DNA of 62,137 nucleotides from Pseudonocardiales bacterium. Its GTDB lineage: Bacteria; Actinomycetota; Actinomycetes; Mycobacteriales; Pseudonocardiaceae. Both the position numbers and the translations under genes were made by a program. The stretch covers positions 1 through 62,137 of the forward strand of contig JAFAWY010000021.1 in NCBI GenBank assembly GCA_019241525.1, written 5' to 3'. Shown piece after piece: positions 1 to 62,137 of the stretch. The notes beneath the pieces are model-generated. The model saw only the letters and a program-made list of their open reading frames with translations. It was not told where the DNA came from and made no database searches. Positions within the stretch are counted from its first letter, which is position 1. Each line of letters begins with the position of its first letter.

Positions 1-756
1 GACCAGCTCGTTGACACCGCCGACCGGACCCCTGTCTGGGACATCCGCGCCAAGGCCTTCACCGACCCGGACACCGGCACACCGCTGCCCAGCTGGGAGC
101 AGGCCTGTGCGGACTTAACCCAGCCCGCGCATGTGGTCCGGTTCGGCCAGCAGGTGCACGTCAAGGGCATCCTGGGCGGCACCGAAGAAGCCGGACGGCA
201 CATCGGCTACCTCACCAAATACCTATCCAAAAGCATCCACCAAGCCGCCGGGCTCGATAACCACACCACCGATGCCCAGCGGGATCACGTCCACCGGCTA
301 CACGCCGAACTGCAAATCACCCCGTGCTCGCCGCGCTGTGCAGTGTGGCTTCTGTATGGGATCCAGCCCAAAGGTGCTCGACACTCCCTGACCCCAGGGC
401 GCTGCAAAGGCAAAGCTCACCGCCTCGAACACCTGGGCATTGCCGGGCGCCGCGTGCTGGTCTCGCGCAAGTGGTCCAACAAAAGCCTGGACGACCACCG
501 CGCCGAACGCGGCGAATTTGTTCGGCAACTGCTCCACCAGGCAGGCATCCACCCCGCCTACGGCCCCCAAGACGGGCCTTACCTGTGGGAACGACCCGCA
601 CCCAACGACCCGGACATCCCACCCCGGCCCGTGCTGCTCCTGCAAGCCGTGGCCGAACGACAGCGCTGGAAAGCCGAATACACCGCCGCCCAACTCGCCA
701 CCAGCGGCGCACCACCGGGTCATAACTGTTCGGCAACTGCGGATCAGGCCGCGTGA
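1..756 (+). CDS. RepSA-type replication initiator of an integrative element, 5' end missing
   Basis: The reading frame is open from base 1, so the N-terminus lies outside the window. The visible 251 residues match the C-terminal part of RepSA-like initiators of actinobacterial integrative conjugative elements, which start replication of the excised circle. Seen directly: a segment with VRFGQQVHVKGILGG and IGYLTKYLSKS, then TPCSPRCAVW, and later RCKGKAHR and VLVSRKWSNKSL, all typical of this family. The gene is followed within a few bases by an excisionase and then an integrase, the usual rep-xis-int order of these elements. The visible part has no frameshift or stop. Family assignment is from motif memory and is fairly sure; activity cannot be judged without the missing 5' end. 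Confidence 0.8.
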   Translation, partial: DQLVDTADRTPVWDIRAKAFTDPDTGTPLPSWEQACADLTQPAHVVRFGQQVHVKGILGGTEEAGRHIGYLTKYLSKSIHQAAGLDNHTTDAQRDHVHRLHAELQITPCSPRCAVWLLYGIQPKGARHSLTPGRCKGKAHRLEHLGIAGRRVLVSRKWSNKSLDDHRAERGEFVRQLLHQAGIHPAYGPQDGPYLWERPAPNDPDIPPRPVLLLQAVAERQRWKAEYTAAQLATSGAPPGHNCSATADQAA

Positions 757-767
757 TCGGAGGCGAC

Positions 768-953
768 ATGGATTCACTGCTTTCGATCGACCGGTTGTGG
801 ACCGTCGAGGAGGTATCCGTCTACTTGGGCATCCCGGTCAAGACGCTCTATCAGTGGAAATGGCGGGGTGAAGGACCACCGGTGCGGAAAGTGGGCCGCT
901 ACCTGAGATACGACCCGGCAGCCGTCAAACGCTGGGCTACGCAAGCAGCCTGA
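768..953 (+). CDS. Excisionase-like helix-turn-helix protein (Xis)
   Basis: A 61-residue protein with a MerR/excisionase-type winged helix: LWTVEEVSVYLGIPVKTLYQ is the helix-turn-helix and VGRYLRYDPAAVKRW is the wing plus end helix. Such proteins direct the integrase towards excision in actinobacterial integrative elements. I prefer the ATG at 768 over a GTG at 753, because GGAGG at 759-763 precedes it by four bases and the 753 start would overlap the rep stop. It lies between rep and the integrase, fitting an element maintenance module. It could also be a plain HTH regulator, but position and size favour Xis. Confidence 0.8.
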   Translation: MDSLLSIDRLWTVEEVSVYLGIPVKTLYQWKWRGEGPPVRKVGRYLRYDPAAVKRWATQAA

Positions 954-989
954 ACGTTTTGGGAATTCAACAGATAGGAAAAGACTGCT

Positions 990-2212
990 ATGGGGCACGT
1001 ACAAGATCGTTGGTACAAGACTGTCAACGATCCGCTACCGGTAAGACGGTTCGAGTCAAGACCGACCTGTGTGGCACTGGTTTACGATACAAGGTTCGCT
1101 ATCTCGATCCGGACGGCAACGAAAAATCCAAGATGTACCCGGACAAGTGCAAGAAGCAGGCAGAAGACTTCCTGCTTGAGGTCGAGTCTAGCAAGCGGGA
1201 GGGCAAGTACGTTGATCCACGGGCAGGTCGAGTCAAATTTCGGCAACAGGCGGAAAACTGGATAAAAGGACAGTCACCAGACGGGGCCACTCGGGGCATA
1301 TTGCAGAGTCGACTAGACAGTCAGATCTACCCGCACTTCGGAGATCTACCTGTCAACTCCATCAAATCGGCCACCGTACGGGATTGGCTGGGCAAGCTAG
1401 AAGAAAGCAAGCTGAGCCAGAACTACAAAACAGTCCTATTCACCGCGCTGTCATCCATCATGGACTCAGCGGTGGAGGATAGGTTGATCACGACCAATCC
1501 GTGCAAGGCCAAGAGCATCAGACGGCCCACTAGCATGGCTTCCAACATTGTGGTGTGGCCTCAGGACCGGTTGCGCGCGGTCCAAGAGGGACTATTAGAC
1601 CGGTTTCGGATTGCCTGCACGGTCGGCGCGGGTTGCGGGTTGCGGCAAGGCGAGATTCTTGGCCTATCCTGTGATGATATTGCTGAAGACGGTGAGACTT
1701 TGCATGTACAGCGCCAGATCCGCGTGGTAGACCGCACATTGGTATTTGCGTTACCCAAAGGTGGGAAGAAGCGGCGCGTTCCCCTGTCGACGGGGGTGCT
1801 TGCGGCCATACGAGCGCATGAGCGGGCGTTCCCGCCGGTGGAAGTCACGTTGCCCTGGGGTGAGGCAGGCGGCAAGCCGGTTACTCTCGGGTTGTTGATA
1901 ACCGGAGACGGTGGTCGGTTATACAGGGGCGACTGCTTTAACAAGGTCGTGTGGCAGGGTGCGTTTCGCGCCGCGGGCGTGGAATATCGCAGCCGGACGG
2001 ACGGCGTACACGCGCTACGGCATTTCTACGCGTCGGCGCTGCTGGCGCAGGGTGTGTCCATCAAGGAGTTGGCCGAGTACCTGGGCCACTCCGATCCCGG
2101 TTTCACGCTGCGGACGTATACCCACCTCGTGCCGTCCAGCTACGAACGTGCCCGGTTGGCCATCGATGGTGTGTTCGGCCTGAAGTCGGCTGACGGCCTG
2201 GAGGCGGCCTGA
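990..2212 (+). pseudogene. int: Tyrosine integrase of the integrative element, frameshifted near the N-terminus
   Basis: Tyrosine recombinase that would integrate the element into the chromosome. The catalytic half is complete: GCGLRQGEILGL holds the first Arg, HALRHFYASALL the His-x-x-Arg box, LGHSDPGFTLRTYTHL the late His and the nucleophilic Tyr. An ATG at 990 with AGGAAAAG just upstream begins MGHVQDRWYKTVNDP, the family's usual N-terminus, but this frame is not the frame of the remainder. The other frame picks up at ATGKTVRVKTD. Adding one base between 1033 and 1034 would join the two, so a single-base deletion is the simplest reading. Without it, translation must begin at a poor alternative such as the TTG at 959. 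No tRNA gene lies between the stop and the next gene. Confidence 0.8.
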
Positions 2213-2256
2213 TCATGGAAATTGAGCACTCCCGAAGCAGCGCTAAGATTGTTGAT

Positions 2257-3387
2257 CTAGCTGTTGAGCAGGGCGCGGGCCATGACCAGGCGTTGGATCT
2301 GGTTGGTGCCTTCATAGATCTGGGTGATCTTTGCGTCGCGCATCATCCGCTCAACGGGGAAATCCCGGGTATAGCCGTAACCGCCGAACAGCTGCACCGC
2401 GTCAGTAGTCACCTCCATCGCCACATCGGAGGCAAAACACTTTGATGCCGAGGACAGGAAGCCAACCTTGCCCTCACCACGCTCGGCCCCTGCCGCGGCG
2501 AAGTACACGAGTTGCCGGGCAGCTTCGGTCTTCATAGCCATATCAGCCAACATGAATTGCACACCCTGGAAATCAGCGATCGACTTACCGAACTGCTTGC
2601 GTTGCTTGACGTAGGCGATCGCGGCGTCCACCGCACCTTGCGCGATGCCCACCGCCTGCGCTCCGATCGTCGGGCGGGTGTGGTCCAGCGTCGCCAAGGC
2701 AGTTTTGAATCCGGTGCCGGGCTCGCCGATGATTCGGTTCTCCGGAATCGTGCAATCCTCGAAATAGATTTCTCGGGTTGGGCTGCCCCTGATCCCGAGC
2801 TTGCGTTCCTTAGGCCCGACCGAGAAACCGGGATCATCCTTGTGGACAGCAAAGGCACTGATCCCCTTGGCACCCTGGTCCGGGTCGGTGACAGCCATCA
2901 CGGTGTACCAGGTGGCTTGCCCAGCATTGCTGATCCAGCACTTGGTGCCGTTGAGCACCCAGTGGTTGCCGTGAAGGCGCGCCCGGGTGCGCATTGCCGC
3001 AGCGTCGCTGCCTGCCTCCCGCTCGGACAGCGCATAGCACGCCATCGATCCGGCGGCCACCGCGGGCAGCACCTGCCGGTTCAACTGCTCCGATCCGGCA
3101 AGCAGCAGGCCCATGGTGGCCAGCTTGTTGACCGCGGGGATCAACGAGGAAGACGCGCATACCCGCGCTACCTCCTCGATCACGATGCAAGTCGCCACCG
3201 CATCCGCGCCCTGACCGCCGTAAGCCTCGGGGATGTGCACCGCGTGAAAGCCCGAGCTGGTCAGCGCTGTCTGCGCCTCATGCGGGAACCGCTCCAGCTC
3301 ATCGACCTCCGCGGCATACGGGGCGATCTCCTTTTCGGTCAGCGCACGCACCGCCTCACGCACCGCCTCATACTCTTCGTTCACCAC
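2257..3387 (-). CDS. fadE25: Acyl-CoA dehydrogenase (FadE25-like)
   Basis: Flavoprotein that oxidises acyl-CoA to enoyl-CoA in fatty-acid or branched-chain amino-acid breakdown. The 376-residue protein runs closely parallel to mycobacterial FadE25, with [13 protein letters not shown] (FAD and substrate binding), [17 protein letters not shown] and [10 protein letters not shown], whose Glu is the likely catalytic base. Two adjacent GTG codons begin the match; the first (ending at 3387) sits seven bases after GGAGG at 3395-3399, so I start there. It is slightly shorter at the N-terminus than FadE25. It follows purK-purE on the same strand, the order seen in mycobacteria, but a hairpin pair at 3403-3464 separates it from purE. 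The left-hand mobile element ends only 44 bases beyond its stop. Confidence 0.9.
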
Positions 3388-3402
3388 TCGCCGTCCTCCA
3401 CC

Positions 3403-3464
3403 GCGTTCTGGATGCAGACTGCGGTAAATCGGTGTCCCATAACAGCAGTCTGCATCCAGACTGC
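3403..3464. repeat. Paired oppositely oriented palindromes (family B), likely purE terminator
   Basis: The copy at 3445-3464 is the palindrome GCAGTCTG-CATC-CAGACTGC (8-bp stem, 4-base loop). The copy at 3403-3422 is the same element in the other orientation (loop GATG) with two changed bases in one arm. Because they are inverted, bases 3407-3422 and 3445-3460 can also pair as one 16-bp stem. The pair lies between the purE stop and the fadE ribosome site. The same element recurs at 49025-49097. Confidence 0.8.
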
Positions 3465-3472
3465 GGAAAGCG

Positions 3473-3964
3473 TCAGTCCAGGGAGGCGCGCAGGGCGGCG
3501 TCTTTGGCGATGACCTGTTGGGCAAGGTCTTGCTGGAACGTCAGCATGCGCTGGGCAAGGGCCGGGTCACTGGTGGCCAGGATGCGAACGGCGAGCAGCC
3601 CTGCGTTGCGGGCCCCACCAACCGAGACGGTCGCCACCGGAATCCCCGCGGGCATCTGCACGATGGACAGCAGCGAGTCCAACCCATCGAGGTGCGCCAG
3701 CGGCACCGGCACGCCGACCACCGGCAGCACCGTCGCCGACGCGACCATCCCGGGCAGGTGCGCCGCCCCACCCGCCCCCGCGATGATGACCTTCAGGCCC
3801 CGACCCGCGGCACCGCGGGCGTAGTCGAGCATCCGATCCGGGGTGCGGTGCGCGGAGATCACCGACACCTCATAGGCGACGCCGAACTCGTCCAGGGCCT
3901 GCGCGGCGGCGCGCATCACCGGCCAGTCCGAGTCGCTGCCCATGATCACACCGACCACGCTCAC
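3473..3964 (-). CDS. purE: N5-carboxyaminoimidazole ribonucleotide mutase, PurE
   Basis: Class I PurE, which moves the carboxylate of N5-CAIR to give CAIR in purine synthesis. The 163 residues carry [11 protein letters not shown] near the N-terminus, [11 protein letters not shown] (catalytic His) and [14 protein letters not shown], all standard. The GTG start at 3964 overlaps the purK stop (GTGA) and follows an AGGAGA ribosome site, so purK and purE should be translationally coupled. The many other start choices upstream lie inside purK. It is the last gene of its unit: a paired hairpin follows at once. Confidence 0.95.
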
Positions 3965-5163
3965 GCTGTCTCCTGACCGTGCACCGAATACCCGTCCGTC
4001 CACGCCCCGGTGGTCAGGAAGGTGGCCGAGGCCACCGCGACCTCGCGCACCGGCACCGGGTGGTCGCCGTACACCGTGACGTGGCCGATCTTGCGTCCCG
4101 GACGCTCCGCCTTGGCGTACAGGTGCACCTTGGCCTGTGGGTAGCGGGCCGTCAGGTGGTGCACCCGCTCGTCCAAACGCATCGACGCCGGACTTTCGGC
4201 GCCGAGCACGTTGGCCATCACGCAGGCTGGGGCCCGCGCGGCGGTGCAGCCCAACGGATAGTCCAGCACCGCCCGCAGATGCTGCTCGAATTGCGACGTC
4301 ACCGCACCGTCGATGGTCCAGTGCCCGCTGTTGTGCGGCCGCATGGCCAACTCGTTGACCAGTAACTTCCCCACGGGCATCTCGAACAGCTCAACGGCCA
4401 GCACGCCCACCACGCCCAGCTCCTCGGCCACCCGCAACGCCAGCTGTTGAGCGTCCTGCGCAGCGTCCAGATCCAATTGCGGTGCCGGAGCAAGCACCTC
4501 GACACAGATACCGTTGCGCTGCACCGTTTGGACTACTGGCCACGCGGCACCCTGGCCGAACGGTGAGCGAGCCACCAGCACGGCCAGTTCCCTGCGCATC
4601 GCCACACATTCTTCAACCAGCAAGCGCGTACCTGCGGCGAGGAGTTTCGCCACCATCTGGCGGCCGGCTTCCGGGCTGGACAGCACCCACAGACCACGGC
4701 CGTCATAGCCGCCACGAGCCGCTTTGAGCATGCAGGGCCAACCATGGTCAGTGCCGAACGACACCACGTCAGAGGGCTGTGTTACCTCGCGAAACGCCGG
4801 AACCGCCACCTCCATCGCGGCCAGCGCCCGGCGCATCACCAGCTTGTCTTGGGCGTGACGCAACGCGTCCGGGCCGGGGTACACCCGAACGCCCTCGGCG
4901 ACCAGGGCCCGCAAGTGCTCAGTGGGCACGTGCTCGTGGTCGAAGGTGAGCACATCACAACCCTCGGCGAAGCGGCGAAGTGTCGCCAGATCGTCATGGC
5001 TGCCCAGGACTACATCGCGGGCCACCAGGGCCGCAGAATCCGTCGCCTCAGCCGCCAGGACCCGCAGGGATTGCCCTAGCGCTATCGCGGCCTGGTGGGT
5101 CATCCGAGCCAGCTGCCCGCCGCCCACCATGCCGACCACCGGCATTCCCGTACGGACGTCCAC
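3961..5163 (-). CDS. purK: N5-carboxyaminoimidazole ribonucleotide synthase, PurK
   Basis: ATP-grasp enzyme that carboxylates AIR with bicarbonate to N5-CAIR, the substrate of PurE encoded next to it. About 400 residues, normal for the family. The N-terminal [12 protein letters not shown] nucleotide-binding loop, TFDHEHVP and the ATP-grasp stretch [18 protein letters not shown] are visible, with [20 protein letters not shown] near the metal-binding end. The start is a GTG at 5163, with a TAGGAT box nine bases upstream that would give an almost leaderless message; an internal ATG six codons later is possible. Confidence 0.95.
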
Positions 5164-5250
5164 TAACGGATCATCCTAGCTGGGCAGTGTCCAGCACACC
5201 GGTGCGCTGCCGAGCGGTCGGTACGTACCCACCGTCCGTACACTGCGGCC
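5164..5250. promoter_or_regulatory. Divergent promoter region purK / GtrA gene
   Basis: The 87 bases between two divergent starts hold a TAGGAT box on the minus strand (5173-5178), nine bases before the purK GTG, and a TACACT box on the plus strand (5239-5244), six bases before the GtrA GTG. Both spacings suit leaderless transcripts. Confidence 0.5.
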
Positions 5251-5772
5251 GTGTCCCTGGTCGACGCGGTGCTCATCCGTATCCCGCAGCCTTACCGCGA
5301 TATCGCGGTGCGGCACCGAGAACTGGTGAAGTTCGCGGTCGTCGGCGGGATCACCTACATCGTGGACATCACGCTGTTTACCCTGCTCAAGATGACCGTG
5401 TTGGAGCCAAAACCGGTCACTGCCAAGATCGTGGCCGTGCTGGTGGCGACGATGGTGTCCTACGTGCTCAACCGGGAATGGTCGTTTCGTACCCGGGGTG
5501 GTCGGGAACGCCATCACGAAGCCTCGTTGTTCTTTCTCGTCTGCGGCATCGGCCTGATCATCAACGCCACCCCGTTGTGGATCTCGCGGTATGTGTTGGA
5601 TCTGCGAGTCCCAGTCGTCGGCTTGCTCGCCCAGGAGGCCGCCGACTTCGCCAGCGCCAACGTGATCGGAACGCTGCTGGCGATGGCGTTTCGTTGGTGG
5701 GCTTTCCGCAGGTACGTCTTCCCCGACGAGAACGTGCGCCGTCAAATTCCCGTATCAACCGACGCGGGTTGA
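5251..5772 (+). CDS. GtrA-like membrane protein
   Basis: A 173-residue protein of the GtrA family, small four-helix membrane proteins thought to move or support lipid-linked sugars for cell-envelope glycosylation. Seen: helix 1 LVKFAVVGGITYIVDITLF, helix 2 around VAVLVATMVSYVLNREWSF (the conserved N-R-x-W-x-F), helix 3 SLFFLVCGIGLIINA, and helix 4 ending in MAFRWWAFRRYVF. It matches the position of Rv3277 beside purK. The stop abuts the stop of the convergent histidine kinase with no base between them, so there is no room for an intergenic terminator. Confidence 0.85.
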   Translation: MSLVDAVLIRIPQPYRDIAVRHRELVKFAVVGGITYIVDITLFTLLKMTVLEPKPVTAKIVAVLVATMVSYVLNREWSFRTRGGRERHHEASLFFLVCGIGLIINATPLWISRYVLDLRVPVVGLLAQEAADFASANVIGTLLAMAFRWWAFRRYVFPDENVRRQIPVSTDAG

Positions 5773-7062
5773 TCAACGGACGACACCGGTACCCGGCCGG
5801 GAATTCCCCACCACGTCCTCGCCCCGAGGTACCCGCAGGTAGACCGCGAATCTGGCGGGTCGGGCAGAGCTGAGCTCCAGGCGTCCACCGTCGGCCTCGA
5901 CCAGCGCCCTGGCCAACGCAAGCCCCACACCTGTCGAAGACGCGCCGGAGATGCCCCGATCGAAGACGTGGGCAGCCAATTCCTCGGGCACCCCCTCGCC
6001 GCCATCGGTCACCTCGACAACCACCATGCGATCCGGCGCAACACCAGTCCATCGAGCAGACATCGTCACCACACCTGCACCATGCCGCAGGGCGTTGTCG
6101 ATCAGCACACCGAGCGCCTCCCGCAGCCGGCCGGGGGTGACCCGGGCGACCAGCCCGTCGACCACCCGCAGTCGCAGCGGTCGCCGCTCAGCCTCGGCCT
6201 GCGGTGACCAGTCGGCGACCACCTCACGCAACAACTCCCCCAACTCCACCGGCTCGGCGGTAGCAGCCCGGGCCTCCTCGGTGGCCCGCAACAGATCGTC
6301 GAGTACCGCACCGAGGCGCTCTGCCTGCTCGAGTGCCGCTTCGGCCTCCGCGGCGGTGTCCGGGTCGGGGTGGGCGGCCAGTTCGTCGAGCCGCAGCTGG
6401 AGCGCGGTCAGCCGGCTACGCAGCTGATGGGACACGTCACCAACGAGATCTCGCTCCCGCGCAACGAGATCGGCCAGCGCAGTCGCCGAGGCATCCAGCA
6501 GGTCGGCGAGCTCATCAAGCTCAGGGATGGCGTGCCTGGCCGGAACCCGGCGGAAGTCTCCGGCACCCAACCGCGCGGCCCGGTCGGCGAGGTCGTGCAG
6601 CGGGCTGACCAGCCGCCGCGCAGTGATGTTGGCAATCATTGCGCCCATGCCCACCGACAACCCCACGAGCAGGCCGACCAGCGCAACGACTCGCAGTTGA
6701 CCTTGCCGGACACCGCTTCCGGGCACCGCCAGCGCGATGGTGCCGCGGCGGCCCAACGCCAGTGTCTCCACCACGGCCCCGTCGCCCGGATCCGTACCGA
6801 ACTCAAGATGCCCGGTTGCTGGCCCGTCCACTACCAATTGAGCACCGGAGGGAAGCGATCGGGTGATCGCACCAAGGTCTAGCGACGAAGCCGGTAACGC
6901 CAGACCCTTCAGCCGCGGCACCATCTGGGCCAGCCTTATTTGCACGTCAGCCCGAGTGGCGTGGTCCACCAGCCGCCAGGACGCATACGCCAGCGGGCCA
7001 CCCAGCACCAAGCCGGTGATCGCTACCGCGATCAGTGTGGACCGCAGAATCCTCCACCGCAC
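5773..7062 (-). CDS. Sensor histidine kinase of a two-component system
   Basis: Membrane histidine kinase of 429 residues. Helix 1 is at about 8-28, an outer loop of some 95 residues follows, and helix 2 is at 124-145, then a HAMP segment and a DHp domain with phospho-acceptor His212 in the box GDVSHQLRSRLTAL. The ATP lid has the N box LGVLIDNALRHG, then DGGEGVPEE and a G2 stretch TGVGLALARALVEADGG. It lies 31 bases behind the response regulator gene and will be co-transcribed with it. The external domain is short and has no recognised fold, so the signal is unknown. Confidence 0.9.
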   Translation of the reverse strand: MRWRILRSTLIAVAITGLVLGGPLAYASWRLVDHATRADVQIRLAQMVPRLKGLALPASSLDLGAITRSLPSGAQLVVDGPATGHLEFGTDPGDGAVVETLALGRRGTIALAVPGSGVRQGQLRVVALVGLLVGLSVGMGAMIANITARRLVSPLHDLADRAARLGAGDFRRVPARHAIPELDELADLLDASATALADLVARERDLVGDVSHQLRSRLTALQLRLDELAAHPDPDTAAEAEAALEQAERLGAVLDDLLRATEEARAATAEPVELGELLREVVADWSPQAEAERRPLRLRVVDGLVARVTPGRLREALGVLIDNALRHGAGVVTMSARWTGVAPDRMVVVEVTDGGEGVPEELAAHVFDRGISGASSTGVGLALARALVEADGGRLELSSARPARFAVYLRVPRGEDVVGNSRPGTGVVR

Positions 7063-7093
7063 GGCCGAACGCTACGCCGAATGGCGGGCTTTG

Positions 7094-7756
7094 CTACAGC
7101 GCATCGAACCGGAAACCAACCCCCCGAACGGTGGCAATCCGGCTGCTCCCGATCTTGCGACGCAGCCAGGACATGTGCATGTCCAGAGTCTTGGAGTTTT
7201 TCAACTCTGGGTCCTTCCACACTTCACGCAGGATCTCCTCCCGGCTGACCACCTGCCCGGGCCGGGACAGCAGCACCCGCAGCAACTCGAATTCCTTGTT
7301 GGCCAGCGCGATCTCAGCACCCTCGATAAGCACCCGGCGTCCGGCGAGGTCCATCCGCACTTCACCCACTTCCAGCGCGTCGGGCGTCTCCGGGGCGCTG
7401 CGGCGCAGCAGGGCTCGTACCCTGGCCAGCAATTCGGCCAGCCGGAACGGTTTGGCGACATAGTCGTCCGCCCCTGCGTCGAGGCCGACGACGAAGTCCA
7501 CTTCGTCGGTGCGCGCGGTCAGCATGAGCACCGGGAGATCCGGACGTGCCTTGCGCAGCCGGCGGCACACATCCAGGCCGTCCATGCCCGGCAGTCCGAG
7601 ATCCAGCACCAGCAGGTCGACGCGCTGGTGGCCGGCACAGCTCAGCGCGCTGTAGCCGTCACCGACGACGAGCACCTCGTGCCCTTCGCGCTGCAGTGCG
7701 CGCGACAATGGCACGGCGATGCCGGTGTCGTCTTCGACCAACAGCACGGTGGGCAC
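7094..7756 (-). CDS. OmpR/PhoB-family response regulator
   Basis: DNA-binding response regulator of 220 residues. The receiver has EDD at 8-10, phospho-acceptor Asp52 in VLDLGLPGMDG, the TAR switch and the AKPF lysine. The winged-helix output domain follows, with VSREEILREVW and a recognition helix near KTLDMHMSWLRRKIG, ending RGVGFRF. The GTG start at 7756 has TAGGCT seven bases upstream, suggesting a leaderless message. It heads the operon with the histidine kinase. Target genes cannot be read from the sequence. Confidence 0.93.
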   Translation of the reverse strand: MPTVLLVEDDTGIAVPLSRALQREGHEVLVVGDGYSALSCAGHQRVDLLVLDLGLPGMDGLDVCRRLRKARPDLPVLMLTARTDEVDFVVGLDAGADDYVAKPFRLAELLARVRALLRRSAPETPDALEVGEVRMDLAGRRVLIEGAEIALANKEFELLRVLLSRPGQVVSREEILREVWKDPELKNSKTLDMHMSWLRRKIGSSRIATVRGVGFRFDAL

Positions 7757-7763
7757 GCTACTT

Positions 7764-7769
7764 AGCCTA
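7764..7769 (-). promoter_or_regulatory. -10 box for the two-component operon
   Basis: TAGGCT on the minus strand, seven bases before the GTG start of the response regulator; the spacing fits a leaderless transcript. The divergent phosphatase gene starts 36 bases from the regulator start. Confidence 0.45.
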
Positions 7770-7791
7770 GGCCGCGTGGCAGCCTAAGCTC

Positions 7792-8586
7792 GTGAGCACC
7801 AACGTGTTGCCGTCCCCGGATCTCGCGCTAGCTTTAGAGCTGGCCGACATTGCCGACCAGATCACCCTGCAGCGGGCTGGTGCCGCGGACTTGTGGGTCG
7901 ACCGCAAGCCCGATCGGACGCCGGTCACGGATGCCGATCTGGCGGTTGAGGACGCGGTCCGGGCAGTGCTGGGCAAGCAGCGGCCACAGGATGCGGTGCT
8001 CGGCGAGGAGCGCGGCGTAGCAGGTGCAGATACCGACCGTTGCTGGCTGCTGGACCCGATCGACGGCACCAAGAACTTTCTGCGCGGCGTGCCGGTCTGG
8101 GCCACCCTTATCGCGCTGGTGGAACGCGGCAGCCCGGCGGTCGGGGTGGTCAGCGCACCAGCGCTACGGCGGCGCTGGTGGGCAGCTACCGGGGCGGGCG
8201 CGCACACCCGGGATGCGCACGGGATCGTGCGGACCATCGCGGTGTCCGGCGTGGGGGAGCTGGCCGACGCTTACCTGTCCACCACCCACCTCGGCACCTG
8301 GACGAAGTACCGCAGCCGGGAGTCCTACCTCTCACTGGTCGATGCGACGTGGGAAAACCGGGCCTTCGGCGACTTCTGGCAGCACTGCCTGGTGGCCGAA
8401 GGTGCGATCGATGTGGCCGCTGAACCGATCGTCAGTCCCTGGGATGTCGCTGCCGTGCAGGTACTGGTCGAGCAAGCCGGCGGCCGGTTCACCGACCTCG
8501 AAGGGATGGCTCGATTCGACGGCGGCACTGCGCTGTCCTCTAACGGGCTACTGCACGACGCCGCCCTGGCCATGCTCCGGCGCTGA
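7792..8586 (+). CDS. hisN: Histidinol-phosphatase / inositol monophosphatase family (HisN-like)
   Basis: Mg-dependent phosphatase of 264 residues. The metal-site motifs are complete: the E of GEERG, LDPIDGTKNFLRGVP (DPIDGT) and WDVAAVQVLVEQAGG (WD-x-A near the end). The stretch NFLRGVPVWATLIAL and the overall length resemble actinobacterial HisN (Rv3137), the dephosphorylating enzyme of histidine synthesis, more than SuhB. No his genes lie nearby, so the exact substrate is an inference. The GTG at 7792 has TAAGCT one base before it, which is odd; the real start may be the in-frame GTG four codons on. Confidence 0.8.
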   Translation: MSTNVLPSPDLALALELADIADQITLQRAGAADLWVDRKPDRTPVTDADLAVEDAVRAVLGKQRPQDAVLGEERGVAGADTDRCWLLDPIDGTKNFLRGVPVWATLIALVERGSPAVGVVSAPALRRRWWAATGAGAHTRDAHGIVRTIAVSGVGELADAYLSTTHLGTWTKYRSRESYLSLVDATWENRAFGDFWQHCLVAEGAIDVAAEPIVSPWDVAAVQVLVEQAGGRFTDLEGMARFDGGTALSSNGLLHDAALAMLRR

Positions 8587-8867
8587 TCAGACCAAAGCCG
8601 TCTTTCACGATCTTGATTCAGCCTGACTCACCATGCTGGCCGCGTACCCGATCCGTTGAAAGCCTTGCCTGCGCAGCGCACGACAGGTAACGATATGCGC
8701 ATGCTGCGCGCTGTGCTCGAGCAATTCTGGCCGAGTCGGCGTATGGACGCGTTCGATCAATTCTGTAGCTAGGCCGCGCGTCGGCACCTGGCCCCTAGGG
8801 GCCTTTTCCGCTTGCCCGCGCGGCCGTTGTCAGCTGCTCACTCCACCCCCTATCTTGAGGAGTTTGC
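8587..8867. other. Long intergenic stretch upstream of carbonic anhydrase
   Basis: No convincing gene: the only reading frame of size (minus strand, 60 codons) has no family features. Near its right end is a short hairpin with a T-run (8790-8807), and TTGAGGAG precedes the next start. I see no known riboswitch, but a 5' leader of the carbonic anhydrase gene would span the hairpin. Confidence 0.4.
8790..8807 (+). terminator. Small hairpin with T-run (terminator or attenuator)
   Basis: GGCCCCTAGGGGCC (8790-8803) is a perfect 14-base palindrome followed directly by TTTT. With a 4-base loop it gives a 5-bp GC stem. It lies about 60 bases before the carbonic anhydrase start, so it could end transcripts from the left or attenuate the gene to the right. 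Confidence 0.5.
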
Positions 8868-9356
8868 GTGTCCGTCACCGATGAGCTGCTCGCCAACAAT
8901 GCCCGTTATGCCGAGTCCTTCTCCGGCGCCCTGCCCCTGCCGCCCGCCAAGCATGTCGCTGTTGTGGCCTGCATGGATGCTCGCCTGGATGTCTACCGCA
9001 TCCTTGGCCTCAACGAAGGCGAAGCCCACGTCATCCGTAACGCCGGAGGCGTGGTCACCGACGACGAGATTCGCTCACTGGCCATCAGCCAACGACTGCT
9101 CGGCACCAATGAGATCATCCTCATTCACCACACCGACTGTGGAATGCTCACGTTTACCGACGATGAGTTCAAAAAGTCCATTCAGGACGACACCGGCATC
9201 AAACCGGCGTGGGCAGCCGAGGCATTCCCGGATCTTGACGATGACGTCCGGCAGTCGATTGCGCGAATCAAAGCCAGCCCGTTTATCCCGAACAAGGATT
9301 CCGTCCGCGGATTCGTGTTCGACGTAGCAACCGGCAAGCTCAACGAGGTCGTCTGA
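8868..9356 (+). CDS. Beta-class carbonic anhydrase
   Basis: Interconverts CO2 and bicarbonate with a zinc ion; the bicarbonate feeds biotin carboxylases, several of which are encoded in this window. The 162 residues resemble the small mycobacterial enzyme Rv1284. Zinc ligands are visible: Cys in VACMDARLD, then His and Cys in HHTDCGML. The pair Asp-Arg of MDAR is the usual catalytic dyad, and IRNAGG follows. The GTG start follows TTGAGGAG at a good spacing, so unlike many genes here it has a clear ribosome site and leader. Confidence 0.93.
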   Translation: MSVTDELLANNARYAESFSGALPLPPAKHVAVVACMDARLDVYRILGLNEGEAHVIRNAGGVVTDDEIRSLAISQRLLGTNEIILIHHTDCGMLTFTDDEFKKSIQDDTGIKPAWAAEAFPDLDDDVRQSIARIKASPFIPNKDSVRGFVFDVATGKLNEVV

Positions 9357-9406
9357 CCGGGTAGGGAGCTCTTCAAGTACCACCGACCCAGGTCCAGAAC
9401 GTCGTC

Positions 9407-9453
9407 AACGACGGCCAACCCCTGCTGGGATCCCAGTGGGGTTGGTCGTCGTT
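9407..9453. terminator. Large bidirectional hairpin between convergent genes
   Basis: Arms 9407-9422 and 9438-9453 pair over 16 positions with one mismatch, and the 15-base centre contains a second palindrome (CTGGGATCCCAG). It lies exactly between the carbonic anhydrase stop and the HMG-CoA lyase stop, so it can end both transcripts. Confidence 0.8.
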
Positions 9454-9454
9454 A

Positions 9455-10429
9455 TCAGCACTGTCCAGGGGGATTGGTAGCTCTTGAACAGCCACCCAAG
9501 GCGGTGACCACCCGCGAGGGGGAAGGTTTGCCAAGTTGGGCGGCCATCCACGCGCTGGTGCGCACCAGAGCGTCGAGGTTGACACCGTGCTCGATACCCA
9601 ACCCGTCGAGCATCCACACGAGATCCTCGGTGGCGAGGTTTCCGGTGGCCGACTGCGCATACGGGCAGCCGCCGAGACCACCGGCCGAAGAGTCCACGCA
9701 GCTCACCCCGGCATGCAGGGCGGCGAGCGTGTTGGCCAGCGCCTGGCCGTAAGTGTCGTGGAAATGCACGGCAAGCGGGTCGACCGAAACGTCAGCGCGA
9801 CCAAAGGCGTCCAGCATCGCAGCGACGTGACCGGGAGTGGCCACACCAATCGTGTCACCCAAACTCAACTGATCACAGCCGAGTTCCAGCAGCCGGCGCG
9901 CGGCGCTGACCACCTGCTCGATGGCAACCGCACCCTCCCAGGGGTCACCGAAGCACATCGACAGGTAACCGCGTACGCCGAGGCCGGCCGCTTTCGCCCG
10001 GCGCAGCACCGGCGTGAACATCGCGAATTGAGCATCGAAGCCTCGATTGAGGTTGCGCTGGGCGAAACTTTCGGTGGCCGAAGCAAAAATCGCTATCTCG
10101 GTGACGCCGGCCGCCAGCGCACGATCCAGACCTCGCTCGTTGGGCACCAGCACCGGGTAGCGCACCCCGTTATGCCGCGAAAGCAAGCCGAACAGTTCAT
10201 CGGCATCGGCCAGCTGCGGCACCCAACGGGGATGCACGAAGCTGGTCGCCTCCAGCACCGGCAAGCCCGCTGCGGCCAACCGGTCCAGGAACTCGACCTT
10301 CACCTGGACCGGGACGGTCACCGGCTCGTTTTGCAGCCCGTCACGGGGACCGACTTCCCAGATGGTCACCTGTGCCGGTAACCCGGATGCCGGGTACCGG
10401 TCAGGCAGGCCGACATCGCGCGCGGTCAT
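9455..10429 (-). CDS. mvaB: Hydroxymethylglutaryl-CoA lyase
   Basis: TIM-barrel lyase that splits HMG-CoA into acetoacetate and acetyl-CoA, the last step of leucine breakdown. The 324 residues contain EVGPRDGLQNE at the start of the barrel, the metal-binding HFHDTYGQALAN and the signature GGLGGCPYAQSATGN with the catalytic Cys. The ATG start overlaps the stop of the PH-domain gene (ATGA), indicating coupling. The C-terminus carries about ten residues beyond the usual VVTALG end, probably a drifted stop. Together with fadE25 and the acyl-CoA carboxylase genes it suits branched-chain catabolism, though that link is inferred. Confidence 0.92.
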   Translation of the reverse strand: MTARDVGLPDRYPASGLPAQVTIWEVGPRDGLQNEPVTVPVQVKVEFLDRLAAAGLPVLEATSFVHPRWVPQLADADELFGLLSRHNGVRYPVLVPNERGLDRALAAGVTEIAIFASATESFAQRNLNRGFDAQFAMFTPVLRRAKAAGLGVRGYLSMCFGDPWEGAVAIEQVVSAARRLLELGCDQLSLGDTIGVATPGHVAAMLDAFGRADVSVDPLAVHFHDTYGQALANTLAALHAGVSCVDSSAGGLGGCPYAQSATGNLATEDLVWMLDGLGIEHGVNLDALVRTSAWMAAQLGKPSPSRVVTALGGCSRATNPPGQC

Positions 10430-10920
10430 CCAGCTACCGGCCCTGGGTTCACTTCGAAGTACAGCAGCGAATGGATCCGCTCGACCTGGGGAATGTCATC
10501 GAGCTCCAGGGGCTCCTCAGCGGCCGACTCGATGATCAACGTGCCGAAGCCCAGGATCCGACCGATAAGGGAGTGCCGGAACTGCACCGTGTTGATCCGG
10601 TTGATCGGAATATCAATGCCGCTGCGGGACAAGATGCCTTCGCGGACCAGTACCCGCCTGGTGGTGAGCACGAAATGAGTGGTGCGCCAGCGCAGCAGGG
10701 GGACCACCGTCAGCCACCACAGCCCGATGGTCCCGAGCACAGCCAGCCCGATCCAGCCGTAGGACTGCCATGACGATCCGGCCACCAGCGCGGCCAGGTA
10801 GGAACCGAGCCCGACGATGAGGAACAGCGCCAGCACCGGCAACAGCAGCGTCTTCCAATGCGGATGCTTGTGCACCACCAGCTGCTCGTCGCCGACCAGC
10901 AGACCCTCCGGATAGGGCAC
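10426..10920 (-). CDS. PH-domain membrane protein (Rv3278c-like)
   Basis: A 164-residue protein with two membrane helices (about 24-46 and 55-77) followed by a bacterial PH-like domain of the YdbS type: HFVLTTRRVLVREGIL, then IDIPINRINTVQF and GTLIIESAAEEP. Its place close to birA and accD5 matches mycobacterial Rv3278c. Function is unknown; such proteins sit in the inner membrane with the PH domain in the cytoplasm. It is translationally coupled to mvaB. The ribosome site GGAGGAG just upstream supports the ATG at 10920. Confidence 0.85.
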   Translation of the reverse strand: MPYPEGLLVGDEQLVVHKHPHWKTLLLPVLALFLIVGLGSYLAALVAGSSWQSYGWIGLAVLGTIGLWWLTVVPLLRWRTTHFVLTTRRVLVREGILSRSGIDIPINRINTVQFRHSLIGRILGFGTLIIESAAEEPLELDDIPQVERIHSLLYFEVNPGPVAG

Positions 10921-11060
10921 GGCTCCTCCTTATCGCCACTGATCACGGTACCGCTGTGGGGCCGGTAGGGCGGGCAGGTACAGTCCGCGGCGCGCGGAGG
11001 TCAAAACTGGTCGGCCCGGCCGCTGCGGGCGTGCTCACGCGCAGAGAGTCGAGGTCGATC

Positions 11061-11546
11061 GTGCACAATCTGGCCGCTGACTTCGCCGGGATGGACCCCG
11101 GCCAGGCCGGGCAGGCCCTCATCGGGCGGGCCGATCAGCTAGAACGTAAGGCGGAGGCCTACCGCGATCTGCATCACCAGATGTCGCAGCTGTCGGTGAC
11201 CGAGGCCTCCGCCGATGGCATGGTCCGAGTCAGCGTGGACGCCCGCGGCGTGCCCACCGAGCTCACCTTGACCGATCGCGCCCGGGGTGCGGACCCGGCA
11301 CGGCTGTCCGCCGAGCTGATGACCTGCCTGCGCCGCGCCCAGCACACCTTGACCGCTCAGGTACAGGACCTGGTGGCCACGTCAGAAGTGGGCAGCCAGG
11401 ATGCGGCCGCCGCGCACATCGTGGCTAGCTACCGCGACCGCTTCGGCGACCCCACCGGATGCCCACCTGCTCGGCATGCGCGCCGCGCCGGGCCAGGTGG
11501 GTGGGCGGCGGGTGACGACGGTCCGGCCACCGAGGTGCGGCCGTGA
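11061..11546 (+). CDS. YbaB/EbfC-like nucleoid-associated protein
   Basis: A 161-residue protein with an N-terminal coiled helix (QALIGRADQLERKAEAYRD) and a core with the YbaB/EbfC pattern GMVRVSVDARGVPTELTLT, then a helix AELMTCLRRAQHTL. The family binds DNA as dimers; many actinobacteria carry extra copies like this beside DUF3558 lipoproteins. I start at the GTG at 11061, which follows GAGG, because the longer frame upstream has no family match. The stop overlaps the start of the next gene (GTGA), so the two are coupled. The tail after residue 135 is low complexity. Confidence 0.7.
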   Translation: MHNLAADFAGMDPGQAGQALIGRADQLERKAEAYRDLHHQMSQLSVTEASADGMVRVSVDARGVPTELTLTDRARGADPARLSAELMTCLRRAQHTLTAQVQDLVATSEVGSQDAAAAHIVASYRDRFGDPTGCPPARHARRAGPGGWAAGDDGPATEVRP

Positions 11547-12064
11547 GGCGCGCCGCAACAGCAGTGGCGATGGCAGGGTTGCTCACGGCCGCCTGCGCCA
11601 GCCAGGGATCACCGGCACCGGCATCGGCGCCCCCACCGGTGGCCGACGCCGGCAAAATCGACATGTGCACGATCCTGACCGATCCCGAGCTGACCAGCCT
11701 GGGGGCGCAGCCCAACACCCGCAAGAGCTTCAACAATTCAGGCGTGATTGGCTGCCGGTGGCAAGGCAAGTCGTACACGCTCAGCATGGAACGGGCTAAC
11801 AGCACGCTGGCCGGATACCGGGCGCGCCGCAACGATGCCAGCTTCATCAATTTTGCGGACAATACCGTGAACGGCCGCGCCGGGTCTCATTTCGGAGTGG
11901 ACAAAAGCGGTTCACAATGCGCGCAGCTCATGGATGGAGGATCGGCAGCGCTGGCGGTCAGCGTGGCGGTCCCGCGAACCGCGGCTTCCGCGGCTGTCGA
12001 TCCGTGCGCTGAGGCGTTGCGCATTGCCCAGATGATCGAGCCTCGGTTGCCCAAACTGAGCTGA
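11543..12064 (+). CDS. DUF3558-type lipoprotein
   Basis: Secreted 173-residue protein. Residues 1-18 form a lipoprotein signal with RR, a hydrophobic stretch and LLTAAC, the Cys18 being the lipid anchor (the -3 residue is Thr, slightly unusual). A Ser/Ala/Pro linker follows, then a domain beginning IDMCTILTDPELTSLG with paired Cys residues, as in DUF3558 proteins of Pseudonocardiaceae and Mycobacteriales. Function is unknown; it is anchored on the outer face of the membrane. Its GTG start overlaps the YbaB-like gene. Confidence 0.8.
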   Translation: MRRAATAVAMAGLLTAACASQGSPAPASAPPPVADAGKIDMCTILTDPELTSLGAQPNTRKSFNNSGVIGCRWQGKSYTLSMERANSTLAGYRARRNDASFINFADNTVNGRAGSHFGVDKSGSQCAQLMDGGSAALAVSVAVPRTAASAAVDPCAEALRIAQMIEPRLPKLS

Positions 12065-12117
12065 CTTTCCCGCCCTGCTTTGCAGCACAAGCATCGCCGG
12101 CCGAGCATGCTTGGTAC

Positions 12118-12687
12118 ATGCCGCTGTTCACCTTCGGCCACGGCACCGCACAGCGCGACGAACTGCTGTGCCTGTTACACACGGCGGGGATTGAGGCGCT
12201 GGTGGATGTGCGGACCGCTCCGGGCAGCCGCCGCAATCCCGATGTGGCGCGCCGGGAAATGCAGTGCTGGTTACCCGAGCACTGCATCAGCTACCGGTGG
12301 GAACCGCGGTTAGGGGGTTGGCGAAAGGCTCCGGCCGCCACCCCTGACACCGCGCTGCGCAACTGTTCCTTCGCCGGCTATGCGGCCCACATGCGCACTC
12401 AAGAATTCCTCGACGCGATGCGTGGCCTTCTCGATGAGGCAAGTCACCGAGCCACCACCGTGCTCTGTTCGGAATCGGTGTGGTGGCGCTGCCACCGCCG
12501 GATGATCGCCGATTTCAGCATGCTGAGTGCGCAGTTTCCGGTCATGCACTTGATGCATGACGGCACGGTGGACGAACACCGCCCGACGGATGTGGCCCGC
12601 CTTCGGCCCGACGGCCTGCTCGTCTACGACGGCACGGCGGTGACAGGCCAGAAAGGGCAGGAAGGTCAACTGACGCTGCCATTTTGA
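12118..12687 (+). CDS. DUF488 family protein
   Basis: A 189-residue DUF488 protein: FTFGHGTAQRDELLCLL at the start, VDVRTAPGSRRNP, and the Cys-containing VLCSESVWWRCHRRMIAD, all typical of the family. Its function is not established. It is a single gene; the preceding lipoprotein ends 53 bases upstream. The last 22 bases overlap the 3' end of the convergent birA gene, so the two messages are complementary at their tails. Confidence 0.85.
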   Translation: MPLFTFGHGTAQRDELLCLLHTAGIEALVDVRTAPGSRRNPDVARREMQCWLPEHCISYRWEPRLGGWRKAPAATPDTALRNCSFAGYAAHMRTQEFLDAMRGLLDEASHRATTVLCSESVWWRCHRRMIADFSMLSAQFPVMHLMHDGTVDEHRPTDVARLRPDGLLVYDGTAVTGQKGQEGQLTLPF

Positions 12688-13520
12688 GGGTCTGCGGGCC
12701 GCAGCGGCCGGATGTGCGTGACGTCACCGACCGACAGCGCACGCCGCTGACCGTTGCACCGCACTACCAGGCGGCCCTCGCTGTCGATGTCGTCGCCCAC
12801 ACCGGTCAGCGCGGGCTGGTCTGGCAGGTCCACCCTGATCTGCTGACCCACGGTTATGCAGCGGGTTCGGTAGGCGTCGCGGAGGCCGCAACTGACCGGG
12901 TCACCTTTGTGCTTGCACCAGCACCGCACCTCGGTGTCCAGCGCCAGTAGCAGCGCGCGCAACAGCTGATCGCGATCGGTACAGGCGCCCTTCTCGATGG
13001 CCAGCGACGTCGCAGTGGGTACCGGCAGTTCATCGTGCCGCAGTGTGACGTTCAATCCGATGCCGATCACCACCGCGGACTGTCCCGGGACCAGTTCGGC
13101 AAGGATCCCGGCCACCTTGCGCTGCTGAGCACCGAGCAGCACGTCGTTGGGCCATTTCAAGACCGCCGGCAGCTCGGCGGCGGTGCTTACCGCCTTGCAC
13201 AGCACCACCCCGGCTAGCAACGGCAGCCAGCTCCACCGGGACTGTGGCACCCCGGTAGGACGTAGCAATACCGAGACGGTAAGACCCGACCGGGCCGGGG
13301 CAGTCCAGCTGCGCCCGGCCCGTCCCCGGCCGGCACTCTGCTCCTCGGTGATCAACACGGTCCGATCTGGCGCTCCCCGCTGGGCCAGGTCGACCAGTGC
13401 GGTATTCGTCGACGGTGCGGTAGCCAAGACGTCAAGTGCTGTATACGGCCCGGCCGGTGCCACCAGTGCCCGGCGCAGCGCGGCCTCGCTCAGCGGGGGT
13501 CGCTCAAGATCATCCCACAT
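12666..13520 (-). CDS. birA: Biotin--protein ligase, BirA
   Basis: Attaches biotin to the carrier domain of acyl-CoA carboxylases, including AccA3 encoded downstream here. The 284 residues lack the N-terminal DNA-binding domain of E. coli BirA, so it is a ligase only. Seen: ATAPSTNTALVD, then EEQSAGRGRAGRSW (the biotin/AMP loop) and LKWPNDVLL, KVAGILAEL. The ATG at 13520 has TAGCGT six bases upstream, suggesting leaderless transcription. It is divergent from accD5 with only 42 bases between, a natural pairing of modifier and substrate pathway. Confidence 0.95.
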   Translation of the reverse strand: MWDDLERPPLSEAALRRALVAPAGPYTALDVLATAPSTNTALVDLAQRGAPDRTVLITEEQSAGRGRAGRSWTAPARSGLTVSVLLRPTGVPQSRWSWLPLLAGVVLCKAVSTAAELPAVLKWPNDVLLGAQQRKVAGILAELVPGQSAVVIGIGLNVTLRHDELPVPTATSLAIEKGACTDRDQLLRALLLALDTEVRCWCKHKGDPVSCGLRDAYRTRCITVGQQIRVDLPDQPALTGVGDDIDSEGRLVVRCNGQRRALSVGDVTHIRPLRPADPQNGSVS

Positions 13521-13562
13521 GATGACACGCTACCTTGAGGGCTACCTTTAGGGTCGAGCGGC
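13521..13562. promoter_or_regulatory. Compact divergent promoter birA / accD5
   Basis: In 42 bases both starts have close -10 boxes: TAGCGT on the minus strand (13527-13532) six bases before birA, and TAGGGT on the plus strand (13549-13554) eight bases before accD5. The -35 region of each promoter must lie over or beyond the other's start codon, so the two may interfere. Confidence 0.55.
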
Positions 13563-15143
13563 ATGGACCTGGATGTTCACACCACCGCGGGCAAGCTTGC
13601 CGATCTGTTGCGCCGCGAGGCCGAAGCGGTCGACGCTGGATCGGCCCGCGCGGCGGCGCGCCAGCACGCCAAGGGCCGCAAGACCGCCCGGGAGCGCATC
13701 GAGCTTCTGCTGGACGCCGGCTCATTCATCGAGCTCGACCAGCTGGCCCGGCACCGCTGCACCAACTTCGACCAGCAGGCCAACCGGCCCTACGGCGACG
13801 GCGTGGTCAGCGGCTACGGCACCGTCGACGGCCGGCCAGTGTGCGTGTTCAGCCAGGACGCGTCGGTCTTCGGCGGCAGCCTCGGTGAGGTGTACGGCGA
13901 GAAGATCATCAAGGTGATGGACCTGGCGATGCGGACCGGATGCCCGCTTATCGGGATCAACGAGGGCGGCGGCGCCCGGATCCAGGAAGGCGTGGTGTCC
14001 CTGGCCCTGTACGGCGAGATCTTCCGCCGCAACACGCATGCCTCGGGGGTGATCCCGCAGATTTCGCTGATCATGGGATGGTGCGCGGGTGGGCACGTCT
14101 ACTCGCCCGCGCTGACCGACTTCACCGTCATGGTCGATCAGACCTCCGCCATGTTCATCACCGGCCCTGATGTGATCAAGACGGTGACCGGCGAGGAAGT
14201 GGGCTTCGAAGAACTCGGCGGTGGGCGCGCGCACAACACCAAGTCCGGCAATGCGCACTACCTGGCCATCGATGAGGAAGATGCGCTGTCCTACGTCAAG
14301 GAATTGCTGTCATTCTTGCCGTCGAACAACCTGTCCGAGCCACCGATGTTTGACGCCGCAAACGTGACCGATACCGCCACCGACGCCGATCGAGAGCTGG
14401 ACACGTTGATCCCGGACTCGGCCAAGGCGCCTTACGACATGCGTGAGGTGATCACCCGGGTCATCGATGAGGGCGAATTCTTGGAGGTGCACGAGCTGTT
14501 CGCGCCCAACATCGTCGTCGGCTTCGGCCGGGTCGACGGCCGCAGCGTCGGGATCGTGGCCAATCAGCCCACCCAGCTGGCCGGCTGCCTGGACATCGAC
14601 GCGAGCGAGAAAGCCGCTCGGTTCGTGCGCACCTGTGATGCATTCAACGTCCCGGTGCTCACGTTCGTCGACGTGCCGGGATTCCTACCCGGCACCGACC
14701 AGGAGTGGAACGGCATCATCCGGCGCGGCGCCAAGCTGATCTATGCCTACGCCGAGGCAACCGTGCCCAAGGTCACGGTGATCACCCGCAAGGCCTACGG
14801 CGGTGCCTATGACGTGATGGGCTCGAAGCATCTCGGCGCAGACCTCAACCTGGCCTGGCCATCGGCGCAGATAGCCGTGATGGGCGCCTCGGGCGCGGCC
14901 AACATCCTGTACCGCAGAGAACTTGCGGCGGCATCGCCTGGCGACATCGAGGCACTACGGGCCCGGCGGCAGCAGGACTACGAGGACGCTCTGCTCAACC
15001 CCTACGTCGCAGCCGACCGCGGCTACGTCGATGCCGTGATCCCACCCAGCCACACCCGCATCCATGTCGCCCGGGCATTGCGCATGCTGCACAGCAAGCG
15101 CCAAACCTTGCCTCCGAAAAAGCATGGGAACATTCCCCTGTGA
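13563..15143 (+). CDS. accD5: Acyl-CoA (propionyl-CoA) carboxylase beta subunit, AccD5
   Basis: Carboxyltransferase that moves CO2 from biotin to propionyl/acetyl-CoA, giving methylmalonyl- or malonyl-CoA. The 526 residues align well with AccD5: [57 protein letters not shown], and the C-terminal [11 protein letters not shown]. Two loops differ from my memory of M. tuberculosis AccD5: GWCAGG at the first oxyanion loop instead of GAAAGG, and [11 protein letters not shown] instead of GASGAVGFVYR; these may tune substrate choice. It is coupled to accE5 by a GTGA overlap. Its alpha partner is AccA3 at 17510. Confidence 0.95.
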
Positions 15144-15382
15144 GCGGGCAAGCGTGTGCTGGTGCCGATAACCGCTCACCGGTGTTGCACATTGTCCGGG
15201 GACAGCCGTCAGACGAGGAACTCGCCGCATTGACCGTGGTGCTCGTTGCCGTGGCCAGTCCCGCGCAGCCGGCAGGTCCGGCGGTGAGCAGTTCCTGGGC
15301 TGACCCGACGCATGGGATGCGCACTCCCCTGCATCCCGGTCCGGGTATCGGCGCTTGGCGCACCTCCTTGCATCCGGGCTGA
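15140..15382 (+). CDS. accE5: Acyl-CoA carboxylase epsilon subunit, AccE5
   Basis: A small 80-residue protein that, in actinobacteria, bridges the AccA3 and AccD5 subunits. Seen: the opening helix region [24 protein letters not shown], then a low-complexity linker and [19 protein letters not shown] near the C-terminus, the conserved tail of this family. The start GTG overlaps the accD5 stop, giving tight coupling as in Rv3280-Rv3281. The tail contains LHPG twice, a small internal repeat. Confidence 0.88.
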
Positions 15383-15452
15383 CTCCATGGCCGCAGCGAC
15401 CGCGGTTGATGGATCGGCGGACGCGGTGGCGCGCGATGGCAGGATTGGCAAT

Positions 15453-15896
15453 ATGGCAACGATCGCGTTCGAGGACTTGAGCCCGGGCACCGTGATCGAC
15501 CTTGGCGAAGCCAAGGTCGATCGGGAGGAGATGCTCGCCTTCAATCAGAGATTCGATCCACAGCCATTTCACCTGGACGAAGAGGCAGCGAAGCGGTCAG
15601 TACTCGGCGGGCTGTGCGCCTCAGGTTGGTTCACCGCATGCCTGTGGATGCGGGCGTATGTGGATGGGGTGCTGCTCGATGCCACCTCGCAAGGTTCGCC
15701 AGGCGGTCGGGAGCTGTCCTGGCTGGCGCCCGTGTTCCCTAATGACGTCCTGCGCATGCGGCTGGAGGTAATCGGCGCGCGGCTGTCTCGCAGCCGTCCC
15801 GGTCTCGGGCTGGTGGAGATAGTCGGCTCCGCGCACCGGGGCGACGAATGCGTGCTGCGAATGACGTTTACCGGCATATTCGGCACCCGCGCCTGA
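15453..15896 (+). CDS. MaoC-like hot-dog dehydratase
   Basis: A 147-residue protein with the MaoC/(R)-specific enoyl-CoA hydratase fold: ATIAFEDLSPGTVIDLG, the hydratase segment NQRFDPQPFHLDEEAAKRS (Asp-Pro-x-x-x-His, catalytic Asp and His) and GGLCASGWFTACLWMR. Probable role: hydration of an enoyl-CoA or a related thioester reaction. I start at ATG 15453; the upstream extension reads out of family. It lies four bases before maf and 70 after accE5, so it may share their transcript. Homologues are common in actinobacterial acyl-CoA clusters but the substrate is unknown. Confidence 0.8.
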   Translation: MATIAFEDLSPGTVIDLGEAKVDREEMLAFNQRFDPQPFHLDEEAAKRSVLGGLCASGWFTACLWMRAYVDGVLLDATSQGSPGGRELSWLAPVFPNDVLRMRLEVIGARLSRSRPGLGLVEIVGSAHRGDECVLRMTFTGIFGTRA

Positions 15897-15900
15897 CGCC

Positions 15901-16518
15901 GTGCGTCTCATCCTCGCCTCAGCATCCCAGGGACGGCTCGGCGTGCTTCGCGGTGCTGGGATAGATCCGGTGGTGCGCGTGTCGGGAGTGGACGAAGACG
16001 CACTGGCCGCCACGCTGGCCGATGCGAGCCCCGAGCAACTGGTCACCGCGCTCGCGTCGGCGAAGGCCGATGCGGTGGCGGCGCAAGTCGCCGGCGAGTA
16101 CTCCGACGCGGTGATCGTCGGCTGTGACTCGATGCTGCACATCGGTGGGGAGCTAGTCGGCAAGCCTGGCTGCGCCGATGCCGCGGCGCGACGTTGGAAG
16201 GAGATGGCCGGTCGCAGCGGCGAGCTGATCACCGGGCACGCCGTGGTACGCCTCGACCGGGGCGTCCGCACTGCCAGCACCAGCGGTGCCCAGGCCACGG
16301 TCGTCCACTTCGGCGCCCCCTCGCCGGCGGAGATCCAGGCTTACATCGACAGTGCGGAACCATTGCAGGTGGCCGGCGGGTTCACTCTGGACGGCCGGGG
16401 AGGCTGGTTCGTCGACGGGATCGACGGTGATCCGTCCAGCGTGATCGGGATCAGCCTACCGCTGACCCGGCGGCTGCTCGCCGAGGTCGGGGTCTCTGTG
16501 GTGACGCTGTGGTCGTGA
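15901..16518 (+). CDS. maf: Nucleotide pyrophosphatase, Maf family
   Basis: House-cleaning enzyme that hydrolyses non-canonical or modified nucleoside triphosphates. The 205 residues begin LILASASQGRLGVL (the SxSxxR motif), then VIVGCDSMLHI (catalytic Asp) and GKPGCADAAARRW. A typical Maf has SPRR near the start; here SQGR takes its place, a small variation also seen in actinobacterial members. The GTG start at 15901 lies four bases after the MaoC-like stop. It occupies the Rv3282 position after accE5. Only two bases separate its stop from the stop of the convergent methyltransferase. Confidence 0.9.
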   Translation: MRLILASASQGRLGVLRGAGIDPVVRVSGVDEDALAATLADASPEQLVTALASAKADAVAAQVAGEYSDAVIVGCDSMLHIGGELVGKPGCADAAARRWKEMAGRSGELITGHAVVRLDRGVRTASTSGAQATVVHFGAPSPAEIQAYIDSAEPLQVAGGFTLDGRGGWFVDGIDGDPSSVIGISLPLTRRLLAEVGVSVVTLWS

Positions 16519-16520
16519 CG

Positions 16521-17321
16521 TTAGGCGACCTTGTGCCCTACACCGCCGAACAGATATACCTCGGCCGGCACGCCCACGTCGATGGGGTCAGGACGCCAGA
16601 AAGAACATGACACCACTCCAGGATCGAGCAGTTCCGTCCCGTCAAAAAAGTGCACGAGTTCTTCCCGAGTGCGCGCCCTGATAGGAGTTCCACCGCGCTC
16701 GTTTACCTGCCGCATCACCTCGAGCATTCGCTCGCCGTGGACTTCGGCGGTGGAGTGAGTTAGCGCCAGATAACTGCCCGGAGACATGACTTTCAACAGC
16801 TTCTGGACGACCGAGTACGCCTCATCAGAGTCCATGATGTGATTGACCACACCCAGCAGCATCAATCCAACGGGCTGGGTGAAATCCAGGGTCCGGGCGG
16901 CTTCGGCCACAATCGTGTCAGGCTCACGAAGATCAGCATGAATGTAGTCGGTAACGCCCTCAGGAGTGCTGGTCAGTAATGCACGGGCATGCGCCATGAC
17001 GAGCGGATCGTTGTCCACATAGACGATTCGGCATTCCGGTGCTGTCGCCTGGGCCACTTCGTGAGTGTTATTCAAAGTAGGCAAGCCGGTGCCGATGTCG
17101 AGGAACTGTCGGATTCCTACCTCAGCTACCAGGTACCGGACCACCCGGATCAGGAATGCGCGCTCGGCGCGGGCACCGTCGGCAATGTCCGGGATCTTGG
17201 CGAGCACCTCGTCGCCGGCCGCGCGGTCGACTGGGTAGTGGTCCTTGCCACCAAGCCAGTAATTCCAGATGCGGGCCGACTGTGGCTTGCTGGTGTCGAT
17301 GTCCACGAAGTCGTGGGTCAC
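16521..17321 (-). CDS. SAM-dependent methyltransferase, DUF574 family
   Basis: A 266-residue protein of the actinobacterial DUF574 (Methyltransf_19) family. Seen: the N-terminal signature [19 protein letters not shown], the SAM loop [32 protein letters not shown] with the ribose-binding Asp, and [10 protein letters not shown]. Streptomyces and Pseudonocardiaceae carry many paralogues; substrates are unknown. I chose the GTG at 17321, preceded by AGGGGAG at a good distance, rather than the longer frame. Its 5' side faces accA3 across 188 bases with no other gene. Confidence 0.85.
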
Positions 17322-17509
17322 CTGAGGTCTCCCCTGCTCAGCACAATCTCGCACATCTCTGGCATCTCGGACGGGCGAGTCCACTCATGATTGAGCACTT
17401 CATCCGGTATGTCCATGATCAAGTGCGACGGAGCCGTCCTGCATCATCAGGGGCGCAAACTCGAGGCAGCCTTAGACTTCGCCAAGTGGCCCTTTCCCAC
17501 CCGTCACCC

Positions 17510-19258
17510 ATGCGCAAGGTCCTCGTCGCCAACCGCGGAGAGATCGCTGTACGGGTGGTCCGCGCCTGCCGGGATGCCGGCTTGGTCAGCGTGGCAGTCT
17601 ACGCAGACGGCGACCGCGACGCTGTGTTTGTCACGCTGGCCGACGAGGCGTTCGCGTTGGGCGGCGTAGCACCAGCGGACACCTACCTCAACGCGCCCAA
17701 GCTGCTGGACATTGCGGCTCGGTCCGGCGCGGACTCGGTACACCCGGGATACGGGTTCCTCGCAGAGAACGCCGAGTTCGCCCAGGCGGTGATCGATGCC
17801 GGGCTGGTGTGGATCGGACCATCGCCGCAGGTGATCCGAGATCTGGGGGACAAGGTCACCGCTCGCCAACTCGCCGCCAAAGCCGGGGCACCGCTGGTGC
17901 CGGGCACCCGGGATCCCGTGCCGGCGGCGGGTGATGTTCTCGCGTTCGCCGAGGAACACGGTCTGCCGGTGGCCATCAAGGCCGCCTTCGGTGGTGGCGG
18001 GCGGGGGCTGCGGGTGGCCCGCAGTATCGAGGAGATCCCCAATCTGTTCAGCTCCGCAGTGCGCGAGGCCGTTGCCGCTTTCGGGCGCGGCGAATGCTTC
18101 GTGGAGCGCTACCTGGAGCGACCGCGGCACGTGGAGGCGCAGGTATTGGCCGATCAGCACGGCAACGTAGTTGTCGTGGGCACGCGGGACTGCACGTTGC
18201 AACGCCGGTATCAGAAGCTGGTGGAGGAGGCCCCGGCCCCGTTCCTGTCTTCCTCACAACGCGAGCGCATCCACCAAGCGGCCCGGGCGATCTGCGAAGA
18301 AGCGGGCTACACCGGAGCCGGCACCGTCGAGTTCCTCGTGGCTCCTGACGATTCGATCTTCTTCTTAGAGGTGAACACCCGTCTGCAGGTAGAGCACCCG
18401 GTGTCCGAGGAGACCACCGGCCTGGACTTGGTACGCGAGCAATTTCGGATCGCGGCCGGCGAGAAGCTGGCGCTGACCGCCGACCCGGTGCCACGCGGCC
18501 ATGCGATCGAGTTCCGGATCAACGCCGAAGACCCGGCACGCGGATTCCTTCCCGTGCCCGGTGTGGTGACGGTGTTCGATCCGCCATCGGGTCCGGGGGT
18601 GCGGCTCGACGCCGGGGTACGCGCCGGCAGCGTGATCAGCGGTGAGTTCGATTCGATGCTGGGCAAGCTCATCGTCGTCGGCGCGGATCGGACGCAGGCC
18701 CTGGCGCGGTCCCGGCGAGCGCTGTCCGAATTCACGGTGGAAGGCGTGCCCACCGTCATCCCCTTCCACCGGGCGATCGTGGTGGACTCGGCTTTCGCTG
18801 CTTCCACCGCCGACCACTTCACCGTGCACACCCGGTGGATCGAGACCGAGTTCGCTGCTGTGCTTGAGCCTTCCGGTGCCGTGGCGGAAGCGCCTGAGCC
18901 AGCGCCGCGCCAAACCGTTGTTGTGGAGGTCGGGGGCCGGCGCCTGGAGGTCAACCTGCCGGGTGAGCTGGTTTTGCGCGGGGGCGACGCGCCTCGCGCC
19001 AAACCTCGTAAACGCAGCGGTTCCCGGGTTGCCGCGGCGTCGGGCGATGCGGTCCTTGCGCCTATGCAAGGCACCGTGGTTCGGGTTGCGGTGTCCAACG
19101 GGGATGCGGTCAGCGCCGGTGATCTCATCGTGGTACTCGAAGCGATGAAGATGGAAAACCCGGTCATCGCGCACCAAGCCGGTACCGTCACCGCCCTCAC
19201 CGTGCAACCGGGAAGCCCCGTCACCCACGGTGCCCTGCTCTGCACCATCACCCCCTAA
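17510..19258 (+). CDS. accA3: Biotin carboxylase / biotin carrier alpha subunit, AccA3
   Basis: Shared alpha subunit of acyl-CoA carboxylases. The 582 residues give a biotin carboxylase domain ([15 protein letters not shown] at the start, [12 protein letters not shown], the glycine-rich lid [26 protein letters not shown]) and a C-terminal carrier domain with the biotinylated Lys547 in EAMKMEN. Partners AccD5 and AccE5 are 2-4 kb upstream and the ligase BirA beyond them. I start at ATG 17510; the open frame continues upstream without family match. Immediately after the stop begins a 22-base repeat array, shared head to head with one behind glpD. Confidence 0.95.
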
Positions 19259-19264
19259 TCCCGC

Positions 19265-19330
19265 GCGTGTCGCGCTCTCCCCCCGGGCGCGTCGCGCTCT
19301 CGCGGCCGGTGTGTCGTGCTCCGGTACACA
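19265..19330 (+). repeat. 22-base phased array downstream of accA3
   Basis: Three units begin at exactly 19265, 19287 and 19309. Each starts with the core GYGYGTCGYGCTC (GCGTGTCGCGCTC, GCGCGTCGCGCTC, GTGTGTCGTGCTC). The first begins seven bases after the accA3 stop and all read in the accA3 sense. No hairpin terminator is visible in this stretch. Confidence 0.9.
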
Positions 19331-19349
19331 GTTGCTCTCGGCCCCATGC

Positions 19350-19437
19350 TGCGCATGAGCGCGCGACACACCATGCACGAGCGGGCGACACACCAGACGT
19401 CAGCGCGCGACACGCGCGGCAGGAAAGCACGACACGC
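19350..19437 (-). repeat. 22-base phased array downstream of glpD
   Basis: Four units on the minus strand, with right ends at 19437, 19415, 19393 and 19371, spaced 22 bases. They read GCGTGTCG or GTGTGTCG in the glpD sense, starting 26 bases after its stop. With 19265-19330 they form two opposed arrays around a short centre, so inter-array pairing is possible. Confidence 0.9.
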
Positions 19438-19463
19438 CGAGCGCAGAAGGTCCAAACGGGAGA

Positions 19464-21212
19464 TCAGCTGACTGCGGCGAGCAGTTGCGGGCGTGGGTCA
19501 GGCGCAGCGGCGCGGCGGGCATCAGCGGTGGAATCGTCAGGCTCCCGTTGCGACTCGCGCTCGGCGGCCACCCGAGCGAGGTAGAGCTGCACCTCCCGGT
19601 CCCGCACCGCACCGGTCCAGTTCAGCACCTCGCCCATCAGGCCGGCTGCCTCGGCAGCGCAGGCCTCACCCCGGTGCGCGTATTCGATCGAGATCCGGGT
19701 ACGCCGGGTCAACACGTCTTCCAGGTGCAAGGCTCCCTCGTGGCTGGCCGCGTGCACCACCTCGACACGGAGGTAATCCGGCGCCTCCAGCAAGGGCGAC
19801 AGCAGATCCGGACGGTCGGCGGCCAACGCGAGGACCTGGTGCACCGCTGAGCCGTAGCGGTCCAGCAAGTGCCGTAGCCGGTAGGGGTGCAACCCGTACC
19901 GAGCGGCTAGCGAGTCGGCCTGATTCACCAGCGCGTAATAACCGTCCGCGCCGAGAAGCGGCACCTTGTCGGTGATGGAGCGCGCGACCCGACCCGGCAG
20001 ATCCGGCACAGCCGCGTCCACCGCATCGGCAGCCATTACCCGGTAAGTGGTGTACTTCCCGCCCGCGATGGCGACAAGGCCCGGGGCCACCCGCGCGACG
20101 GCGTGCTCTCGGGACAGTCGCGACGTCTCCTCACTTTCGCCGGCCAGCAGGGGCCGTAAGCCCGCGTAAACGCCCTCGATGTCGCCATCGTTGAGCGGGG
20201 TGACCAGCACCGAGTTGACGGTGTCCAGCAGGTAGTCGATGTCCGCGCGAGTGGCCGCAGGGTGCGCCAGGTCGAGGTTCCACTGAGTGTCGGTGGTGCC
20301 GATGATCCAATGGTTACGCCACGGGATGACAAACAACACCGACGTCGCCGTGCGCAGGATCAATCCGCTCTCCGACACGATGCGGTCCCGGGGGACCACG
20401 ATATGCACGCCCTTGGAAGGGCGGATCCGGAACCGCCCCCGCCCACCGGACAACCGCTGGATCTCATCGGTCCACACGCCAGTGCAGTTGAGCACCACGT
20501 GCGCATCGACGTCGGTCTCCGCACCAGTCTCGCAATCCCGCACGCGGACTCCGGAGATCCGATCCGCCTCCCGTCGGAAGCCGATGACCTGGGTGGAGCT
20601 GCGTACCACCGCGCCGTAATGGGCGGCTGTCCGGGCCACCGTCATCGTGTGCCGAGCATCGTCGGTGATCGCGTCGTAGTAGTGCACCCCGCCGACGAGT
20701 TGGTGTCGGCGCAACGCCGGCGCCAAGCGCAACGCTCCCGCTCGCGTGAGATGGCGCTGACCGGGCACTGATCGTGCACCGCCCAACGTGTCGTACAGCG
20801 CCAGCCCGGCGGCTACATAGGGCCGCTCCCAGATCCGGTGCGCCAGCGGGTACAAAAAGCTCACCGGCTTGACCAGGTGCGGCGCCAGCCGGGTGAGCAT
20901 CAACTCGCGTTCATGCAACGCCTCGCGAACCAGACCGAACTCCAGCTGCTCCAAATAGCGCAGGCCACCATGGAAGAGCTTGGATGACCTGCTGGACGTG
21001 CCGGAAGCGATGTCCCGCGCTTCCACCAAAGCCACCGTGAGACCGCGGGTGGCAGCGTCCAAGGCCGCACCGCAACCCACCACACCTGCACCGATGACGA
21101 CAACGTCGAACTGCTCACCGGCCAACCGCTGCCAATCCGCCACTCGTTGCGCCGGACACAACTGGCCGGGGACGGACTCCAAAGGCTGCAGCTCACGCTT
21201 GGCCTGCCGCAC
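19464..21212 (-). CDS. glpD: Glycerol-3-phosphate dehydrogenase, GlpD
   Basis: FAD-dependent membrane-associated enzyme oxidising glycerol-3-phosphate to dihydroxyacetone phosphate. 582 residues, the normal size. The dinucleotide fold GAGVVGCGAALDAATRG (41-57) is followed by SGTSSRSSKLFHGGLRYLEQ, RPSKGVHIVVPRD, and VAIAGGKYTTYRVMA, all GlpD signatures. It works with GlpK encoded 1.3 kb upstream on the other strand. The start is a GTG at 21212; overlapping palindromes lie just upstream at 21224-21245. The gene ends beside a 22-base repeat array. Confidence 0.95.
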   Translation of the reverse strand: MRQAKRELQPLESVPGQLCPAQRVADWQRLAGEQFDVVVIGAGVVGCGAALDAATRGLTVALVEARDIASGTSSRSSKLFHGGLRYLEQLEFGLVREALHERELMLTRLAPHLVKPVSFLYPLAHRIWERPYVAAGLALYDTLGGARSVPGQRHLTRAGALRLAPALRRHQLVGGVHYYDAITDDARHTMTVARTAAHYGAVVRSSTQVIGFRREADRISGVRVRDCETGAETDVDAHVVLNCTGVWTDEIQRLSGGRGRFRIRPSKGVHIVVPRDRIVSESGLILRTATSVLFVIPWRNHWIIGTTDTQWNLDLAHPAATRADIDYLLDTVNSVLVTPLNDGDIEGVYAGLRPLLAGESEETSRLSREHAVARVAPGLVAIAGGKYTTYRVMAADAVDAAVPDLPGRVARSITDKVPLLGADGYYALVNQADSLAARYGLHPYRLRHLLDRYGSAVHQVLALAADRPDLLSPLLEAPDYLRVEVVHAASHEGALHLEDVLTRRTRISIEYAHRGEACAAEAAGLMGEVLNWTGAVRDREVQLYLARVAAERESQREPDDSTADARRAAAPDPRPQLLAAVS

Positions 21213-21223
21213 CGGTCATACCC

Positions 21224-21245
21224 CCTACGTCGTAGGCGATCGCCT
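21224..21245. promoter_or_regulatory. Two overlapping palindromes before glpD
   Basis: CCTACG-T-CGTAGG (21224-21236) overlaps the perfect 12-base palindrome AGGCGATCGCCT (21234-21245), 12-33 bases before the glpD GTG and inside the gap to the MFS gene. This is the place expected for a regulator of glycerol use, or a terminator for the MFS gene upstream. Confidence 0.4.
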
Positions 21246-21253
21246 GCTGCACG

Positions 21254-22504
21254 CTACCGCGGTTGGTCCCCCCCGTGGTGGCACGAACGCCGGCCGAAGC
21301 TGGGGTGGTGGGCCCGTTTGAGGAGTAGCAGCACGGTCACGGCGAGTATCGCGATGAGTGCAGCGAAGACCATGCCGGACACGGTGAGACCGAAGGCCAC
21401 AGCAGCGGCACCTTCGCCGATCACTGGAATCGCGATCCCTACGTAAAGCATCACGAAATAGGTCGACGTGATCTCGCCGCGCTTGTCCGGTGGGCTTGCG
21501 CTAGCCACCGCGCCGAGGCCGGCGCGGAAACTCATACCCTGGCCAAGTCCGGCAATGACCGCTCCGACGATAAGTACCGCCAGGGACCGGACAAGCAGGC
21601 TGGTTCCCACGAGGATCATCCCCACGATCAAACCGACACACCCGAGGGTCAAGGCGCGCCGCTCGCCGATGGCCATGGACAGCGACTGGCCGAGTGTCGA
21701 GGCAAGGAAGACCGAAAGCACCACCGCACCGGTCACCGCGTGGTTGGTGTTCTGCAGCACCGTGGTGAGAAACGCCGGCGACACCGCGGTGAACAGTCCC
21801 ATGACGGCGAAACCGGCGAAGCCAGCGATCGCGGCTCTTGTGAACACGCCTCGGATCTCGGAGGGCACAGTGATCTTCTGAGGTGCTAGCCGGATGGCGG
21901 CGGTCCGCCGCACTGGTTCGGCGACGACGTAGACCCCCAGGACGGCCAGCGCAACAAGAACGAGATCAAAGAGGAAGCACAGAGCCAGCGGCAGCGGTGC
22001 GTATTGCGCCAGGACACCGGCCAGCAGCGGTCCGGCACCGAGACCGCCCATGTTGACTGCCGCCGCGATCAGGCTCGCCCGTGACTTGCCCTCGTCTGGA
22101 ACCAGATCCACGATCGTGGCGGTCGCGGTCCCGGTGAATATTCCCGCCGACAAGCCCGAGAGCACCCGGCCGACGAACAGCCAACCAAGTGAATCCGCCA
22201 GCAGGAACACGACGGCAGAAAAACCGGACAACACCAGTCCTGCCAGCAGCATCGGTCGCCGACCCAACTGGTCTGACCAGTGCCCGAACAGCAACAAAGC
22301 AGCGATGACACCGACCGCGTATGCTGCGAACACCACCGTGGTGATCAGCTCGCTGAAGCCGAAAGCCTTCTCGTAGAGCGGATATAACGGCGTCGGCAAC
22401 GTGGTGCCCAGCATGGTGATTGCGAATGCGGCGGCGATAAGTGTTACCGAAGCCCGGCCCCGCAATGCCCGTTCGGGCACACGCTGGAGCAGTCGGAGGT
22501 CCAT
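21254..22504 (-). CDS. MFS transporter between glpD and glpK
   Basis: A 416-residue, 12-helix major facilitator. The first inter-helix motif is GHWSDQLGRRPML (the MFS A motif G-x-x-x-D-x-x-G-R-R), followed by GRVLSGLSAGIFTGT and a second-half loop DKRGEITSTYF. Helices alternate evenly along the sequence and there is a basic C-terminus. Substrate cannot be read from it; the sequence looks like drug/sugar exporters of the same clan. It is co-directional with glpD 41 bases ahead and divergent from glpK, the place where a glycerol facilitator often lies, so a role in glycerol or phosphoglycerol transport is possible but unproven. Confidence 0.85.
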   Translation of the reverse strand: MDLRLLQRVPERALRGRASVTLIAAAFAITMLGTTLPTPLYPLYEKAFGFSELITTVVFAAYAVGVIAALLLFGHWSDQLGRRPMLLAGLVLSGFSAVVFLLADSLGWLFVGRVLSGLSAGIFTGTATATIVDLVPDEGKSRASLIAAAVNMGGLGAGPLLAGVLAQYAPLPLALCFLFDLVLVALAVLGVYVVAEPVRRTAAIRLAPQKITVPSEIRGVFTRAAIAGFAGFAVMGLFTAVSPAFLTTVLQNTNHAVTGAVVLSVFLASTLGQSLSMAIGERRALTLGCVGLIVGMILVGTSLLVRSLAVLIVGAVIAGLGQGMSFRAGLGAVASASPPDKRGEITSTYFVMLYVGIAIPVIGEGAAAVAFGLTVSGMVFAALIAILAVTVLLLLKRAHHPSFGRRSCHHGGDQPR

Positions 22505-22570
22505 GGCTTAACTACTGCCCCTTTGTCCTGATCGGCAACCCAAGTGCGGGGACGCTAGCGTCTAACCGCA

Positions 22571-24064
22571 ATGAACCAGTACGTCGCCGCAATCGACCAG
22601 GGCACCACCTCTACCCGCTGCATGATATTCGATCATGCTGGCCAGGTGGTCAGCGCCGACCAGCGCGAGCACCAGCAGCACTTCCCCGCCGCCGGCTGGG
22701 TAGAGCACGACCCACTGGAGATTTGGGCGAATACCCAGCAGGTCACGTCCGGGGCGCTGGCCGCGGCAAACTTGACAGCGAGTGACATTGCGGCAGTCGG
22801 GATCGCCAACCAGCGGGAGACGGTTGTGGTGTGGGACCGGCACAGCGGCGAGCCGGTGTATAACGCGATCGTCTGGCAAGACACCCGCACCGACCGGTTG
22901 TGCACGGAACTGGGCGGCTCGACGGGCGCGCTGCGGTATCAGGCTCGTACCGGCTTGCCGTTGTCCACGTACTTCTCCGGCCCCAAGGTCCGGTGGATCC
23001 TCGACCACGTCGATGGTGCCCGGCAACGAGCGCGCCGTGGTGAGCTCTGCTTCGGGACCATCGATGCCTGGCTGGTGTGGAACATGACCGGTGGGTTGCA
23101 TGTCACCGATGTCACCAATGCCTCGCGCACCCTCCTGATGGACCTGCATCAACTGTGTTGGGACAGCGACATTGCCGAGGAGATGGGCGTTCCGGTGTCC
23201 ATGCTGGGGAGCATCTACCCGTCATCTCAGGTGTATGGCTCGGTGCATGAACCGGCAACACTGGCCGGGGTGCCGATCGGCGGCATTCTCGGTGACCAGC
23301 AAGCTGCGACGTTCGGGCAGGCGTGTCTGTCCGTCGGAGAGGCGAAGAACACTTACGGCACCGGCAACTTCATGCTGCTCAACACCGGGACCAAACCGGT
23401 GCCCAGCCGCCACGGCCTGCTGACCACGGTCTGCTACCAAGTCGGGACGCAGGATCCGGTGTACGCGCTGGAAGGCTCCATTGCCGTCACGGGAGCGCTG
23501 GTGCAGTGGTTACGCGACAACCTGGGCATGATCTCCTCATCCGATGAGATCGAGCAGCTAGCCGCTTCCGTTGAGGACAGCGGTGGCGCTTACTTCGTGC
23601 CCGCCTTCTCGGGGCTGTTCGCCCCGCATTGGCGATCTGACGCTCGGGGCGCCATCGTCGGCCTGACGCGTTACGTCAACCGTGGGCACCTGGCCCGAGC
23701 GGTGCTGGAAGCTACCGCGTTCCAAACCCGAGAGGTTCTCGACGCGATGAACGCTGACTCGGGGACCGAGTTGGCTGTTCTGAAGGTAGACGGCGGGATG
23801 GTGCGTAACGATCTGCTGATGCAGTTTCAGGCCGATATCTTGGGTGTCCCGGTGATCCGCCCCGCGGTCAGGGAGACGACCGCGCTGGGCGCTGCTTACG
23901 CTGCCGGCCTAGCCGTGGCAGCGTGGTCCGGTGAGGAGGAAATCCGACATAACTGGTCAGCCGACCGGCGGTGGGATCCTCAGATGGATCCGCCGCAGCG
24001 AGAACACCTCTACGCTCAGTGGCGCAAGGCGGTCATCCGGACACTTGACTGGGTTGACGACTGA
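22571..24064 (+). CDS. glpK: Glycerol kinase, GlpK
   Basis: Phosphorylates glycerol to glycerol-3-phosphate, feeding GlpD. 497 residues, full length for the family: [16 protein letters not shown] at the phosphate loop, [52 protein letters not shown] and a late [18 protein letters not shown]. The ATG at 22571 has TAGCGT nine bases upstream. Its 66-base divergent promoter region with the MFS gene would let one regulator control both. The last 32 bases overlap the 3' end of the convergent small membrane-protein gene. Confidence 0.96.
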
Positions 24065-24278
24065 CCGCCCGGCGCCGATTGAGTACCAGCGCCACCCCTG
24101 AGCCAGCGGTGGCGATCGCGCCGCCCACGGTAAGCGACACAGCAAGCACGCTCACCTCGGTTTGCGGCGCAGCTTGGCTATCCGCGTTCGCAGTGCTGAT
24201 CAGTCCATCGGCCATGGCCACGGGAACTGGGCCTAGTAGAGCCGCACCAGCGATCAGCCCGCAGGTAACGATCCACAT
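24033..24278 (-). CDS. Small secreted or membrane protein, unknown
   Basis: An 81-residue protein I do not recognise. It starts at ATG 24278 after a strong GAGGAGG ribosome site. Residues 1-22 look like a signal peptide with possible cleavage in VAMA-DG; a short polar segment follows, then a second helix [20 protein letters not shown] and a positively charged tail (NRRRAVSRQ). It would be a one-helix protein with its C-terminus inside the cell. Its 3' end overlaps glpK by 32 bases. The good ribosome site and clean topology argue it is real. Confidence 0.65.
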
Positions 24279-24425
24279 CGCAACCTCCTCATGCCAGCCC
24301 TCTACCCACAAGGACGCGCGGGCACGCATGAGGTTGCGCGATGGCGAGCACTCTCAGTGCGCACTCTGTATTCAAGGCGTAGCCGACGGTGGTGGCGGGA
24401 ACGTGGGGACATCTCATGTGGCAGC

Positions 24426-24431
24426 TACGCT
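24426..24431 (+). promoter_or_regulatory. -10 box, leaderless cyclotransferase gene
   Basis: TACGCT, then seven bases, then GTG. No ribosome site is visible, which fits a leaderless start. Confidence 0.45.
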
Positions 24432-24438
24432 ATCGCGC

Positions 24439-24891
24439 GTGCCGCTCTACGCCGCCTACGGGTCGAACATGGATCCCGCCCAAATGGCGCAACGCGCGCC
24501 GCACTCGCCGATGGCGATGACCGGCTGGTTGATCGGGTGGCGGTTGACCTTCGGTGGCGAAGACCTGCTTTGGGAAGGGGCGCTGGCCACCGTTGTCGAA
24601 GACCCCGAGTCCCAGGTGTTCGTCGTGATCTATGACGTGACCCCGGAGGACGAAAAACTGCTCGATCGCTGGGAGGGTGGGGATTTCGGGCTGCACAAGA
24701 AGCTGAAGCTGCGGGTACACACCCTGGACGGCTCGGCGCTTGCCTGGCTCTACGTGCTCGACGCCTATGAGGGCGGATTGCCCTCGGCGCGCTATCTCGG
24801 CGTGATCGCTGACGCCGCCGAGGCGGCCGGTGCTCCCGAGGACTACGTCGCCGAACTGCGCGCCCGTCCCTGCTCCGGCATCGGCCCCTGA
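24439..24891 (+). CDS. Gamma-glutamylcyclotransferase-like protein
   Basis: A 150-residue AIG2/GGCT-fold protein: the opening LYAAYGSNMDPAQMAQRAP is the family's substrate loop, and the middle VIYDVTPEDEKLLDRWEGG carries the conserved acidic residue. Members cyclise gamma-glutamyl compounds or hydrolyse related amides. The GTG at 24439 has TACGCT seven bases upstream, so the message is probably leaderless. Thirty bases after the stop a five-unit 22-base array begins, in the same sense. Confidence 0.8.
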   Translation: MPLYAAYGSNMDPAQMAQRAPHSPMAMTGWLIGWRLTFGGEDLLWEGALATVVEDPESQVFVVIYDVTPEDEKLLDRWEGGDFGLHKKLKLRVHTLDGSALAWLYVLDAYEGGLPSARYLGVIADAAEAAGAPEDYVAELRARPCSGIGP

Positions 24892-24920
24892 CCGTTGCTC
24901 CATCGCCCCCTCTCGGCCCG

Positions 24921-25030
24921 GCGTGTCGTGCCCTCCTGCCCGGTGTGTCGTGCGCTGGTGCCCGGTGTGTCGTGCCCTCCTGCCCGGTGTGTCGTGCGCT
25001 GGTGCCCGGTGTATCTTGCGCTCAGGCGCG
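24921..25030 (+). repeat. 22-base phased array, five units, downstream of cyclotransferase gene
   Basis: Units start at 24921, 24943, 24965, 24987 and 25009, always 22 bases apart. Units 2 and 4 are identical, and units 1 and 3 differ by one base, so a 44-base pair has been duplicated. Core GTGTGTCGTGC, then CCTCCTGCCCG or GCTGGTGCCCG. The last unit is degenerate and runs over the stop codon of the convergent nuclease gene. Confidence 0.92.
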
Positions 25031-25963
25031 TCGTCTGCCTGGGCGTTGCTCCCCAGGTACGGCTCGGTAGTGGCCCGCTCCCCTGATCTCGAAGGCGTCC
25101 TCGAGCCTGGCCAGCAGCCCGCTGGGTTCAGCTAGGTCGGCCGCGGTGGCTCTGACTGTGATCCATCCGCGCCGTTCTAGGTCAAGATCGCGGCGACCAT
25201 CGCGGTCCAGCCGGTACTCGTGCGACTCGTAACCGTCGTACTCCAGCGCTATGCGCAACTCGGGCCAGCACAGATCCAGGACATACCGAACGCAGCCCAG
25301 CGCATCGAGAACCTGGAACTGCTCCGCCGGGGTCGGAAAACCCGCGTCGACCACGAGCAGCTTCAACCAGCTCTCCGGCGGTGACTCGGGCCGCCCGGTG
25401 ACTAGAGGAAGCAACGTACCCGCCCGGGCGGTACCGCGACGGTCAGCCCGGGTGGCCAGCCGATCAGCGATCCGCCGGCAAAACGCCGACCGTTCTCCCT
25501 CGCTGAGCTGTGCAGATGCTTGATCTGCAACAGCCAGCGCCCGCCGGGCCACATCCGTGCACAGTAATTCGGTAACCGCCACGGCAAGCGTGACGGTGCG
25601 CAACTTGCGCACCTCGATCACGTCATTCAGTAGCCCGCGCCCCTGGTGAACAACCAGGCCTTCCTGAGTTCGCAGAGAACTCGAATAGGGCACCGCCACA
25701 TGAACGGCAGGCGTGGCCGCTGCTGGACAACCTTGCAGCCAGGCCGCGGTGAGACCAGTCAACGCTGCCTGGGATCCAGCCACAAGCAGCGCTGCAGCTG
25801 CTCGGGTGTCTGGATCCAGCAGCGAGTCCATCGGGACGAGTACTCCCCAGATTTGCCGGATCCGGCCGTCAGCCCGCAGTCGGTCCAGGCTGCGCCGACC
25901 GATGGCATCACGTAGCTGTGCGTAGGTCCATGGGCCGTGACAGTCTTCGGGGAGGCTGAGCAT
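25022..25963 (-). CDS. DUF559 (Vsr-like) nuclease with N-terminal winged helix
   Basis: A 313-residue protein. The first 70 residues resemble the AbiEi-type winged helix (YAQLRDAIGRRSLDRLRADG, then a transcription-factor-like wing RQIWGVLVPMDSL). The last third has a PD-(D/E)xK nuclease pattern of the DUF559/Vsr clan: CVRYVLDLCWPELRIALEYDG with Asp and Glu-x-Asp, and a later DGRRDLDLERRGWITVRAT. Such genes are abundant in actinobacteria and uncharacterised. No antitoxin or toxin partner lies beside it. It is bracketed by two 22-base arrays that face each other. The start at 25963 is a guess; the frame upstream is repeat-derived. Confidence 0.7.
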   Translation of the reverse strand: MLSLPEDCHGPWTYAQLRDAIGRRSLDRLRADGRIRQIWGVLVPMDSLLDPDTRAAAALLVAGSQAALTGLTAAWLQGCPAAATPAVHVAVPYSSSLRTQEGLVVHQGRGLLNDVIEVRKLRTVTLAVAVTELLCTDVARRALAVADQASAQLSEGERSAFCRRIADRLATRADRRGTARAGTLLPLVTGRPESPPESWLKLLVVDAGFPTPAEQFQVLDALGCVRYVLDLCWPELRIALEYDGYESHEYRLDRDGRRDLDLERRGWITVRATAADLAEPSGLLARLEDAFEIRGAGHYRAVPGEQRPGRRRA

Positions 25964-26080
25964 GGCATGAGCTTTGCTGGGTCGGTCCAATCGATGCGAG
26001 CGCCGGATCCGGCAGCTGTGGATGAGCAGGCCCGTTGTGGACAAGCCCAGCAGAGAGATCAGGACAGCGTGATCTCGCGG

Positions 26081-26168
26081 TGTGCCGTGGTGCGCAACAC
26101 GCGGAGCGGGAAGGCGCGACACACCGTGCAGGGGAGCGCGACACGCGAGCCACGAGGGCACGACACGC
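26081..26168 (-). repeat. 22-base phased array downstream of the M20 amidohydrolase gene
   Basis: Four minus-strand units with right ends at 26168, 26146, 26124 and 26102, 22 bases apart. They start 11 bases after the amidohydrolase stop and read in its sense. The farthest unit is degenerate (GTGTTGCGC). Confidence 0.9.
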
Positions 26169-26179
26169 GCGGGAAGGGG

Positions 26180-27406
26180 TCAGGTTAGGGCGGCTAGTGC
26201 GGTGTGCACCATGACGCGCACGCCAAGCGGGAGCGCGCGCTCATCGAGATCGAAGGTGGGTTGATGGATGTCGTGCTGCGGCTGGTCGCCGGACCAGACA
26301 CCGAGGCGGCACATGGATCCCGGCACGTGCTCGAGGTACCAGGCGAAATCCTCCGCACCAGCGGACTGCTCAGTACTTACGACAGCGTCCTCGCCCAACG
26401 CGGCGGCGATACCGTCGCGGAGCAGCCCGGTGCTGACCGGCTCGTTGACCACCGGCGGCACGCCACGGACATGGCGCAGGTCAAAGCCCACGCCGGTGGG
26501 CGTGAGCAGGGCGGTGACCAGCTCGCGGACCAGTGGTTCCAGATCTGTCCAGATACCGCGGTCCCCAGTGCGGAGGGTGCCGCGAACCAACCCTTCTTGA
26601 GGAACGGTGTTGGCGGCCTGACCTGCCTGCACCGCCCCCCACACCAGGAGCGTGCCTGAGCGGGGATCGATCCGCCGGGACAGCAGCGAGGGCAATCCGG
26701 TGATTACGGTGCCGAGCGCGTGCACCAGATCGGCGGTGAGGTGCGGCCGCGAGGTATGCCCGCCGGGTGAGGACAGCCGCAGTTCCAGCAGGTCGGAAGC
26801 CGACGTCATCGGCCCAACCCGGGTACCGACCTGACCAACGGGTAACCGGGGGGCGCAATGCAGCGCGAAGATATGGTCCACATCGGACAAGGCACCTGCG
26901 GCGAGCACATCCAGCGCTCCGCCAGGCATCACTTCCTCAGCCGGTTGGAAGATCAGCCGGATCTGACCCGGCAACGCCGGAGCTGACGCTAACGCCAACG
27001 CAGCACCCAGCAGGATGGCGGTGTGCGCGTCATGCCCGCAGGCGTGCATGACGCCGTGCACGGTGGAAGCGAACGGCAACCCGGTGGCTTCCACCAACGG
27101 CAGTGCGTCGATGTCGGCCCGCAGCGCGACACACCGGGAACCGGTACCGATGTCGCAGATCAGCCCGGTGCCGTCGGGCAGCGGGGTGGATTGCAAGCCA
27201 GCACTGCGGAGGCACTCGGCAATCAGAGCCGTGGTGGCGTGTTCGGCGTAGGCGAGCTCTGGATGGGCATGGATGTGCCGACGCCAGGCGACCAGGTCGG
27301 TACCGTGTTTCGACAGCCACTCGTCGAGCCAGGACGGCCCCCGACCCGCCGCGATGTCCAGCGGCGCCTCAGCGGCAGGCAGTGGGCTGGGGTGTAGCAG
27401 CGTCAC
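26180..27406 (-). CDS. M20 amidohydrolase (AmiA-like)
   Basis: Metal-dependent N-acyl amino-acid or peptide amidohydrolase of 408 residues. Motifs: RRHIHAHPELAYAE, ALRADIDALPLVE, HACGHDAHTAILLGAA (metal Cys/His), IFQPAEEVMPGGA, and a late EQSAGAEDFAWYLE. The order amiA beside deoD-type genes recalls Rv3305c-Rv3307. The GTG start overlaps the stop of the preceding hypothetical gene, so they are coupled. A 22-base repeat array follows the stop. The substrate is unknown. Confidence 0.9.
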   Translation of the reverse strand: MTLLHPSPLPAAEAPLDIAAGRGPSWLDEWLSKHGTDLVAWRRHIHAHPELAYAEHATTALIAECLRSAGLQSTPLPDGTGLICDIGTGSRCVALRADIDALPLVEATGLPFASTVHGVMHACGHDAHTAILLGAALALASAPALPGQIRLIFQPAEEVMPGGALDVLAAGALSDVDHIFALHCAPRLPVGQVGTRVGPMTSASDLLELRLSSPGGHTSRPHLTADLVHALGTVITGLPSLLSRRIDPRSGTLLVWGAVQAGQAANTVPQEGLVRGTLRTGDRGIWTDLEPLVRELVTALLTPTGVGFDLRHVRGVPPVVNEPVSTGLLRDGIAAALGEDAVVSTEQSAGAEDFAWYLEHVPGSMCRLGVWSGDQPQHDIHQPTFDLDERALPLGVRVMVHTALAALT

Positions 27407-27876
27407 GCGCCACCTCCGGCGTCGCCGGTGGCCGCCGCCAGACCGGTCAGTGTCAGCGCACGGGCGCCGTTGCTGCACACGGCGGTCGCGTCAGCCCGCG
27501 GGTCATACCACGCTGACGTGTTAGCGGCGGTCATCACGTCGTCGAATACCCCTCTCTGCGCGCGCGGTATCTTGCCCGTACCGGCATCTTCGGCGGATTT
27601 TCCGATCAACTTGATCGTCACGTCCAGAGTTTCGGTGGCCGCCGCGATGACGTTGCGCCAGCACTCGTGATCCACCTTCGACAGCACCACATAGTCCAGG
27701 CGCAGGCCGGAATGCAGAGGCGACACGCCGTGCTCGACATCGAAGCGATCGGCCGCCACCAGAACGGCGCCGTTACCAGCACCGACGTGCTCCGTGTCGG
27801 CACTGCGCCGCAGTGCTCGCAGAGCGTCCCCAGGCCGCGCCATGGCGACAGCAGGACTGGCTGCCGCAGGATTCAT
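27403..27876 (-). CDS. Uncharacterised protein coupled to the amidohydrolase
   Basis: A 157-residue protein I do not recognise. No signal peptide or membrane helix is visible. The N-terminal 20 residues are Ala/Pro rich; the core runs ADTEHVGAGNGAVLVAADRF through VVLSKVDHECWRNVIAAA to KIPRAQRGVFDDVMTAANT, with a Gly/Ala-rich end. The start is placed at ATG 27876, since the longer frame would overlap the divergent ATP-grasp gene. The stop overlaps the amidohydrolase start, so the pair are probably made together and may act together. Confidence 0.55.
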   Translation of the reverse strand: MNPAAASPAVAMARPGDALRALRRSADTEHVGAGNGAVLVAADRFDVEHGVSPLHSGLRLDYVVLSKVDHECWRNVIAAATETLDVTIKLIGKSAEDAGTGKIPRAQRGVFDDVMTAANTSAWYDPRADATAVCSNGARALTLTGLAAATGDAGGGA

Positions 27877-28044
27877 CCCCTGATTCTGCCCGACACAGCT
27901 CACCGACGCCGCATGCCGTGCCGCAGCCAGCGCAGTCGATTGCCCTACGGCCGCCACGGCCACGACCGGTGCTGTCCAGTCAATCTCAAACGACCACGGT
28001 GTTGAACTCGGCAACAAGATGGCGCGGTTCACCGGCCAGGCAAG

Positions 28045-28050
28045 TAGCGT
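28045..28050 (+). promoter_or_regulatory. -10 box, ATP-grasp gene
   Basis: TAGCGT seven bases before the GTG at 28058; it decides the start used here. Confidence 0.45.
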
Positions 28051-28057
28051 CAATCCT

Positions 28058-28963
28058 GTGCGCCGGATCGCGATCGCCACCGCGAAGGGCGCCGACGACG
28101 TCGACATGCCGTTGTTGATCAATGCTCTCGGCGCCTCGGATATTAGCGCGGAGGCCATCGAATGGGACGCCGACCGTAACTGGCACGCATTCGATATGGT
28201 ACTGGTCCGTTCGACCTGGGACTATCCGTGGCGGGTCGAAAATTTCTCCGCTTGGATCGACCACGTATCGCATTCCACATTATTGGTGAATCCATCGGAG
28301 GTGATCCGCTGGAACCTGAACAAATGCTATCTGTGTGACCTTGACAGGGCTGGACTACCCGTCATCCCGACCAGATATGTCAAACGCGGCGAGCGGCCAG
28401 AGTTACTTGCGGGCGAGATCGTGGTCAAACCGGTTGTGTCCGCCAGTGCCTGGAACACCGCACGCTACCTTCCCGACGCGCAAGCCGAGGCCATCGAGCA
28501 CATACGCATGCTGCACAGCCAGGGTGTGGACGCGATGGTTCAGCCATACCTGAAGCAGATCGAGGTGATGGGCGAACGCAGGCTGATCTTTTTCAACAAT
28601 AGGTTGAGCCATGCGGTGCGCAGGGGCGCTGTCCTGCACACCAGCCAAATCCACAACGAGCAGCTGCCCCGTCCTCAGCGCACCCACTACTCGCCGAGCC
28701 GCTCGGAGCTCGCCATCGCTGCGGCAGCATTGCGCGCAGTGCCAGGAATCTGCCATCCGCTGCCTTACGCCCGGGTCGACCTGGTGCCCGGCAGCACCGG
28801 AGGGCCAATGATCATGGAGCTCGAGCTGATCGAACCGAACCTGTCCTTAATCACCGCGCCGGGCGCCGTTGATCGCTTTGCCAAGGCGCTCACCGAATTT
28901 GCCTCAGCAAGTCCTGTCAGAAGGTCCCAAACAAGTCGTCAGAAAGACTCTGACGGTACGTAG
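28058..28963 (+). CDS. ATP-grasp ligase (DcsG/RimK-like)
   Basis: A 301-residue ATP-grasp protein: [18 protein letters not shown] in the N-terminal domain, [16 protein letters not shown] at the ATP site, and a C-terminal metal site [14 protein letters not shown]. The overall pattern resembles the D-cycloserine ligase DcsG and related amide-forming enzymes of unknown substrate. The GTG at 28058 follows TAGCGT by seven bases, supporting a leaderless start; the longer frame from 28019 has no such signal. The last 25 bases overlap the 3' end of the convergent mutase gene. Confidence 0.75.
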
Positions 28964-30531
28964 CTGCCCCACACGTCACGCAGCGCGTGACATACCTCTC
29001 CCACTGTGGCCCGCTCGGCGAGCGCCCGCTTCATCGGGTACAGCACGTTGCCTGCAGCGTCTTTGGCTGCCTGCCGCAGCTCATCCAGGGCACGCCCGAC
29101 CGCCACGGACGATCGCGACGAGCGCAGCACAGCAAGCCGCTCCCGGGCCCGATCCTCGATCGCCGGGTCCACCCGCAGCGGCTGGTAAGGATCTTCGGCG
29201 TCAAGCCGATAACGGTTGACCCCCACCACCACCCGATCACCGGAATCAATCTCGACCGCGGTCTGGTACGCGGTCCGCTCGATCTCCGATTTCTGGAACC
29301 CCGCCTCAATGGCCCGCACAGCACCACCCAGCTCATCCACCTTGTCCATTAAGGCAACCGCGGCAGCTTCCACCTCATCGGTCATCGCTTCGACCGCGTA
29401 GGAACCGGCAAAAGGATCGACGGTGGCGGTCAGATCGGTCTCATGCGCCAGCACCTGTTGGGTCCGCAGAGCCAACCGGGCAGCCTTCTCCGTGGGCAAC
29501 GCGATGGCCTCGTCGTAGGCATTGGTGTGCAGCGACTGAGCGCCGCCGAAGATGGCGGCGATTGCTTGCGCGGTAACCCGCACCACGTTGACCTCCGGCT
29601 GCTGTGCGGTCAGCTGCACCCCGGCGGTTTGGGCGTGAAATCGCAACGTCAACGATTTCGGATTTCGGGCGCCGAAGCGCTCGGCCATCAGGCGAGCCCA
29701 GATCCGCCGGGCGGCCCGAAATTTTGCGATTTCCTCCAGAAGTGTAGTACGCGAGACGAAAAAGAATGACAATCGTGGCGCGAACTCGTCAACAGCCATT
29801 CCGGCGTCCAGCGCGGCCTGCACGTACTGAGCTCCATTGGCCAGCGTAAAAGCGATTTCCTGCGCCGGATTGGCGCCGGCCTCGGCCATATGGTAACCCG
29901 AGATCGAAATGGTATTCCACCGCGGGATCTCCGCCTTGCAATAGGCAAAGATGTCCGACGTGAGACGCAGGGAATGCGCCGGCGGGTAAATATAGGTACC
30001 TCGCGCAATGTATTCTTTGAGAATGTCGTTTTGCACCGTTCCGGTCAGCGCCGACGCCGGCACCCCCTGTTCCTCGCCGACCAGTTGATACAGCAACAAC
30101 AGCACGCTGGCCGGCGCGTTGATCGTCATGGAAGTGGACACTTCGTCCAGCGGGATCCCATCGAACAGCGTGCGCATGTCCTCGATCGAATCGATGGCCA
30201 CCCCGACCTTGCCGACCTCGCCGTGCGCAATGGGCTCATCGGAGTCGTAGCCCATCTGCGTGGGTAGGTCGAACGCCACCGACAGCCCGGTCTGCCCGGC
30301 CCGGCGCAGCTGGTGGTACCGCGCATTGGACTCGGCAGCGGTGCCGTACCCGGCATACTGGCGCATGGTCCACGGGCGCTGGGTGTACATGGTCGGGTAC
30401 ACGCCCCGGGTGAACGGGAACTGCCCAGGCTCGCCTAGCCGCTCAGCCAGTCCCTCCGCGACGTCCTGCGCGCGGTACACCGGCTTGATCGGAAAACCCG
30501 ATTCCGCTGACCTGTCCACCACCTTCATCAT
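28939..30531 (-). CDS. Methylmalonyl-CoA mutase-family catalytic subunit without B12 domain
   Basis: Catalytic barrel of a coenzyme-B12-dependent acyl-CoA mutase. Seen: [101 protein letters not shown]. The Tyr of MYTQRP and the Arg of HSLR correspond, as I recall, to the carboxylate-contact residues of methylmalonyl-CoA mutase, which isobutyryl-CoA mutase lacks, so a dicarboxylic acyl-CoA substrate is likely. At about 530 residues it has no C-terminal cobalamin domain, which must come from a separate subunit not seen nearby. Propionate metabolism with AccD5 is the obvious context. The start among several is uncertain. Confidence 0.88.
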
Positions 30532-30576
30532 GCCCACTTCGCATACCCGCTGAGCGGGTGCGGGCATCATGGGGCC

Positions 30577-32217
30577 GTGACCAACCCCGCACCCCGCCTG
30601 GTGGCCGGCCGGTACCGGCTCGATGCGGTGCTGGGCCGAGGCACCATGGGCACGGTGTGGTCAGCACGCGACGAGGTACTCGGACGGCCGGTCGCGATCA
30701 AGGAGGTGCTGCTGCCACCAGGCGTCCCCGACGCCGAGGCGAACGCATTGCGGGAACGTGCGTTGCGCGAAGCGCGGGCCATCGCGGCCCTGTCACACCC
30801 CAATGTGGTGACGCTCTACGACGTGGCCCGGGAAGGCGCCGCGCCGTTCGTCGTGATGGAACTGGTGCCTTCGCGCAGCCTGGCCGAGCTGACCCGCGAA
30901 GGCCCGTTGCCTCCCCAGCAAGTGGCCACCATCGGTGCCGCGGTAGCGGCCGCATTGCAGGCGGCCCATACCGCGGGAATCACCCACCGCGATGTCAAGC
31001 CCGGCAACGTGCTGGTCGCCCACGACGGCCGGATCAAGCTGACTGACTTCGGGATCGCCCGCAATCCGGCCGATGAAACCTTGACCGCAACCGGCCTGAT
31101 GCTCGGCTCACCGGCCTACATCGCTCCGGAGATAGCCTCCGGCAAACCGGTGAACCCTGCCTCGGACCTGTGGGGACTGGGCGCGACATTATTCGCCGCG
31201 GTCGAGGGCAGGCCCCCGTACGACGCAGGCACCGCGATGGCGACCGTGGCCGCGGTGGTGCAAGACAAGGTGCCCAGGCCGTCCTGTTCCGGGCCGCTCG
31301 CCGAGGTGATCAGCGGATTGATGGTCAAGGACCCCGCTCGCCGGCTATCGCTGTCCCAGGTACGCCAGATGCTGGGCGCGCCTCCAGAGGTTGCCTCGCC
31401 CACCGGCTCAGCAGACTCCTCGTTTGCGGCGCGCACCGCGTCAGCCACCGTCGCCGGCGCCACCGCTACAACCGCGTCAGAGATGCCGCGCCAGCGCAGC
31501 ACCCGGCTTGCCTCCGACCCGGGGCCGCTGCCTTTCGCCCAGCCCGCAGAAGCACGTGCTCCTCGGCACGGGCACAGGCGGCCCGGCACCAGGCGTAGAC
31601 CGGTCCTGTGGCTGCTGGCCGTGCTGTTGTTCCTCGCCAGCGCCGTGATCGGCTTCGCAGCCGCACGGATCACCGCCGGCCAGCCCGCGATGCCCTCCCT
31701 TACCACCCGGGCCGCGCCGAACCCGAGCCCCGAGGATCCGGTACTCAGTCCGCTAGTGGTCCAGGTCGATCAGCCCCCCGGTACCCGGCCGATGCAGTTC
31801 ACGGTCAGCGTGCCGCAGGGCTGGCCGCAGTTTCGCGAGCAGCGGGCACTTGGTGACAACTCCGGCACGGTGACGCGTTTCGTGTCACCGGACGGTTCGG
31901 AGGTCATCGCTGTGGAACGGGTCACCGGCGCCCCCGCCGTCAATGCCGATCAGTACCTGAGCGGCTACCTGCGCAAGCTGGCTCAGGGATTGCCCCAGCT
32001 GGTGGAGACCCAGCGGCAGCGGCTATCCGGTGGCGCGTTGGAGGCCACATACCGGACTCAAGAAGGTGGTGAGCTCCGGCGCACAACGTACCTGCGGATG
32101 ATGCCGGCTAACACGGAGCTGTGGGTTCTCTCGGTCACCGTGCCGACCGAGCGTGAGGCCGCGGGCCGTACCAAGTTGTTCGAACCCGTACTGGCCACCT
32201 TCACACCCGCCCTGTAG
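30577..32217 (+). CDS. Ser/Thr protein kinase with non-PASTA outer domain
   Basis: Hanks-type receptor kinase of 546 residues. Kinase domain 12-265 with glycine loop GRGTMGTVW, Lys42, catalytic HRDVKPGN (Asp139), DFG at 157-159 and APE at 173-175. A Pro/Ala/Arg-rich linker leads to one membrane helix at about 332-354. The outside domain (about 355-546) is not a PASTA repeat; it looks like a compact alpha/beta domain ([33 protein letters not shown]) similar to lipoprotein LpqN-type or Mog1-like folds. What it senses is unknown. It is divergent from the mutase gene. Confidence 0.9.
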
Positions 32218-32250
32218 CGCTCCTTCGCCCCGATATGTCTCCAGGTCGGG

Positions 32251-32279
32251 ATCAGCGCACATGCGCTGATCGTTAGGCT
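32251..32279 (+). promoter_or_regulatory. Palindromic operator candidate and -10 box before deoD
   Basis: ATCAGCGCA-CA-TGCGCTGAT (32251-32270) has perfect 9-base arms. It ends three bases before TAGGCT (32274-32279), which is seven bases before the deoD GTG. The palindrome thus covers the -35 region of a leaderless promoter. It could alternatively end the kinase transcript, which stops at 32217, but it has no T-run. Confidence 0.55.
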
Positions 32280-32286
32280 ACTCAGC

Positions 32287-33081
32287 GTGATTGATCCGGC
32301 GCAGATAGCGCGAGAGGCCGCCGCGGTGCTCGCCGAGCGTACCGGGATCGCCACCCATGACGCCGCCGTGGTACTGGGCAGCGGCTGGCGCCCCGCGGCC
32401 GATGGTCTGGGGACACCGACCGCGGAACTGCCGTTCAGCACGTTGCCCGGTTTCGCCATGCCGCAGGTGATCGGGCATGCCGGGACGGCGCGGTCGGTGC
32501 AGCTGGGTGATCGCCGGGTCCTGGTATTGCTCGGTCGCACGCACAGCTACGAGGGCCACGGCGTGGCCCAGGTGGTGCACGGGGTGCGCGCCGCCTGCGC
32601 TGCCGGCGCACGGGTGGTGGTGCTCACCAACGCCGCCGGCGGTATCACCGATGGGCTCAAGGTGGGCCAGCCGGTGCTGATCTGCGACCACCTGAACCTC
32701 ACCGCGACGTCGCCGCTGGTCGGGCCGCAGTATGTGGACCTCACAGACACCTACGCTGCCCGGTTGCGCGCGCTGGCCCGCGAGATCGATCCAACGCTGG
32801 TCGAGGGCGTTTATGCCGGAGTGCCCGGTCCGCATTTCGAGACACCGGCGGAGATTCGCATGCTGCGTATGCTGGGCGCAGATCTGGTGGGGATGTCCAC
32901 CGTGCTGGAGGCCATCGCCGCCCGCGCTGAGGGCGCCGAAGTGCTGGGGATCTCGCTGGTGACCAACCTCGCCGCCGGCGTCGCGCCCGGCCCGCTGAAA
33001 ATCTCCGACATGCTCGCCGCCGCGGCGAAATCTGCGACCCGGATGGCTCCCCTGCTCCGGGAGCTTGTGACCCGGATCTGA
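32287..33081 (+). CDS. deoD: Purine nucleoside phosphorylase
   Basis: Trimeric (class I, PNP-type) purine nucleoside phosphorylase of 264 residues; splits inosine or guanosine with phosphate in salvage. Seen: [19 protein letters not shown], the phosphate-site [34 protein letters not shown] and [15 protein letters not shown]. Same relative order as Rv3307 in mycobacteria. Together with cytidine deaminase 3 kb downstream it makes a small nucleoside-salvage neighbourhood. Expression may be controlled through the palindrome just upstream. Confidence 0.95.
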
Positions 33082-33187
33082 TCCGGCGTATTCAACACGC
33101 TGGAGGCCCCGGCCAGGGCTCTCCGGAGGCGCCGATCATCGGCCACTAGAGGCTGTCGAGGCGGTCAGCTCGCCGATGGCCGATTTA

Positions 33188-33217
33188 AACGCTGTTATAG
33201 AACAGCGTTGCGATACT
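33188..33217 (+). promoter_or_regulatory. TetR operator and promoter
   Basis: AACGCTGTT-ATAG-AACAGCGTT (33188-33209) is a perfect inverted repeat with 9-base arms. It ends two bases before GATACT (33212-33217), eight bases before the GTG of the TetR-type gene. The layout is that of an autorepressed regulator with a leaderless message. Confidence 0.75.
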
Positions 33218-33225
33218 GTTGCCGG

Positions 33226-33837
33226 GTGGCCCGACCGAAACTGCATGACGAGGCGCTGCGGGTCCGCCTACTCGACACCGCTGCGGCGCTGCTCACCTCC
33301 GAGGGTCCGGATGCATTGAGCCTCCGTAGGCTGGCCGCCGCAGCGGGCACCTCGACGAGCGCGGTATACGCCCTGTTCGGTGGTAAACCAGGCATCCTTC
33401 GAGCACTGTTCATCGAGGCGTTTAGCCGGTTCAGGGCTCATCTGGACAAGGTGACGCCCTCCGGCGATCCGCTGGCCGACCTGCTCGCGCTGGGCCACGC
33501 CTACCGGGCTAGTGCACTGGCCGACCCGCACCTGTACGCGGTGATGTTCGGCTCACCGGTACCGGGCTTCGAACCCGCTCCGGCGGATTACGCGCAGGCC
33601 GAGGCCACCTTCATCCCGCTGCTGGACATGGTGCGCCGGGCACTAGCGGCGGGTCTGCTGCGTGACGGCGATCCGGGCGTCATCGCCACCGCACTGTGGG
33701 CAAACGTGCACGGCCTGGTGTCATTAGAGTTACGTGGCGCGCTGCCGGCGTGCGCAGTGCCACCGAGCGAACTGTTCGACACCGCGATGACCGCGAACCT
33801 CGCCGGGTGGCAAGTACGGTCACGAATACCCCCGTAA
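33226..33837 (+). CDS. TetR-family transcriptional regulator
   Basis: A 203-residue regulator. The N-terminal three-helix DNA-binding domain is clear: LLDTAAALLTSEGPDALSLR, RLAAAAGTSTSAVYALFGGK, then PGILRALFIEAF. The ligand-binding half resembles the WHG/TetR_C type (DPHLYAVMFGSPVPGF). I start at GTG 33226, not the earlier in-frame ATG, because the operator and -10 box lie immediately before it. It has no divergent partner: the gene to the left ends toward it. Targets other than itself are unknown. Confidence 0.88.
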   Translation: MARPKLHDEALRVRLLDTAAALLTSEGPDALSLRRLAAAAGTSTSAVYALFGGKPGILRALFIEAFSRFRAHLDKVTPSGDPLADLLALGHAYRASALADPHLYAVMFGSPVPGFEPAPADYAQAEATFIPLLDMVRRALAAGLLRDGDPGVIATALWANVHGLVSLELRGALPACAVPPSELFDTAMTANLAGWQVRSRIPP

Positions 33838-33894
33838 AGAGGGGATTCAGCCGGTAGCTCTGGCATCGCCACTTGCGGGTATTACCCTCCCGCC

Positions 33895-35118
33895 ATGGCT
33901 GCAGACATCGTGCCCATCGAGCTATCTGTCACCGTTGGCGATCTGGTGACGCTGTGGGCTCCGCGCTGGCGTGAAGATGGCGAGGACTGGGAAGCGTTCC
34001 TCGGCGACGAGGACAAATTGTTTGCCTTTGCCGATGTCGCGGCATTGGTGGGTTTCGTGCGCACCGCCAGTCAACACGATCTGCTCGACCATCCGGCGTG
34101 GTCGCTAGTGCCGCGCTTGCCCGCAGCGGACCTGCGCCCCACCGATGCCCACCGGTATGACCTGGTCGGCGTGCCTGAACTTGTGGCACAGCCGCCGGAC
34201 ACCTGGGTGATTGGTGAACTTGCCGACGTGGTGTCGATGGTCCGCTCGCTCGCCGAGGTGTGCGGGCTGGAACAGGTACACAAAGTGCTCGATTCCACTC
34301 CCGGATTCGCCATGCTCGCTGGCGGCATGCTCGCCTTCGGCGGCCGGGACGGCGTACGGCAGTGGGACGCGTTGTGCGATGCGATAGCCCAACGGTGGGA
34401 TGAGGTCCTCGACGCGGTCGACGGTGTGGTGTGCAGTCCTGATGTCGACCCGCAAGCCGTGCAGGCCGCGGCAACCGAACTGTCTGAATCGGAGGCTGCT
34501 TCGGCCGCCGTCGAGCAGCCGGCCAGCTCAGCAGCACGCAACGCGGACAACGCGGACGACGCCGCGCTGGCGTTCTGGTCCGGGGTCGGGATCGACCCGA
34601 TCCGGATCATCAGCGATCTCGGTGATCACTACACGTTGCGCTGCTACGTCGATGACACCGCGGTGTTCCTGGGGCACAACGGACGCATCGACGCCTTCAC
34701 CTCGCCGCGTGCGCTGATCCGGCACCTGATCGAACACCCGCGGGGACACGATCTCGATACGGTGTCCACCTGGCCGCAGGTCACCCAGCGCGCGGTTGAC
34801 CGGGAGCTGGCAGTTGCCGTCGACGAGGGCAATACCTACCTGCTGGCCGGACTGGCCGACGACCTCGCCGGAGGTCCCGAAACGGTCGATCCCGGGCAGC
34901 TCGAACTGGCTGTCGAATTGATCACTGATGCCGAGCAATGGGCTGATTCAGATGCCGCGGAAAAGGCGCTGGCCAGTTCGGAGCCGTTGGGTTGGCTGGT
35001 TTCCTTTCTCCTGCGACCAGATCCCACCCGGCTGGCGCCCAGCCCACCTTTCGATGCCGAAGCAGCAGCATGGCGCACCCTCGTGGGCAATTTCGAGGAT
35101 CGGCTGCAAGTACGCTGA
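33895..35118 (+). CDS. Conserved actinobacterial protein of unknown function (often named primosomal protein)
   Basis: A 407-residue cytoplasmic, acidic protein. The opening DIVPIELSVTVGDLVTLWAP and WEAFLGDEDKLFAF, and the later HDLLDHPAW, match a family found across Mycobacteriales that databases often call primosomal protein; I know of no experimental basis for that name. A variable Ala/Ser linker near residues 195-225 divides it into two domains, the second beginning AFWSGVGIDPIRIISD. TACCCT six bases before the ATG suggests leaderless transcription. Confidence 0.65.
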   Translation: MAADIVPIELSVTVGDLVTLWAPRWREDGEDWEAFLGDEDKLFAFADVAALVGFVRTASQHDLLDHPAWSLVPRLPAADLRPTDAHRYDLVGVPELVAQPPDTWVIGELADVVSMVRSLAEVCGLEQVHKVLDSTPGFAMLAGGMLAFGGRDGVRQWDALCDAIAQRWDEVLDAVDGVVCSPDVDPQAVQAAATELSESEAASAAVEQPASSAARNADNADDAALAFWSGVGIDPIRIISDLGDHYTLRCYVDDTAVFLGHNGRIDAFTSPRALIRHLIEHPRGHDLDTVSTWPQVTQRAVDRELAVAVDEGNTYLLAGLADDLAGGPETVDPGQLELAVELITDAEQWADSDAAEKALASSEPLGWLVSFLLRPDPTRLAPSPPFDAEAAAWRTLVGNFEDRLQVR

Positions 35119-35250
35119 CCAGCGAGTTCCGGTCCTGGTCGGACCGGCTGCGCAGGGTGGTCTCCCGGTTGCAGGCAGCTGCCGCGGCATAGTTAGGATC
35201 CGCGCGTCGGTCCGCCCCCCAGCGAAGGCCCCCAAGCGAAGGTGGAGCCC

Positions 35251-36192
35251 GTGAACAACAATTCAGCGACGCAATCCTTCGATCGGATGCGCAGCATGCT
35301 TGTGCGCGCCGCCGAAATCCGTGACAGCGAGCAGCAGCAGATTTTTGACGCGCTCGACGAGATCCACGCCCGGCTGGCTCCCCTGGAGGCGCTAGGTTCG
35401 GTCCGCAAGAGGCTCTCGGAGATGCCGGACCGCACGGAGGTCAGCGTGCTGGCCACCCGGCTCGATCAGGCCCTGTCGAAGCTCGAAGCACAAGACGGTG
35501 CCATTGCCGCGCTGAGCCGGGCCGTCGAGTCGATCGCAGACAAGCTGGCCAAGCCATTCGCGGAACTCGGCGGGCGCCTCGACGGGGTGGCAGGGCGGTT
35601 CGAAGGCGTCGCCGGCCGGATGGACGGTCTGGAAGACCGCATCGCCGGCCTGCACAAGCGAATCGACGACATGGATCACCATCTGGATCGGCAAGACGCC
35701 AAGGTCGACGGGCTGCCCGCCGCCGTGCAGGGACCGGTGCGTGACCAGATCGGTGCCACCGAGACCGGGTTGCGCAGCCGGCTGGACGAGGTCGACAAGG
35801 AAGTGCAGGAGTCGCTGGCCGGCGCCGTCGAATCCCTCACCAGCCGGCTGGACGCGCTGGCCAAGCGGCTAGATGCCATCGAAGAGGGGGTCGCTGGCCG
35901 CATCGGCTCGATCACCGAGCGCCTGGGCGCGCTGGATGGCGCGCTGGCCCACCGACCCGACGTTGACTCGCTGGTCGGCCTGGTGCGTAAGGCCAACGAA
36001 GAATCCGAGATGCGATTCACCGCGCAGCTGGACGAGGCGATGGCCACCTTCGCTGAGATCATCATGGGGGGCACCGCGCCTGGCGCGCTCCCTGCCACGC
36101 CGCCACCCCCGCCACGACCCGCACAGCGCCGACCCCGCCGCCAGACCAAAACCGATGACAGCGGCGACGCCGCTACGGGCGTGGCGAGCTGA
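35251..36192 (+). CDS. Long coiled-coil protein, unknown
   Basis: A 313-residue protein, largely one long heptad-rich helix with repeated LDGVAGRFEGVAGRMDGLED and SRLDEVDKE / SRLDALAKRLDAIEE type units. A Pro-rich stretch (ATPPPPPRPAQRRPRR) and a charged tail end it. It resembles PA-like coiled-coil proteins of actinobacteria; the role may be structural or as an adaptor. The GTG at 35251 follows GGTGGAG, so I prefer it to the GTG nine bases earlier. It ends six bases from the convergent cdd stop. Confidence 0.65.
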   Translation: MNNNSATQSFDRMRSMLVRAAEIRDSEQQQIFDALDEIHARLAPLEALGSVRKRLSEMPDRTEVSVLATRLDQALSKLEAQDGAIAALSRAVESIADKLAKPFAELGGRLDGVAGRFEGVAGRMDGLEDRIAGLHKRIDDMDHHLDRQDAKVDGLPAAVQGPVRDQIGATETGLRSRLDEVDKEVQESLAGAVESLTSRLDALAKRLDAIEEGVAGRIGSITERLGALDGALAHRPDVDSLVGLVRKANEESEMRFTAQLDEAMATFAEIIMGGTAPGALPATPPPPPRPAQRRPRRQTKTDDSGDAATGVAS

Positions 36193-36197
36193 GTCAC

Positions 36198-36578
36198 TCA
36201 TAAGCTGAAAGCATCGGGTAGCAGCTCGCGTATCGTGCGAATACCGTGCGGGGTGTCCAGCAGGCAGCCCGACCCGCCGAGCTCGTGAAGGATCTGGCGG
36301 CACCGCCCGCACGGCATCAGCAACTCGTCGGTGCCCGAGCGGCAGGCAACGGCAATGAACTGCCCGCCGCCGGACAGCTGTAATTGACCAGCCAGCACGC
36401 ACTCGGCGCACAGCGACAAGCCGTAGGAGGCGTTCTCGACGTTGCAGCCGATCACGGTACGGCCGTCGTCACACAGCGCCGCCGCGCCGACCTGTAGCCG
36501 GGAGTAAGGGCAGTAGGCCAGTGCCGCGGCCTGTGTTGCCGCAGACCGCAACGCGACCCAGTCGATAGGGGTGTTCAT
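36198..36578 (-). CDS. cdd: Cytidine deaminase
   Basis: Zinc enzyme converting cytidine and deoxycytidine to uridines in pyrimidine salvage. The 126 residues are the small tetrameric type: CPYSRLQVGAAAL, NVENASYGLSLCAEC (Cys-Ala-Glu, catalytic Glu) and PCGRCRQILHE (two zinc Cys). Same order as Rv3315c after deoD. It lies divergent from the D,D-carboxypeptidase gene across 52 bases. Confidence 0.96.
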   Translation of the reverse strand: MNTPIDWVALRSAATQAAALAYCPYSRLQVGAAALCDDGRTVIGCNVENASYGLSLCAECVLAGQLQLSGGGQFIAVACRSGTDELLMPCGRCRQILHELGGSGCLLDTPHGIRTIRELLPDAFSL

Positions 36579-36630
36579 GTCGCGAGCATCCCCTACCTTG
36601 TCTCATCGTTCGGCCAGCTAGCCTTCGCCC

Positions 36631-37863
36631 GTGCGGATGGTCCATCTCCGAGTCCTGTTGCGGCTTGTCGCCCTGGCTGCCATTGCTGTGCTAGGTACGG
36701 TGATGCTGCTGGGGACGGCACCCGCGGTGGCCCAGGCTGCCTGCCCGCCGCAGCTGGCCCCGCCGCCGCCGGTAGACGCTTCCGAGGTGCCCAAGCCGGG
36801 CACGGTGGCACCTCCGCCGATGTCGATGCCCGACTCCCCGGTGGGTGGCGCTCGGATGGGCGAATGCGGGCTGGTGTTACCTCAAGGTGCACCCGATCCG
36901 CCCGCCGGCATCAATGCGATGTCCTGGGTGATCGCCGACGCCGATTCCGGTGAGGTGCTCGCTGCCAAAGACCCACACGCGCGTAACCGCCCGGCCTCAA
37001 CGTTGAAACTGCTGACTGCCCTGCTGGCCGTCGATCAGCTGCCACTTGATCGGGTGGTGGTGGGCACCCAGGTCGACGCTGACCAGGACGGCAGCCGGGT
37101 CGGCATCGGCCCAGGCGGCCACTACACCGTCCGGCAGTTGCTCACCGGCCTGCTGCTGGTCTCCGGCAACGACGCCGCGCACGCGTTGGCGGAACAGCTG
37201 GGCGGGGTAGCCGCGACCGTAACCCAGATGAACACGTTGGCCGCCAAGCTGGGAGCGCTGGATACCCGTGCTGCCACGCCTTCCGGATTGGATGGTCCCG
37301 GGATGAGCGCGTCGGCCTATGATCTGGCGCTGGCCTTCCGCCAGGTGCTCAACCGGCCGCTGCTGGTCGAGCTGCTGGGCACCCGGGAGGCGAGCTTCCC
37401 CGGATACGGTAACCGGCCCGGGTTTGTGGTCAGCAACGACAACAAGCTGCTCAGGAGCTATCCCGGCGCTCTGGGTGGCAAGACCGGGTTCACTGACGAT
37501 GCCCGGCACACCCAACTCGACGCCGCGCAGCGCGACGGTCGCCGTCTGATGGTGGTGCTGATGCGAGGCGAGCAGCGCCCGGTGTCGATGTCCGAGCAGG
37601 CGGCCAGGCTGCTCAACTACGGGTTCGCGTTACCCGCCGGCCATCCGGTGGGCAATTTGGTGGAAAGTCCCCCGTCACCGGCAACACCGGGGGCGGCGAT
37701 TCCCGGATCCTCACCCGGTTTTTCGCCGGCAGGCGCGCACGCCGCGGCGCCGAACTGGCCTGGCGAATCTGGCGCATTACTCCCGATTGTGCTGTGGATT
37801 GGCATAGCAGTGACAGTCCTCGGTGTCCTACTCGCCCTTACCGCTCGCCAGCGCCACCGCTGA
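36631..37863 (+). CDS. dacB1: D-alanyl-D-alanine carboxypeptidase (DacB1-like)
   Basis: Cell-wall penicillin-binding enzyme trimming the terminal D-Ala of peptidoglycan stems. 410 residues: signal peptide 1-36, a Pro-rich linker, then the serine peptidase domain with Ser123-x-x-Lys126 (ASTLKLL), SGN at 178-180 and KTG at 284-286. After a Pro-rich spacer, a C-terminal helix (LLPIVLWIGIAVTVLGVLL) anchors it in the membrane. TAGCCT six bases before the GTG suggests a leaderless message. Same order as Rv3330 in mycobacteria. Confidence 0.92.
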   Translation: MRMVHLRVLLRLVALAAIAVLGTVMLLGTAPAVAQAACPPQLAPPPPVDASEVPKPGTVAPPPMSMPDSPVGGARMGECGLVLPQGAPDPPAGINAMSWVIADADSGEVLAAKDPHARNRPASTLKLLTALLAVDQLPLDRVVVGTQVDADQDGSRVGIGPGGHYTVRQLLTGLLLVSGNDAAHALAEQLGGVAATVTQMNTLAAKLGALDTRAATPSGLDGPGMSASAYDLALAFRQVLNRPLLVELLGTREASFPGYGNRPGFVVSNDNKLLRSYPGALGGKTGFTDDARHTQLDAAQRDGRRLMVVLMRGEQRPVSMSEQAARLLNYGFALPAGHPVGNLVESPPSPATPGAAIPGSSPGFSPAGAHAAAPNWPGESGALLPIVLWIGIAVTVLGVLLALTARQRHR

Positions 37864-37940
37864 TCGCCCCTCGCGGATCTACTGTTTGTGATCAACCATC
37901 GGGTCGGCACACTCAGCACGGTGAAACTGGTGACACCGCA

Positions 37941-38513
37941 GTGATCGTGCAGCTTGCCGGGTTGCCGGGCAGTGGTAAAAGCACACTGGCCACCGAACTC
38001 GTGTGCCGACTGGGTCAGCGTGCGCTGCTGCTGGACAAAGACCGGATCAGGAACAGCTTCTTCGGCCCGGAGCACACGGTCTACACCCGTGCGCAGGATG
38101 ACTTTTGCGTGGTCATGATGCTGCGTGCCGCGGCATGGCAACTTCGCGACACACCCAGCGGTGTGGTCATCCTCGACGGTCGGACTTGTTCCCGCGCTTA
38201 TCAAGTCACCCAGGTGCGCCGGTTCGCCGACCGCATCCGGCAGCCGCTACGACTGATCGAGTGTGTCTGTACGCAGGCCACCATCGAAAAAAGGCTGCAG
38301 GCAAGCAGCGCCTCCGGCACGCATCCGGCCGCCAATCGAGGTATCCGGTTGTACCGGCAACTCCTGGCCAACGCCGATCCCATACCGGAACCGAAACTGC
38401 GCCTCAATACGGACAAGTCTTTGCGCAATTGCGCTGACCAGGCGGTGCATTACATCACCCATCCCTTACCCATCGACTCCAGGCGCAGTAAGAGCATCGG
38501 AACCGACACTTGA
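37941..38513 (+). CDS. P-loop kinase-like ATPase
   Basis: A 190-residue AAA_33-type protein: [19 protein letters not shown] is the Walker A loop, LLDKDRIRN follows, and ILDGRTCSRAYQV carries the Walker B-like Asp. Such proteins phosphorylate small molecules such as aminoglycosides, nucleosides or sugars; the substrate is unknown. It overlaps the start of the decayed epimerase by four bases, so they were probably one operon, perhaps for a sugar or sugar acid. The GTG start is the first to keep the P-loop near the N-terminus. Confidence 0.65.
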   Translation: MIVQLAGLPGSGKSTLATELVCRLGQRALLLDKDRIRNSFFGPEHTVYTRAQDDFCVVMMLRAAAWQLRDTPSGVVILDGRTCSRAYQVTQVRRFADRIRQPLRLIECVCTQATIEKRLQASSASGTHPAANRGIRLYRQLLANADPIPEPKLRLNTDKSLRNCADQAVHYITHPLPIDSRRSKSIGTDT

Positions 38514-39010
38514 GCAACCGCATACTCATTACCGGAGCGGCCGGCAGGATTGGCACGATGCTGCGACCGCGCATGACCCGGCCACAAGGCTCCGGTTGCT
38601 CGATATTGTCCCGGTACCGTGCGAGCAACCGGGCGAGCGAGTTGAGACCATTGCCGCCGATATCAGCGATCTCGATGCGATGCGGCAGGCCGCGCAAGGC
38701 GTCGATGCGATCGTTCATCTTGGCGGCATCCCTGAGGAGTCCGACTGGCAGCGAATCCTGCACACCAATATCCACGGCACCTACACCGTGCTCGAAGCAG
38801 CGCGCCGCGCGGGAGCGCCGAGGGCGGTCTTGGCCGCCAGTAACCACGCGGTGATTTTCCACACGTATTCCGACGGACTGGTGCCGGATTACCTTTTTCC
38901 CGGCCGGACACCTTCTACGGTATGAGCAAAGCGACGAACGAGGCACTCGGTAGCTTGTATTACGACCGGCACCACATCGACGTTCTCTGCGTGCGCATGA
39001 GCACTACGCG
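38510..39010 (+). pseudogene. Decayed NAD-dependent epimerase / uronate dehydrogenase
   Basis: Pieces of a short-chain epimerase are spread over three frames. Frame one gives RILITGAAGRIGTMLRPRM (NAD loop), frame two LRLLDIVPVPCEQPG through VDAIVHLGGIPEESDW and TYTVLEAARRAGAPRAVLA, frame three DTFYGMSKATNEALG (catalytic Tyr-x-x-x-Lys) and [11 protein letters not shown]. Frameshifts lie near 38575-38595 and 38890-38905, and the 3' third is lost where the convergent ABC exporter gene begins (39004). The closest family in memory is uronate dehydrogenase-like NAD oxidoreductases. Confidence 0.85.
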
Positions 39011-41049
39011 GATACATTACCTCCCCGGTCAGCCAGCGACGTGGACCGATACGTCGGCGGCCCATTCTGCAGATAAGTGTGCAGGCCGACGTCATCAAGG
39101 TAGGCGCGCGCTTGCAGGGTGAACAGCTCGGCGTACCCACCGCCGCGGGCCATCAGCTCCTCGTGCGTACCCTGCTCGGTGATCCGACCTTGGTGTAGCA
39201 CGATGATCTGGTCGGCGTGCCGGACATTGGCCAGCCGGTGAGTGATCAGCACGGTGGTCCGGGTAGCTCCAGGACCGCTGCCGTTACCTGCGCCGGCATC
39301 CGCACGGCGCAGCGACTGCAGGGACTGGAACACCGCGTGCTCGGCACGGGCATCGAGGGCAGCGGTGGGTTCATCCGCGAGTAGCAGCGGCGCGTTGCGG
39401 TACAAACCGCGGGCAACGCTGAATCGCTGCCACTGACCGCCGGACAGGTCGCACCCGTTCTGGAATTCCCGGGACAGCACACTATCCCAGCCATCGGGCA
39501 GCTCTGCGATCACGGCATCGGCGCCGGAGCCGGCGGCGGCGGCGCGCAGCACAGATTTGTCCGGGTCGGGGCGTTCGAGACGGCCGATGCGGATGTTGTT
39601 CTCCGCGGTCATCGGCCACTCGACGGGATCTTGCAGCACGACCGCGACCTGAGAGTGCAGTTCCCGCTGGTCGACGCTGGCAATGTCGATCCCGTCCCAG
39701 GTCACCTTTCCCTCATCGGGCAGGTACAGTCCGGCGACCACTTTTGCGAGGGTCGACTTGCCGGAGCCGTTTTCCCCGACCAGCGCGATGACCTGCCCCT
39801 GGCGGATGGTGAGGCTCACCTGCCGCAAGGCGGGTTCCTTCGCTCCTGGGTAGCTGAACGACACTTCGTGTAACACGATGAGCCGCGGATCGCGCGGGAG
39901 CCGGTTGACAGCTGCAACTCGGTGGTAGCGGCGCGCCTGGGCCAAGCAGCTGCTCAGCATGTCGAGATAGAAGCTGTGCTCGAACAGGCTGTTAGCTGCA
40001 AACACCGTGGTGGACACCGCCGTGGAAGCAGTGCGCATGGCCACCGCAGCCGCCCCCGCCAGCGCCAGCGGCATGACTCCGGCGTAAAGCAACACACCGA
40101 GTACCACGTAGGCCAGCGCGGTACCGATGCCGGCCAGGGCACGCCCCACCAGCCGCACCGCAGTCTTGCGATGCTCCACCGTGACCGCCTCCGCGGTGAG
40201 CTGCGCTCCGATGCGGCGATGCTCGGCGAGCAGGACGTTTTGAGTGGTGAAGGCCCGGATTTCGGCCGCCTCACGGCGGTTGGTCATCAGATCGCCCACG
40301 ATATTCATCCGGCGGGTGCGCGAGACCATGCGCACGAACGACTCGTAGGACAGCACAGCGGCCCGCATGCTGGCCCATCCGTTGGGTACCGCCGCCAGCA
40401 ACACCACGGGCGCCAGCAGGGGGTTGAGCAGGCCAGCGGTGACGATCGCGGCGAATAGGGAGACCGCCGAGCTGAGCAGGTTGCCGGCATCGCCAACACC
40501 CCGGTTGACGCTGATGAATCCCCGCCCTGACGTGCGGCGGATCAGTTCGACAAAATCCGCGTCGTCAAAGGCGATCAGGTCAGCGCCGATCACCGCCCCA
40601 TGCAACTCGTCCTTGGCGCGTAGCTCCACCCGGGGGGCCAGGACCGCCTGCACAGCACCGACCGCAGCATCCAGCACTCCCCGGGCCGCATAAGAGGCCA
40701 TCACCACCAGCAGCGCCGGCAACGCCGAAAGTACCCGTTGGGGGGTCGGACCCTGCGCTAGCAACCGGCTGAGCACGTTGGCCGTCGCCAGCAGCCCGAA
40801 TGCCGTAGTGCACCCGGAGGCCAGCTGGACTGCCGCGGCCAGCAGCGTCAATCGGGGCGACGTCTGCCAGGCAAGCCGGACAATCACTCCCAGCGCGGCC
40901 GGCGCCTTGAGCAGCATCCGGCCGGGGCTTGAGTTAGCCATCTCCTCGCCTACCTGCGCCCACCATGGGGTCTTGAGATCATCGACACCGATCAACGCCG
41001 CCGAGGTTGTGGCAGGTGAGCCCGGTGCGGCGGTGCGCCTGAGTCGCAT
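39004..41049 (-). CDS. ABC exporter, fused membrane and ATPase domains
   Basis: A 681-residue half-transporter: about six membrane helices in residues 50-380, then an ATPase with Walker [11 protein letters not shown] loop [10 protein letters not shown], signature [13 protein letters not shown], Walker [14 protein letters not shown] and the switch [12 protein letters not shown]. It probably works as a homodimer exporting a lipid, peptide or drug. The long N-terminal tail (residues 1-45) is unusual. Its 3' end runs into the remains of the epimerase pseudogene, so the present C-terminus may be partly acquired. Confidence 0.9.
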
Positions 41050-41083
41050 GATGGCCTCCCACCGGCAAGCATGCCTGCCGCGC

Positions 41084-41089
41084 TAGCGT
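41084..41089 (+). promoter_or_regulatory. -10 box, cinA
   Basis: TAGCGT eight bases before the GTG at 41098; fixes the cinA start nine codons after the longest possible one. Confidence 0.5.
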
Positions 41090-41097
41090 GGCGTCTC

Positions 41098-42381
41098 GTG
41101 AGTAATGACTCCGCTGGCGTCCGTGCGGGGATCGTGGTGACCGGGACCGAGCTACTCAGCGGGCTGATCACCGACCGGAACGGGCCATGGCTGGCGCAGC
41201 GATTAGGCGGGTTGGGGATAGAGGTGGCGCACCTGCTGTGCGTCGGGGACCGGCCGGCGGATCTGGCTGCGGCGCTCCGCTTCCTGGCCGATCAGGGCGT
41301 CGACCTGATCGCCACCAGTGGGGGGTTGGGCCCGACGGCAGATGATCTGACCGCCGAGGTGGTCGCTGCCTTCGCCGGGGTGCCGCTGGAACTCGACGAG
41401 AGCATGGCACAGCAGATCGCCGTCATCCTCGCCCGGTTCCGCCACCTGTCACGCTTCGACTCCGAGGGCTTGCGAGCCGCGAACCGCAAGCAGGCGATGG
41501 TGCCCCGCGGGGCCACGCCGCTGGACCCGATAGGCACCGCACCCGGGCTGGTGGTGCCGGTCAAGGATGGACCGACGGTAGTGGTGCTGCCGGGACCGCC
41601 CCGGGAACTGCAGCAGATGTGGCCCGCGGCCTTGGCCACTGAACCCGTGCGAGACGTCTTGTCGCGCACCCTGCCTTTCGAGTTCGCCCAGTTGCGGCTG
41701 TTCGGCCTGCCTGAATCGCAGATCGCGGTAACGTTGCGGGACGTGGGCCAGGCACTGGATCTGACCCCGCTGGAGATCACCACGTGCCTGCGCCGGGGTG
41801 AGTTGGTAATCGACATCAGGCACCGGCCTGGCGCCGGGGCGACCCGCGACGCACTGATCGAGGCGATCCGCGCCCGGCACGCCCAGTACCTGTTCTCCAC
41901 CGACGGGACGTCGGTGGACGATCAGGTGGCGGGCCTGCTGCGGGGCCACCGGATCGGGCTGGCCGAGTCGTGCACCGGCGGACTGCTGGCCGCCCGGCTT
42001 ACCGAAGTGCCGGGGTCGTCGGATTATGTCGCCGGGGGTGTGGTGGCCTACTCCAATGCCGCCAAGACGCTGCTGCTGGGAGTGCCGGCGGATCTGATCG
42101 AGCTGCGCGGAGCGGTCTCACCAGAGGTGGCGCGGGCGATGGCTGACGGGGCACGGGCGCGGTTTGCCGCCGATGTCGGGGTAGGGATCACCGGCGTGGC
42201 CGGCCCGGGTGGTGGCACGAAGGCTAAGCCCGTCGGCTACGTCTGCCTATGCGTGACCAGCAGCGACGGCTCAACGCTGGCGAGCGATCCGGTGTTGCCG
42301 GGCGACCGCGCGCAGATCCGCGATCGGGCGGTGACCACCACGATGCACTTGCTGCGCCGGCTGCTTACCTCCCCGGCTTGA
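41098..42381 (+). CDS. cinA: CinA family protein
   Basis: 427 residues with the two CinA parts. The N-terminal molybdopterin-binding-like (COG1058) domain has [35 protein letters not shown] and [13 protein letters not shown]. The C-terminal nicotinamide-nucleotide amidase domain has [50 protein letters not shown]. It likely deamidates NMN in NAD recycling. The start at GTG 41098 is preferred because TAGCGT lies just upstream. The opposite-strand exporter starts 48 bases away. Confidence 0.93.
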
Positions 42382-42400
42382 GTGCTCGCCCGATCAAGTG

Positions 42401-42589
42401 CTAGCGCAGCGCCTTGCGATCTGGCTTGCCCTTCACCGCGCCGTAGACGGCCGTTCCCACAAGCACGACCAAACCGATCACCAACGCCCACTTAATCAGC
42501 GCGAATGCCAAACCCAGTACCCATCCCAGCACCGTGAAGCCAATCCAGATCAACGCGGCGATACCGAGCACCTTGATCACGGTCTGCAT
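42401..42589 (-). CDS. Small two-helix membrane protein
   Basis: A 62-residue protein almost wholly hydrophobic: helix VLGIAALIWIGFTVLGWVLG, then ALIKWALVIGLVVLVGTAVYG, then a basic end KGKPDRKALR. TAGGAGA eight bases before the ATG is a fair ribosome site. Similar short proteins are common in actinobacteria and have no known role. It lies convergent with cinA and downstream of yhjD on the same strand. Confidence 0.75.
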   Translation of the reverse strand: MQTVIKVLGIAALIWIGFTVLGWVLGLAFALIKWALVIGLVVLVGTAVYGAVKGKPDRKALR

Positions 42590-42745
42590 GGCGGTCTCCT
42601 AGCACTGTCGGGGGCCAGTGGACGGATCGAAGGAGGTGACCCGTTGGCCCCAGTAAACACCTGTCCGGCACCGGACATATCGGGGAAAACCCTGGCTCGG
42701 GATGCTCGGCCGACGGCGCTTAGGTGTCCATGTGGCGTTGCCGGT

Positions 42746-43675
42746 TCACGGGTGGATGCGTGCGCTGGCGGGTGCCTGCGACGGGCTGCGCTGCGCGGGA
42801 ATGTCGGGTACCTCGCGGACCTCTGCCGCCCACGCCGTGAGGAACAGCACAAAGCGGGAGACGAAGTAGGCGAACACCATCAATCCGATGACCGGCCCGA
42901 ACAACTGTCCGGTGGGGCTGGCAGTGACGCTATCCAGGTAGATGGCGAAGGCCTGCTTGAGGATCTCGAACCCGATCGCCCCCAGCCAGGCGGCGTGCAT
43001 CGCTCTGCGCAACGGCACGGGCTGGCGCGGCAGCCGGGCGATGACCCAGAGGAATACCAGCCACATGCCGGTGATCGACGCCACCACCGCCAGCGCGGTG
43101 AACACCAGCCGTGCCCCAGGCACGTGCCCGAAGCCGACGGCGGTGAGCACCGCACTGGCGAATGCGGTGCCGACGCCGGTCAACGCAAACGACATCACCA
43201 GCGCCACCCCCAAACCCAGCAGCGCGAGCAGATCCACCACCTTGGTTCGCAGGAAGCTCTCTGGTTTGGCCGGCTTATCCCTGGAACTTGCGTCCCACTG
43301 CGCGGTCAGCGCCTCGCGCAGGTTGCTCATCCAACCCAGCCCGCTATACAGCGCACCGAGCAGACCGATGATCCCCACCCCCCGCCGGGAAGCGATCGCT
43401 CCGTCGATGATCTGGTTGAGCATCGGACCCAACCCGCCAGGCGCGGCAGCTTGTACCTGATCTTGCAGGTGGCGCATCAGTTCTGGGTTGCCTGCGAGCA
43501 CGAAACCGGCGGCCGCGAAAGCGATCATCAGCATCGGCACCAGGGACAGCACGCTGAAGAAGGTGATCGCTGCGGCGTAGTGGTCACCGTGGTGGTTCGA
43601 GTAGGACTGGGCGGCGCGGAGCAGGTGATCCAACCACGGGTAACGTTGCCGGTAGCGCTCCAGGATCCCCCGCAT
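42746..43675 (-). CDS. yhjD: YihY/YhjD-type inner membrane protein
   Basis: A 309-residue BrkB/YihY family protein with about six membrane helices. Seen: HGDHYAAAITFFSVLSLVPML at the first helix, GLLGALYSGLGWMSNLREALTAQWD, FTALAVVASITGMWLVFLWVI, and the late VIGLMVFAYFVSRFVLFLTAWAAE. It matches Rv3335c in place and type; a transport role for lipids or lipopolysaccharide-like molecules has been suggested for relatives. It is 30 bases downstream of trpS and co-directional. Confidence 0.9.
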   Translation of the reverse strand: MRGILERYRQRYPWLDHLLRAAQSYSNHHGDHYAAAITFFSVLSLVPMLMIAFAAAGFVLAGNPELMRHLQDQVQAAAPGGLGPMLNQIIDGAIASRRGVGIIGLLGALYSGLGWMSNLREALTAQWDASSRDKPAKPESFLRTKVVDLLALLGLGVALVMSFALTGVGTAFASAVLTAVGFGHVPGARLVFTALAVVASITGMWLVFLWVIARLPRQPVPLRRAMHAAWLGAIGFEILKQAFAIYLDSVTASPTGQLFGPVIGLMVFAYFVSRFVLFLTAWAAEVREVPDIPAQRSPSQAPASARIHP

Positions 43676-43705
43676 GCCCTGTCAGGCTAGTCGGCGTGGG
43701 CGGAT

Positions 43706-45077
<1,372 letters not shown>

Positions 45078-45114
45078 CCGATCACTTCCTGTCTAGGTTG
45101 TGATCATCTTATTG

Positions 45115-46335
45115 TCATCGACCGATCGCTTGCCGCAAGCCCTGATCGAGCGCGTCGAGGAACTCCTCAGTGGTCAAAAACGGGGTGTCCGGACCGATCA
45201 GCAACGCCAGGTCTTTGGTCACCCGGCCGCTTTCGACGGTGTCGATGCAGACCCGCTCCAGGGTGGTGGCGAACTCGGTCACCGCTGGCGTAGCGTCCAG
45301 CATGCCGCGGTGGCGCAGGCCCCCGGTCCACGCGAAGATCGACGCGATCGGATTGGTCGAGGTCGGCTTGCCCTGCTGGTGCTGCCGGTAGTGCCGGGTG
45401 ACCGTGCCGTGCGCGGCCTCTGCCTCAATGGTCCTACCATCCGGGGTCATCAGCACGCTGGTCATCAGACCCAGCGAGCCGAATCCCTGCGCGATGGTGT
45501 CGGACTGCACATCGCCGTCGTAATTCTTGCAGGCCCACACGTAACCACCGGACCACCTCAGCGCGGACGCCACCATGTCGTCGATCAACCGGTGCTCGTA
45601 GGTCAGGCCGTTAGCCTCGAAGTCGGCTTTGAACTCCGCCTCGTAAATCTCGGCGAAAACGTCCTTGAACATGCCGTCATAGGCCTTGAGGATCGTATTC
45701 TTGGTCGACAGGTAGACCGGGTATTTACGAGACAGGCCATAGCGCAATGATGCCCGGGCAAAGTCTTCGATGGATCTGCGGTAGTTGAACATCCCCAGGG
45801 CGACGCCACCACCCTCGCTAAAGCGCGCCACCTCCATCTCCATCGGCTTGTCACCATCGTCAGGGACGTAAACGATCGTCACGGTGCCCGGACCGGGGAC
45901 GGTGAAATCGGTGGCCTTGTAAATGTCGGCATAGGCGTGGCGGCCGATGATGATCGGCTCGGTCCAGTGCGGCACCAGCCGGGGAACGTTGGAACAGACA
46001 ATCGGCTCGCGGAATATCACCCCACCGAGAATGTTGCGGATCGTGCCGTTGGGGGAAGGCCACATCTTCTTGAGGCCAAACTCCTTGACCCGTGCCTCGT
46101 CGGGAGTGATGGTGGCGCATTTGACGCCCACGCCGTGCCGGGCAATCGCGTGTGCGGCATCGATGGTGATCTGGTCGTCCGTGGCGTCCCGGCGCTGGAT
46201 GGCAAGATCGTAATAATCCAGATTGATATCGAGATAAGGCGTGATCAACTTGTCTCGAATGAACTGCCACATGATCCGGGTCATCTCGTCGCCATCAAGC
46301 TCGACGACGGTACCCACCACCTTGATCTTGCCCAC
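45115..46335 (-). CDS. icd: NADP-dependent isocitrate dehydrogenase
   Basis: TCA-cycle enzyme making 2-oxoglutarate with NADPH. The 406 residues are the eukaryote-like homodimeric class (as mycobacterial Icd1): [16 protein letters not shown] at the start, [12 protein letters not shown] (substrate Ser), [38 protein letters not shown] and [17 protein letters not shown], with [12 protein letters not shown]. The GTG start is weakly placed relative to AAGGAG. Same order as Rv3339c. Confidence 0.96.
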
Positions 46336-46501
46336 CGGCCGGGCGCTCCTTCCGACTTACGCCGTGATACTGCCAGCCTATGCTTCCCTACGCCGCCGAG
46401 TTGTTCCGGCGGCACGCGGTCACGCAGACGCAATCCCGGCGTTACCGTGCAGTACCAAACCCACTCAACGAGGCGCTGTCGCCCGGCTAACGTAGTCCGG
46501 C

Positions 46502-47287
46502 GTGCTCGCCTGCTACCTGCGGCTGATCTGCGCCGGCTTCCGCCGGTACGCAACCTACCGGCAGGCGGTGCTCGCCGGGACGGCGACCAATGTGGTCTTC
46601 GGCTTCATGCGATGCGCTGTGCTACTCACCGTGTTTACCGCTAGCGCGCGGGTGGCCGGCTATGACCCGTCCCGCACAGTCACCTTCGTGTGGATTGGCC
46701 AGGGGCTGCTCGCGGTGGTGTTGATCTGGGGGAACACCGACTTCGGGCAACGGGTGCGCAACGGCGACGTCGCGGTTGACTTGCTACGTCCGATCGATCT
46801 GCAAGTGGCGTTGCTGGCCGAGGATTTGGGCCGAGCGGGTTTCGCGCTGCTGACCCGGTTCACCGGGCCGCTGCTCATCGGACTGGCTTTCTTCGACCTG
46901 ACGTTGCCTCGCTCGGGGCTACGCTGGGTGGCGTTCGCGGTGAGCATGCTGCTCGCCGTCCTGGTCAGCTTCGCCATCCGGTTCCTGCTGAATCTGGTGG
47001 CGTTTTGGCTGCTGGACTGGCGTGGGGTTGTCACTCTCTACGGTGCGGTCAACGGCGTGCTGGCCGGGCTGGTGATCCCTATTGCGTTCTTTCCCGGCTG
47101 GGCCAGGGCGGCGATCTGGGCGACGCCGTTCCCCGCGATCCTGCAAGCGCCGATCGACATCGCCATCGACCGGGGTTCAGTGCTGCCGCTGCTGGGTCAC
47201 CAGCTGGCGTGGGCGGCGACGCTGCTGGCCGCCGGTCGCTTCGTGCTGGCCAGGGCAGTGCGAACGCTGGTGATCCAGGGTGGGTGA
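46502..47287 (+). CDS. ABC-2 type permease, first subunit
   Basis: A 261-residue integral protein with about six helices (YATYRQAVLAGTATNVVFGF, VGQ-type loop VWIGQGLLAVVLIWGN, and a late VNGVLAGLVIPIAFFPGWA), typical of the DUF990/ABC-2 exporters that move antibiotics or lipids. First gene of a three-gene unit: the next permease overlaps it by eight bases and the ATPase follows with no gap. TAACGT lies eight bases before the GTG start. The substrate is unknown. Confidence 0.85.
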   Translation: MLACYLRLICAGFRRYATYRQAVLAGTATNVVFGFMRCAVLLTVFTASARVAGYDPSRTVTFVWIGQGLLAVVLIWGNTDFGQRVRNGDVAVDLLRPIDLQVALLAEDLGRAGFALLTRFTGPLLIGLAFFDLTLPRSGLRWVAFAVSMLLAVLVSFAIRFLLNLVAFWLLDWRGVVTLYGAVNGVLAGLVIPIAFFPGWARAAIWATPFPAILQAPIDIAIDRGSVLPLLGHQLAWAATLLAAGRFVLARAVRTLVIQGG

Positions 47288-48083
47288 GCGCCTGGCTGTC
47301 TACCGCGACCTGATCAGGGCCTCGGTCCGCAGTCAGCTGGCCTACCCGACCTCGTTCGCGTTGCAGTGCGCCGGGCAGGCGGTGGTGCAGTTGGAGGACA
47401 TGGTGGTCATCCTGGTGCTGTTCTCCCGGCTCGGGGACATGGGCGGGTTCACCCGGCATGAGGTATTGCTGATCTTCAGCCTCGCCGGGGTATCGTTCGG
47501 GCTGGCTGACCTGCTGGTCGGCTCGGTGGACAAGATCGGCGAACTGGTCCGCACCGGGACGCTTGATGCGCTGCTGCTGCGCCCGGTGCCTGCCATGGTG
47601 CAGATCTGTACTTCCGAGTTCGCGCTGCGCCGGCTCGGCAAGGTAGCCACTGCGCTGGCCGTACTCGGCTACGTGCTGGCCACCGCGCACATCTCGTGGA
47701 CGCCGCTGCGGGTGGCGGTGCTGCTGATCACCCCGGTGACCGGGCTGGTGTTGTTTGGCGCGATCTGGGTGGCGGCCACGGCGACCATCTTCTGGTTGGT
47801 AGAAGGGCAGGAACTGCCCAATGCGGTGACTTACGGCTCCAGCCTGTTCACCTCTTACCCGGTGTCTGTGTTCTCCGGGTGGCTACTGCGGTTGATGGCC
47901 TTTGTGGTGCCGGGCGCATTCGTCGCCTACTACCCGGCGCTGGCAATCCTCGGCAAGCCGGACCCGCTCGGGCTGCCCGCGGTGTTGCCTTACAGCGCCC
48001 CGGTGGTGGCGGTAGTGGCCAGCGGTGTCGCAGCGTTGGCCTGGCGAGCGGGGCTTCGCCACTACGTTGGCACGGGGTCGTGA
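47280..48083 (+). CDS. ABC-2 type permease, second subunit
   Basis: A 267-residue partner permease of the same family: YRDLIRASVRSQLAYPTSFA in the first membrane region, FSRLGDMGGFTRHEVLLIFS, and a last conserved piece PGAFVAYYPALAILGK. It overlaps the first permease and abuts the ATPase gene (stop TGA, then ATG), so the three proteins should be made in equal amounts and form one heterodimeric exporter. Confidence 0.85.
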   Translation: MGERLAVYRDLIRASVRSQLAYPTSFALQCAGQAVVQLEDMVVILVLFSRLGDMGGFTRHEVLLIFSLAGVSFGLADLLVGSVDKIGELVRTGTLDALLLRPVPAMVQICTSEFALRRLGKVATALAVLGYVLATAHISWTPLRVAVLLITPVTGLVLFGAIWVAATATIFWLVEGQELPNAVTYGSSLFTSYPVSVFSGWLLRLMAFVVPGAFVAYYPALAILGKPDPLGLPAVLPYSAPVVAVVASGVAALAWRAGLRHYVGTGS

Positions 48084-49022
48084 ATGGCGCCACTGATCGA
48101 ACTCGACGGGCTGCGGCGAGAATTCCGGCGCCAGCGCGGCATCCGGCTGGCCGCAGTTGACGGGCTCACGCTGACCGTGGCGGCTGGCGAGGCGGTCGGC
48201 CTGCTCGGACCTAATGGAGCGGGCAAGTCGACGACGATCAAGATGCTGACCGGGATCCTGGTGCCCACGGCGGGGCGGGTGCGGGTCTGCGGGCTAGACC
48301 CGGTGCGGCATCGCCGGGAACTGGCCCGGCGGATCGGCGTGGTGTTCGGGCAGCGCAGCCAGCTGTGGTGGGACCTGCCGTTGGCGGAAAGCTTCGCGCT
48401 GTTGCGCACGATCCACCGGGTGGCTGCCTCGGCCCATGCCCGGCGGCTTGCGGAGTGCGTCGACCTGCTGGAGCTGGCGCCGTTTCTAGCCACTCCGGTG
48501 CGGCAGCTGTCACTGGGTCAGCGGATGCGTGGTGAGGTCACCGCGGCACTGCTGCACTCGCCGCAGCTGCTGGTGCTCGACGAGCCGACGGTAGGGCTTG
48601 ACCTGATCAGCAAGGAGCGGCTGCGGACGTTTTTGGCCCGAACCAATGCCGTCGACGGGGTCACCCTGCTGCTGACCACGCATGACCTGCCAGATGTCGA
48701 ACGGCTGTGCCGGCGGCTGGTGGTCATCGACCATGGCCGGGTGCTGGTAGATGGTTCGCTGGCTGAGCTGCGCCGCCGCTTCGGCGGTGCGCGCCGGCTG
48801 GTGGTGGATCTCGTGCAGCCCACCGAAGCACTGGATGGGCTGCCCGGCGTCCTGCACGTCACGGTGGAGGCGGGCGGGCTGCGTCAGCGGCTGGCATTCT
48901 CTGCTGCGGACACCAGCGCCGCGGAGCTCATCTCTGCAGTCGTGGCCCGAGCCGCCGTGCGCGACCTGTTCGTCCTCGAACCCTCCATCGAAGACGTCAT
49001 CCGCACCCTCTACACCACCTAA
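48084..49022 (+). CDS. ABC transporter ATPase for the ABC-2 exporter
   Basis: A 312-residue ATPase: Walker [20 protein letters not shown] loop [16 protein letters not shown] (with the Trp pair of the DUF990 set), signature [16 protein letters not shown] (a variant of LSGGQ with Leu), Walker [13 protein letters not shown], switch [10 protein letters not shown]. The C-terminal 70 residues form the extra domain typical of drug exporters. It is the last gene of the unit, followed three bases later by a very strong hairpin. Confidence 0.92.
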
Positions 49023-49024
49023 TG

Positions 49025-49066
49025 CCCCCAAAACAGCAGTCTGGATGCAGACTGCTGTTTTGGGGG
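49025..49066. terminator. Perfect 19-bp hairpin, bidirectional terminator
   Basis: Arms 49025-49043 and 49048-49066 pair without a mismatch around the loop GATG; from the tip outward the stem has CAGACTGCTG, four T, five G. An A-run and T-run are present for both directions, so it can end the exporter operon (stop 49022) and mdh (stop at 49117). The inner 20 bases are the family B palindrome. Confidence 0.85.
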
Positions 49067-49077
49067 GCGTGTTAACA

Positions 49078-49097
49078 GCAGTCTGCATCCAGACTGC
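49078..49097. repeat. Second family B palindrome, opposite orientation
   Basis: GCAGTCTG-CATC-CAGACTGC, identical to the copy at 3445-3464 and inverted relative to 49035-49056. The loops GATG and CATC of the two hairpins are complementary, and longer pairing between the two copies is also possible. Confidence 0.85.
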
Positions 49098-49116
49098 GCT
49101 TTTGAAGGGTGCGGAG

Positions 49117-50073
49117 CTAGAGGTGCTGGATGTCGGCTTGTTTGGCGCGGACGGCTTCAGCGGCTTTGTGCAGCTCGGCCAGCTCGGTGTCGGCGAGCGG
49201 GATCTCGATCACGCGGCGCACGCCGTCGCGGCCCAGCTCCGCGGTGACGCCAAGGTACACACCGGAAATGCCGAACTCCCCGTCCACCCACGCGCAGATC
49301 GGCTGCACCGCACCGGAATCGGTGTAGACCTCGCGCACCATGCGGGCTGCCGCAGCCGACGGGGCGTAGTACGCCGATCCGGTCTTGAGTAGCGCGACGA
49401 CCTCGGCTCCACCGTTGCGGGTGCGGGTGATCAGCTCATCGATCTTTTCGGCAGGGAGCAACTCGGTCAGCGGCTTGCCGTCCACCGTGCAGGCACTGGG
49501 CACCGGGACCATGGTGTCGCCGTGCGAGCCCAGCGTCAGGGTGCGTACCGACGACACCGGGACGGCAAGTTCGTCGGCGACGAAGTTGGTGAACCGCGCG
49601 GTGTCGAGCATCCCCGCCTGACCCATCACCCGGTGCCGGGGGAAACCGGTGGCCAGCTGTGCCAGCGCGGTCATCTCGTCCAGCGGGTTAGATACGACGA
49701 TCACCACGGCGTCCGGCGCGTGCCGGGCGACGTTCTCTGCGACCTGCCGGACGATGCGCGCGTTCACCTCGAGCAGATCCATGCGGCTCATGCCAGGCTT
49801 ACGAGGCAGTCCCGCGGTGATCACCACGATGTCGCTACCGGCGATCGCCTCGTATCCGGAGCCGTCGCGACCGGTGGTCATCCCGACGACCTTGGTTTCG
49901 AAGCCCTCCACTGGCCGGGACTGGTTGATGTCCAGCGCCAGGCCTTCTGGCCTGCCCTCGATGATGTCGGTGAGTACGACGGCGTCGAACAGGTCGTACT
50001 CGGCCAGCCGCTGCGCGGTGGTGGAACCGTAGAACCCGGCGCCGATGACCGCGACCTTGCCCGAACGTGCCAT
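49117..50073 (-). CDS. mdh: Malate dehydrogenase (LDH-like)
   Basis: NAD-dependent enzyme of the lactate/malate family, 318 residues. Seen: VAVIGAGFYGSTTAQRLAEY (nucleotide loop), ITAGLPRKPGMSRMDLLEVN (first Arg pair), VSNPLDEMTALAQLATG, GQAGMLDTARF, and LGSHGDTMVPVPS (catalytic His). The RKPGMSR loop with Arg-Lys-Pro-Gly-Met is the malate type, so Mdh rather than Ldh. With icd nearby it adds to a TCA set. It is separated from the exporter by the hairpins. Confidence 0.93.
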   Translation of the reverse strand: MARSGKVAVIGAGFYGSTTAQRLAEYDLFDAVVLTDIIEGRPEGLALDINQSRPVEGFETKVVGMTTGRDGSGYEAIAGSDIVVITAGLPRKPGMSRMDLLEVNARIVRQVAENVARHAPDAVVIVVSNPLDEMTALAQLATGFPRHRVMGQAGMLDTARFTNFVADELAVPVSSVRTLTLGSHGDTMVPVPSACTVDGKPLTELLPAEKIDELITRTRNGGAEVVALLKTGSAYYAPSAAAARMVREVYTDSGAVQPICAWVDGEFGISGVYLGVTAELGRDGVRRVIEIPLADTELAELHKAAEAVRAKQADIQHL

Positions 50074-50095
50074 GGGGCGAGGCTATCTCCGCTCG

Positions 50096-50386
50096 TTAGT
50101 TGGCAGCCAGCGGTCCCCCGGTGATGGTCAGCGCCACGGCCAGCATCAACAACCCGAACCCGGCGTAGGTGAAAACGTCGAGGGTCCGGCGGCGGACGCC
50201 GAGCAGCCCCATACGTTCGGGTGGCAGTACGGCGCGCAACCCGGCGGCCAGGAGCAACGCACCACCGATGATCACGGTGCCCTCCCGCCAGTGATACTGG
50301 GCGATACGCACCATGCCCACCGCCACCACGGCCAGGATCAGACCGAAGGTCAGCTGGGGCCGCGGGCTCGTCCGCTGGGTGGTCAT
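50096..50386 (-). CDS. DUF3017 membrane protein
   Basis: A 96-residue three-helix membrane protein: [25 protein letters not shown] then [18 protein letters not shown], the recognisable [16 protein letters not shown], and a last helix. Matches DUF3017 (Rv3355c in mycobacteria), which always follows folD. The start overlaps the folD stop by four bases (ATGA), so the two are coupled. Its function is unknown. Confidence 0.85.
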
Positions 50387-51237
50387 GCCCGACCGGCTCG
50401 CTCGGCAGCCTCGACAACGTTGGCCAGCAACATGGCCCTGGTCATCGGCCCAACTCCACCGGGAACCGGCGCCAGGTACCCGGCGATCTTGGCCACCGCC
50501 GGGTCGACGTCCCCGGTCAGCCCGGCGTCGGTGCGGGTGATCCCCACATCGACGACGGCAGCGCCCGGTTTGACCATGTCAGCGGTGATCAATCCGGGCC
50601 GCCCGGCTGCGGCGACCACGATGTCGGCGCGGGAAACCTCAGCGGCCAGGTCGCGGGTGCCGGTGTGACACTGGGTGATTGTTGCGTTCTCACTGCGCCG
50701 GGTGAGCAGCAAAGCCAGGGTGCGTCCGACGGTGATACCGCGTCCCACGATCGTCACCTCAGCGCCGGCGATCGGCACGTCGAAGTGGCGAAGCAATTCC
50801 ACGATCCCGCGCGGAGTGCAGGGCAGCGGCCCCGGCTCGCCGAGCACCAGCCGGCCCAGGTTCATCGGATGCAGGCCGTCGGCATCCTTGGCCGGGTCCA
50901 TCCGTTCCAGTGTCGCGCCGGTGTCGAGGCCTGGCGGCAGCGGGAGCTGCACGATGTAGCCGGTGCAGGTGGGATCGGCGTTCAGCTCGTCGATCACCGC
51001 GAAGAGCTGGTCTTGGGTGGTCGTCGCGGGCAGCTCGCGGCGGATCGAGGCGATGCCGACTGCAGCGCAGTCGCGGTGCTTACCGCGTACGTAAGCGTGC
51101 GAGCCGGGATCGTCGCCGACGATGACGGTGCCCAGCCCGGGTGTCACTCCAGCGCTGCGGAGTGCTGCCACCCGGGTCTTGAGATCAGTGAAGATCTGTT
51201 CCCTGGTCGCTTTGCCGTCTAGCACGATCGCATTCAC
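50383..51237 (-). CDS. folD: Methylenetetrahydrofolate dehydrogenase/cyclohydrolase, FolD
   Basis: Bifunctional one-carbon enzyme. Motifs: [18 protein letters not shown] (substrate Tyr; the usual catalytic Lys of the K-x-K site is in RGKHRDC), [51 protein letters not shown] and a late [14 protein letters not shown]. 284 residues from the GTG at 51237, which begins [11 protein letters not shown] like other FolD and lies a normal distance after AAAGGA; an ATG nine bases earlier is also possible. Same order as Rv3356c-Rv3355c. Confidence 0.94.
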
Positions 51238-51254
51238 GACACGCATCCTTTCAC

Positions 51255-52235
51255 TCAAGTTCGCGCTCGACGACGGGGCAGCGCGATCACCATGACCGAC
51301 ACGAGGGTCAGGGCGGTGCCGGTGATGGTGGTGATGGTGACCGGGCTCGGACCGGCGGGCAGGAGTAAATCGAGCAGTAACCCTCCGACGAGTTGCCCGG
51401 CCACCGCGCCGACTGCCAGCAGGAGCACACCGGTGATGCGGACGATGGCCGCCGAAATGCCGACGGCCAGCACGCCCAAGGGGCCACCGACGTACAACCA
51501 TGGCGTTGCGGGTATCGGCAGTGGCCACCCTCCACGCACCTTGATCTCCACCACCGCGGCTACGGCCAGCGCGGCGGTTCCCATGCCGAAGTTGACCAGT
51601 GCGGCCGCCATTACTCCCGCGCGGGCCGGACCACCGCGCTGCGCGGTCGCCGCGACCAGCCCGTTCACCGCCTGCTGCCAGGCCGTACCGGCTCCCGCGA
51701 GCACGGGCAGCAGCGCGAACCACGCGCTGAGCGCAGCGCCGATCCGGTGTGACACAGCTAGCGCCACGGCCATCAATGCCAATCCGGCACCGGTGACCCG
51801 CCGCCCGGTGACCGGCTGGACACCGCCGGGCCCGGTGCCTGCCCTGTCCACCAGCAGTGAGCTGACCGTCTGCCCGGCCACGACCGCGACGGTGAACACC
51901 GCCACCCCGATCGTCGCCACGGTCAACGCTTGGCACACGACCAGGAAGGCGCCACACACACCTCCGAGCAGCTGGTGGCGGGGCAATGTGTGATCCAGGA
52001 CGGCGGCCCGCACCCGGCCCAGCCCCTGCCGTACCCTTGGCCACACCGTAGCCAGCGCGACCAGCAACAACAGCCCGCCCAGGTTGGATAACGCGGCTGC
52101 GACCACAGCATCGTCGATGCGCTGGCCGAGCTCGCCGTTGATCCGGGCCTGAACGGCAACCGCGACCCCGATTCCGAGTGCGGCTGCGGTGGCAGCCACC
52201 CGGGCACCCTCGGTCGATGCAGGGGCGCTCGTCAC
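51255..52235 (-). CDS. DMT-type transporter (DUF606/YdcZ family)
   Basis: A 326-residue membrane protein with ten helices in two similar halves; the halves begin [20 protein letters not shown] and [15 protein letters not shown], each with the Q-x-x-x-N-G signature of YdcZ/DUF606 transporters. Function is unknown; relatives may transport small metabolites or drugs. The start overlaps the mfpA stop by four bases, so it is transcribed with mfpA, with folD a few bases on. Confidence 0.85.
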
Positions 52236-52846
52236 CGCCCTAGGTCGACCCGCAGGCCGTGTGCTGCGGCGAAGCGGATGGCGGTGTCGACGTCGATCCG
52301 GGCACCGGACAGCTGCGCGGCCACCAGAGCGTCAGCGTCTAACCGGGCACCGCGCAGGTCAGCGTCGTCCAGGCGAGCGTGGTGCAGCCGGGCTCCGGTG
52401 AGATCGACTCCGGACAGGTCAGCGCCACGCAGATCCGCCCGCACCAGGTTCGCCTCGGCCAGCCTGAGCCCGGCGAGTTCCGTCTCCCGCAGATCAGCCT
52501 GACCCAGGGCGGTAAGCCGCAGGTCGACCTCGTGCAGGGTCCACGGCCGCAGCCGGCACTCGCTGATCGTGCTGCCCAGCAGGGAACAGTGGTGCAGCTG
52601 CGAGCCAGCCCACATAGTGCGCTGGAAGGTGCAGGTGTGAAAGGCGGTCCCCCGGTGTTGCGAGTCACCGAGATCGGAGCGGCTGAAGTCGCAATTGGTG
52701 AACCGGCAATTACGGGTGCGCAGTCCTCGTAAATCAGCGTCGGTGAACCGACAGGCGATGAAGCAGCGGCCCACCCACTCCTGATCGGCGAACACTGCAT
52801 CGGTGAAGTCAGCGTCGTTGACGGTCTCGTTGTCAGTCATGGGCAC
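52232..52846 (-). CDS. mfpA: Pentapeptide-repeat protein, MfpA-like
   Basis: Right-handed beta-helix protein that mimics DNA and binds gyrase; the mycobacterial form protects against fluoroquinolones. The 204 residues show the A(D/N)Lxx repeats ([28 protein letters not shown] in pieces) and near the middle the specific stretch [17 protein letters not shown] and [11 protein letters not shown] that match MfpA, ending [13 protein letters not shown]. In mycobacteria mfpA follows a conservon of small GTPase-related genes; those are absent here. It lies between dnaE2 and a DMT transporter gene, separated from dnaE2 by a 22-base array. Confidence 0.9.
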
Positions 52847-52895
52847 GTCTTCACCTTCTCAGTACAGCCCGACAACGGGTGGGACGCCGTCCCGA

Positions 52896-52961
52896 CGAGC
52901 GCAGGTACGCGACATATCGGGCACAGGGGCGCGACACGCGGGGCACCGGAGCACGACACGC
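52896..52961 (-). repeat. 22-base phased array downstream of dnaE2
   Basis: Three minus-strand units with right ends at 52961, 52939 and 52917. The first two start GCGTGTCG; the third is degenerate (ATATGTCG). The first begins five bases after the dnaE2 stop, in the dnaE2 sense. Confidence 0.88.
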
Positions 52962-52966
52962 AGGGG

Positions 52967-55900
52967 TTAGCGGAAGTTTCGAGATTGGGAGCGCACCTGC
53001 ATGTCCAGGGCGGCGGCGTGCTCGGCGAGCACGTTGATCACTCCCTCGGCGATCTGCAACCGGCCACGCACCAGCAGTGCCGGGCAGGACCGGACGGTGG
53101 TGCGGTACCGGACCCAGAAACCCGGCGAGCAGATCACATTCACCATGCCGGTCTCATCTTCCAGATTCAGGAAGGTGACCCCGCCCGCGGTGGCTGGACG
53201 TTGCCGGTGGGTTACCGCGCCGGCGACCAGCACCCGCTGCCCGTCCCCGCGCTCGGCCAGTTCGGCGGCCGGCACCACGCCCAGCCTGGCTAAGTCGGCC
53301 CGGAGGAACTCGGTGGGAAAGCTGCCCGGTGAGACCCCGGTGGCCCACACGTCGGCGGCGGCGAGTTCCAAGGCACTCATCCCGGGCAGCGCAGGGGCGC
53401 TGTCTCCCACCGCGGTGCCGGGCAGCCGGTCTGGCCGCTGCGCGGCCACCGCTCCGGCAGACCACAGCGCTTGCCGGCGTTGCGGGGCAAGCTCGTCGAA
53501 CGCCCCACCGGTGGCCAGCGCCTCGGCCTGGGCGGTAGTCAGCCCCACCCGGTGCGCGACGTCGGCGATGCTGCGGTAGTGACCGCGCGCGTCCCGCTCA
53601 GCGACCAGCCGGGTGGCCAGCGGCTGGCCCACCGTGCGCACCATGGCCAGCCCCAGGCGCACCGCCCGCTCCGGCGCGCCTTCCGCGGCGGGTTCCAGCC
53701 CGGCATGCACCCCGCTGGTGTTGATGTCCGGCCCTCGGACCGTGACGCCGTGCCGCCGCGCATCGGCGATCAACGACTGCGGGGAATAGAAACCCATCGG
53801 TTGGGCGCGCAGCAGGGCGGCGCAGAACGCCGCGGGGTAGTAATGCTTGAACCAGGCGCTGTAGTACACCAGCGAGGCGAAGCTGATCGAGTGGCTTTCC
53901 GGAAAGCCGAAGTTGGCGAAGGCCAGCAGCTTGCGATAAATCTTCTCGGCGAGTTCACCGGTGATCCCTTGGCGGGCCATCCCGTCGAACAGCCGCCCGC
54001 GCAGTCGTTCCATCCGCTCGGTGGATCGCTTGGCGCCCATCGCACGGCGCAGCTCGTCGGCCTCGGCGGCAGAGAAACCGGCGACGTCGATGGCCATCTG
54101 CATCAGCTGCTCCTGGAACAGCGGCACACCCAGCGTCTTGCGCAGCGCTTTGGCCAGCAGCGGGTGGTCATAATCCCAGGCCTCCTGGCCGTTGCGGCGC
54201 CGGATGTAGGGGTGCACCGAGTCACCCTGGATAGGGCCGGGACGGATCAGCGCGACCTCGACCACCAGGTCGTAGAAGCAGCGCGGCTTGAGCCGGGGCA
54301 AGGTGGCCATCTGCGCGCGGGATTCCACCTGGAACACCCCGACCGAATCCGCCCGAGCCAGCATCGCGTAGACAGCCGGGTCGGTGGGCTGGAGATCGGA
54401 CAGCTGCACCCGGTGCCGGTAGTGCCGGGCCACCAGATCGACCGCGTAGTGCAGCGCCGAGAGCATCCCGAGCCCCAGCAGGTCGAACTTGACCAGACCG
54501 GCGGCAGCGCAGTCATCTTTGTCCCACTGCACCACCGATCGGTGCTCCATCCGCGCCCACTCCACCGGGCAGACCTCGGCCACCGGGCGGGAACAGATCA
54601 CCATGCCACCGGAGTGGATGCCCAGATGCCGGGGAAATCCCTCCAGCTGGCCGGCCAGCACCAGTACCGGCTCGGGAATAGTGAGACCTGCTTGCAGGGT
54701 CGAACCATTAACAGTGAGACCTGCTTGCAGGGTCGAACCATTAACACCGGTCTCGGCCTTGGCCTGACCCAGCGGCCCCCACCGGTCGATCTGCTTGCTC
54801 CACGCATCCTGGGTGCCTGCGGAGTAGCCCAGCGCCTTGGCCACATCCCGCACCGCCGAGCGGGCCCGGTAGGTGATCACGTTGGCGACCTGGGCAGCGC
54901 GGTCCCGGCCGTACTTGCTGTAGACGTACTGGATGGCCTCCTCGCGCCGGTCGGATTCGATGTCGAGGTCGATGTCGGGATAGCCGTCCCGATCGGGGGC
55001 GAGGAACCGTTCGAAAAGCAGGTCCATCGCCACCGCGTCGACGCTGGTGATGCCAGCGCGTAGCAGACCGCGGAATTGGCCGCCGAGCCGCGACCCTGGC
55101 AGAAGATGCCGGCCCGCCGGCAGAACGCCACGATGTCGTGGACGATGAGGAAGTAGCCGGGGAAGTTCTTCTTCTCGATGACAGCCAGCTCATGCTCGAT
55201 CTGGTGGTAGGCACCGGGACGCTCGTCGTAGCTGCCATAGCGGGTGGCCGCGCCGAGCCAGGTAAGTTCGCGCAGCAGGCTGGCCTCGGTGTGACCGCCG
55301 GGGACGGCGAACGGCGGCAGGTCCGGCGCCACCAGGCGCAGATCGAAGGAGCACTCCCGACCCAGCGCGGCGGCCCGCTCGACCGCTCCAGGCCAGCGGG
55401 CGAACCGGTCGGCCATCTCGGCACCAGAACGTAGGTGCGCCGTTGCCGCGGCCGGCAGCCAGCCAGCCATCTCGTCCAGACTGCGCCGGGCCCGGACCGC
55501 GGCCAGCGCGGTGGCCAGCCGGTGCCGGGACGGGGTGGCATAGTGCGCGGCGGTGGTGGCAACGATATCCAGCCCGTACGCTGCGGCCAGGGCGGCGAGC
55601 TCGTCGTTGCGCTCAGTGTCGTCCGCCAAGCCGTTGGCAGTGAGCTCGACGATGACGTGATCCACGCCGAACAACTCGGTCAGACGGCGTAGCTGCGTGG
55701 CCGCAGCGGCCGGACCTTCGCGCTCCAGCGCCCGGCGCACCGCTGCCTTGCGGCAACCGGTGAGCACCACCCAGTGCCCGCCTGCGGCGGCGGCTACCGC
55801 GTCAAGGTCGTAGACCGGTCTGCCCTTCTGTTTCCCGGCGATCTGCGCATCACTGATCACCCGGGACAACCTGCGGTAACCCTCGGGCTCGCGGGCCAGC

Positions 55901-56373
55901 ACGAGCAGGTGCTCACCCTCTGGGTCAGGTATCCCGTTCTGTGGTGCGGTGAGGCCGAGAGTGAGCTCCGCCCCGAATACGGTCTTGACGCCCAGCTCGC
56001 GGGCCGCCTCGGCAAAGCGCACCACTCCGTACATCCCGTCGTGGTCGGTGATCGCGATCGCGTCCAACTCCAGCCGAGCCGCCTCTTCGACCAATTCCTC
56101 AGGGTGACTGGCCCCGTCCAGGAAGCTGAAGTTGGAGTGGCAGTGCAGCTCGGCGTAGGGAGTGCGCGGCTGGGTCTCCGGGAACTGGGTCTCCGGGAAC
56201 TGGACCGACGTTAGCGGCGGCTCGTACCGGTGCCGGTGGCGTGTCCACGCCGGGCTGTCCCCGCCGTCCCCTGGGTGTTCCTCGTCGCGATGCCGTGTCC
56301 TGGACCCGGCGGGTCGCCCGGACAGTGCCCACTCCAGGTCCGTCCACCGCACTGGCGGGTTGTTCCAACTCAT
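52967..56373 (-). pseudogene. dnaE2: Error-prone DNA polymerase III alpha, DnaE2, with one frameshift
   Basis: SOS translesion polymerase of about 1,135 codons, split by one frameshift. The N-part (ATG 56373 after GGGAG) has the PHP domain: YAELHCHSNFSFLDGASHPE and ITDHDGMYGVVRFAEA. It reads through FCQGRGSAANSAVCYAL and then leaves frame. The other frame resumes at ITSVDAVAMDLLFERF and gives PDIDLDIE with the catalytic Asp pair, FPRHLGIHSGGMVI and the normal end RSQSRNFR. Adding one base (an extra G making CTGGGC) near 55053 restores one protein, so as written the palm residues are out of frame. The remainder is intact, apart from a 22-residue tandem insertion (54680-54745). It could be real loss, phase variation, ribosomal shifting or a sequencing error. 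Confidence 0.9.
54680..54745. repeat. Two exact 33-base tandem units inside dnaE2
   Basis: 54680-54712 and 54713-54745 are identical and in frame, adding VNGSTLQAGLT twice just before PEPVLVLAGQLEGFPRH. The unit is richer in A/T than its surroundings and includes CCTGCTTGCAGG, which can fold. Other DnaE2 proteins, as I recall, have an ordinary short loop here. Confidence 0.9.
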
Positions 56374-56438
56374 CGCTCCCCCATCAGAATGGTGGCGGAT
56401 CAGGCTCGAGTGGATGTAGGTGGTGCGGCCGTGGTAAT

Positions 56439-56454
56439 TCGAACACATGTTCGA
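56439..56454. promoter_or_regulatory. LexA (SOS) box upstream of dnaE2
   Basis: TCGAACACATGTTCGA is a perfect 16-base palindrome of the actinobacterial LexA form TCGAAC-N4-GTTCGA, 66 bases before the dnaE2 ATG. Confidence 0.93.
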
Positions 56455-56615
56455 TGATAGCAGGTTGTCCCGTGCAGGGGGCAAGTCAGGGCTGGAAGCA
56501 GGCACGGCACCGACGACCAGACCATCGCAAGGAAGATCTCAACTGTGCGGTGAACGCGATCACGTTGATGGCAGTTCCTTGCAGACGGCGACCCGAGCAT
56601 CGGTGCGGTCCTGCA

Positions 56616-56633
56616 CTCGCCAGGGCTGGCGAG
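56616..56633 (-). terminator. Hairpin after the PAC2 gene
   Basis: CTCGCCA-GGGC-TGGCGAG, 7-bp stem, 24 bases beyond the PAC2 stop on the minus strand. It has no T-run, so it may be an RNA-end or Rho-aided structure. The rest of 56374-56656 holds the SOS box and no gene I can see. Confidence 0.4.
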
Positions 56634-56656
56634 GGGCGCGACTTACCCGGGCCTCC

Positions 56657-57532
56657 TTACTGCTCTCCCTGCTCGCCGCGCAGGAAGCGCTCAAGCTCAG
56701 CGGCGAGCTCGTCGCCTGATGGAAGACCCGAGAAGTCGGGCGGTGCGGCCGCCTCACCGTCGAACGCGGCCTCGAGACCACTCACGAGATCCCGGTATTC
56801 CGCACTGTTGGCAACAATTTCGTCGATTTGGTGCAACACACTGTCAGCTGCGGCATGCAACTCCCCAGCGTCGAGCTTCAGCCCGGCGACGGCTGCCAGC
56901 GCATCGACGAGTGCGGCGGAGGCCGCCGGGTAAGGGATGGCTGCCAAGTAGTGGGGCACCCGCGCCCACACCCCGATGGCGGGGATACCCGCGGCGGCGA
57001 AACCTTCCTGCAGCGCCGTCTGGATCCCGGCTGGCATCTCGGCGGTGCCAGCGACCACGCCCACCTGCGCCGCCAGCTCAGCCGCGGTAGCGATCGCCAT
57101 CAGACTGATCGGGCGGGTGTGTGGAACAGGAGCGGCGTAGGCGCCAAGACCGACCACTAGTCGCACTCCCAGTTGCGTGGCTAGGCCCACGACGGCCCGG
57201 ACAAAGGCATGCCACGCCATGTTGGGTTCGGGTCCCATCAAGACCAACACACTGCTCCCTGCGGCGTCTTGACCGGCCCGCAGCTGGATCTCGGGCCAGC
57301 TCAAATGATCGACGACGCCGTCGGAGATTCGTACGATCGGACGACGAGACCGGAAATCGATGAGCTCGTCCGAACTGAATGTGGCCAGCACCTCAGTCGG
57401 GATCGTGTCGAGAATATGAGCGATGGCCGCTTGGGCTCCCAGCCCCGCGTCGACCCAGCTCTCCGTCGCGAGGAGCAGCACCGGCGACTCCAGCGAGCGG
57501 TGAGAGTGCAGCTCGTAGAGAGATGACATCAT
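56657..57532 (-). CDS. PAC2 family protein
   Basis: A 291-residue PAC2-domain protein (proteasome-assembly-chaperone fold): SPVLLLATESWVDAGLGAQA, SDELIDFRSRRPIVRISDG, VLMGPEPNMAWHAFVRAVV and VGLGAYAAPVPHTRPISLMA are all typical. Bacterial members have no settled function, though actinobacteria have proteasomes. It is an acidic, soluble protein. It lies between dnaE2 and imuB on the same strand. Its GTG/ATG start area overlaps the decayed SDR remnant on the other strand. Confidence 0.88.
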   Translation of the reverse strand: MMSSLYELHSHRSLESPVLLLATESWVDAGLGAQAAIAHILDTIPTEVLATFSSDELIDFRSRRPIVRISDGVVDHLSWPEIQLRAGQDAAGSSVLVLMGPEPNMAWHAFVRAVVGLATQLGVRLVVGLGAYAAPVPHTRPISLMAIATAAELAAQVGVVAGTAEMPAGIQTALQEGFAAAGIPAIGVWARVPHYLAAIPYPAASAALVDALAAVAGLKLDAGELHAAADSVLHQIDEIVANSAEYRDLVSGLEAAFDGEAAAPPDFSGLPSGDELAAELERFLRGEQGEQ

Positions 57533-57592
57533 CGGAGCCTATTGCCTACACGCACGCTCCGGTGAGGCGCTTGTTCGACGAAGTCATCGCCG

Positions 57593-57803
57593 ATGTGCCA
57601 TCGCCACCGCGGCACTCGCCGACGGCGACACCCGTGGTCGCCACTGCCCGACGCCCGCAGGCCCTGAATGAGCTGATCGCCACGCACCCGGATCAGGTCG
57701 AGGCCCTGACTCGACGTGCTCATCAACAACGCCGGCCGTACCCAGGTCGGTGCCCTAGAGGAGACGGTGCCCTGGAGGAGACGACAGAACAGGCCACCGT
57801 CCA
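57593..57803 (+). pseudogene. Remnant of a short-chain dehydrogenase (SDR)
   Basis: Pieces of an SDR lie in different frames: IATAALADGD in one, VVATARRPQALNELIATHPD and QVEAL in another, then after a loss of about 20 residues VLINNAGRTQVGALEET (the NNAG motif) in a third. A 17-base tandem duplication (57749-57765 and 57766-57782) makes the last shift. No complete frame remains. It sits between PAC2 and imuB, both on the minus strand. Confidence 0.8.
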
Positions 57804-57809
57804 CCACCG

Positions 57810-59408
57810 TCACTCATAGATCCCTTCAACCCACCAGCGGCCGGTCTCGCAGGCCAGCAGCACCGCGAGGGGTTCGGCGGCACGCCCGGCGGGTTCGGCG
57901 TCGAGTACCGCCTGCAGTCGCGCGCAGCGCCGCCCTCCACCGGGCTCCCACCAGCGCTCCTCGAGCGGCCAGGGCCCGGCCCAAGTCAACACCCGACGCG
58001 GCGGGTTCCCGTCCACCGCGATCCGGTACGGGACACCGGTGAGCCTTCCGCGCCCGCTTACCTTGACGGCGCGTCCGGCATCGTCAAACACCTCGGCAGG
58101 CAGCGTACGGGCGGGCACCCGGGGCGGGGAAGGGGCAGGCAGCCGGCCCGGCCAGGGAGGGTCCGCATCGTGCGCCGGAATCGGGTCGTCTCCCCAGGGC
58201 ACCAGGCGCACCCGGTCGGTGGGCCCCCGGCCACCGCCGAGCACTCCGATGAGGACTGCCTCGGGCCCTAGCATCCCCTGCACCCGGACCAGGGCCCGGC
58301 CGGCCCGCTCGTCATCTTCCCCCGACTCCCCCCACAGCCCACGCTGCAGGGCCTGGCCGCCGATCACCTCCTCCGGGATCAACTGGAGCAGCGTGATGCC
58401 CGCGCTGGGGTGTGATCCACGGGAAGTGAGCCAGCCGTCCAGCTGCCAGCGCACCCGATCGGCGATGCCGGATGCGGTCAACGGCCCGGCACAGCGCCAC
58501 ACCCGGTGCAGCTCCTCGCCCGCCTCGGTGCAGGCGCTGATCCCGAGCCGGACACAGGCCAGACCGCGGGAGGCCAGTGCGGTGTGCAGTTGCCCCGCAG
58601 GTTCCCGGGAGGCGAATGCCGCCGCATCAACCCGTTCCAGCGACGGGTCGAACCGGCGGGTGACGGTGAGATCGACCGGCGGGTCGCGGCGAGCCAGCGG
58701 GCGCTCGTCGAGCCCCCGGGCAAGCCGGTGCGCCCGCACCCCGTCGAGGCCGAACCGGGAGGCGACGTCGTCGACAGGCAGGGCGGCGAACGCGCCGAGG
58801 GTGCGCAGCCCTAGCCGGTGCAGCAGATTCACCAGTGCGGCCCGATCAGCTGCAGTCCGGCCAACCCCGGTGACGGCGGGCTGGTGCAGCTCGGCGATGC
58901 TCAGCATGGCGAGAAAGCCGGCCGAACTATCCGGTGGCACCAGAAGGCCACGATGCGCGGCCAGGGTCGCGGCGAACAGACCGTCGGCGATGCCGACCTG
59001 GCATTCCACCCCGGCCTGCGCAGCGACCACATCGACGATCCGCTCGGCCACCGTGGGTTCGCTACCGAAGTACTGGGTTGGGCCCCGGGCCGGCACCGCG
59101 ACCAGTCCGGGATGCACCACCTCCACGCCGGGCGCCAGAGTCTCAACCGCGGCAACCACCGGCTCGAATACCCGGGCGTCCCGTTCCGGATCGTCGGCGA
59201 GCACGACCAGCTCCGGGCAGCGGCCCTGCGCCTCACGGCGGCGTTGCCCACGGCGCACCCCCTGTGCCCGAGCAGCCGCCGAGCAGGCTACCACCCGGTT
59301 AGCGGCCACCACCGCTACCAGTGTCTGCGCAACCAAGCCCTCAGCGGCCGCACCAGCCACCGCAGGCCAGTCCGGGCACCAGACCACCACCACCCGGACC
59401 GGCGCCAT
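57810..59408 (-). CDS. imuB: ImuB, catalytically dead Y-family polymerase-like mutasome protein
   Basis: Mutasome adaptor that links DnaE2 to the sliding clamp. 532 residues with Y-polymerase-like palm and little finger, but the catalytic acidic residues are missing: the start reads VVVWCPDWPAVAG instead of the D-M-D-x-F-F motif. Other pieces: GVRRGQRRREAQGRCPEL, QVGIADGLFAATLAA, GVRAHRLARGLDERPLA. At 352-360 is QALQRGLWG, near the position of the clamp-binding motif of mycobacterial ImuB, though degenerate. The C-terminal tail has Pro-rich DPPWPGRLPAPSPPRVPAR. Its ATG shares one base with the imuA' stop (TGATG), so the two are coupled. Confidence 0.92.
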   Translation of the reverse strand: MAPVRVVVVWCPDWPAVAGAAAEGLVAQTLVAVVAANRVVACSAAARAQGVRRGQRRREAQGRCPELVVLADDPERDARVFEPVVAAVETLAPGVEVVHPGLVAVPARGPTQYFGSEPTVAERIVDVVAAQAGVECQVGIADGLFAATLAAHRGLLVPPDSSAGFLAMLSIAELHQPAVTGVGRTAADRAALVNLLHRLGLRTLGAFAALPVDDVASRFGLDGVRAHRLARGLDERPLARRDPPVDLTVTRRFDPSLERVDAAAFASREPAGQLHTALASRGLACVRLGISACTEAGEELHRVWRCAGPLTASGIADRVRWQLDGWLTSRGSHPSAGITLLQLIPEEVIGGQALQRGLWGESGEDDERAGRALVRVQGMLGPEAVLIGVLGGGRGPTDRVRLVPWGDDPIPAHDADPPWPGRLPAPSPPRVPARTLPAEVFDDAGRAVKVSGRGRLTGVPYRIAVDGNPPRRVLTWAGPWPLEERWWEPGGGRRCARLQAVLDAEPAGRAAEPLAVLLACETGRWWVEGIYE

Positions 59409-60097
59409 CAACTCACCGCTCTACTCGACGGGGCCAGGTCCGCGAGCACCTCCGCCACCGGGCCGCCGGGACCGGGCAGCAGCAAGCGAGCGGTGCGAAG
59501 CCGGGCCGCCGCACCGCGGCCCATTGCGTGCACCACAACCTCGCGGCTGCGCAGCCGCCCATATCCGGCCTCGGCGCCATACCAGGTCTCGGCACGGCAG
59601 TCCAGCGCGACTTCCGCGCCCGGCCATCGACCGAGCGGGAGCAGTACCGACCCACGCTGCCAGGCCCTAGCAGCCAGGGATCGCCGAGCGCCGGGGGACA
59701 TCCGGTCCGCGCCGGCCAGCGCCACCAGACCCACCCCGTCAAGCAAGGCCGCGGCCACCGGTGCCGGATCCGACCCAGGTCGAGGGACCAGAGCCAGCCG
59801 CTGCACCACCACCCCCGCTTCGGCTGCGGCCACTATCCCGAGGTCGCCGACACCGATCACCGCGGCCCAGGCCCCCTGCGCCGTGGCCGCGGACAGCAGC
59901 GCCAGCAGTAACGCCATCGAGCCGTGCACCGCGATGACCGACCCTCGGCGCAGTCCACCGCCAGGCAGCAGCGGCGCGAGCGGTTCAACCACCGGAAACG
60001 GCGGCCGACCACCGGGGGCGTCGAGCCGCTTCCCCAGCGTCGAGGCGGGTACCACCGGTACCCGTTGCAGCACCGACGCGACGCCCGCACTCACCAT
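59408..60097 (-). CDS. imuA': ImuA', RecA-like mutasome accessory protein
   Basis: Small accessory protein needed with ImuB and DnaE2 for damage-induced mutagenesis. 229 residues from ATG 60097, seven bases after GGAGG. It has a degenerate RecA-like core (GSVIAVHGSMALLLALLSA, where a P-loop is lost, then WAAVIGVGDLGIVAAAEAGV), as in Rv3395c. The C-terminal region is basic. The SOS box is 77 bases upstream and a hairpin (60121-60140) sits in the leader. First gene of imuA'-imuB. Confidence 0.9.
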   Translation of the reverse strand: MVSAGVASVLQRVPVVPASTLGKRLDAPGGRPPFPVVEPLAPLLPGGGLRRGSVIAVHGSMALLLALLSAATAQGAWAAVIGVGDLGIVAAAEAGVVVQRLALVPRPGSDPAPVAAALLDGVGLVALAGADRMSPGARRSLAARAWQRGSVLLPLGRWPGAEVALDCRAETWYGAEAGYGRLRSREVVVHAMGRGAAARLRTARLLLPGPGGPVAEVLADLAPSSRAVS

Positions 60098-60120
60098 TCC
60101 GCGGCCTCCCAACGAGTGGA

Positions 60121-60140
60121 TGCGGCGTCAAGCCGCCGCA
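60121..60140 (-). other. Hairpin in the imuA' leader
   Basis: TGCGGCG-TCAAGC-CGCCGCA, 7-bp stem with a 6-base loop, between the LexA box and the ribosome site of imuA' (about 12 bases from it). It could influence translation. Confidence 0.4.
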
Positions 60141-60173
60141 TCCAGATCCGCCGCGGGGAAGGCAGCGCATGTA

Positions 60174-60189
60174 TCGAACATGTGTTCGA
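60174..60189. promoter_or_regulatory. LexA (SOS) box upstream of imuA'
   Basis: TCGAACATGTGTTCGA: arms as in the dnaE2 box, spacer ATGT. It lies 77 bases before the imuA' ATG, giving both SOS units the same control. Confidence 0.93.
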
Positions 60190-60231
60190 TTACTAGTTAA
60201 CCCGAGTAGTCGGGCACCGTCAACCGCCGTC

Positions 60232-60459
60232 TCACTTCATGTCCGCGCAGGTGAAGCGAAGCGCCGCTTCCCAATCTAGAAAGCCGCCACCGATGAGGTC
60301 TGCGACATCCTCGCCGAGCTGTTCTCGCAGCGACATGGCGTAACGGTCGACCTGCCGGCGCTCACTGTCCTGCCGAGTCCCCGTGAAGTAAACGTGCCGC
60401 TTCCCGGCGGCGAAGTGGGTCAGCAAGGAGGCCTTCACGAATCTGTCAATGTAACACAC
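60232..60459 (-). CDS. Small protein divergent from the recombinase, unknown
   Basis: A 75-residue soluble protein I do not recognise, with an HFAAGKRHVYFTGTRQDSER stretch and an acidic helix SLREQLGEDVADLIGG. The GTG at 60459 or 60438 could start it; TACATT lies nine bases before the latter, which would give a leaderless transcript. It is head to head with the serine recombinase with seven bases between the outermost starts, so they share control. It may be a border gene of the right-hand mobile element or a fragment. Confidence 0.4.
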   Translation of the reverse strand: MCYIDRFVKASLLTHFAAGKRHVYFTGTRQDSERRQVDRYAMSLREQLGEDVADLIGGGFLDWEAALRFTCADMK

Positions 60460-60466
60460 TTAATCT

Positions 60467-62035
60467 ATGAGCCATCTTCGACTGCCAGCCCTGGACCTTC
60501 CCGCCGGGTTGCTGACGCGCCTGCGCCGGTTAACGGAAGCGAGCGGGTCGCCGGGGGTGATATACGCGCGGATCTCCGAGGACCGGGAGGGCGCCGGGCT
60601 GGGCGTGGAACGCCAGCTAGAAGATCAATGCGTGCTGTTCGACCAGCTCGGCCTACGCCTGGCGGGCGTGTACGCCGATAACGACCTCTCTGCCTTCACC
60701 GGTAAGCCCCGGCCGGACTACCTGGCGATGCTCGCCGATTTGGACGCGGGCCGGGCCCGGGTGATCACCGCGTGGCATACCGACCGGCTGCATCACAGCC
60801 CCAAAGAGCTGGAGACCTATATTGACCTTGCTGAGCGGCGGGGGGTGGTGACGCACTCGGTGAAGGCCGGTCCGCTGGATCTGGCGACGCCCTCCGGCCG
60901 GGCGGTGGTCCGCACGCTGTGCGCATGGGCGCGGTTTGAGAGCGAGCACAAGGGCGAACGGGTCCGCGCCGCCCGGCGCCAAGCCGCCGAGCAGGGCCGC
61001 TGGCAAGGGGGGTGCCGACCCTTCGGGTTCGAGCCGGATGGCACCACCATCCGCCCCGCCGAAGCCACCGCTATCGCCCAGGCCAGCGAGGCCATTGTGG
61101 CCGGGACCAGCCTGCGCAGCGTCGTACGCGACCTCAACAACACGGGACATCGCACCGCCTGGGACAAGGAATGGACCACTCAGGCGGCCCGGGACATGCT
61201 GCGCCGGCCCCGCAACGCCGGTCTCACCACCTACGGCGCTGAGACCTTCCCCGCCACCTGGCCCGCCATCGTGCCCGAAGCCACCTGGCGCGCGGTGGTG
61301 TCCATCCTCAGCAACCCCCAGCGACGCACCACCCTCGGCAACCGGATCAAATGGCTAGGCAGCGGACTGTACGTGTGCGGCGCCTGCGGCCAGCCCGCGC
61401 TGCGAGTCTCCCGAACGGGGAACCACCAGCACCCCACCTACCGGTGCAAGGCCCAGGAGAACACCGGCCACAGCGGCGGGCACGTCACCCGCGCCGCGCC
61501 ACCGCTCGACGACTACGTCGAGCGGATCATCGTGGCCCGCCTGCAACAACCCGACGCCACCACCCTGCTCACCACCCCGACCGATTCCAAGCTGGACACC
61601 ACCGCGCTGCACACCGAAGCCGCCGCCATCGGCCAACGCCTCACCGACTTCTCCGCCGCCTTCGCCGAAGGCGTGATCACCCTGGCCCAACTCCGCACCG
61701 GCACCGGCAAACTCCGCGCCCGGCTCACCGAGATCGAAGACACATTGACCGCCGCCGCAGCAGTCAACCCGCTCGCCGGACTCGCCGGGCAACCCAACAT
61801 CGCAGAAATCTGGTACGGAACCACCCCGGACCGCTCCGGCGGGCTCGACGTGGGCCGGCGCCGTGCCGTGCTCGCCACCCTGCTCACTGTCACCGTGCTG
61901 CCTACCGGCAAGGGCAGACGCCCCAACGGCTCCTATTTCGACCCCACCGGAATCCACCTCGAATGGAAAACACACCGATCACACCCCGCTCCCTGCGCGG
62001 AGAGGTTCTCCCCACGATCGCAGCGCGATGAGTAG
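60467..62035 (+). CDS. Large serine recombinase
   Basis: A 522-residue site-specific recombinase of phages and integrative elements. Catalytic domain: VIYARISEDREGAG with nucleophile Ser37 and Arg35; DLDAGRARVITAWHTDRLHH; later PSGRAVVRTLCAWARFESEHKGERV. A recombinase domain (WQGGCRPFGFEPDG onward) and a zinc ribbon follow (VCGACGQPALRVS ... YRCKAQ), then a coiled-coil (AAIGQRLTDFSAAFAEGVI). At 106-110 it reads DRLHH where most members have DRLHR; the second Arg (R71 in gamma-delta resolvase) is His110 here. It probably belongs to an element extending beyond the right edge. Confidence 0.88.
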   Translation: MSHLRLPALDLPAGLLTRLRRLTEASGSPGVIYARISEDREGAGLGVERQLEDQCVLFDQLGLRLAGVYADNDLSAFTGKPRPDYLAMLADLDAGRARVITAWHTDRLHHSPKELETYIDLAERRGVVTHSVKAGPLDLATPSGRAVVRTLCAWARFESEHKGERVRAARRQAAEQGRWQGGCRPFGFEPDGTTIRPAEATAIAQASEAIVAGTSLRSVVRDLNNTGHRTAWDKEWTTQAARDMLRRPRNAGLTTYGAETFPATWPAIVPEATWRAVVSILSNPQRRTTLGNRIKWLGSGLYVCGACGQPALRVSRTGNHQHPTYRCKAQENTGHSGGHVTRAAPPLDDYVERIIVARLQQPDATTLLTTPTDSKLDTTALHTEAAAIGQRLTDFSAAFAEGVITLAQLRTGTGKLRARLTEIEDTLTAAAAVNPLAGLAGQPNIAEIWYGTTPDRSGGLDVGRRRAVLATLLTVTVLPTGKGRRPNGSYFDPTGIHLEWKTHRSHPAPCAERFSPRSQRDE

Positions 62036-62072
62036 TGAAAACAGCGCTGTAGAGGGTTGTTTCCCCCTCACT

Positions 62073-62101
62073 TCATCACCTCACCTCGCCGGAGGTGATG
62101 A
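62073..62101. terminator. Hairpin after the recombinase
   Basis: TCATCACCTC and GAGGTGATGA (10-bp perfect stem, 9-base loop) 38 bases beyond the recombinase stop; an ACAGCGCTGT palindrome (62041-62050) precedes it. It has no clear T-run, so it may be a terminator or a recombination-site arm. Confidence 0.55.
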
Positions 62102-62137
62102 CAGGCGGGGGAACCGAAGGGGGAAGTCACCGGGGAG

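What the first reader, a model, noticed from the sequence alone, without database searches (positions are those of the whole stretch)
19265..52961. A 22-base phased motif marks the 3' ends of five genes, always in the sense of the gene
Five arrays (19265-19330, 19350-19437, 24921-25030, 26081-26168, 52896-52961) contain 19 units in all. The spacing between unit starts is 22 bases in every case I checked. The core is GYGTGTCGYGC. Each array lies just downstream of a stop codon (5 to 30 bases) of accA3, glpD, the cyclotransferase, the M20 amidohydrolase or dnaE2, and reads in that gene's sense, whichever strand. Twenty-two bases is close to two helical turns, so a DNA-binding protein could sit on one face; 22 is not a multiple of 3, so it is not coding. 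No simple hairpin lies in these stretches. A roadblock or RNA-binding termination or stability system is my inference. I have seen similar repeats in related actinobacterial genomes but know no published function.
Basis: partly seen in the sequence, partly recalled or inferred. Interest (0 to 1): 0.88.

Follow-up and report, generated by a model that had tools for sequence, protein, structure and literature searches.

The report
Helix-phased repeats at gene ends
Some actinobacteria mark the ends of certain genes with a short DNA word repeated every two turns of the double helix, pointing the way the gene is read; this looks like a landing strip for an unknown protein that may stop transcription without the usual RNA hairpin.

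Summary
The window holds five arrays, 19 units, every spacing 22 bp, 7-31 nt past a stop codon in the sense of the gene. In the whole genome the strict dimer occurs 44 times, the reversed-pattern control 0 times. Of 45 classifiable arrays 37 have a sense gene on the 5' side (median 15 nt); 8 do not, so 'always sense' holds in the window, not in the genome.

The class recurs in Pseudonocardiaceae: core GWGTCGNGC, period 22 bp (21 in one genus), 5 or more dimers in 38 of 390 family genomes; no clear excess over control in 318 other genomes of the order. The arrays form no RNA fold and match no Rfam family. Between two species the core is conserved while the linker drifts. In G000 neighbouring units are no more alike than units of different arrays, yet spacing stays fixed.

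Best reading, inferred: an unidentified protein binds DNA every two helical turns at transcript ends. Termination is untested. Against simple hairpin replacement: at 19 orthologous ends in an array-free congener only 3 fold strongly, and 11 have under 20 nt of gap.

The parts
19267..19319 (+). array of 3 units, spacing 22, 8 nt after accA3 stop
19361..19435 (-). array of 4 units, spacing 22, 28 nt after glpD stop; faces the array at 19267
24923..25019 (+). array of 5 units, spacing 22, 31 nt after the cyclotransferase stop; the orthologous site of G009 reads as a C-rich leader and one unit
26092..26166 (-). array of 4 units, spacing 22, 13 nt after the M20 peptidase stop; orthologous array in G009
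52907..52959 (-). array of 3 units, spacing 22, 7 nt after the DNA polymerase III alpha (dnaE2) stop
19259..19266 (+). spacer between stop and array (over the sense arrays together such spacers are C 54%, G 23%, against 34% and 31% after other stops)
24892..24922 (+). C-rich spacer between stop and array
26167..26179 (-). C-rich spacer between stop and array
17156..19258 (+). gene in front of array 1: biotin carboxylase / biotin carrier protein (accA3-like)
19464..21212 (-). gene in front of array 2: glycerol-3-phosphate dehydrogenase (glpD)
24079..24891 (+). gene in front of array 3: gamma-glutamyl cyclotransferase (AIG2-like)
26180..27406 (-). gene in front of array 4: peptidase M20 family
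52967..55033 (-). gene in front of array 5: C-terminal ORF of a DNA polymerase III alpha homologue (dnaE2-like)

Best explanation
The arrays are tandem sites for a sequence-specific DNA-binding protein that has not been identified. Each unit offers the core GWGTCGNGC once every two turns of B-DNA (21-22 bp), so that 2 to 16 molecules (the unit numbers seen) stack on one face of the helix in a fixed polarity. Starting mostly 4-50 nt beyond a stop codon and pointing the way RNA polymerase travels, the filament acts as a polar roadblock or termination zone at the end of a transcription unit, doing without the usual hairpin. Shown here: the anatomy, the strand and position bias, conservation of the core between two species, the fixed spacing, the recurrence in eight genera.
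For: Position and polarity: 37 of 45 arrays in G000 and 31 of 39 in G009 (many sites shared, so not independent), 15 of 17 in genus g58, 17 of 22 in Amycolatopsis antarctica (G146), 12 of 13 in g21, 5 of 8 in G257, 23 of 31 in GAGTCG-type genomes have a sense gene on the 5' side. In G000 convergent gaps are over-used and divergent ones avoided: 18 and 3 against 7.0 and 10.6 expected from gap bases of the same fetched stretches (p 1e-5). Phasing: of 123 exact core pairs at any spacing of 11-40 in two genomes, 112 are at 22, 8 at 21, none at 20 or 23, 3 elsewhere (counted from the list). In G000 adjacent linkers are no more alike (0.51, n=102) than linkers of different arrays (0.55), so fixed spacing is not just recent copying. 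Genus g14 uses 21-bp units. Selection: in 25 aligned orthologous arrays of G000/G009 the core keeps 92.5% identity (positions 3-6: 98-100%), linker 75.6%, downstream intergenic 83.8%, coding end 89.7%. No RNA structure. Strong folds are fewer at array ends (2 of 36) than at ends of array-free G007 (40 of 150, p 0.007); against other G000 ends (13 of 72) the difference is not significant, p 0.14.
Against: No binding protein was found and no transcript ends were seen. Orthologous 3' ends in array-free G007 are not rich in hairpins (3 of 19 with z below -2), and in 11 of 19 the next called gene starts within 20 nt, so there the arrays occupy DNA that the congener lacks. Eight of 45 arrays lie upstream of gene starts, antisense to that gene. 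Outside g1 the orientation test in co-directional gaps is not significant in any one group (p 0.23 to 1). In g21 the 5' edge lies nearer a gene in only 4 of 13 arrays, and 8 of 13 have an inverted partner just upstream; in the 53 GAGTCG arrays convergent ones are nearer their own stop in 11 of 17 only. Only 46 arrays were found in a 4.7-Mb genome, and most genomes of the family lack them by these patterns. Units are gained and lost, so spacing is partly history; in G009 neighbours are more alike (0.65 against 0.56).
Confidence: 0.36

Rival explanations
1. The arrays work as RNA: in the 3' UTR the repeated GUGUCGYGC is bound by an RNA-binding protein, or forms a Rho loading and pausing zone after the C-rich leader, and so ends or stabilises the message.
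For: Sense placement after stop codons; C-rich, G-poor leader; no folding, so the RNA would be single-stranded. The consensus (G20, Y7, G8) partly resembles the elemental pause motif (motif recalled, not from a call).
Against: Strict 21-22 spacing with diverged linkers is not needed by RNA. The unit consensus of GAGTCG-type arrays of G357 holds more G than C, so a general rut site does not fit; position 7 is G in g58 and often G in A. antarctica, against the pause motif.
Confidence: 0.2
2. The arrays are a selfish or accreting repeat family whose spread, not host use, keeps the core: something copies or inserts units just outside coding regions, with the orientation set by the boundary.
For: Very patchy presence: 2 of 11 genomes of genus g1, 1 of 80 of genus g15, taken as Amycolatopsis. 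Unit number changes between orthologues. In 11 of 19 orthologous ends the array-free congener has under 20 nt of gap. Arrays mostly point away from the nearest coding end, also at some 5' ends (5' edge nearer a gene in 43 of 45 in G000).
Against: No Y1/RAYT transposase in G000, G009, G146, G246, G247, G122 or G123; G257 has 2 matches. The arrays do not fold. The core is conserved while linkers drift. Unit sequences differ too much for recent copying in G000.
Confidence: 0.24
3. The arrays are sites of a chromosome-organising or regulatory DNA-binding protein that has nothing to do with termination; 3' ends are simply where such sites are tolerated. WhiA was one candidate: its published motif GACAC is the reverse complement of GTGTC.
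For: Motif match with WhiA (PMC3781837, passages read). WhiA found once in 25 of 26 genomes searched (none found in G009). Fixed phasing suits any DNA-binding protein.
Against: WhiA's HTH does not track the arrays: identical in array-bearing G257 and array-free G251 and G254, identical in array-bearing G122, G123 and array-free G124, one residue apart in G000 and array-free G006. The GAGTCG-type core lacks GACAC. The strand rule is not expected from tolerance alone, and the paper reports no consistent motif direction for WhiA.
Confidence: 0.13
4. Ordinary repeats: hairpin terminators, REP/BIME elements or coding minisatellites.
For: Other genomes of the family do carry inverted repeats in the same kind of place, and G017 has 22-bp units in inverted order.
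Against: No fold above shuffles, no Rfam match, no RAYT in 7 of 8 GTGTCG-type genomes searched, 45 of 46 arrays outside called genes, 22 not a multiple of 3.
Confidence: 0.05

Closest known systems
TAACTGA direct repeats of marine Beggiatoaceae (MacGregor 2015, PMC4679880; outline, abstract and passages seen)
   Same: Short core in 2-6 direct copies, 169 sets in one genome, mostly one orientation relative to genes, patchy presence across lineages, binding protein unknown.
   Different: Those sit mostly just before start codons as 7-bp repeats; these follow stop codons with 21-22 bp units. The core, the taxa and the proposed role differ.
Intrinsic (hairpin) terminators, including the long inverted repeats seen here in G007 and G017
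   Same: Same place: just after stop codons and between convergent genes.
   Different: Direct repeats, no stem; the core is conserved as sequence, not as pairs.
Iterons of plasmid replication origins and SARP-type 11/22-bp direct repeats (recalled)
   Same: Direct repeats spaced by whole helical turns for a protein on one face.
   Different: They sit at origins or promoters; these sit at gene 3' ends, tens to hundreds per genome.
Polar roadblock terminators such as the TTF-I/Sal box and Reb1 (recalled)
   Same: Proposed mode of action: tandem polar protein sites behind genes that stop RNA polymerase.
   Different: Eukaryotic; no homologue is claimed; binding is untested here.
REP/BIME elements with RAYT transposases (recalled)
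   Same: Short interspersed intergenic repeats, often near 3' ends.
   Different: REPs are palindromic and tied to RAYT; here the arrays do not fold and there is no Y1 transposase in 7 of 8 GTGTCG-type array genomes searched.

Membership tests
Intrinsic hairpin terminator | stable stem-loop in the RNA of the element | tested here: not met
   46 arrays, mean z -0.25 sense, -0.12 antisense; the terminator scan of 18500-27500 found 3 sites, 3.5 expected, none at an array
Intrinsic hairpin terminator | position after stop codon, in the sense of the gene | tested here: met
   37 of 45 arrays, median 15 nt
Rho-dependent terminator (rut) | C-rich, G-poor unstructured RNA | tested here: inconclusive
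   spacer C 54%, G 23%; arrays C 38%, G 36%; unit consensus of G357 holds more G than C
Rho-dependent terminator (rut) | dependence on Rho | not testable with these tools
   needs transcripts with and without Rho
REP/BIME with RAYT | palindromic unit | tested here: not met
   no fold
REP/BIME with RAYT | Y1 transposase (PF01797) in the genome | tested here: not met
   0 matches in G000, G009, G146, G246, G247, G122, G123, and in G357 and G017; G257 has 2
WhiA binding sites | GACAC motif | tested here: inconclusive
   GTGTC is its reverse complement in GTGTCG-type arrays; absent from the core of GAGTCG-type arrays
WhiA binding sites | binding by WhiA | not testable with these tools
   needs footprint or ChIP; the HTH does not track array presence in the 25 genomes compared
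Known structured RNA | match to an Rfam family | tested here: not met
   0 matches in the window at gathering thresholds
Iteron-like protein array | direct repeats at whole helical turns | tested here: met
   112 of 123 pairs at 22, 8 at 21
Iteron-like protein array | bound by an initiator protein at a replication origin | not tested
   tens of sites spread over the genome make an origin role unlikely

The most novel reading that the evidence does not exclude
A new kind of bacterial transcription terminator: a polar nucleoprotein array on duplex DNA, phased at two helical turns, that ends transcripts without an RNA hairpin, with a dialect of the core for each lineage and a binding protein yet to be found.
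Probability: 0.28. Interest if true: 0.92.

Novelty: categorically new. Interest (0 to 1): 0.76.

Why it matters
High-GC actinobacteria often lack textbook terminators, and how they end transcripts is still partly open (recalled). A sequence-specific, hairpin-free 3'-end element that recurs in eight genera with the same core and phase gives that question a direct handle: the sites are listed, a genome matching a named strain, Amycolatopsis antarctica AU-G6, carries many arrays (235 dimers in G146), and array-free relatives serve as controls. If the arrays do not terminate, a polar, gene-oriented DNA repeat kept for another reason would be just as unexpected.

Tried and rejected
Hairpin terminator: rejected for single arrays. 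Known RNA family: none in Rfam. REP/RAYT: not supported. Coding repeat: 22 is not a multiple of 3, and 45 of 46 arrays lie outside called genes. A second WhiA copy or an array-specific WhiA HTH: not seen. Simple replacement of hairpins at orthologous ends: not supported, 3 of 19. Phage spread: 19 viral contigs hold one dimer each; I did not look into them and draw no conclusion.

Limits. Gene calls come from my own codon-usage script, not from a standard annotator. In one search the stretch of C15 gave no array, and the array at G000:C87:3509 was found only later and is not in the 46. In one search gene ends within 40 nt of any array were left out of the G000 control, and 150 of 183 G007 ends were drawn at random. 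One search translated 16 of 25 WhiA loci on the wrong strand; one search repeats it rightly and replaces it. One search used 41 of 150 for the G007 ends; the printed fractions give 40, and recomputes p (0.007). The GAGTCG tally uses 32 of 53 arrays: those from loci of array-rich genomes. A search for genes that co-occur with arrays was not possible with the searches left.

Literature: ten searches ran. None of the papers listed describes these repeats by title or abstract start; several lists were cut (40 of 329, 10 of 86, 12 of 20, 12 of 67, 10 of 185). The library holds only openly licensed papers, so an unseen description is possible.
Full report
What was claimed.

The observation. It is correct. 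A script that looks for GTGTCGYGC pairs at 21 or 22 bp finds exactly five arrays in the window, with 3, 4, 5, 4 and 3 units, all spaced 22, each behind a stop codon in the sense of that gene, at 8, 28, 31, 13 and 7 nt (sequences). The nine-base core occurs 16 times in the window against 4.2 expected. In the whole genome (4.72 Mb, 148 contigs) the exact dimer occurs 44 times; the same pattern read backwards, the control, occurs 0 times. A looser core gives 59 against 4.

Spacing. With any gap of 2-31 bases allowed, the exact cores of G000 and its relative G009 give 47 and 76 pairs. Counting the list: 112 of 123 are at 22, 8 at 21, none at 20 or 23, and 3 elsewhere (35, 39, 39). This could be mere duplication history. 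But in G000 the 13-base linkers of neighbouring units are no more alike (0.51, 102 pairs) than linkers of different arrays (0.55); in G009 they are somewhat more alike (0.65 against 0.56). So in G000 the linkers have drifted to background and the spacing has not. Genera differ: genus g14 uses mostly 21-bp units, the others 22. Both are two turns of B-DNA.

Position and strand. I fetched 34 stretches covering the loci hit outside the window and, with the window, found 46 arrays. One lies inside a gene call; 45 can be classed. The gene on the 5' side is sense in 37 (median distance 15 nt). In co-directional gaps, where orientation is free, 19 are sense and 5 antisense (p 0.0066). In convergent gaps, where any orientation is sense to one gene, 17 of 18 lie nearer their own gene's stop (p 1.4e-4). 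Convergent gaps are over-used and divergent ones avoided, 18 and 3 against 7.0 and 10.6 expected by gap bases; the background is the same array-centred stretches. The eight exceptions lie upstream of gene starts, five of them at 16-34 nt, one at 705 nt. A wider rule, that an array starts nearer a coding region than it ends, fits 43 of 45. Some exceptions are shared with G009.

Anatomy. The 22-base unit of G000 is GTGTCGYGCCCYSRTGCMCSGY (148 units, 144 counted). The spacer between stop and array is C-rich (C 54%, G 23%, 647 nt) compared with the 25 nt after other stops (C 34%, G 31%, 3114 nt). The arrays do not fold: mean z -0.25 in sense and -0.12 in antisense over 46 arrays. A G at position 16, one turn from the core, is the commonest base in 7 of 9 unit sets but not in those of G357 and G222/G230.

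Selection on the core. G009 shares many array sites: 25 of its arrays could be aligned with G000. Core identity is 92.5%, 98-100% at GTCG, against 75.6% for the linker, 83.8% for intergenic DNA downstream and 89.7% for the coding end upstream. The loci on both sides were picked for having arrays, so core conservation is somewhat inflated. Many length differences look like gain or loss of units, though the alignment cuts these gaps in varied ways.

How widespread. Within 390 genomes of the family (Pseudonocardiaceae by the named hits), GTGTCGNGC pairs at 21-22 bp reach 5 or more in G000 (58), G009 (82), G146 (235), G246 (19), G247 (9), G257 (10), G122 (6) and G123 (8); I set aside G282, whose 5 hits lie at one place. 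With GAGTCGNGC, 32 genomes reach 5 or more, chiefly genus g4 (24 genomes; G357: 109) and g14 (G297: 279). The union is 38 of 390, in eight genera, with controls of zero in those genomes for the pattern counted. These are hits, not places. G146 matches Amycolatopsis antarctica by array sequence; G257 and G122 match Actinocrispum wychmicini and Saccharothrix yanglingensis by array sequence and contig lengths, and G009 likewise a record titled Centralia_MAG_342. Presence is patchy: 2 of 11 in g1, 1 of 80 in g15. Outside the family, 318 genomes of the order show no clear excess over control with a looser pattern; the widest gap I saw was G469, 10 against 3.

Do the others obey the rule? Sense gene on the 5' side: G009 31 of 39, g58 15 of 17, A. 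antarctica 17 of 22, G257 5 of 8, g21 12 of 13, GAGTCG-rich genomes 23 of 31. Taken singly, none of the groups outside g1 reaches significance in co-directional gaps (p 0.23 to 1). Convergent arrays nearer their own stop: g58 8 of 9, A. antarctica 8 of 9, G257 3 of 3, but g21 2 of 8 and all GAGTCG arrays 11 of 17. In g21, 8 of 13 arrays have an antisense array just upstream, so the element is an inverted repeat there. G017 has a third dialect, also with 22-bp units, in inverted order.

Relation to hairpins. At gene ends followed by at least 60 nt of gap, a strong fold (z below -2) occurs at 2 of 36 array ends, 13 of 72 other ends of G000 and 40 of 150 ends of array-free G007 (p 0.14 and 0.007). 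This hints at arrays in place of hairpins. A direct test does not support it: of 70 query genes, 19 distinct orthologous ends were found in 1.18 Mb of G007, and 3 have a strong fold, among them the cyclotransferase and dnaE2 ends of this window. In 11 of the 19 the next called gene begins within 20 nt, so the arrays often occupy DNA that the congener lacks.

What could read the core. No RAYT-type transposase in 7 of 8 GTGTCG-type genomes and no Rfam family. WhiA was a lead: its motif GACAC is the reverse complement of GTGTC (PMC3781837, passages read). It was found once in 25 of 26 genomes, but its HTH does not track the arrays: identical in G257 (arrays) and G251, G254 (none), and in G122, G123 (arrays) and G124 (none). 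I could not search for a co-occurring gene.

Verdict. I favour a protein array on duplex DNA at transcript ends, with termination as the most likely use, at 0.36. RNA-level action, selfish spread, and a non-terminating DNA-binding role remain open. The nearest published parallel found is the TAACTGA repeats of Beggiatoaceae (PMC4679880; outline, abstract and passages seen), which sit mostly before start codons. Ten searches of an open-licence library, some with cut lists, listed no description of these arrays.

Noticed in passing
window 52967-56505 (-): Two overlapping ORFs (52967-55033 and 54877-56505) both match DNA polymerase III alpha, so the dnaE2-like gene is split here; a perfect 33-bp tandem duplication lies at 54680-54746.
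   Followed up: no
L191-L210 (G007, array-free congener): Convergent gaps hold several families of long inverted repeats that recur across loci (GTGAACTCGAC..., CGAACTCCACAG..., CATTCGGAGCCGAATG...).
   Followed up: partly
L241-L252 (G017): A third dialect of 22-bp units, GAGTYCCGCGCTGTGCACCGGT, laid out as inverted arrays; 30 of 30 dimers at the same spacing.
   Followed up: partly
L315-L325 (g21, Saccharothrix-like): Arrays mostly head-to-head: 8 of 13 have an antisense array directly upstream.
   Followed up: partly
window 25022-25699 (-): Small ORF after the cyclotransferase array with weak matches to DUF559 and an MTES_1575-type restriction-endonuclease fold.
   Followed up: no
L132 (Amycolatopsis antarctica) 1299-1549: Twelve units with identical linkers between two genes, a recent local expansion.
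   Followed up: no
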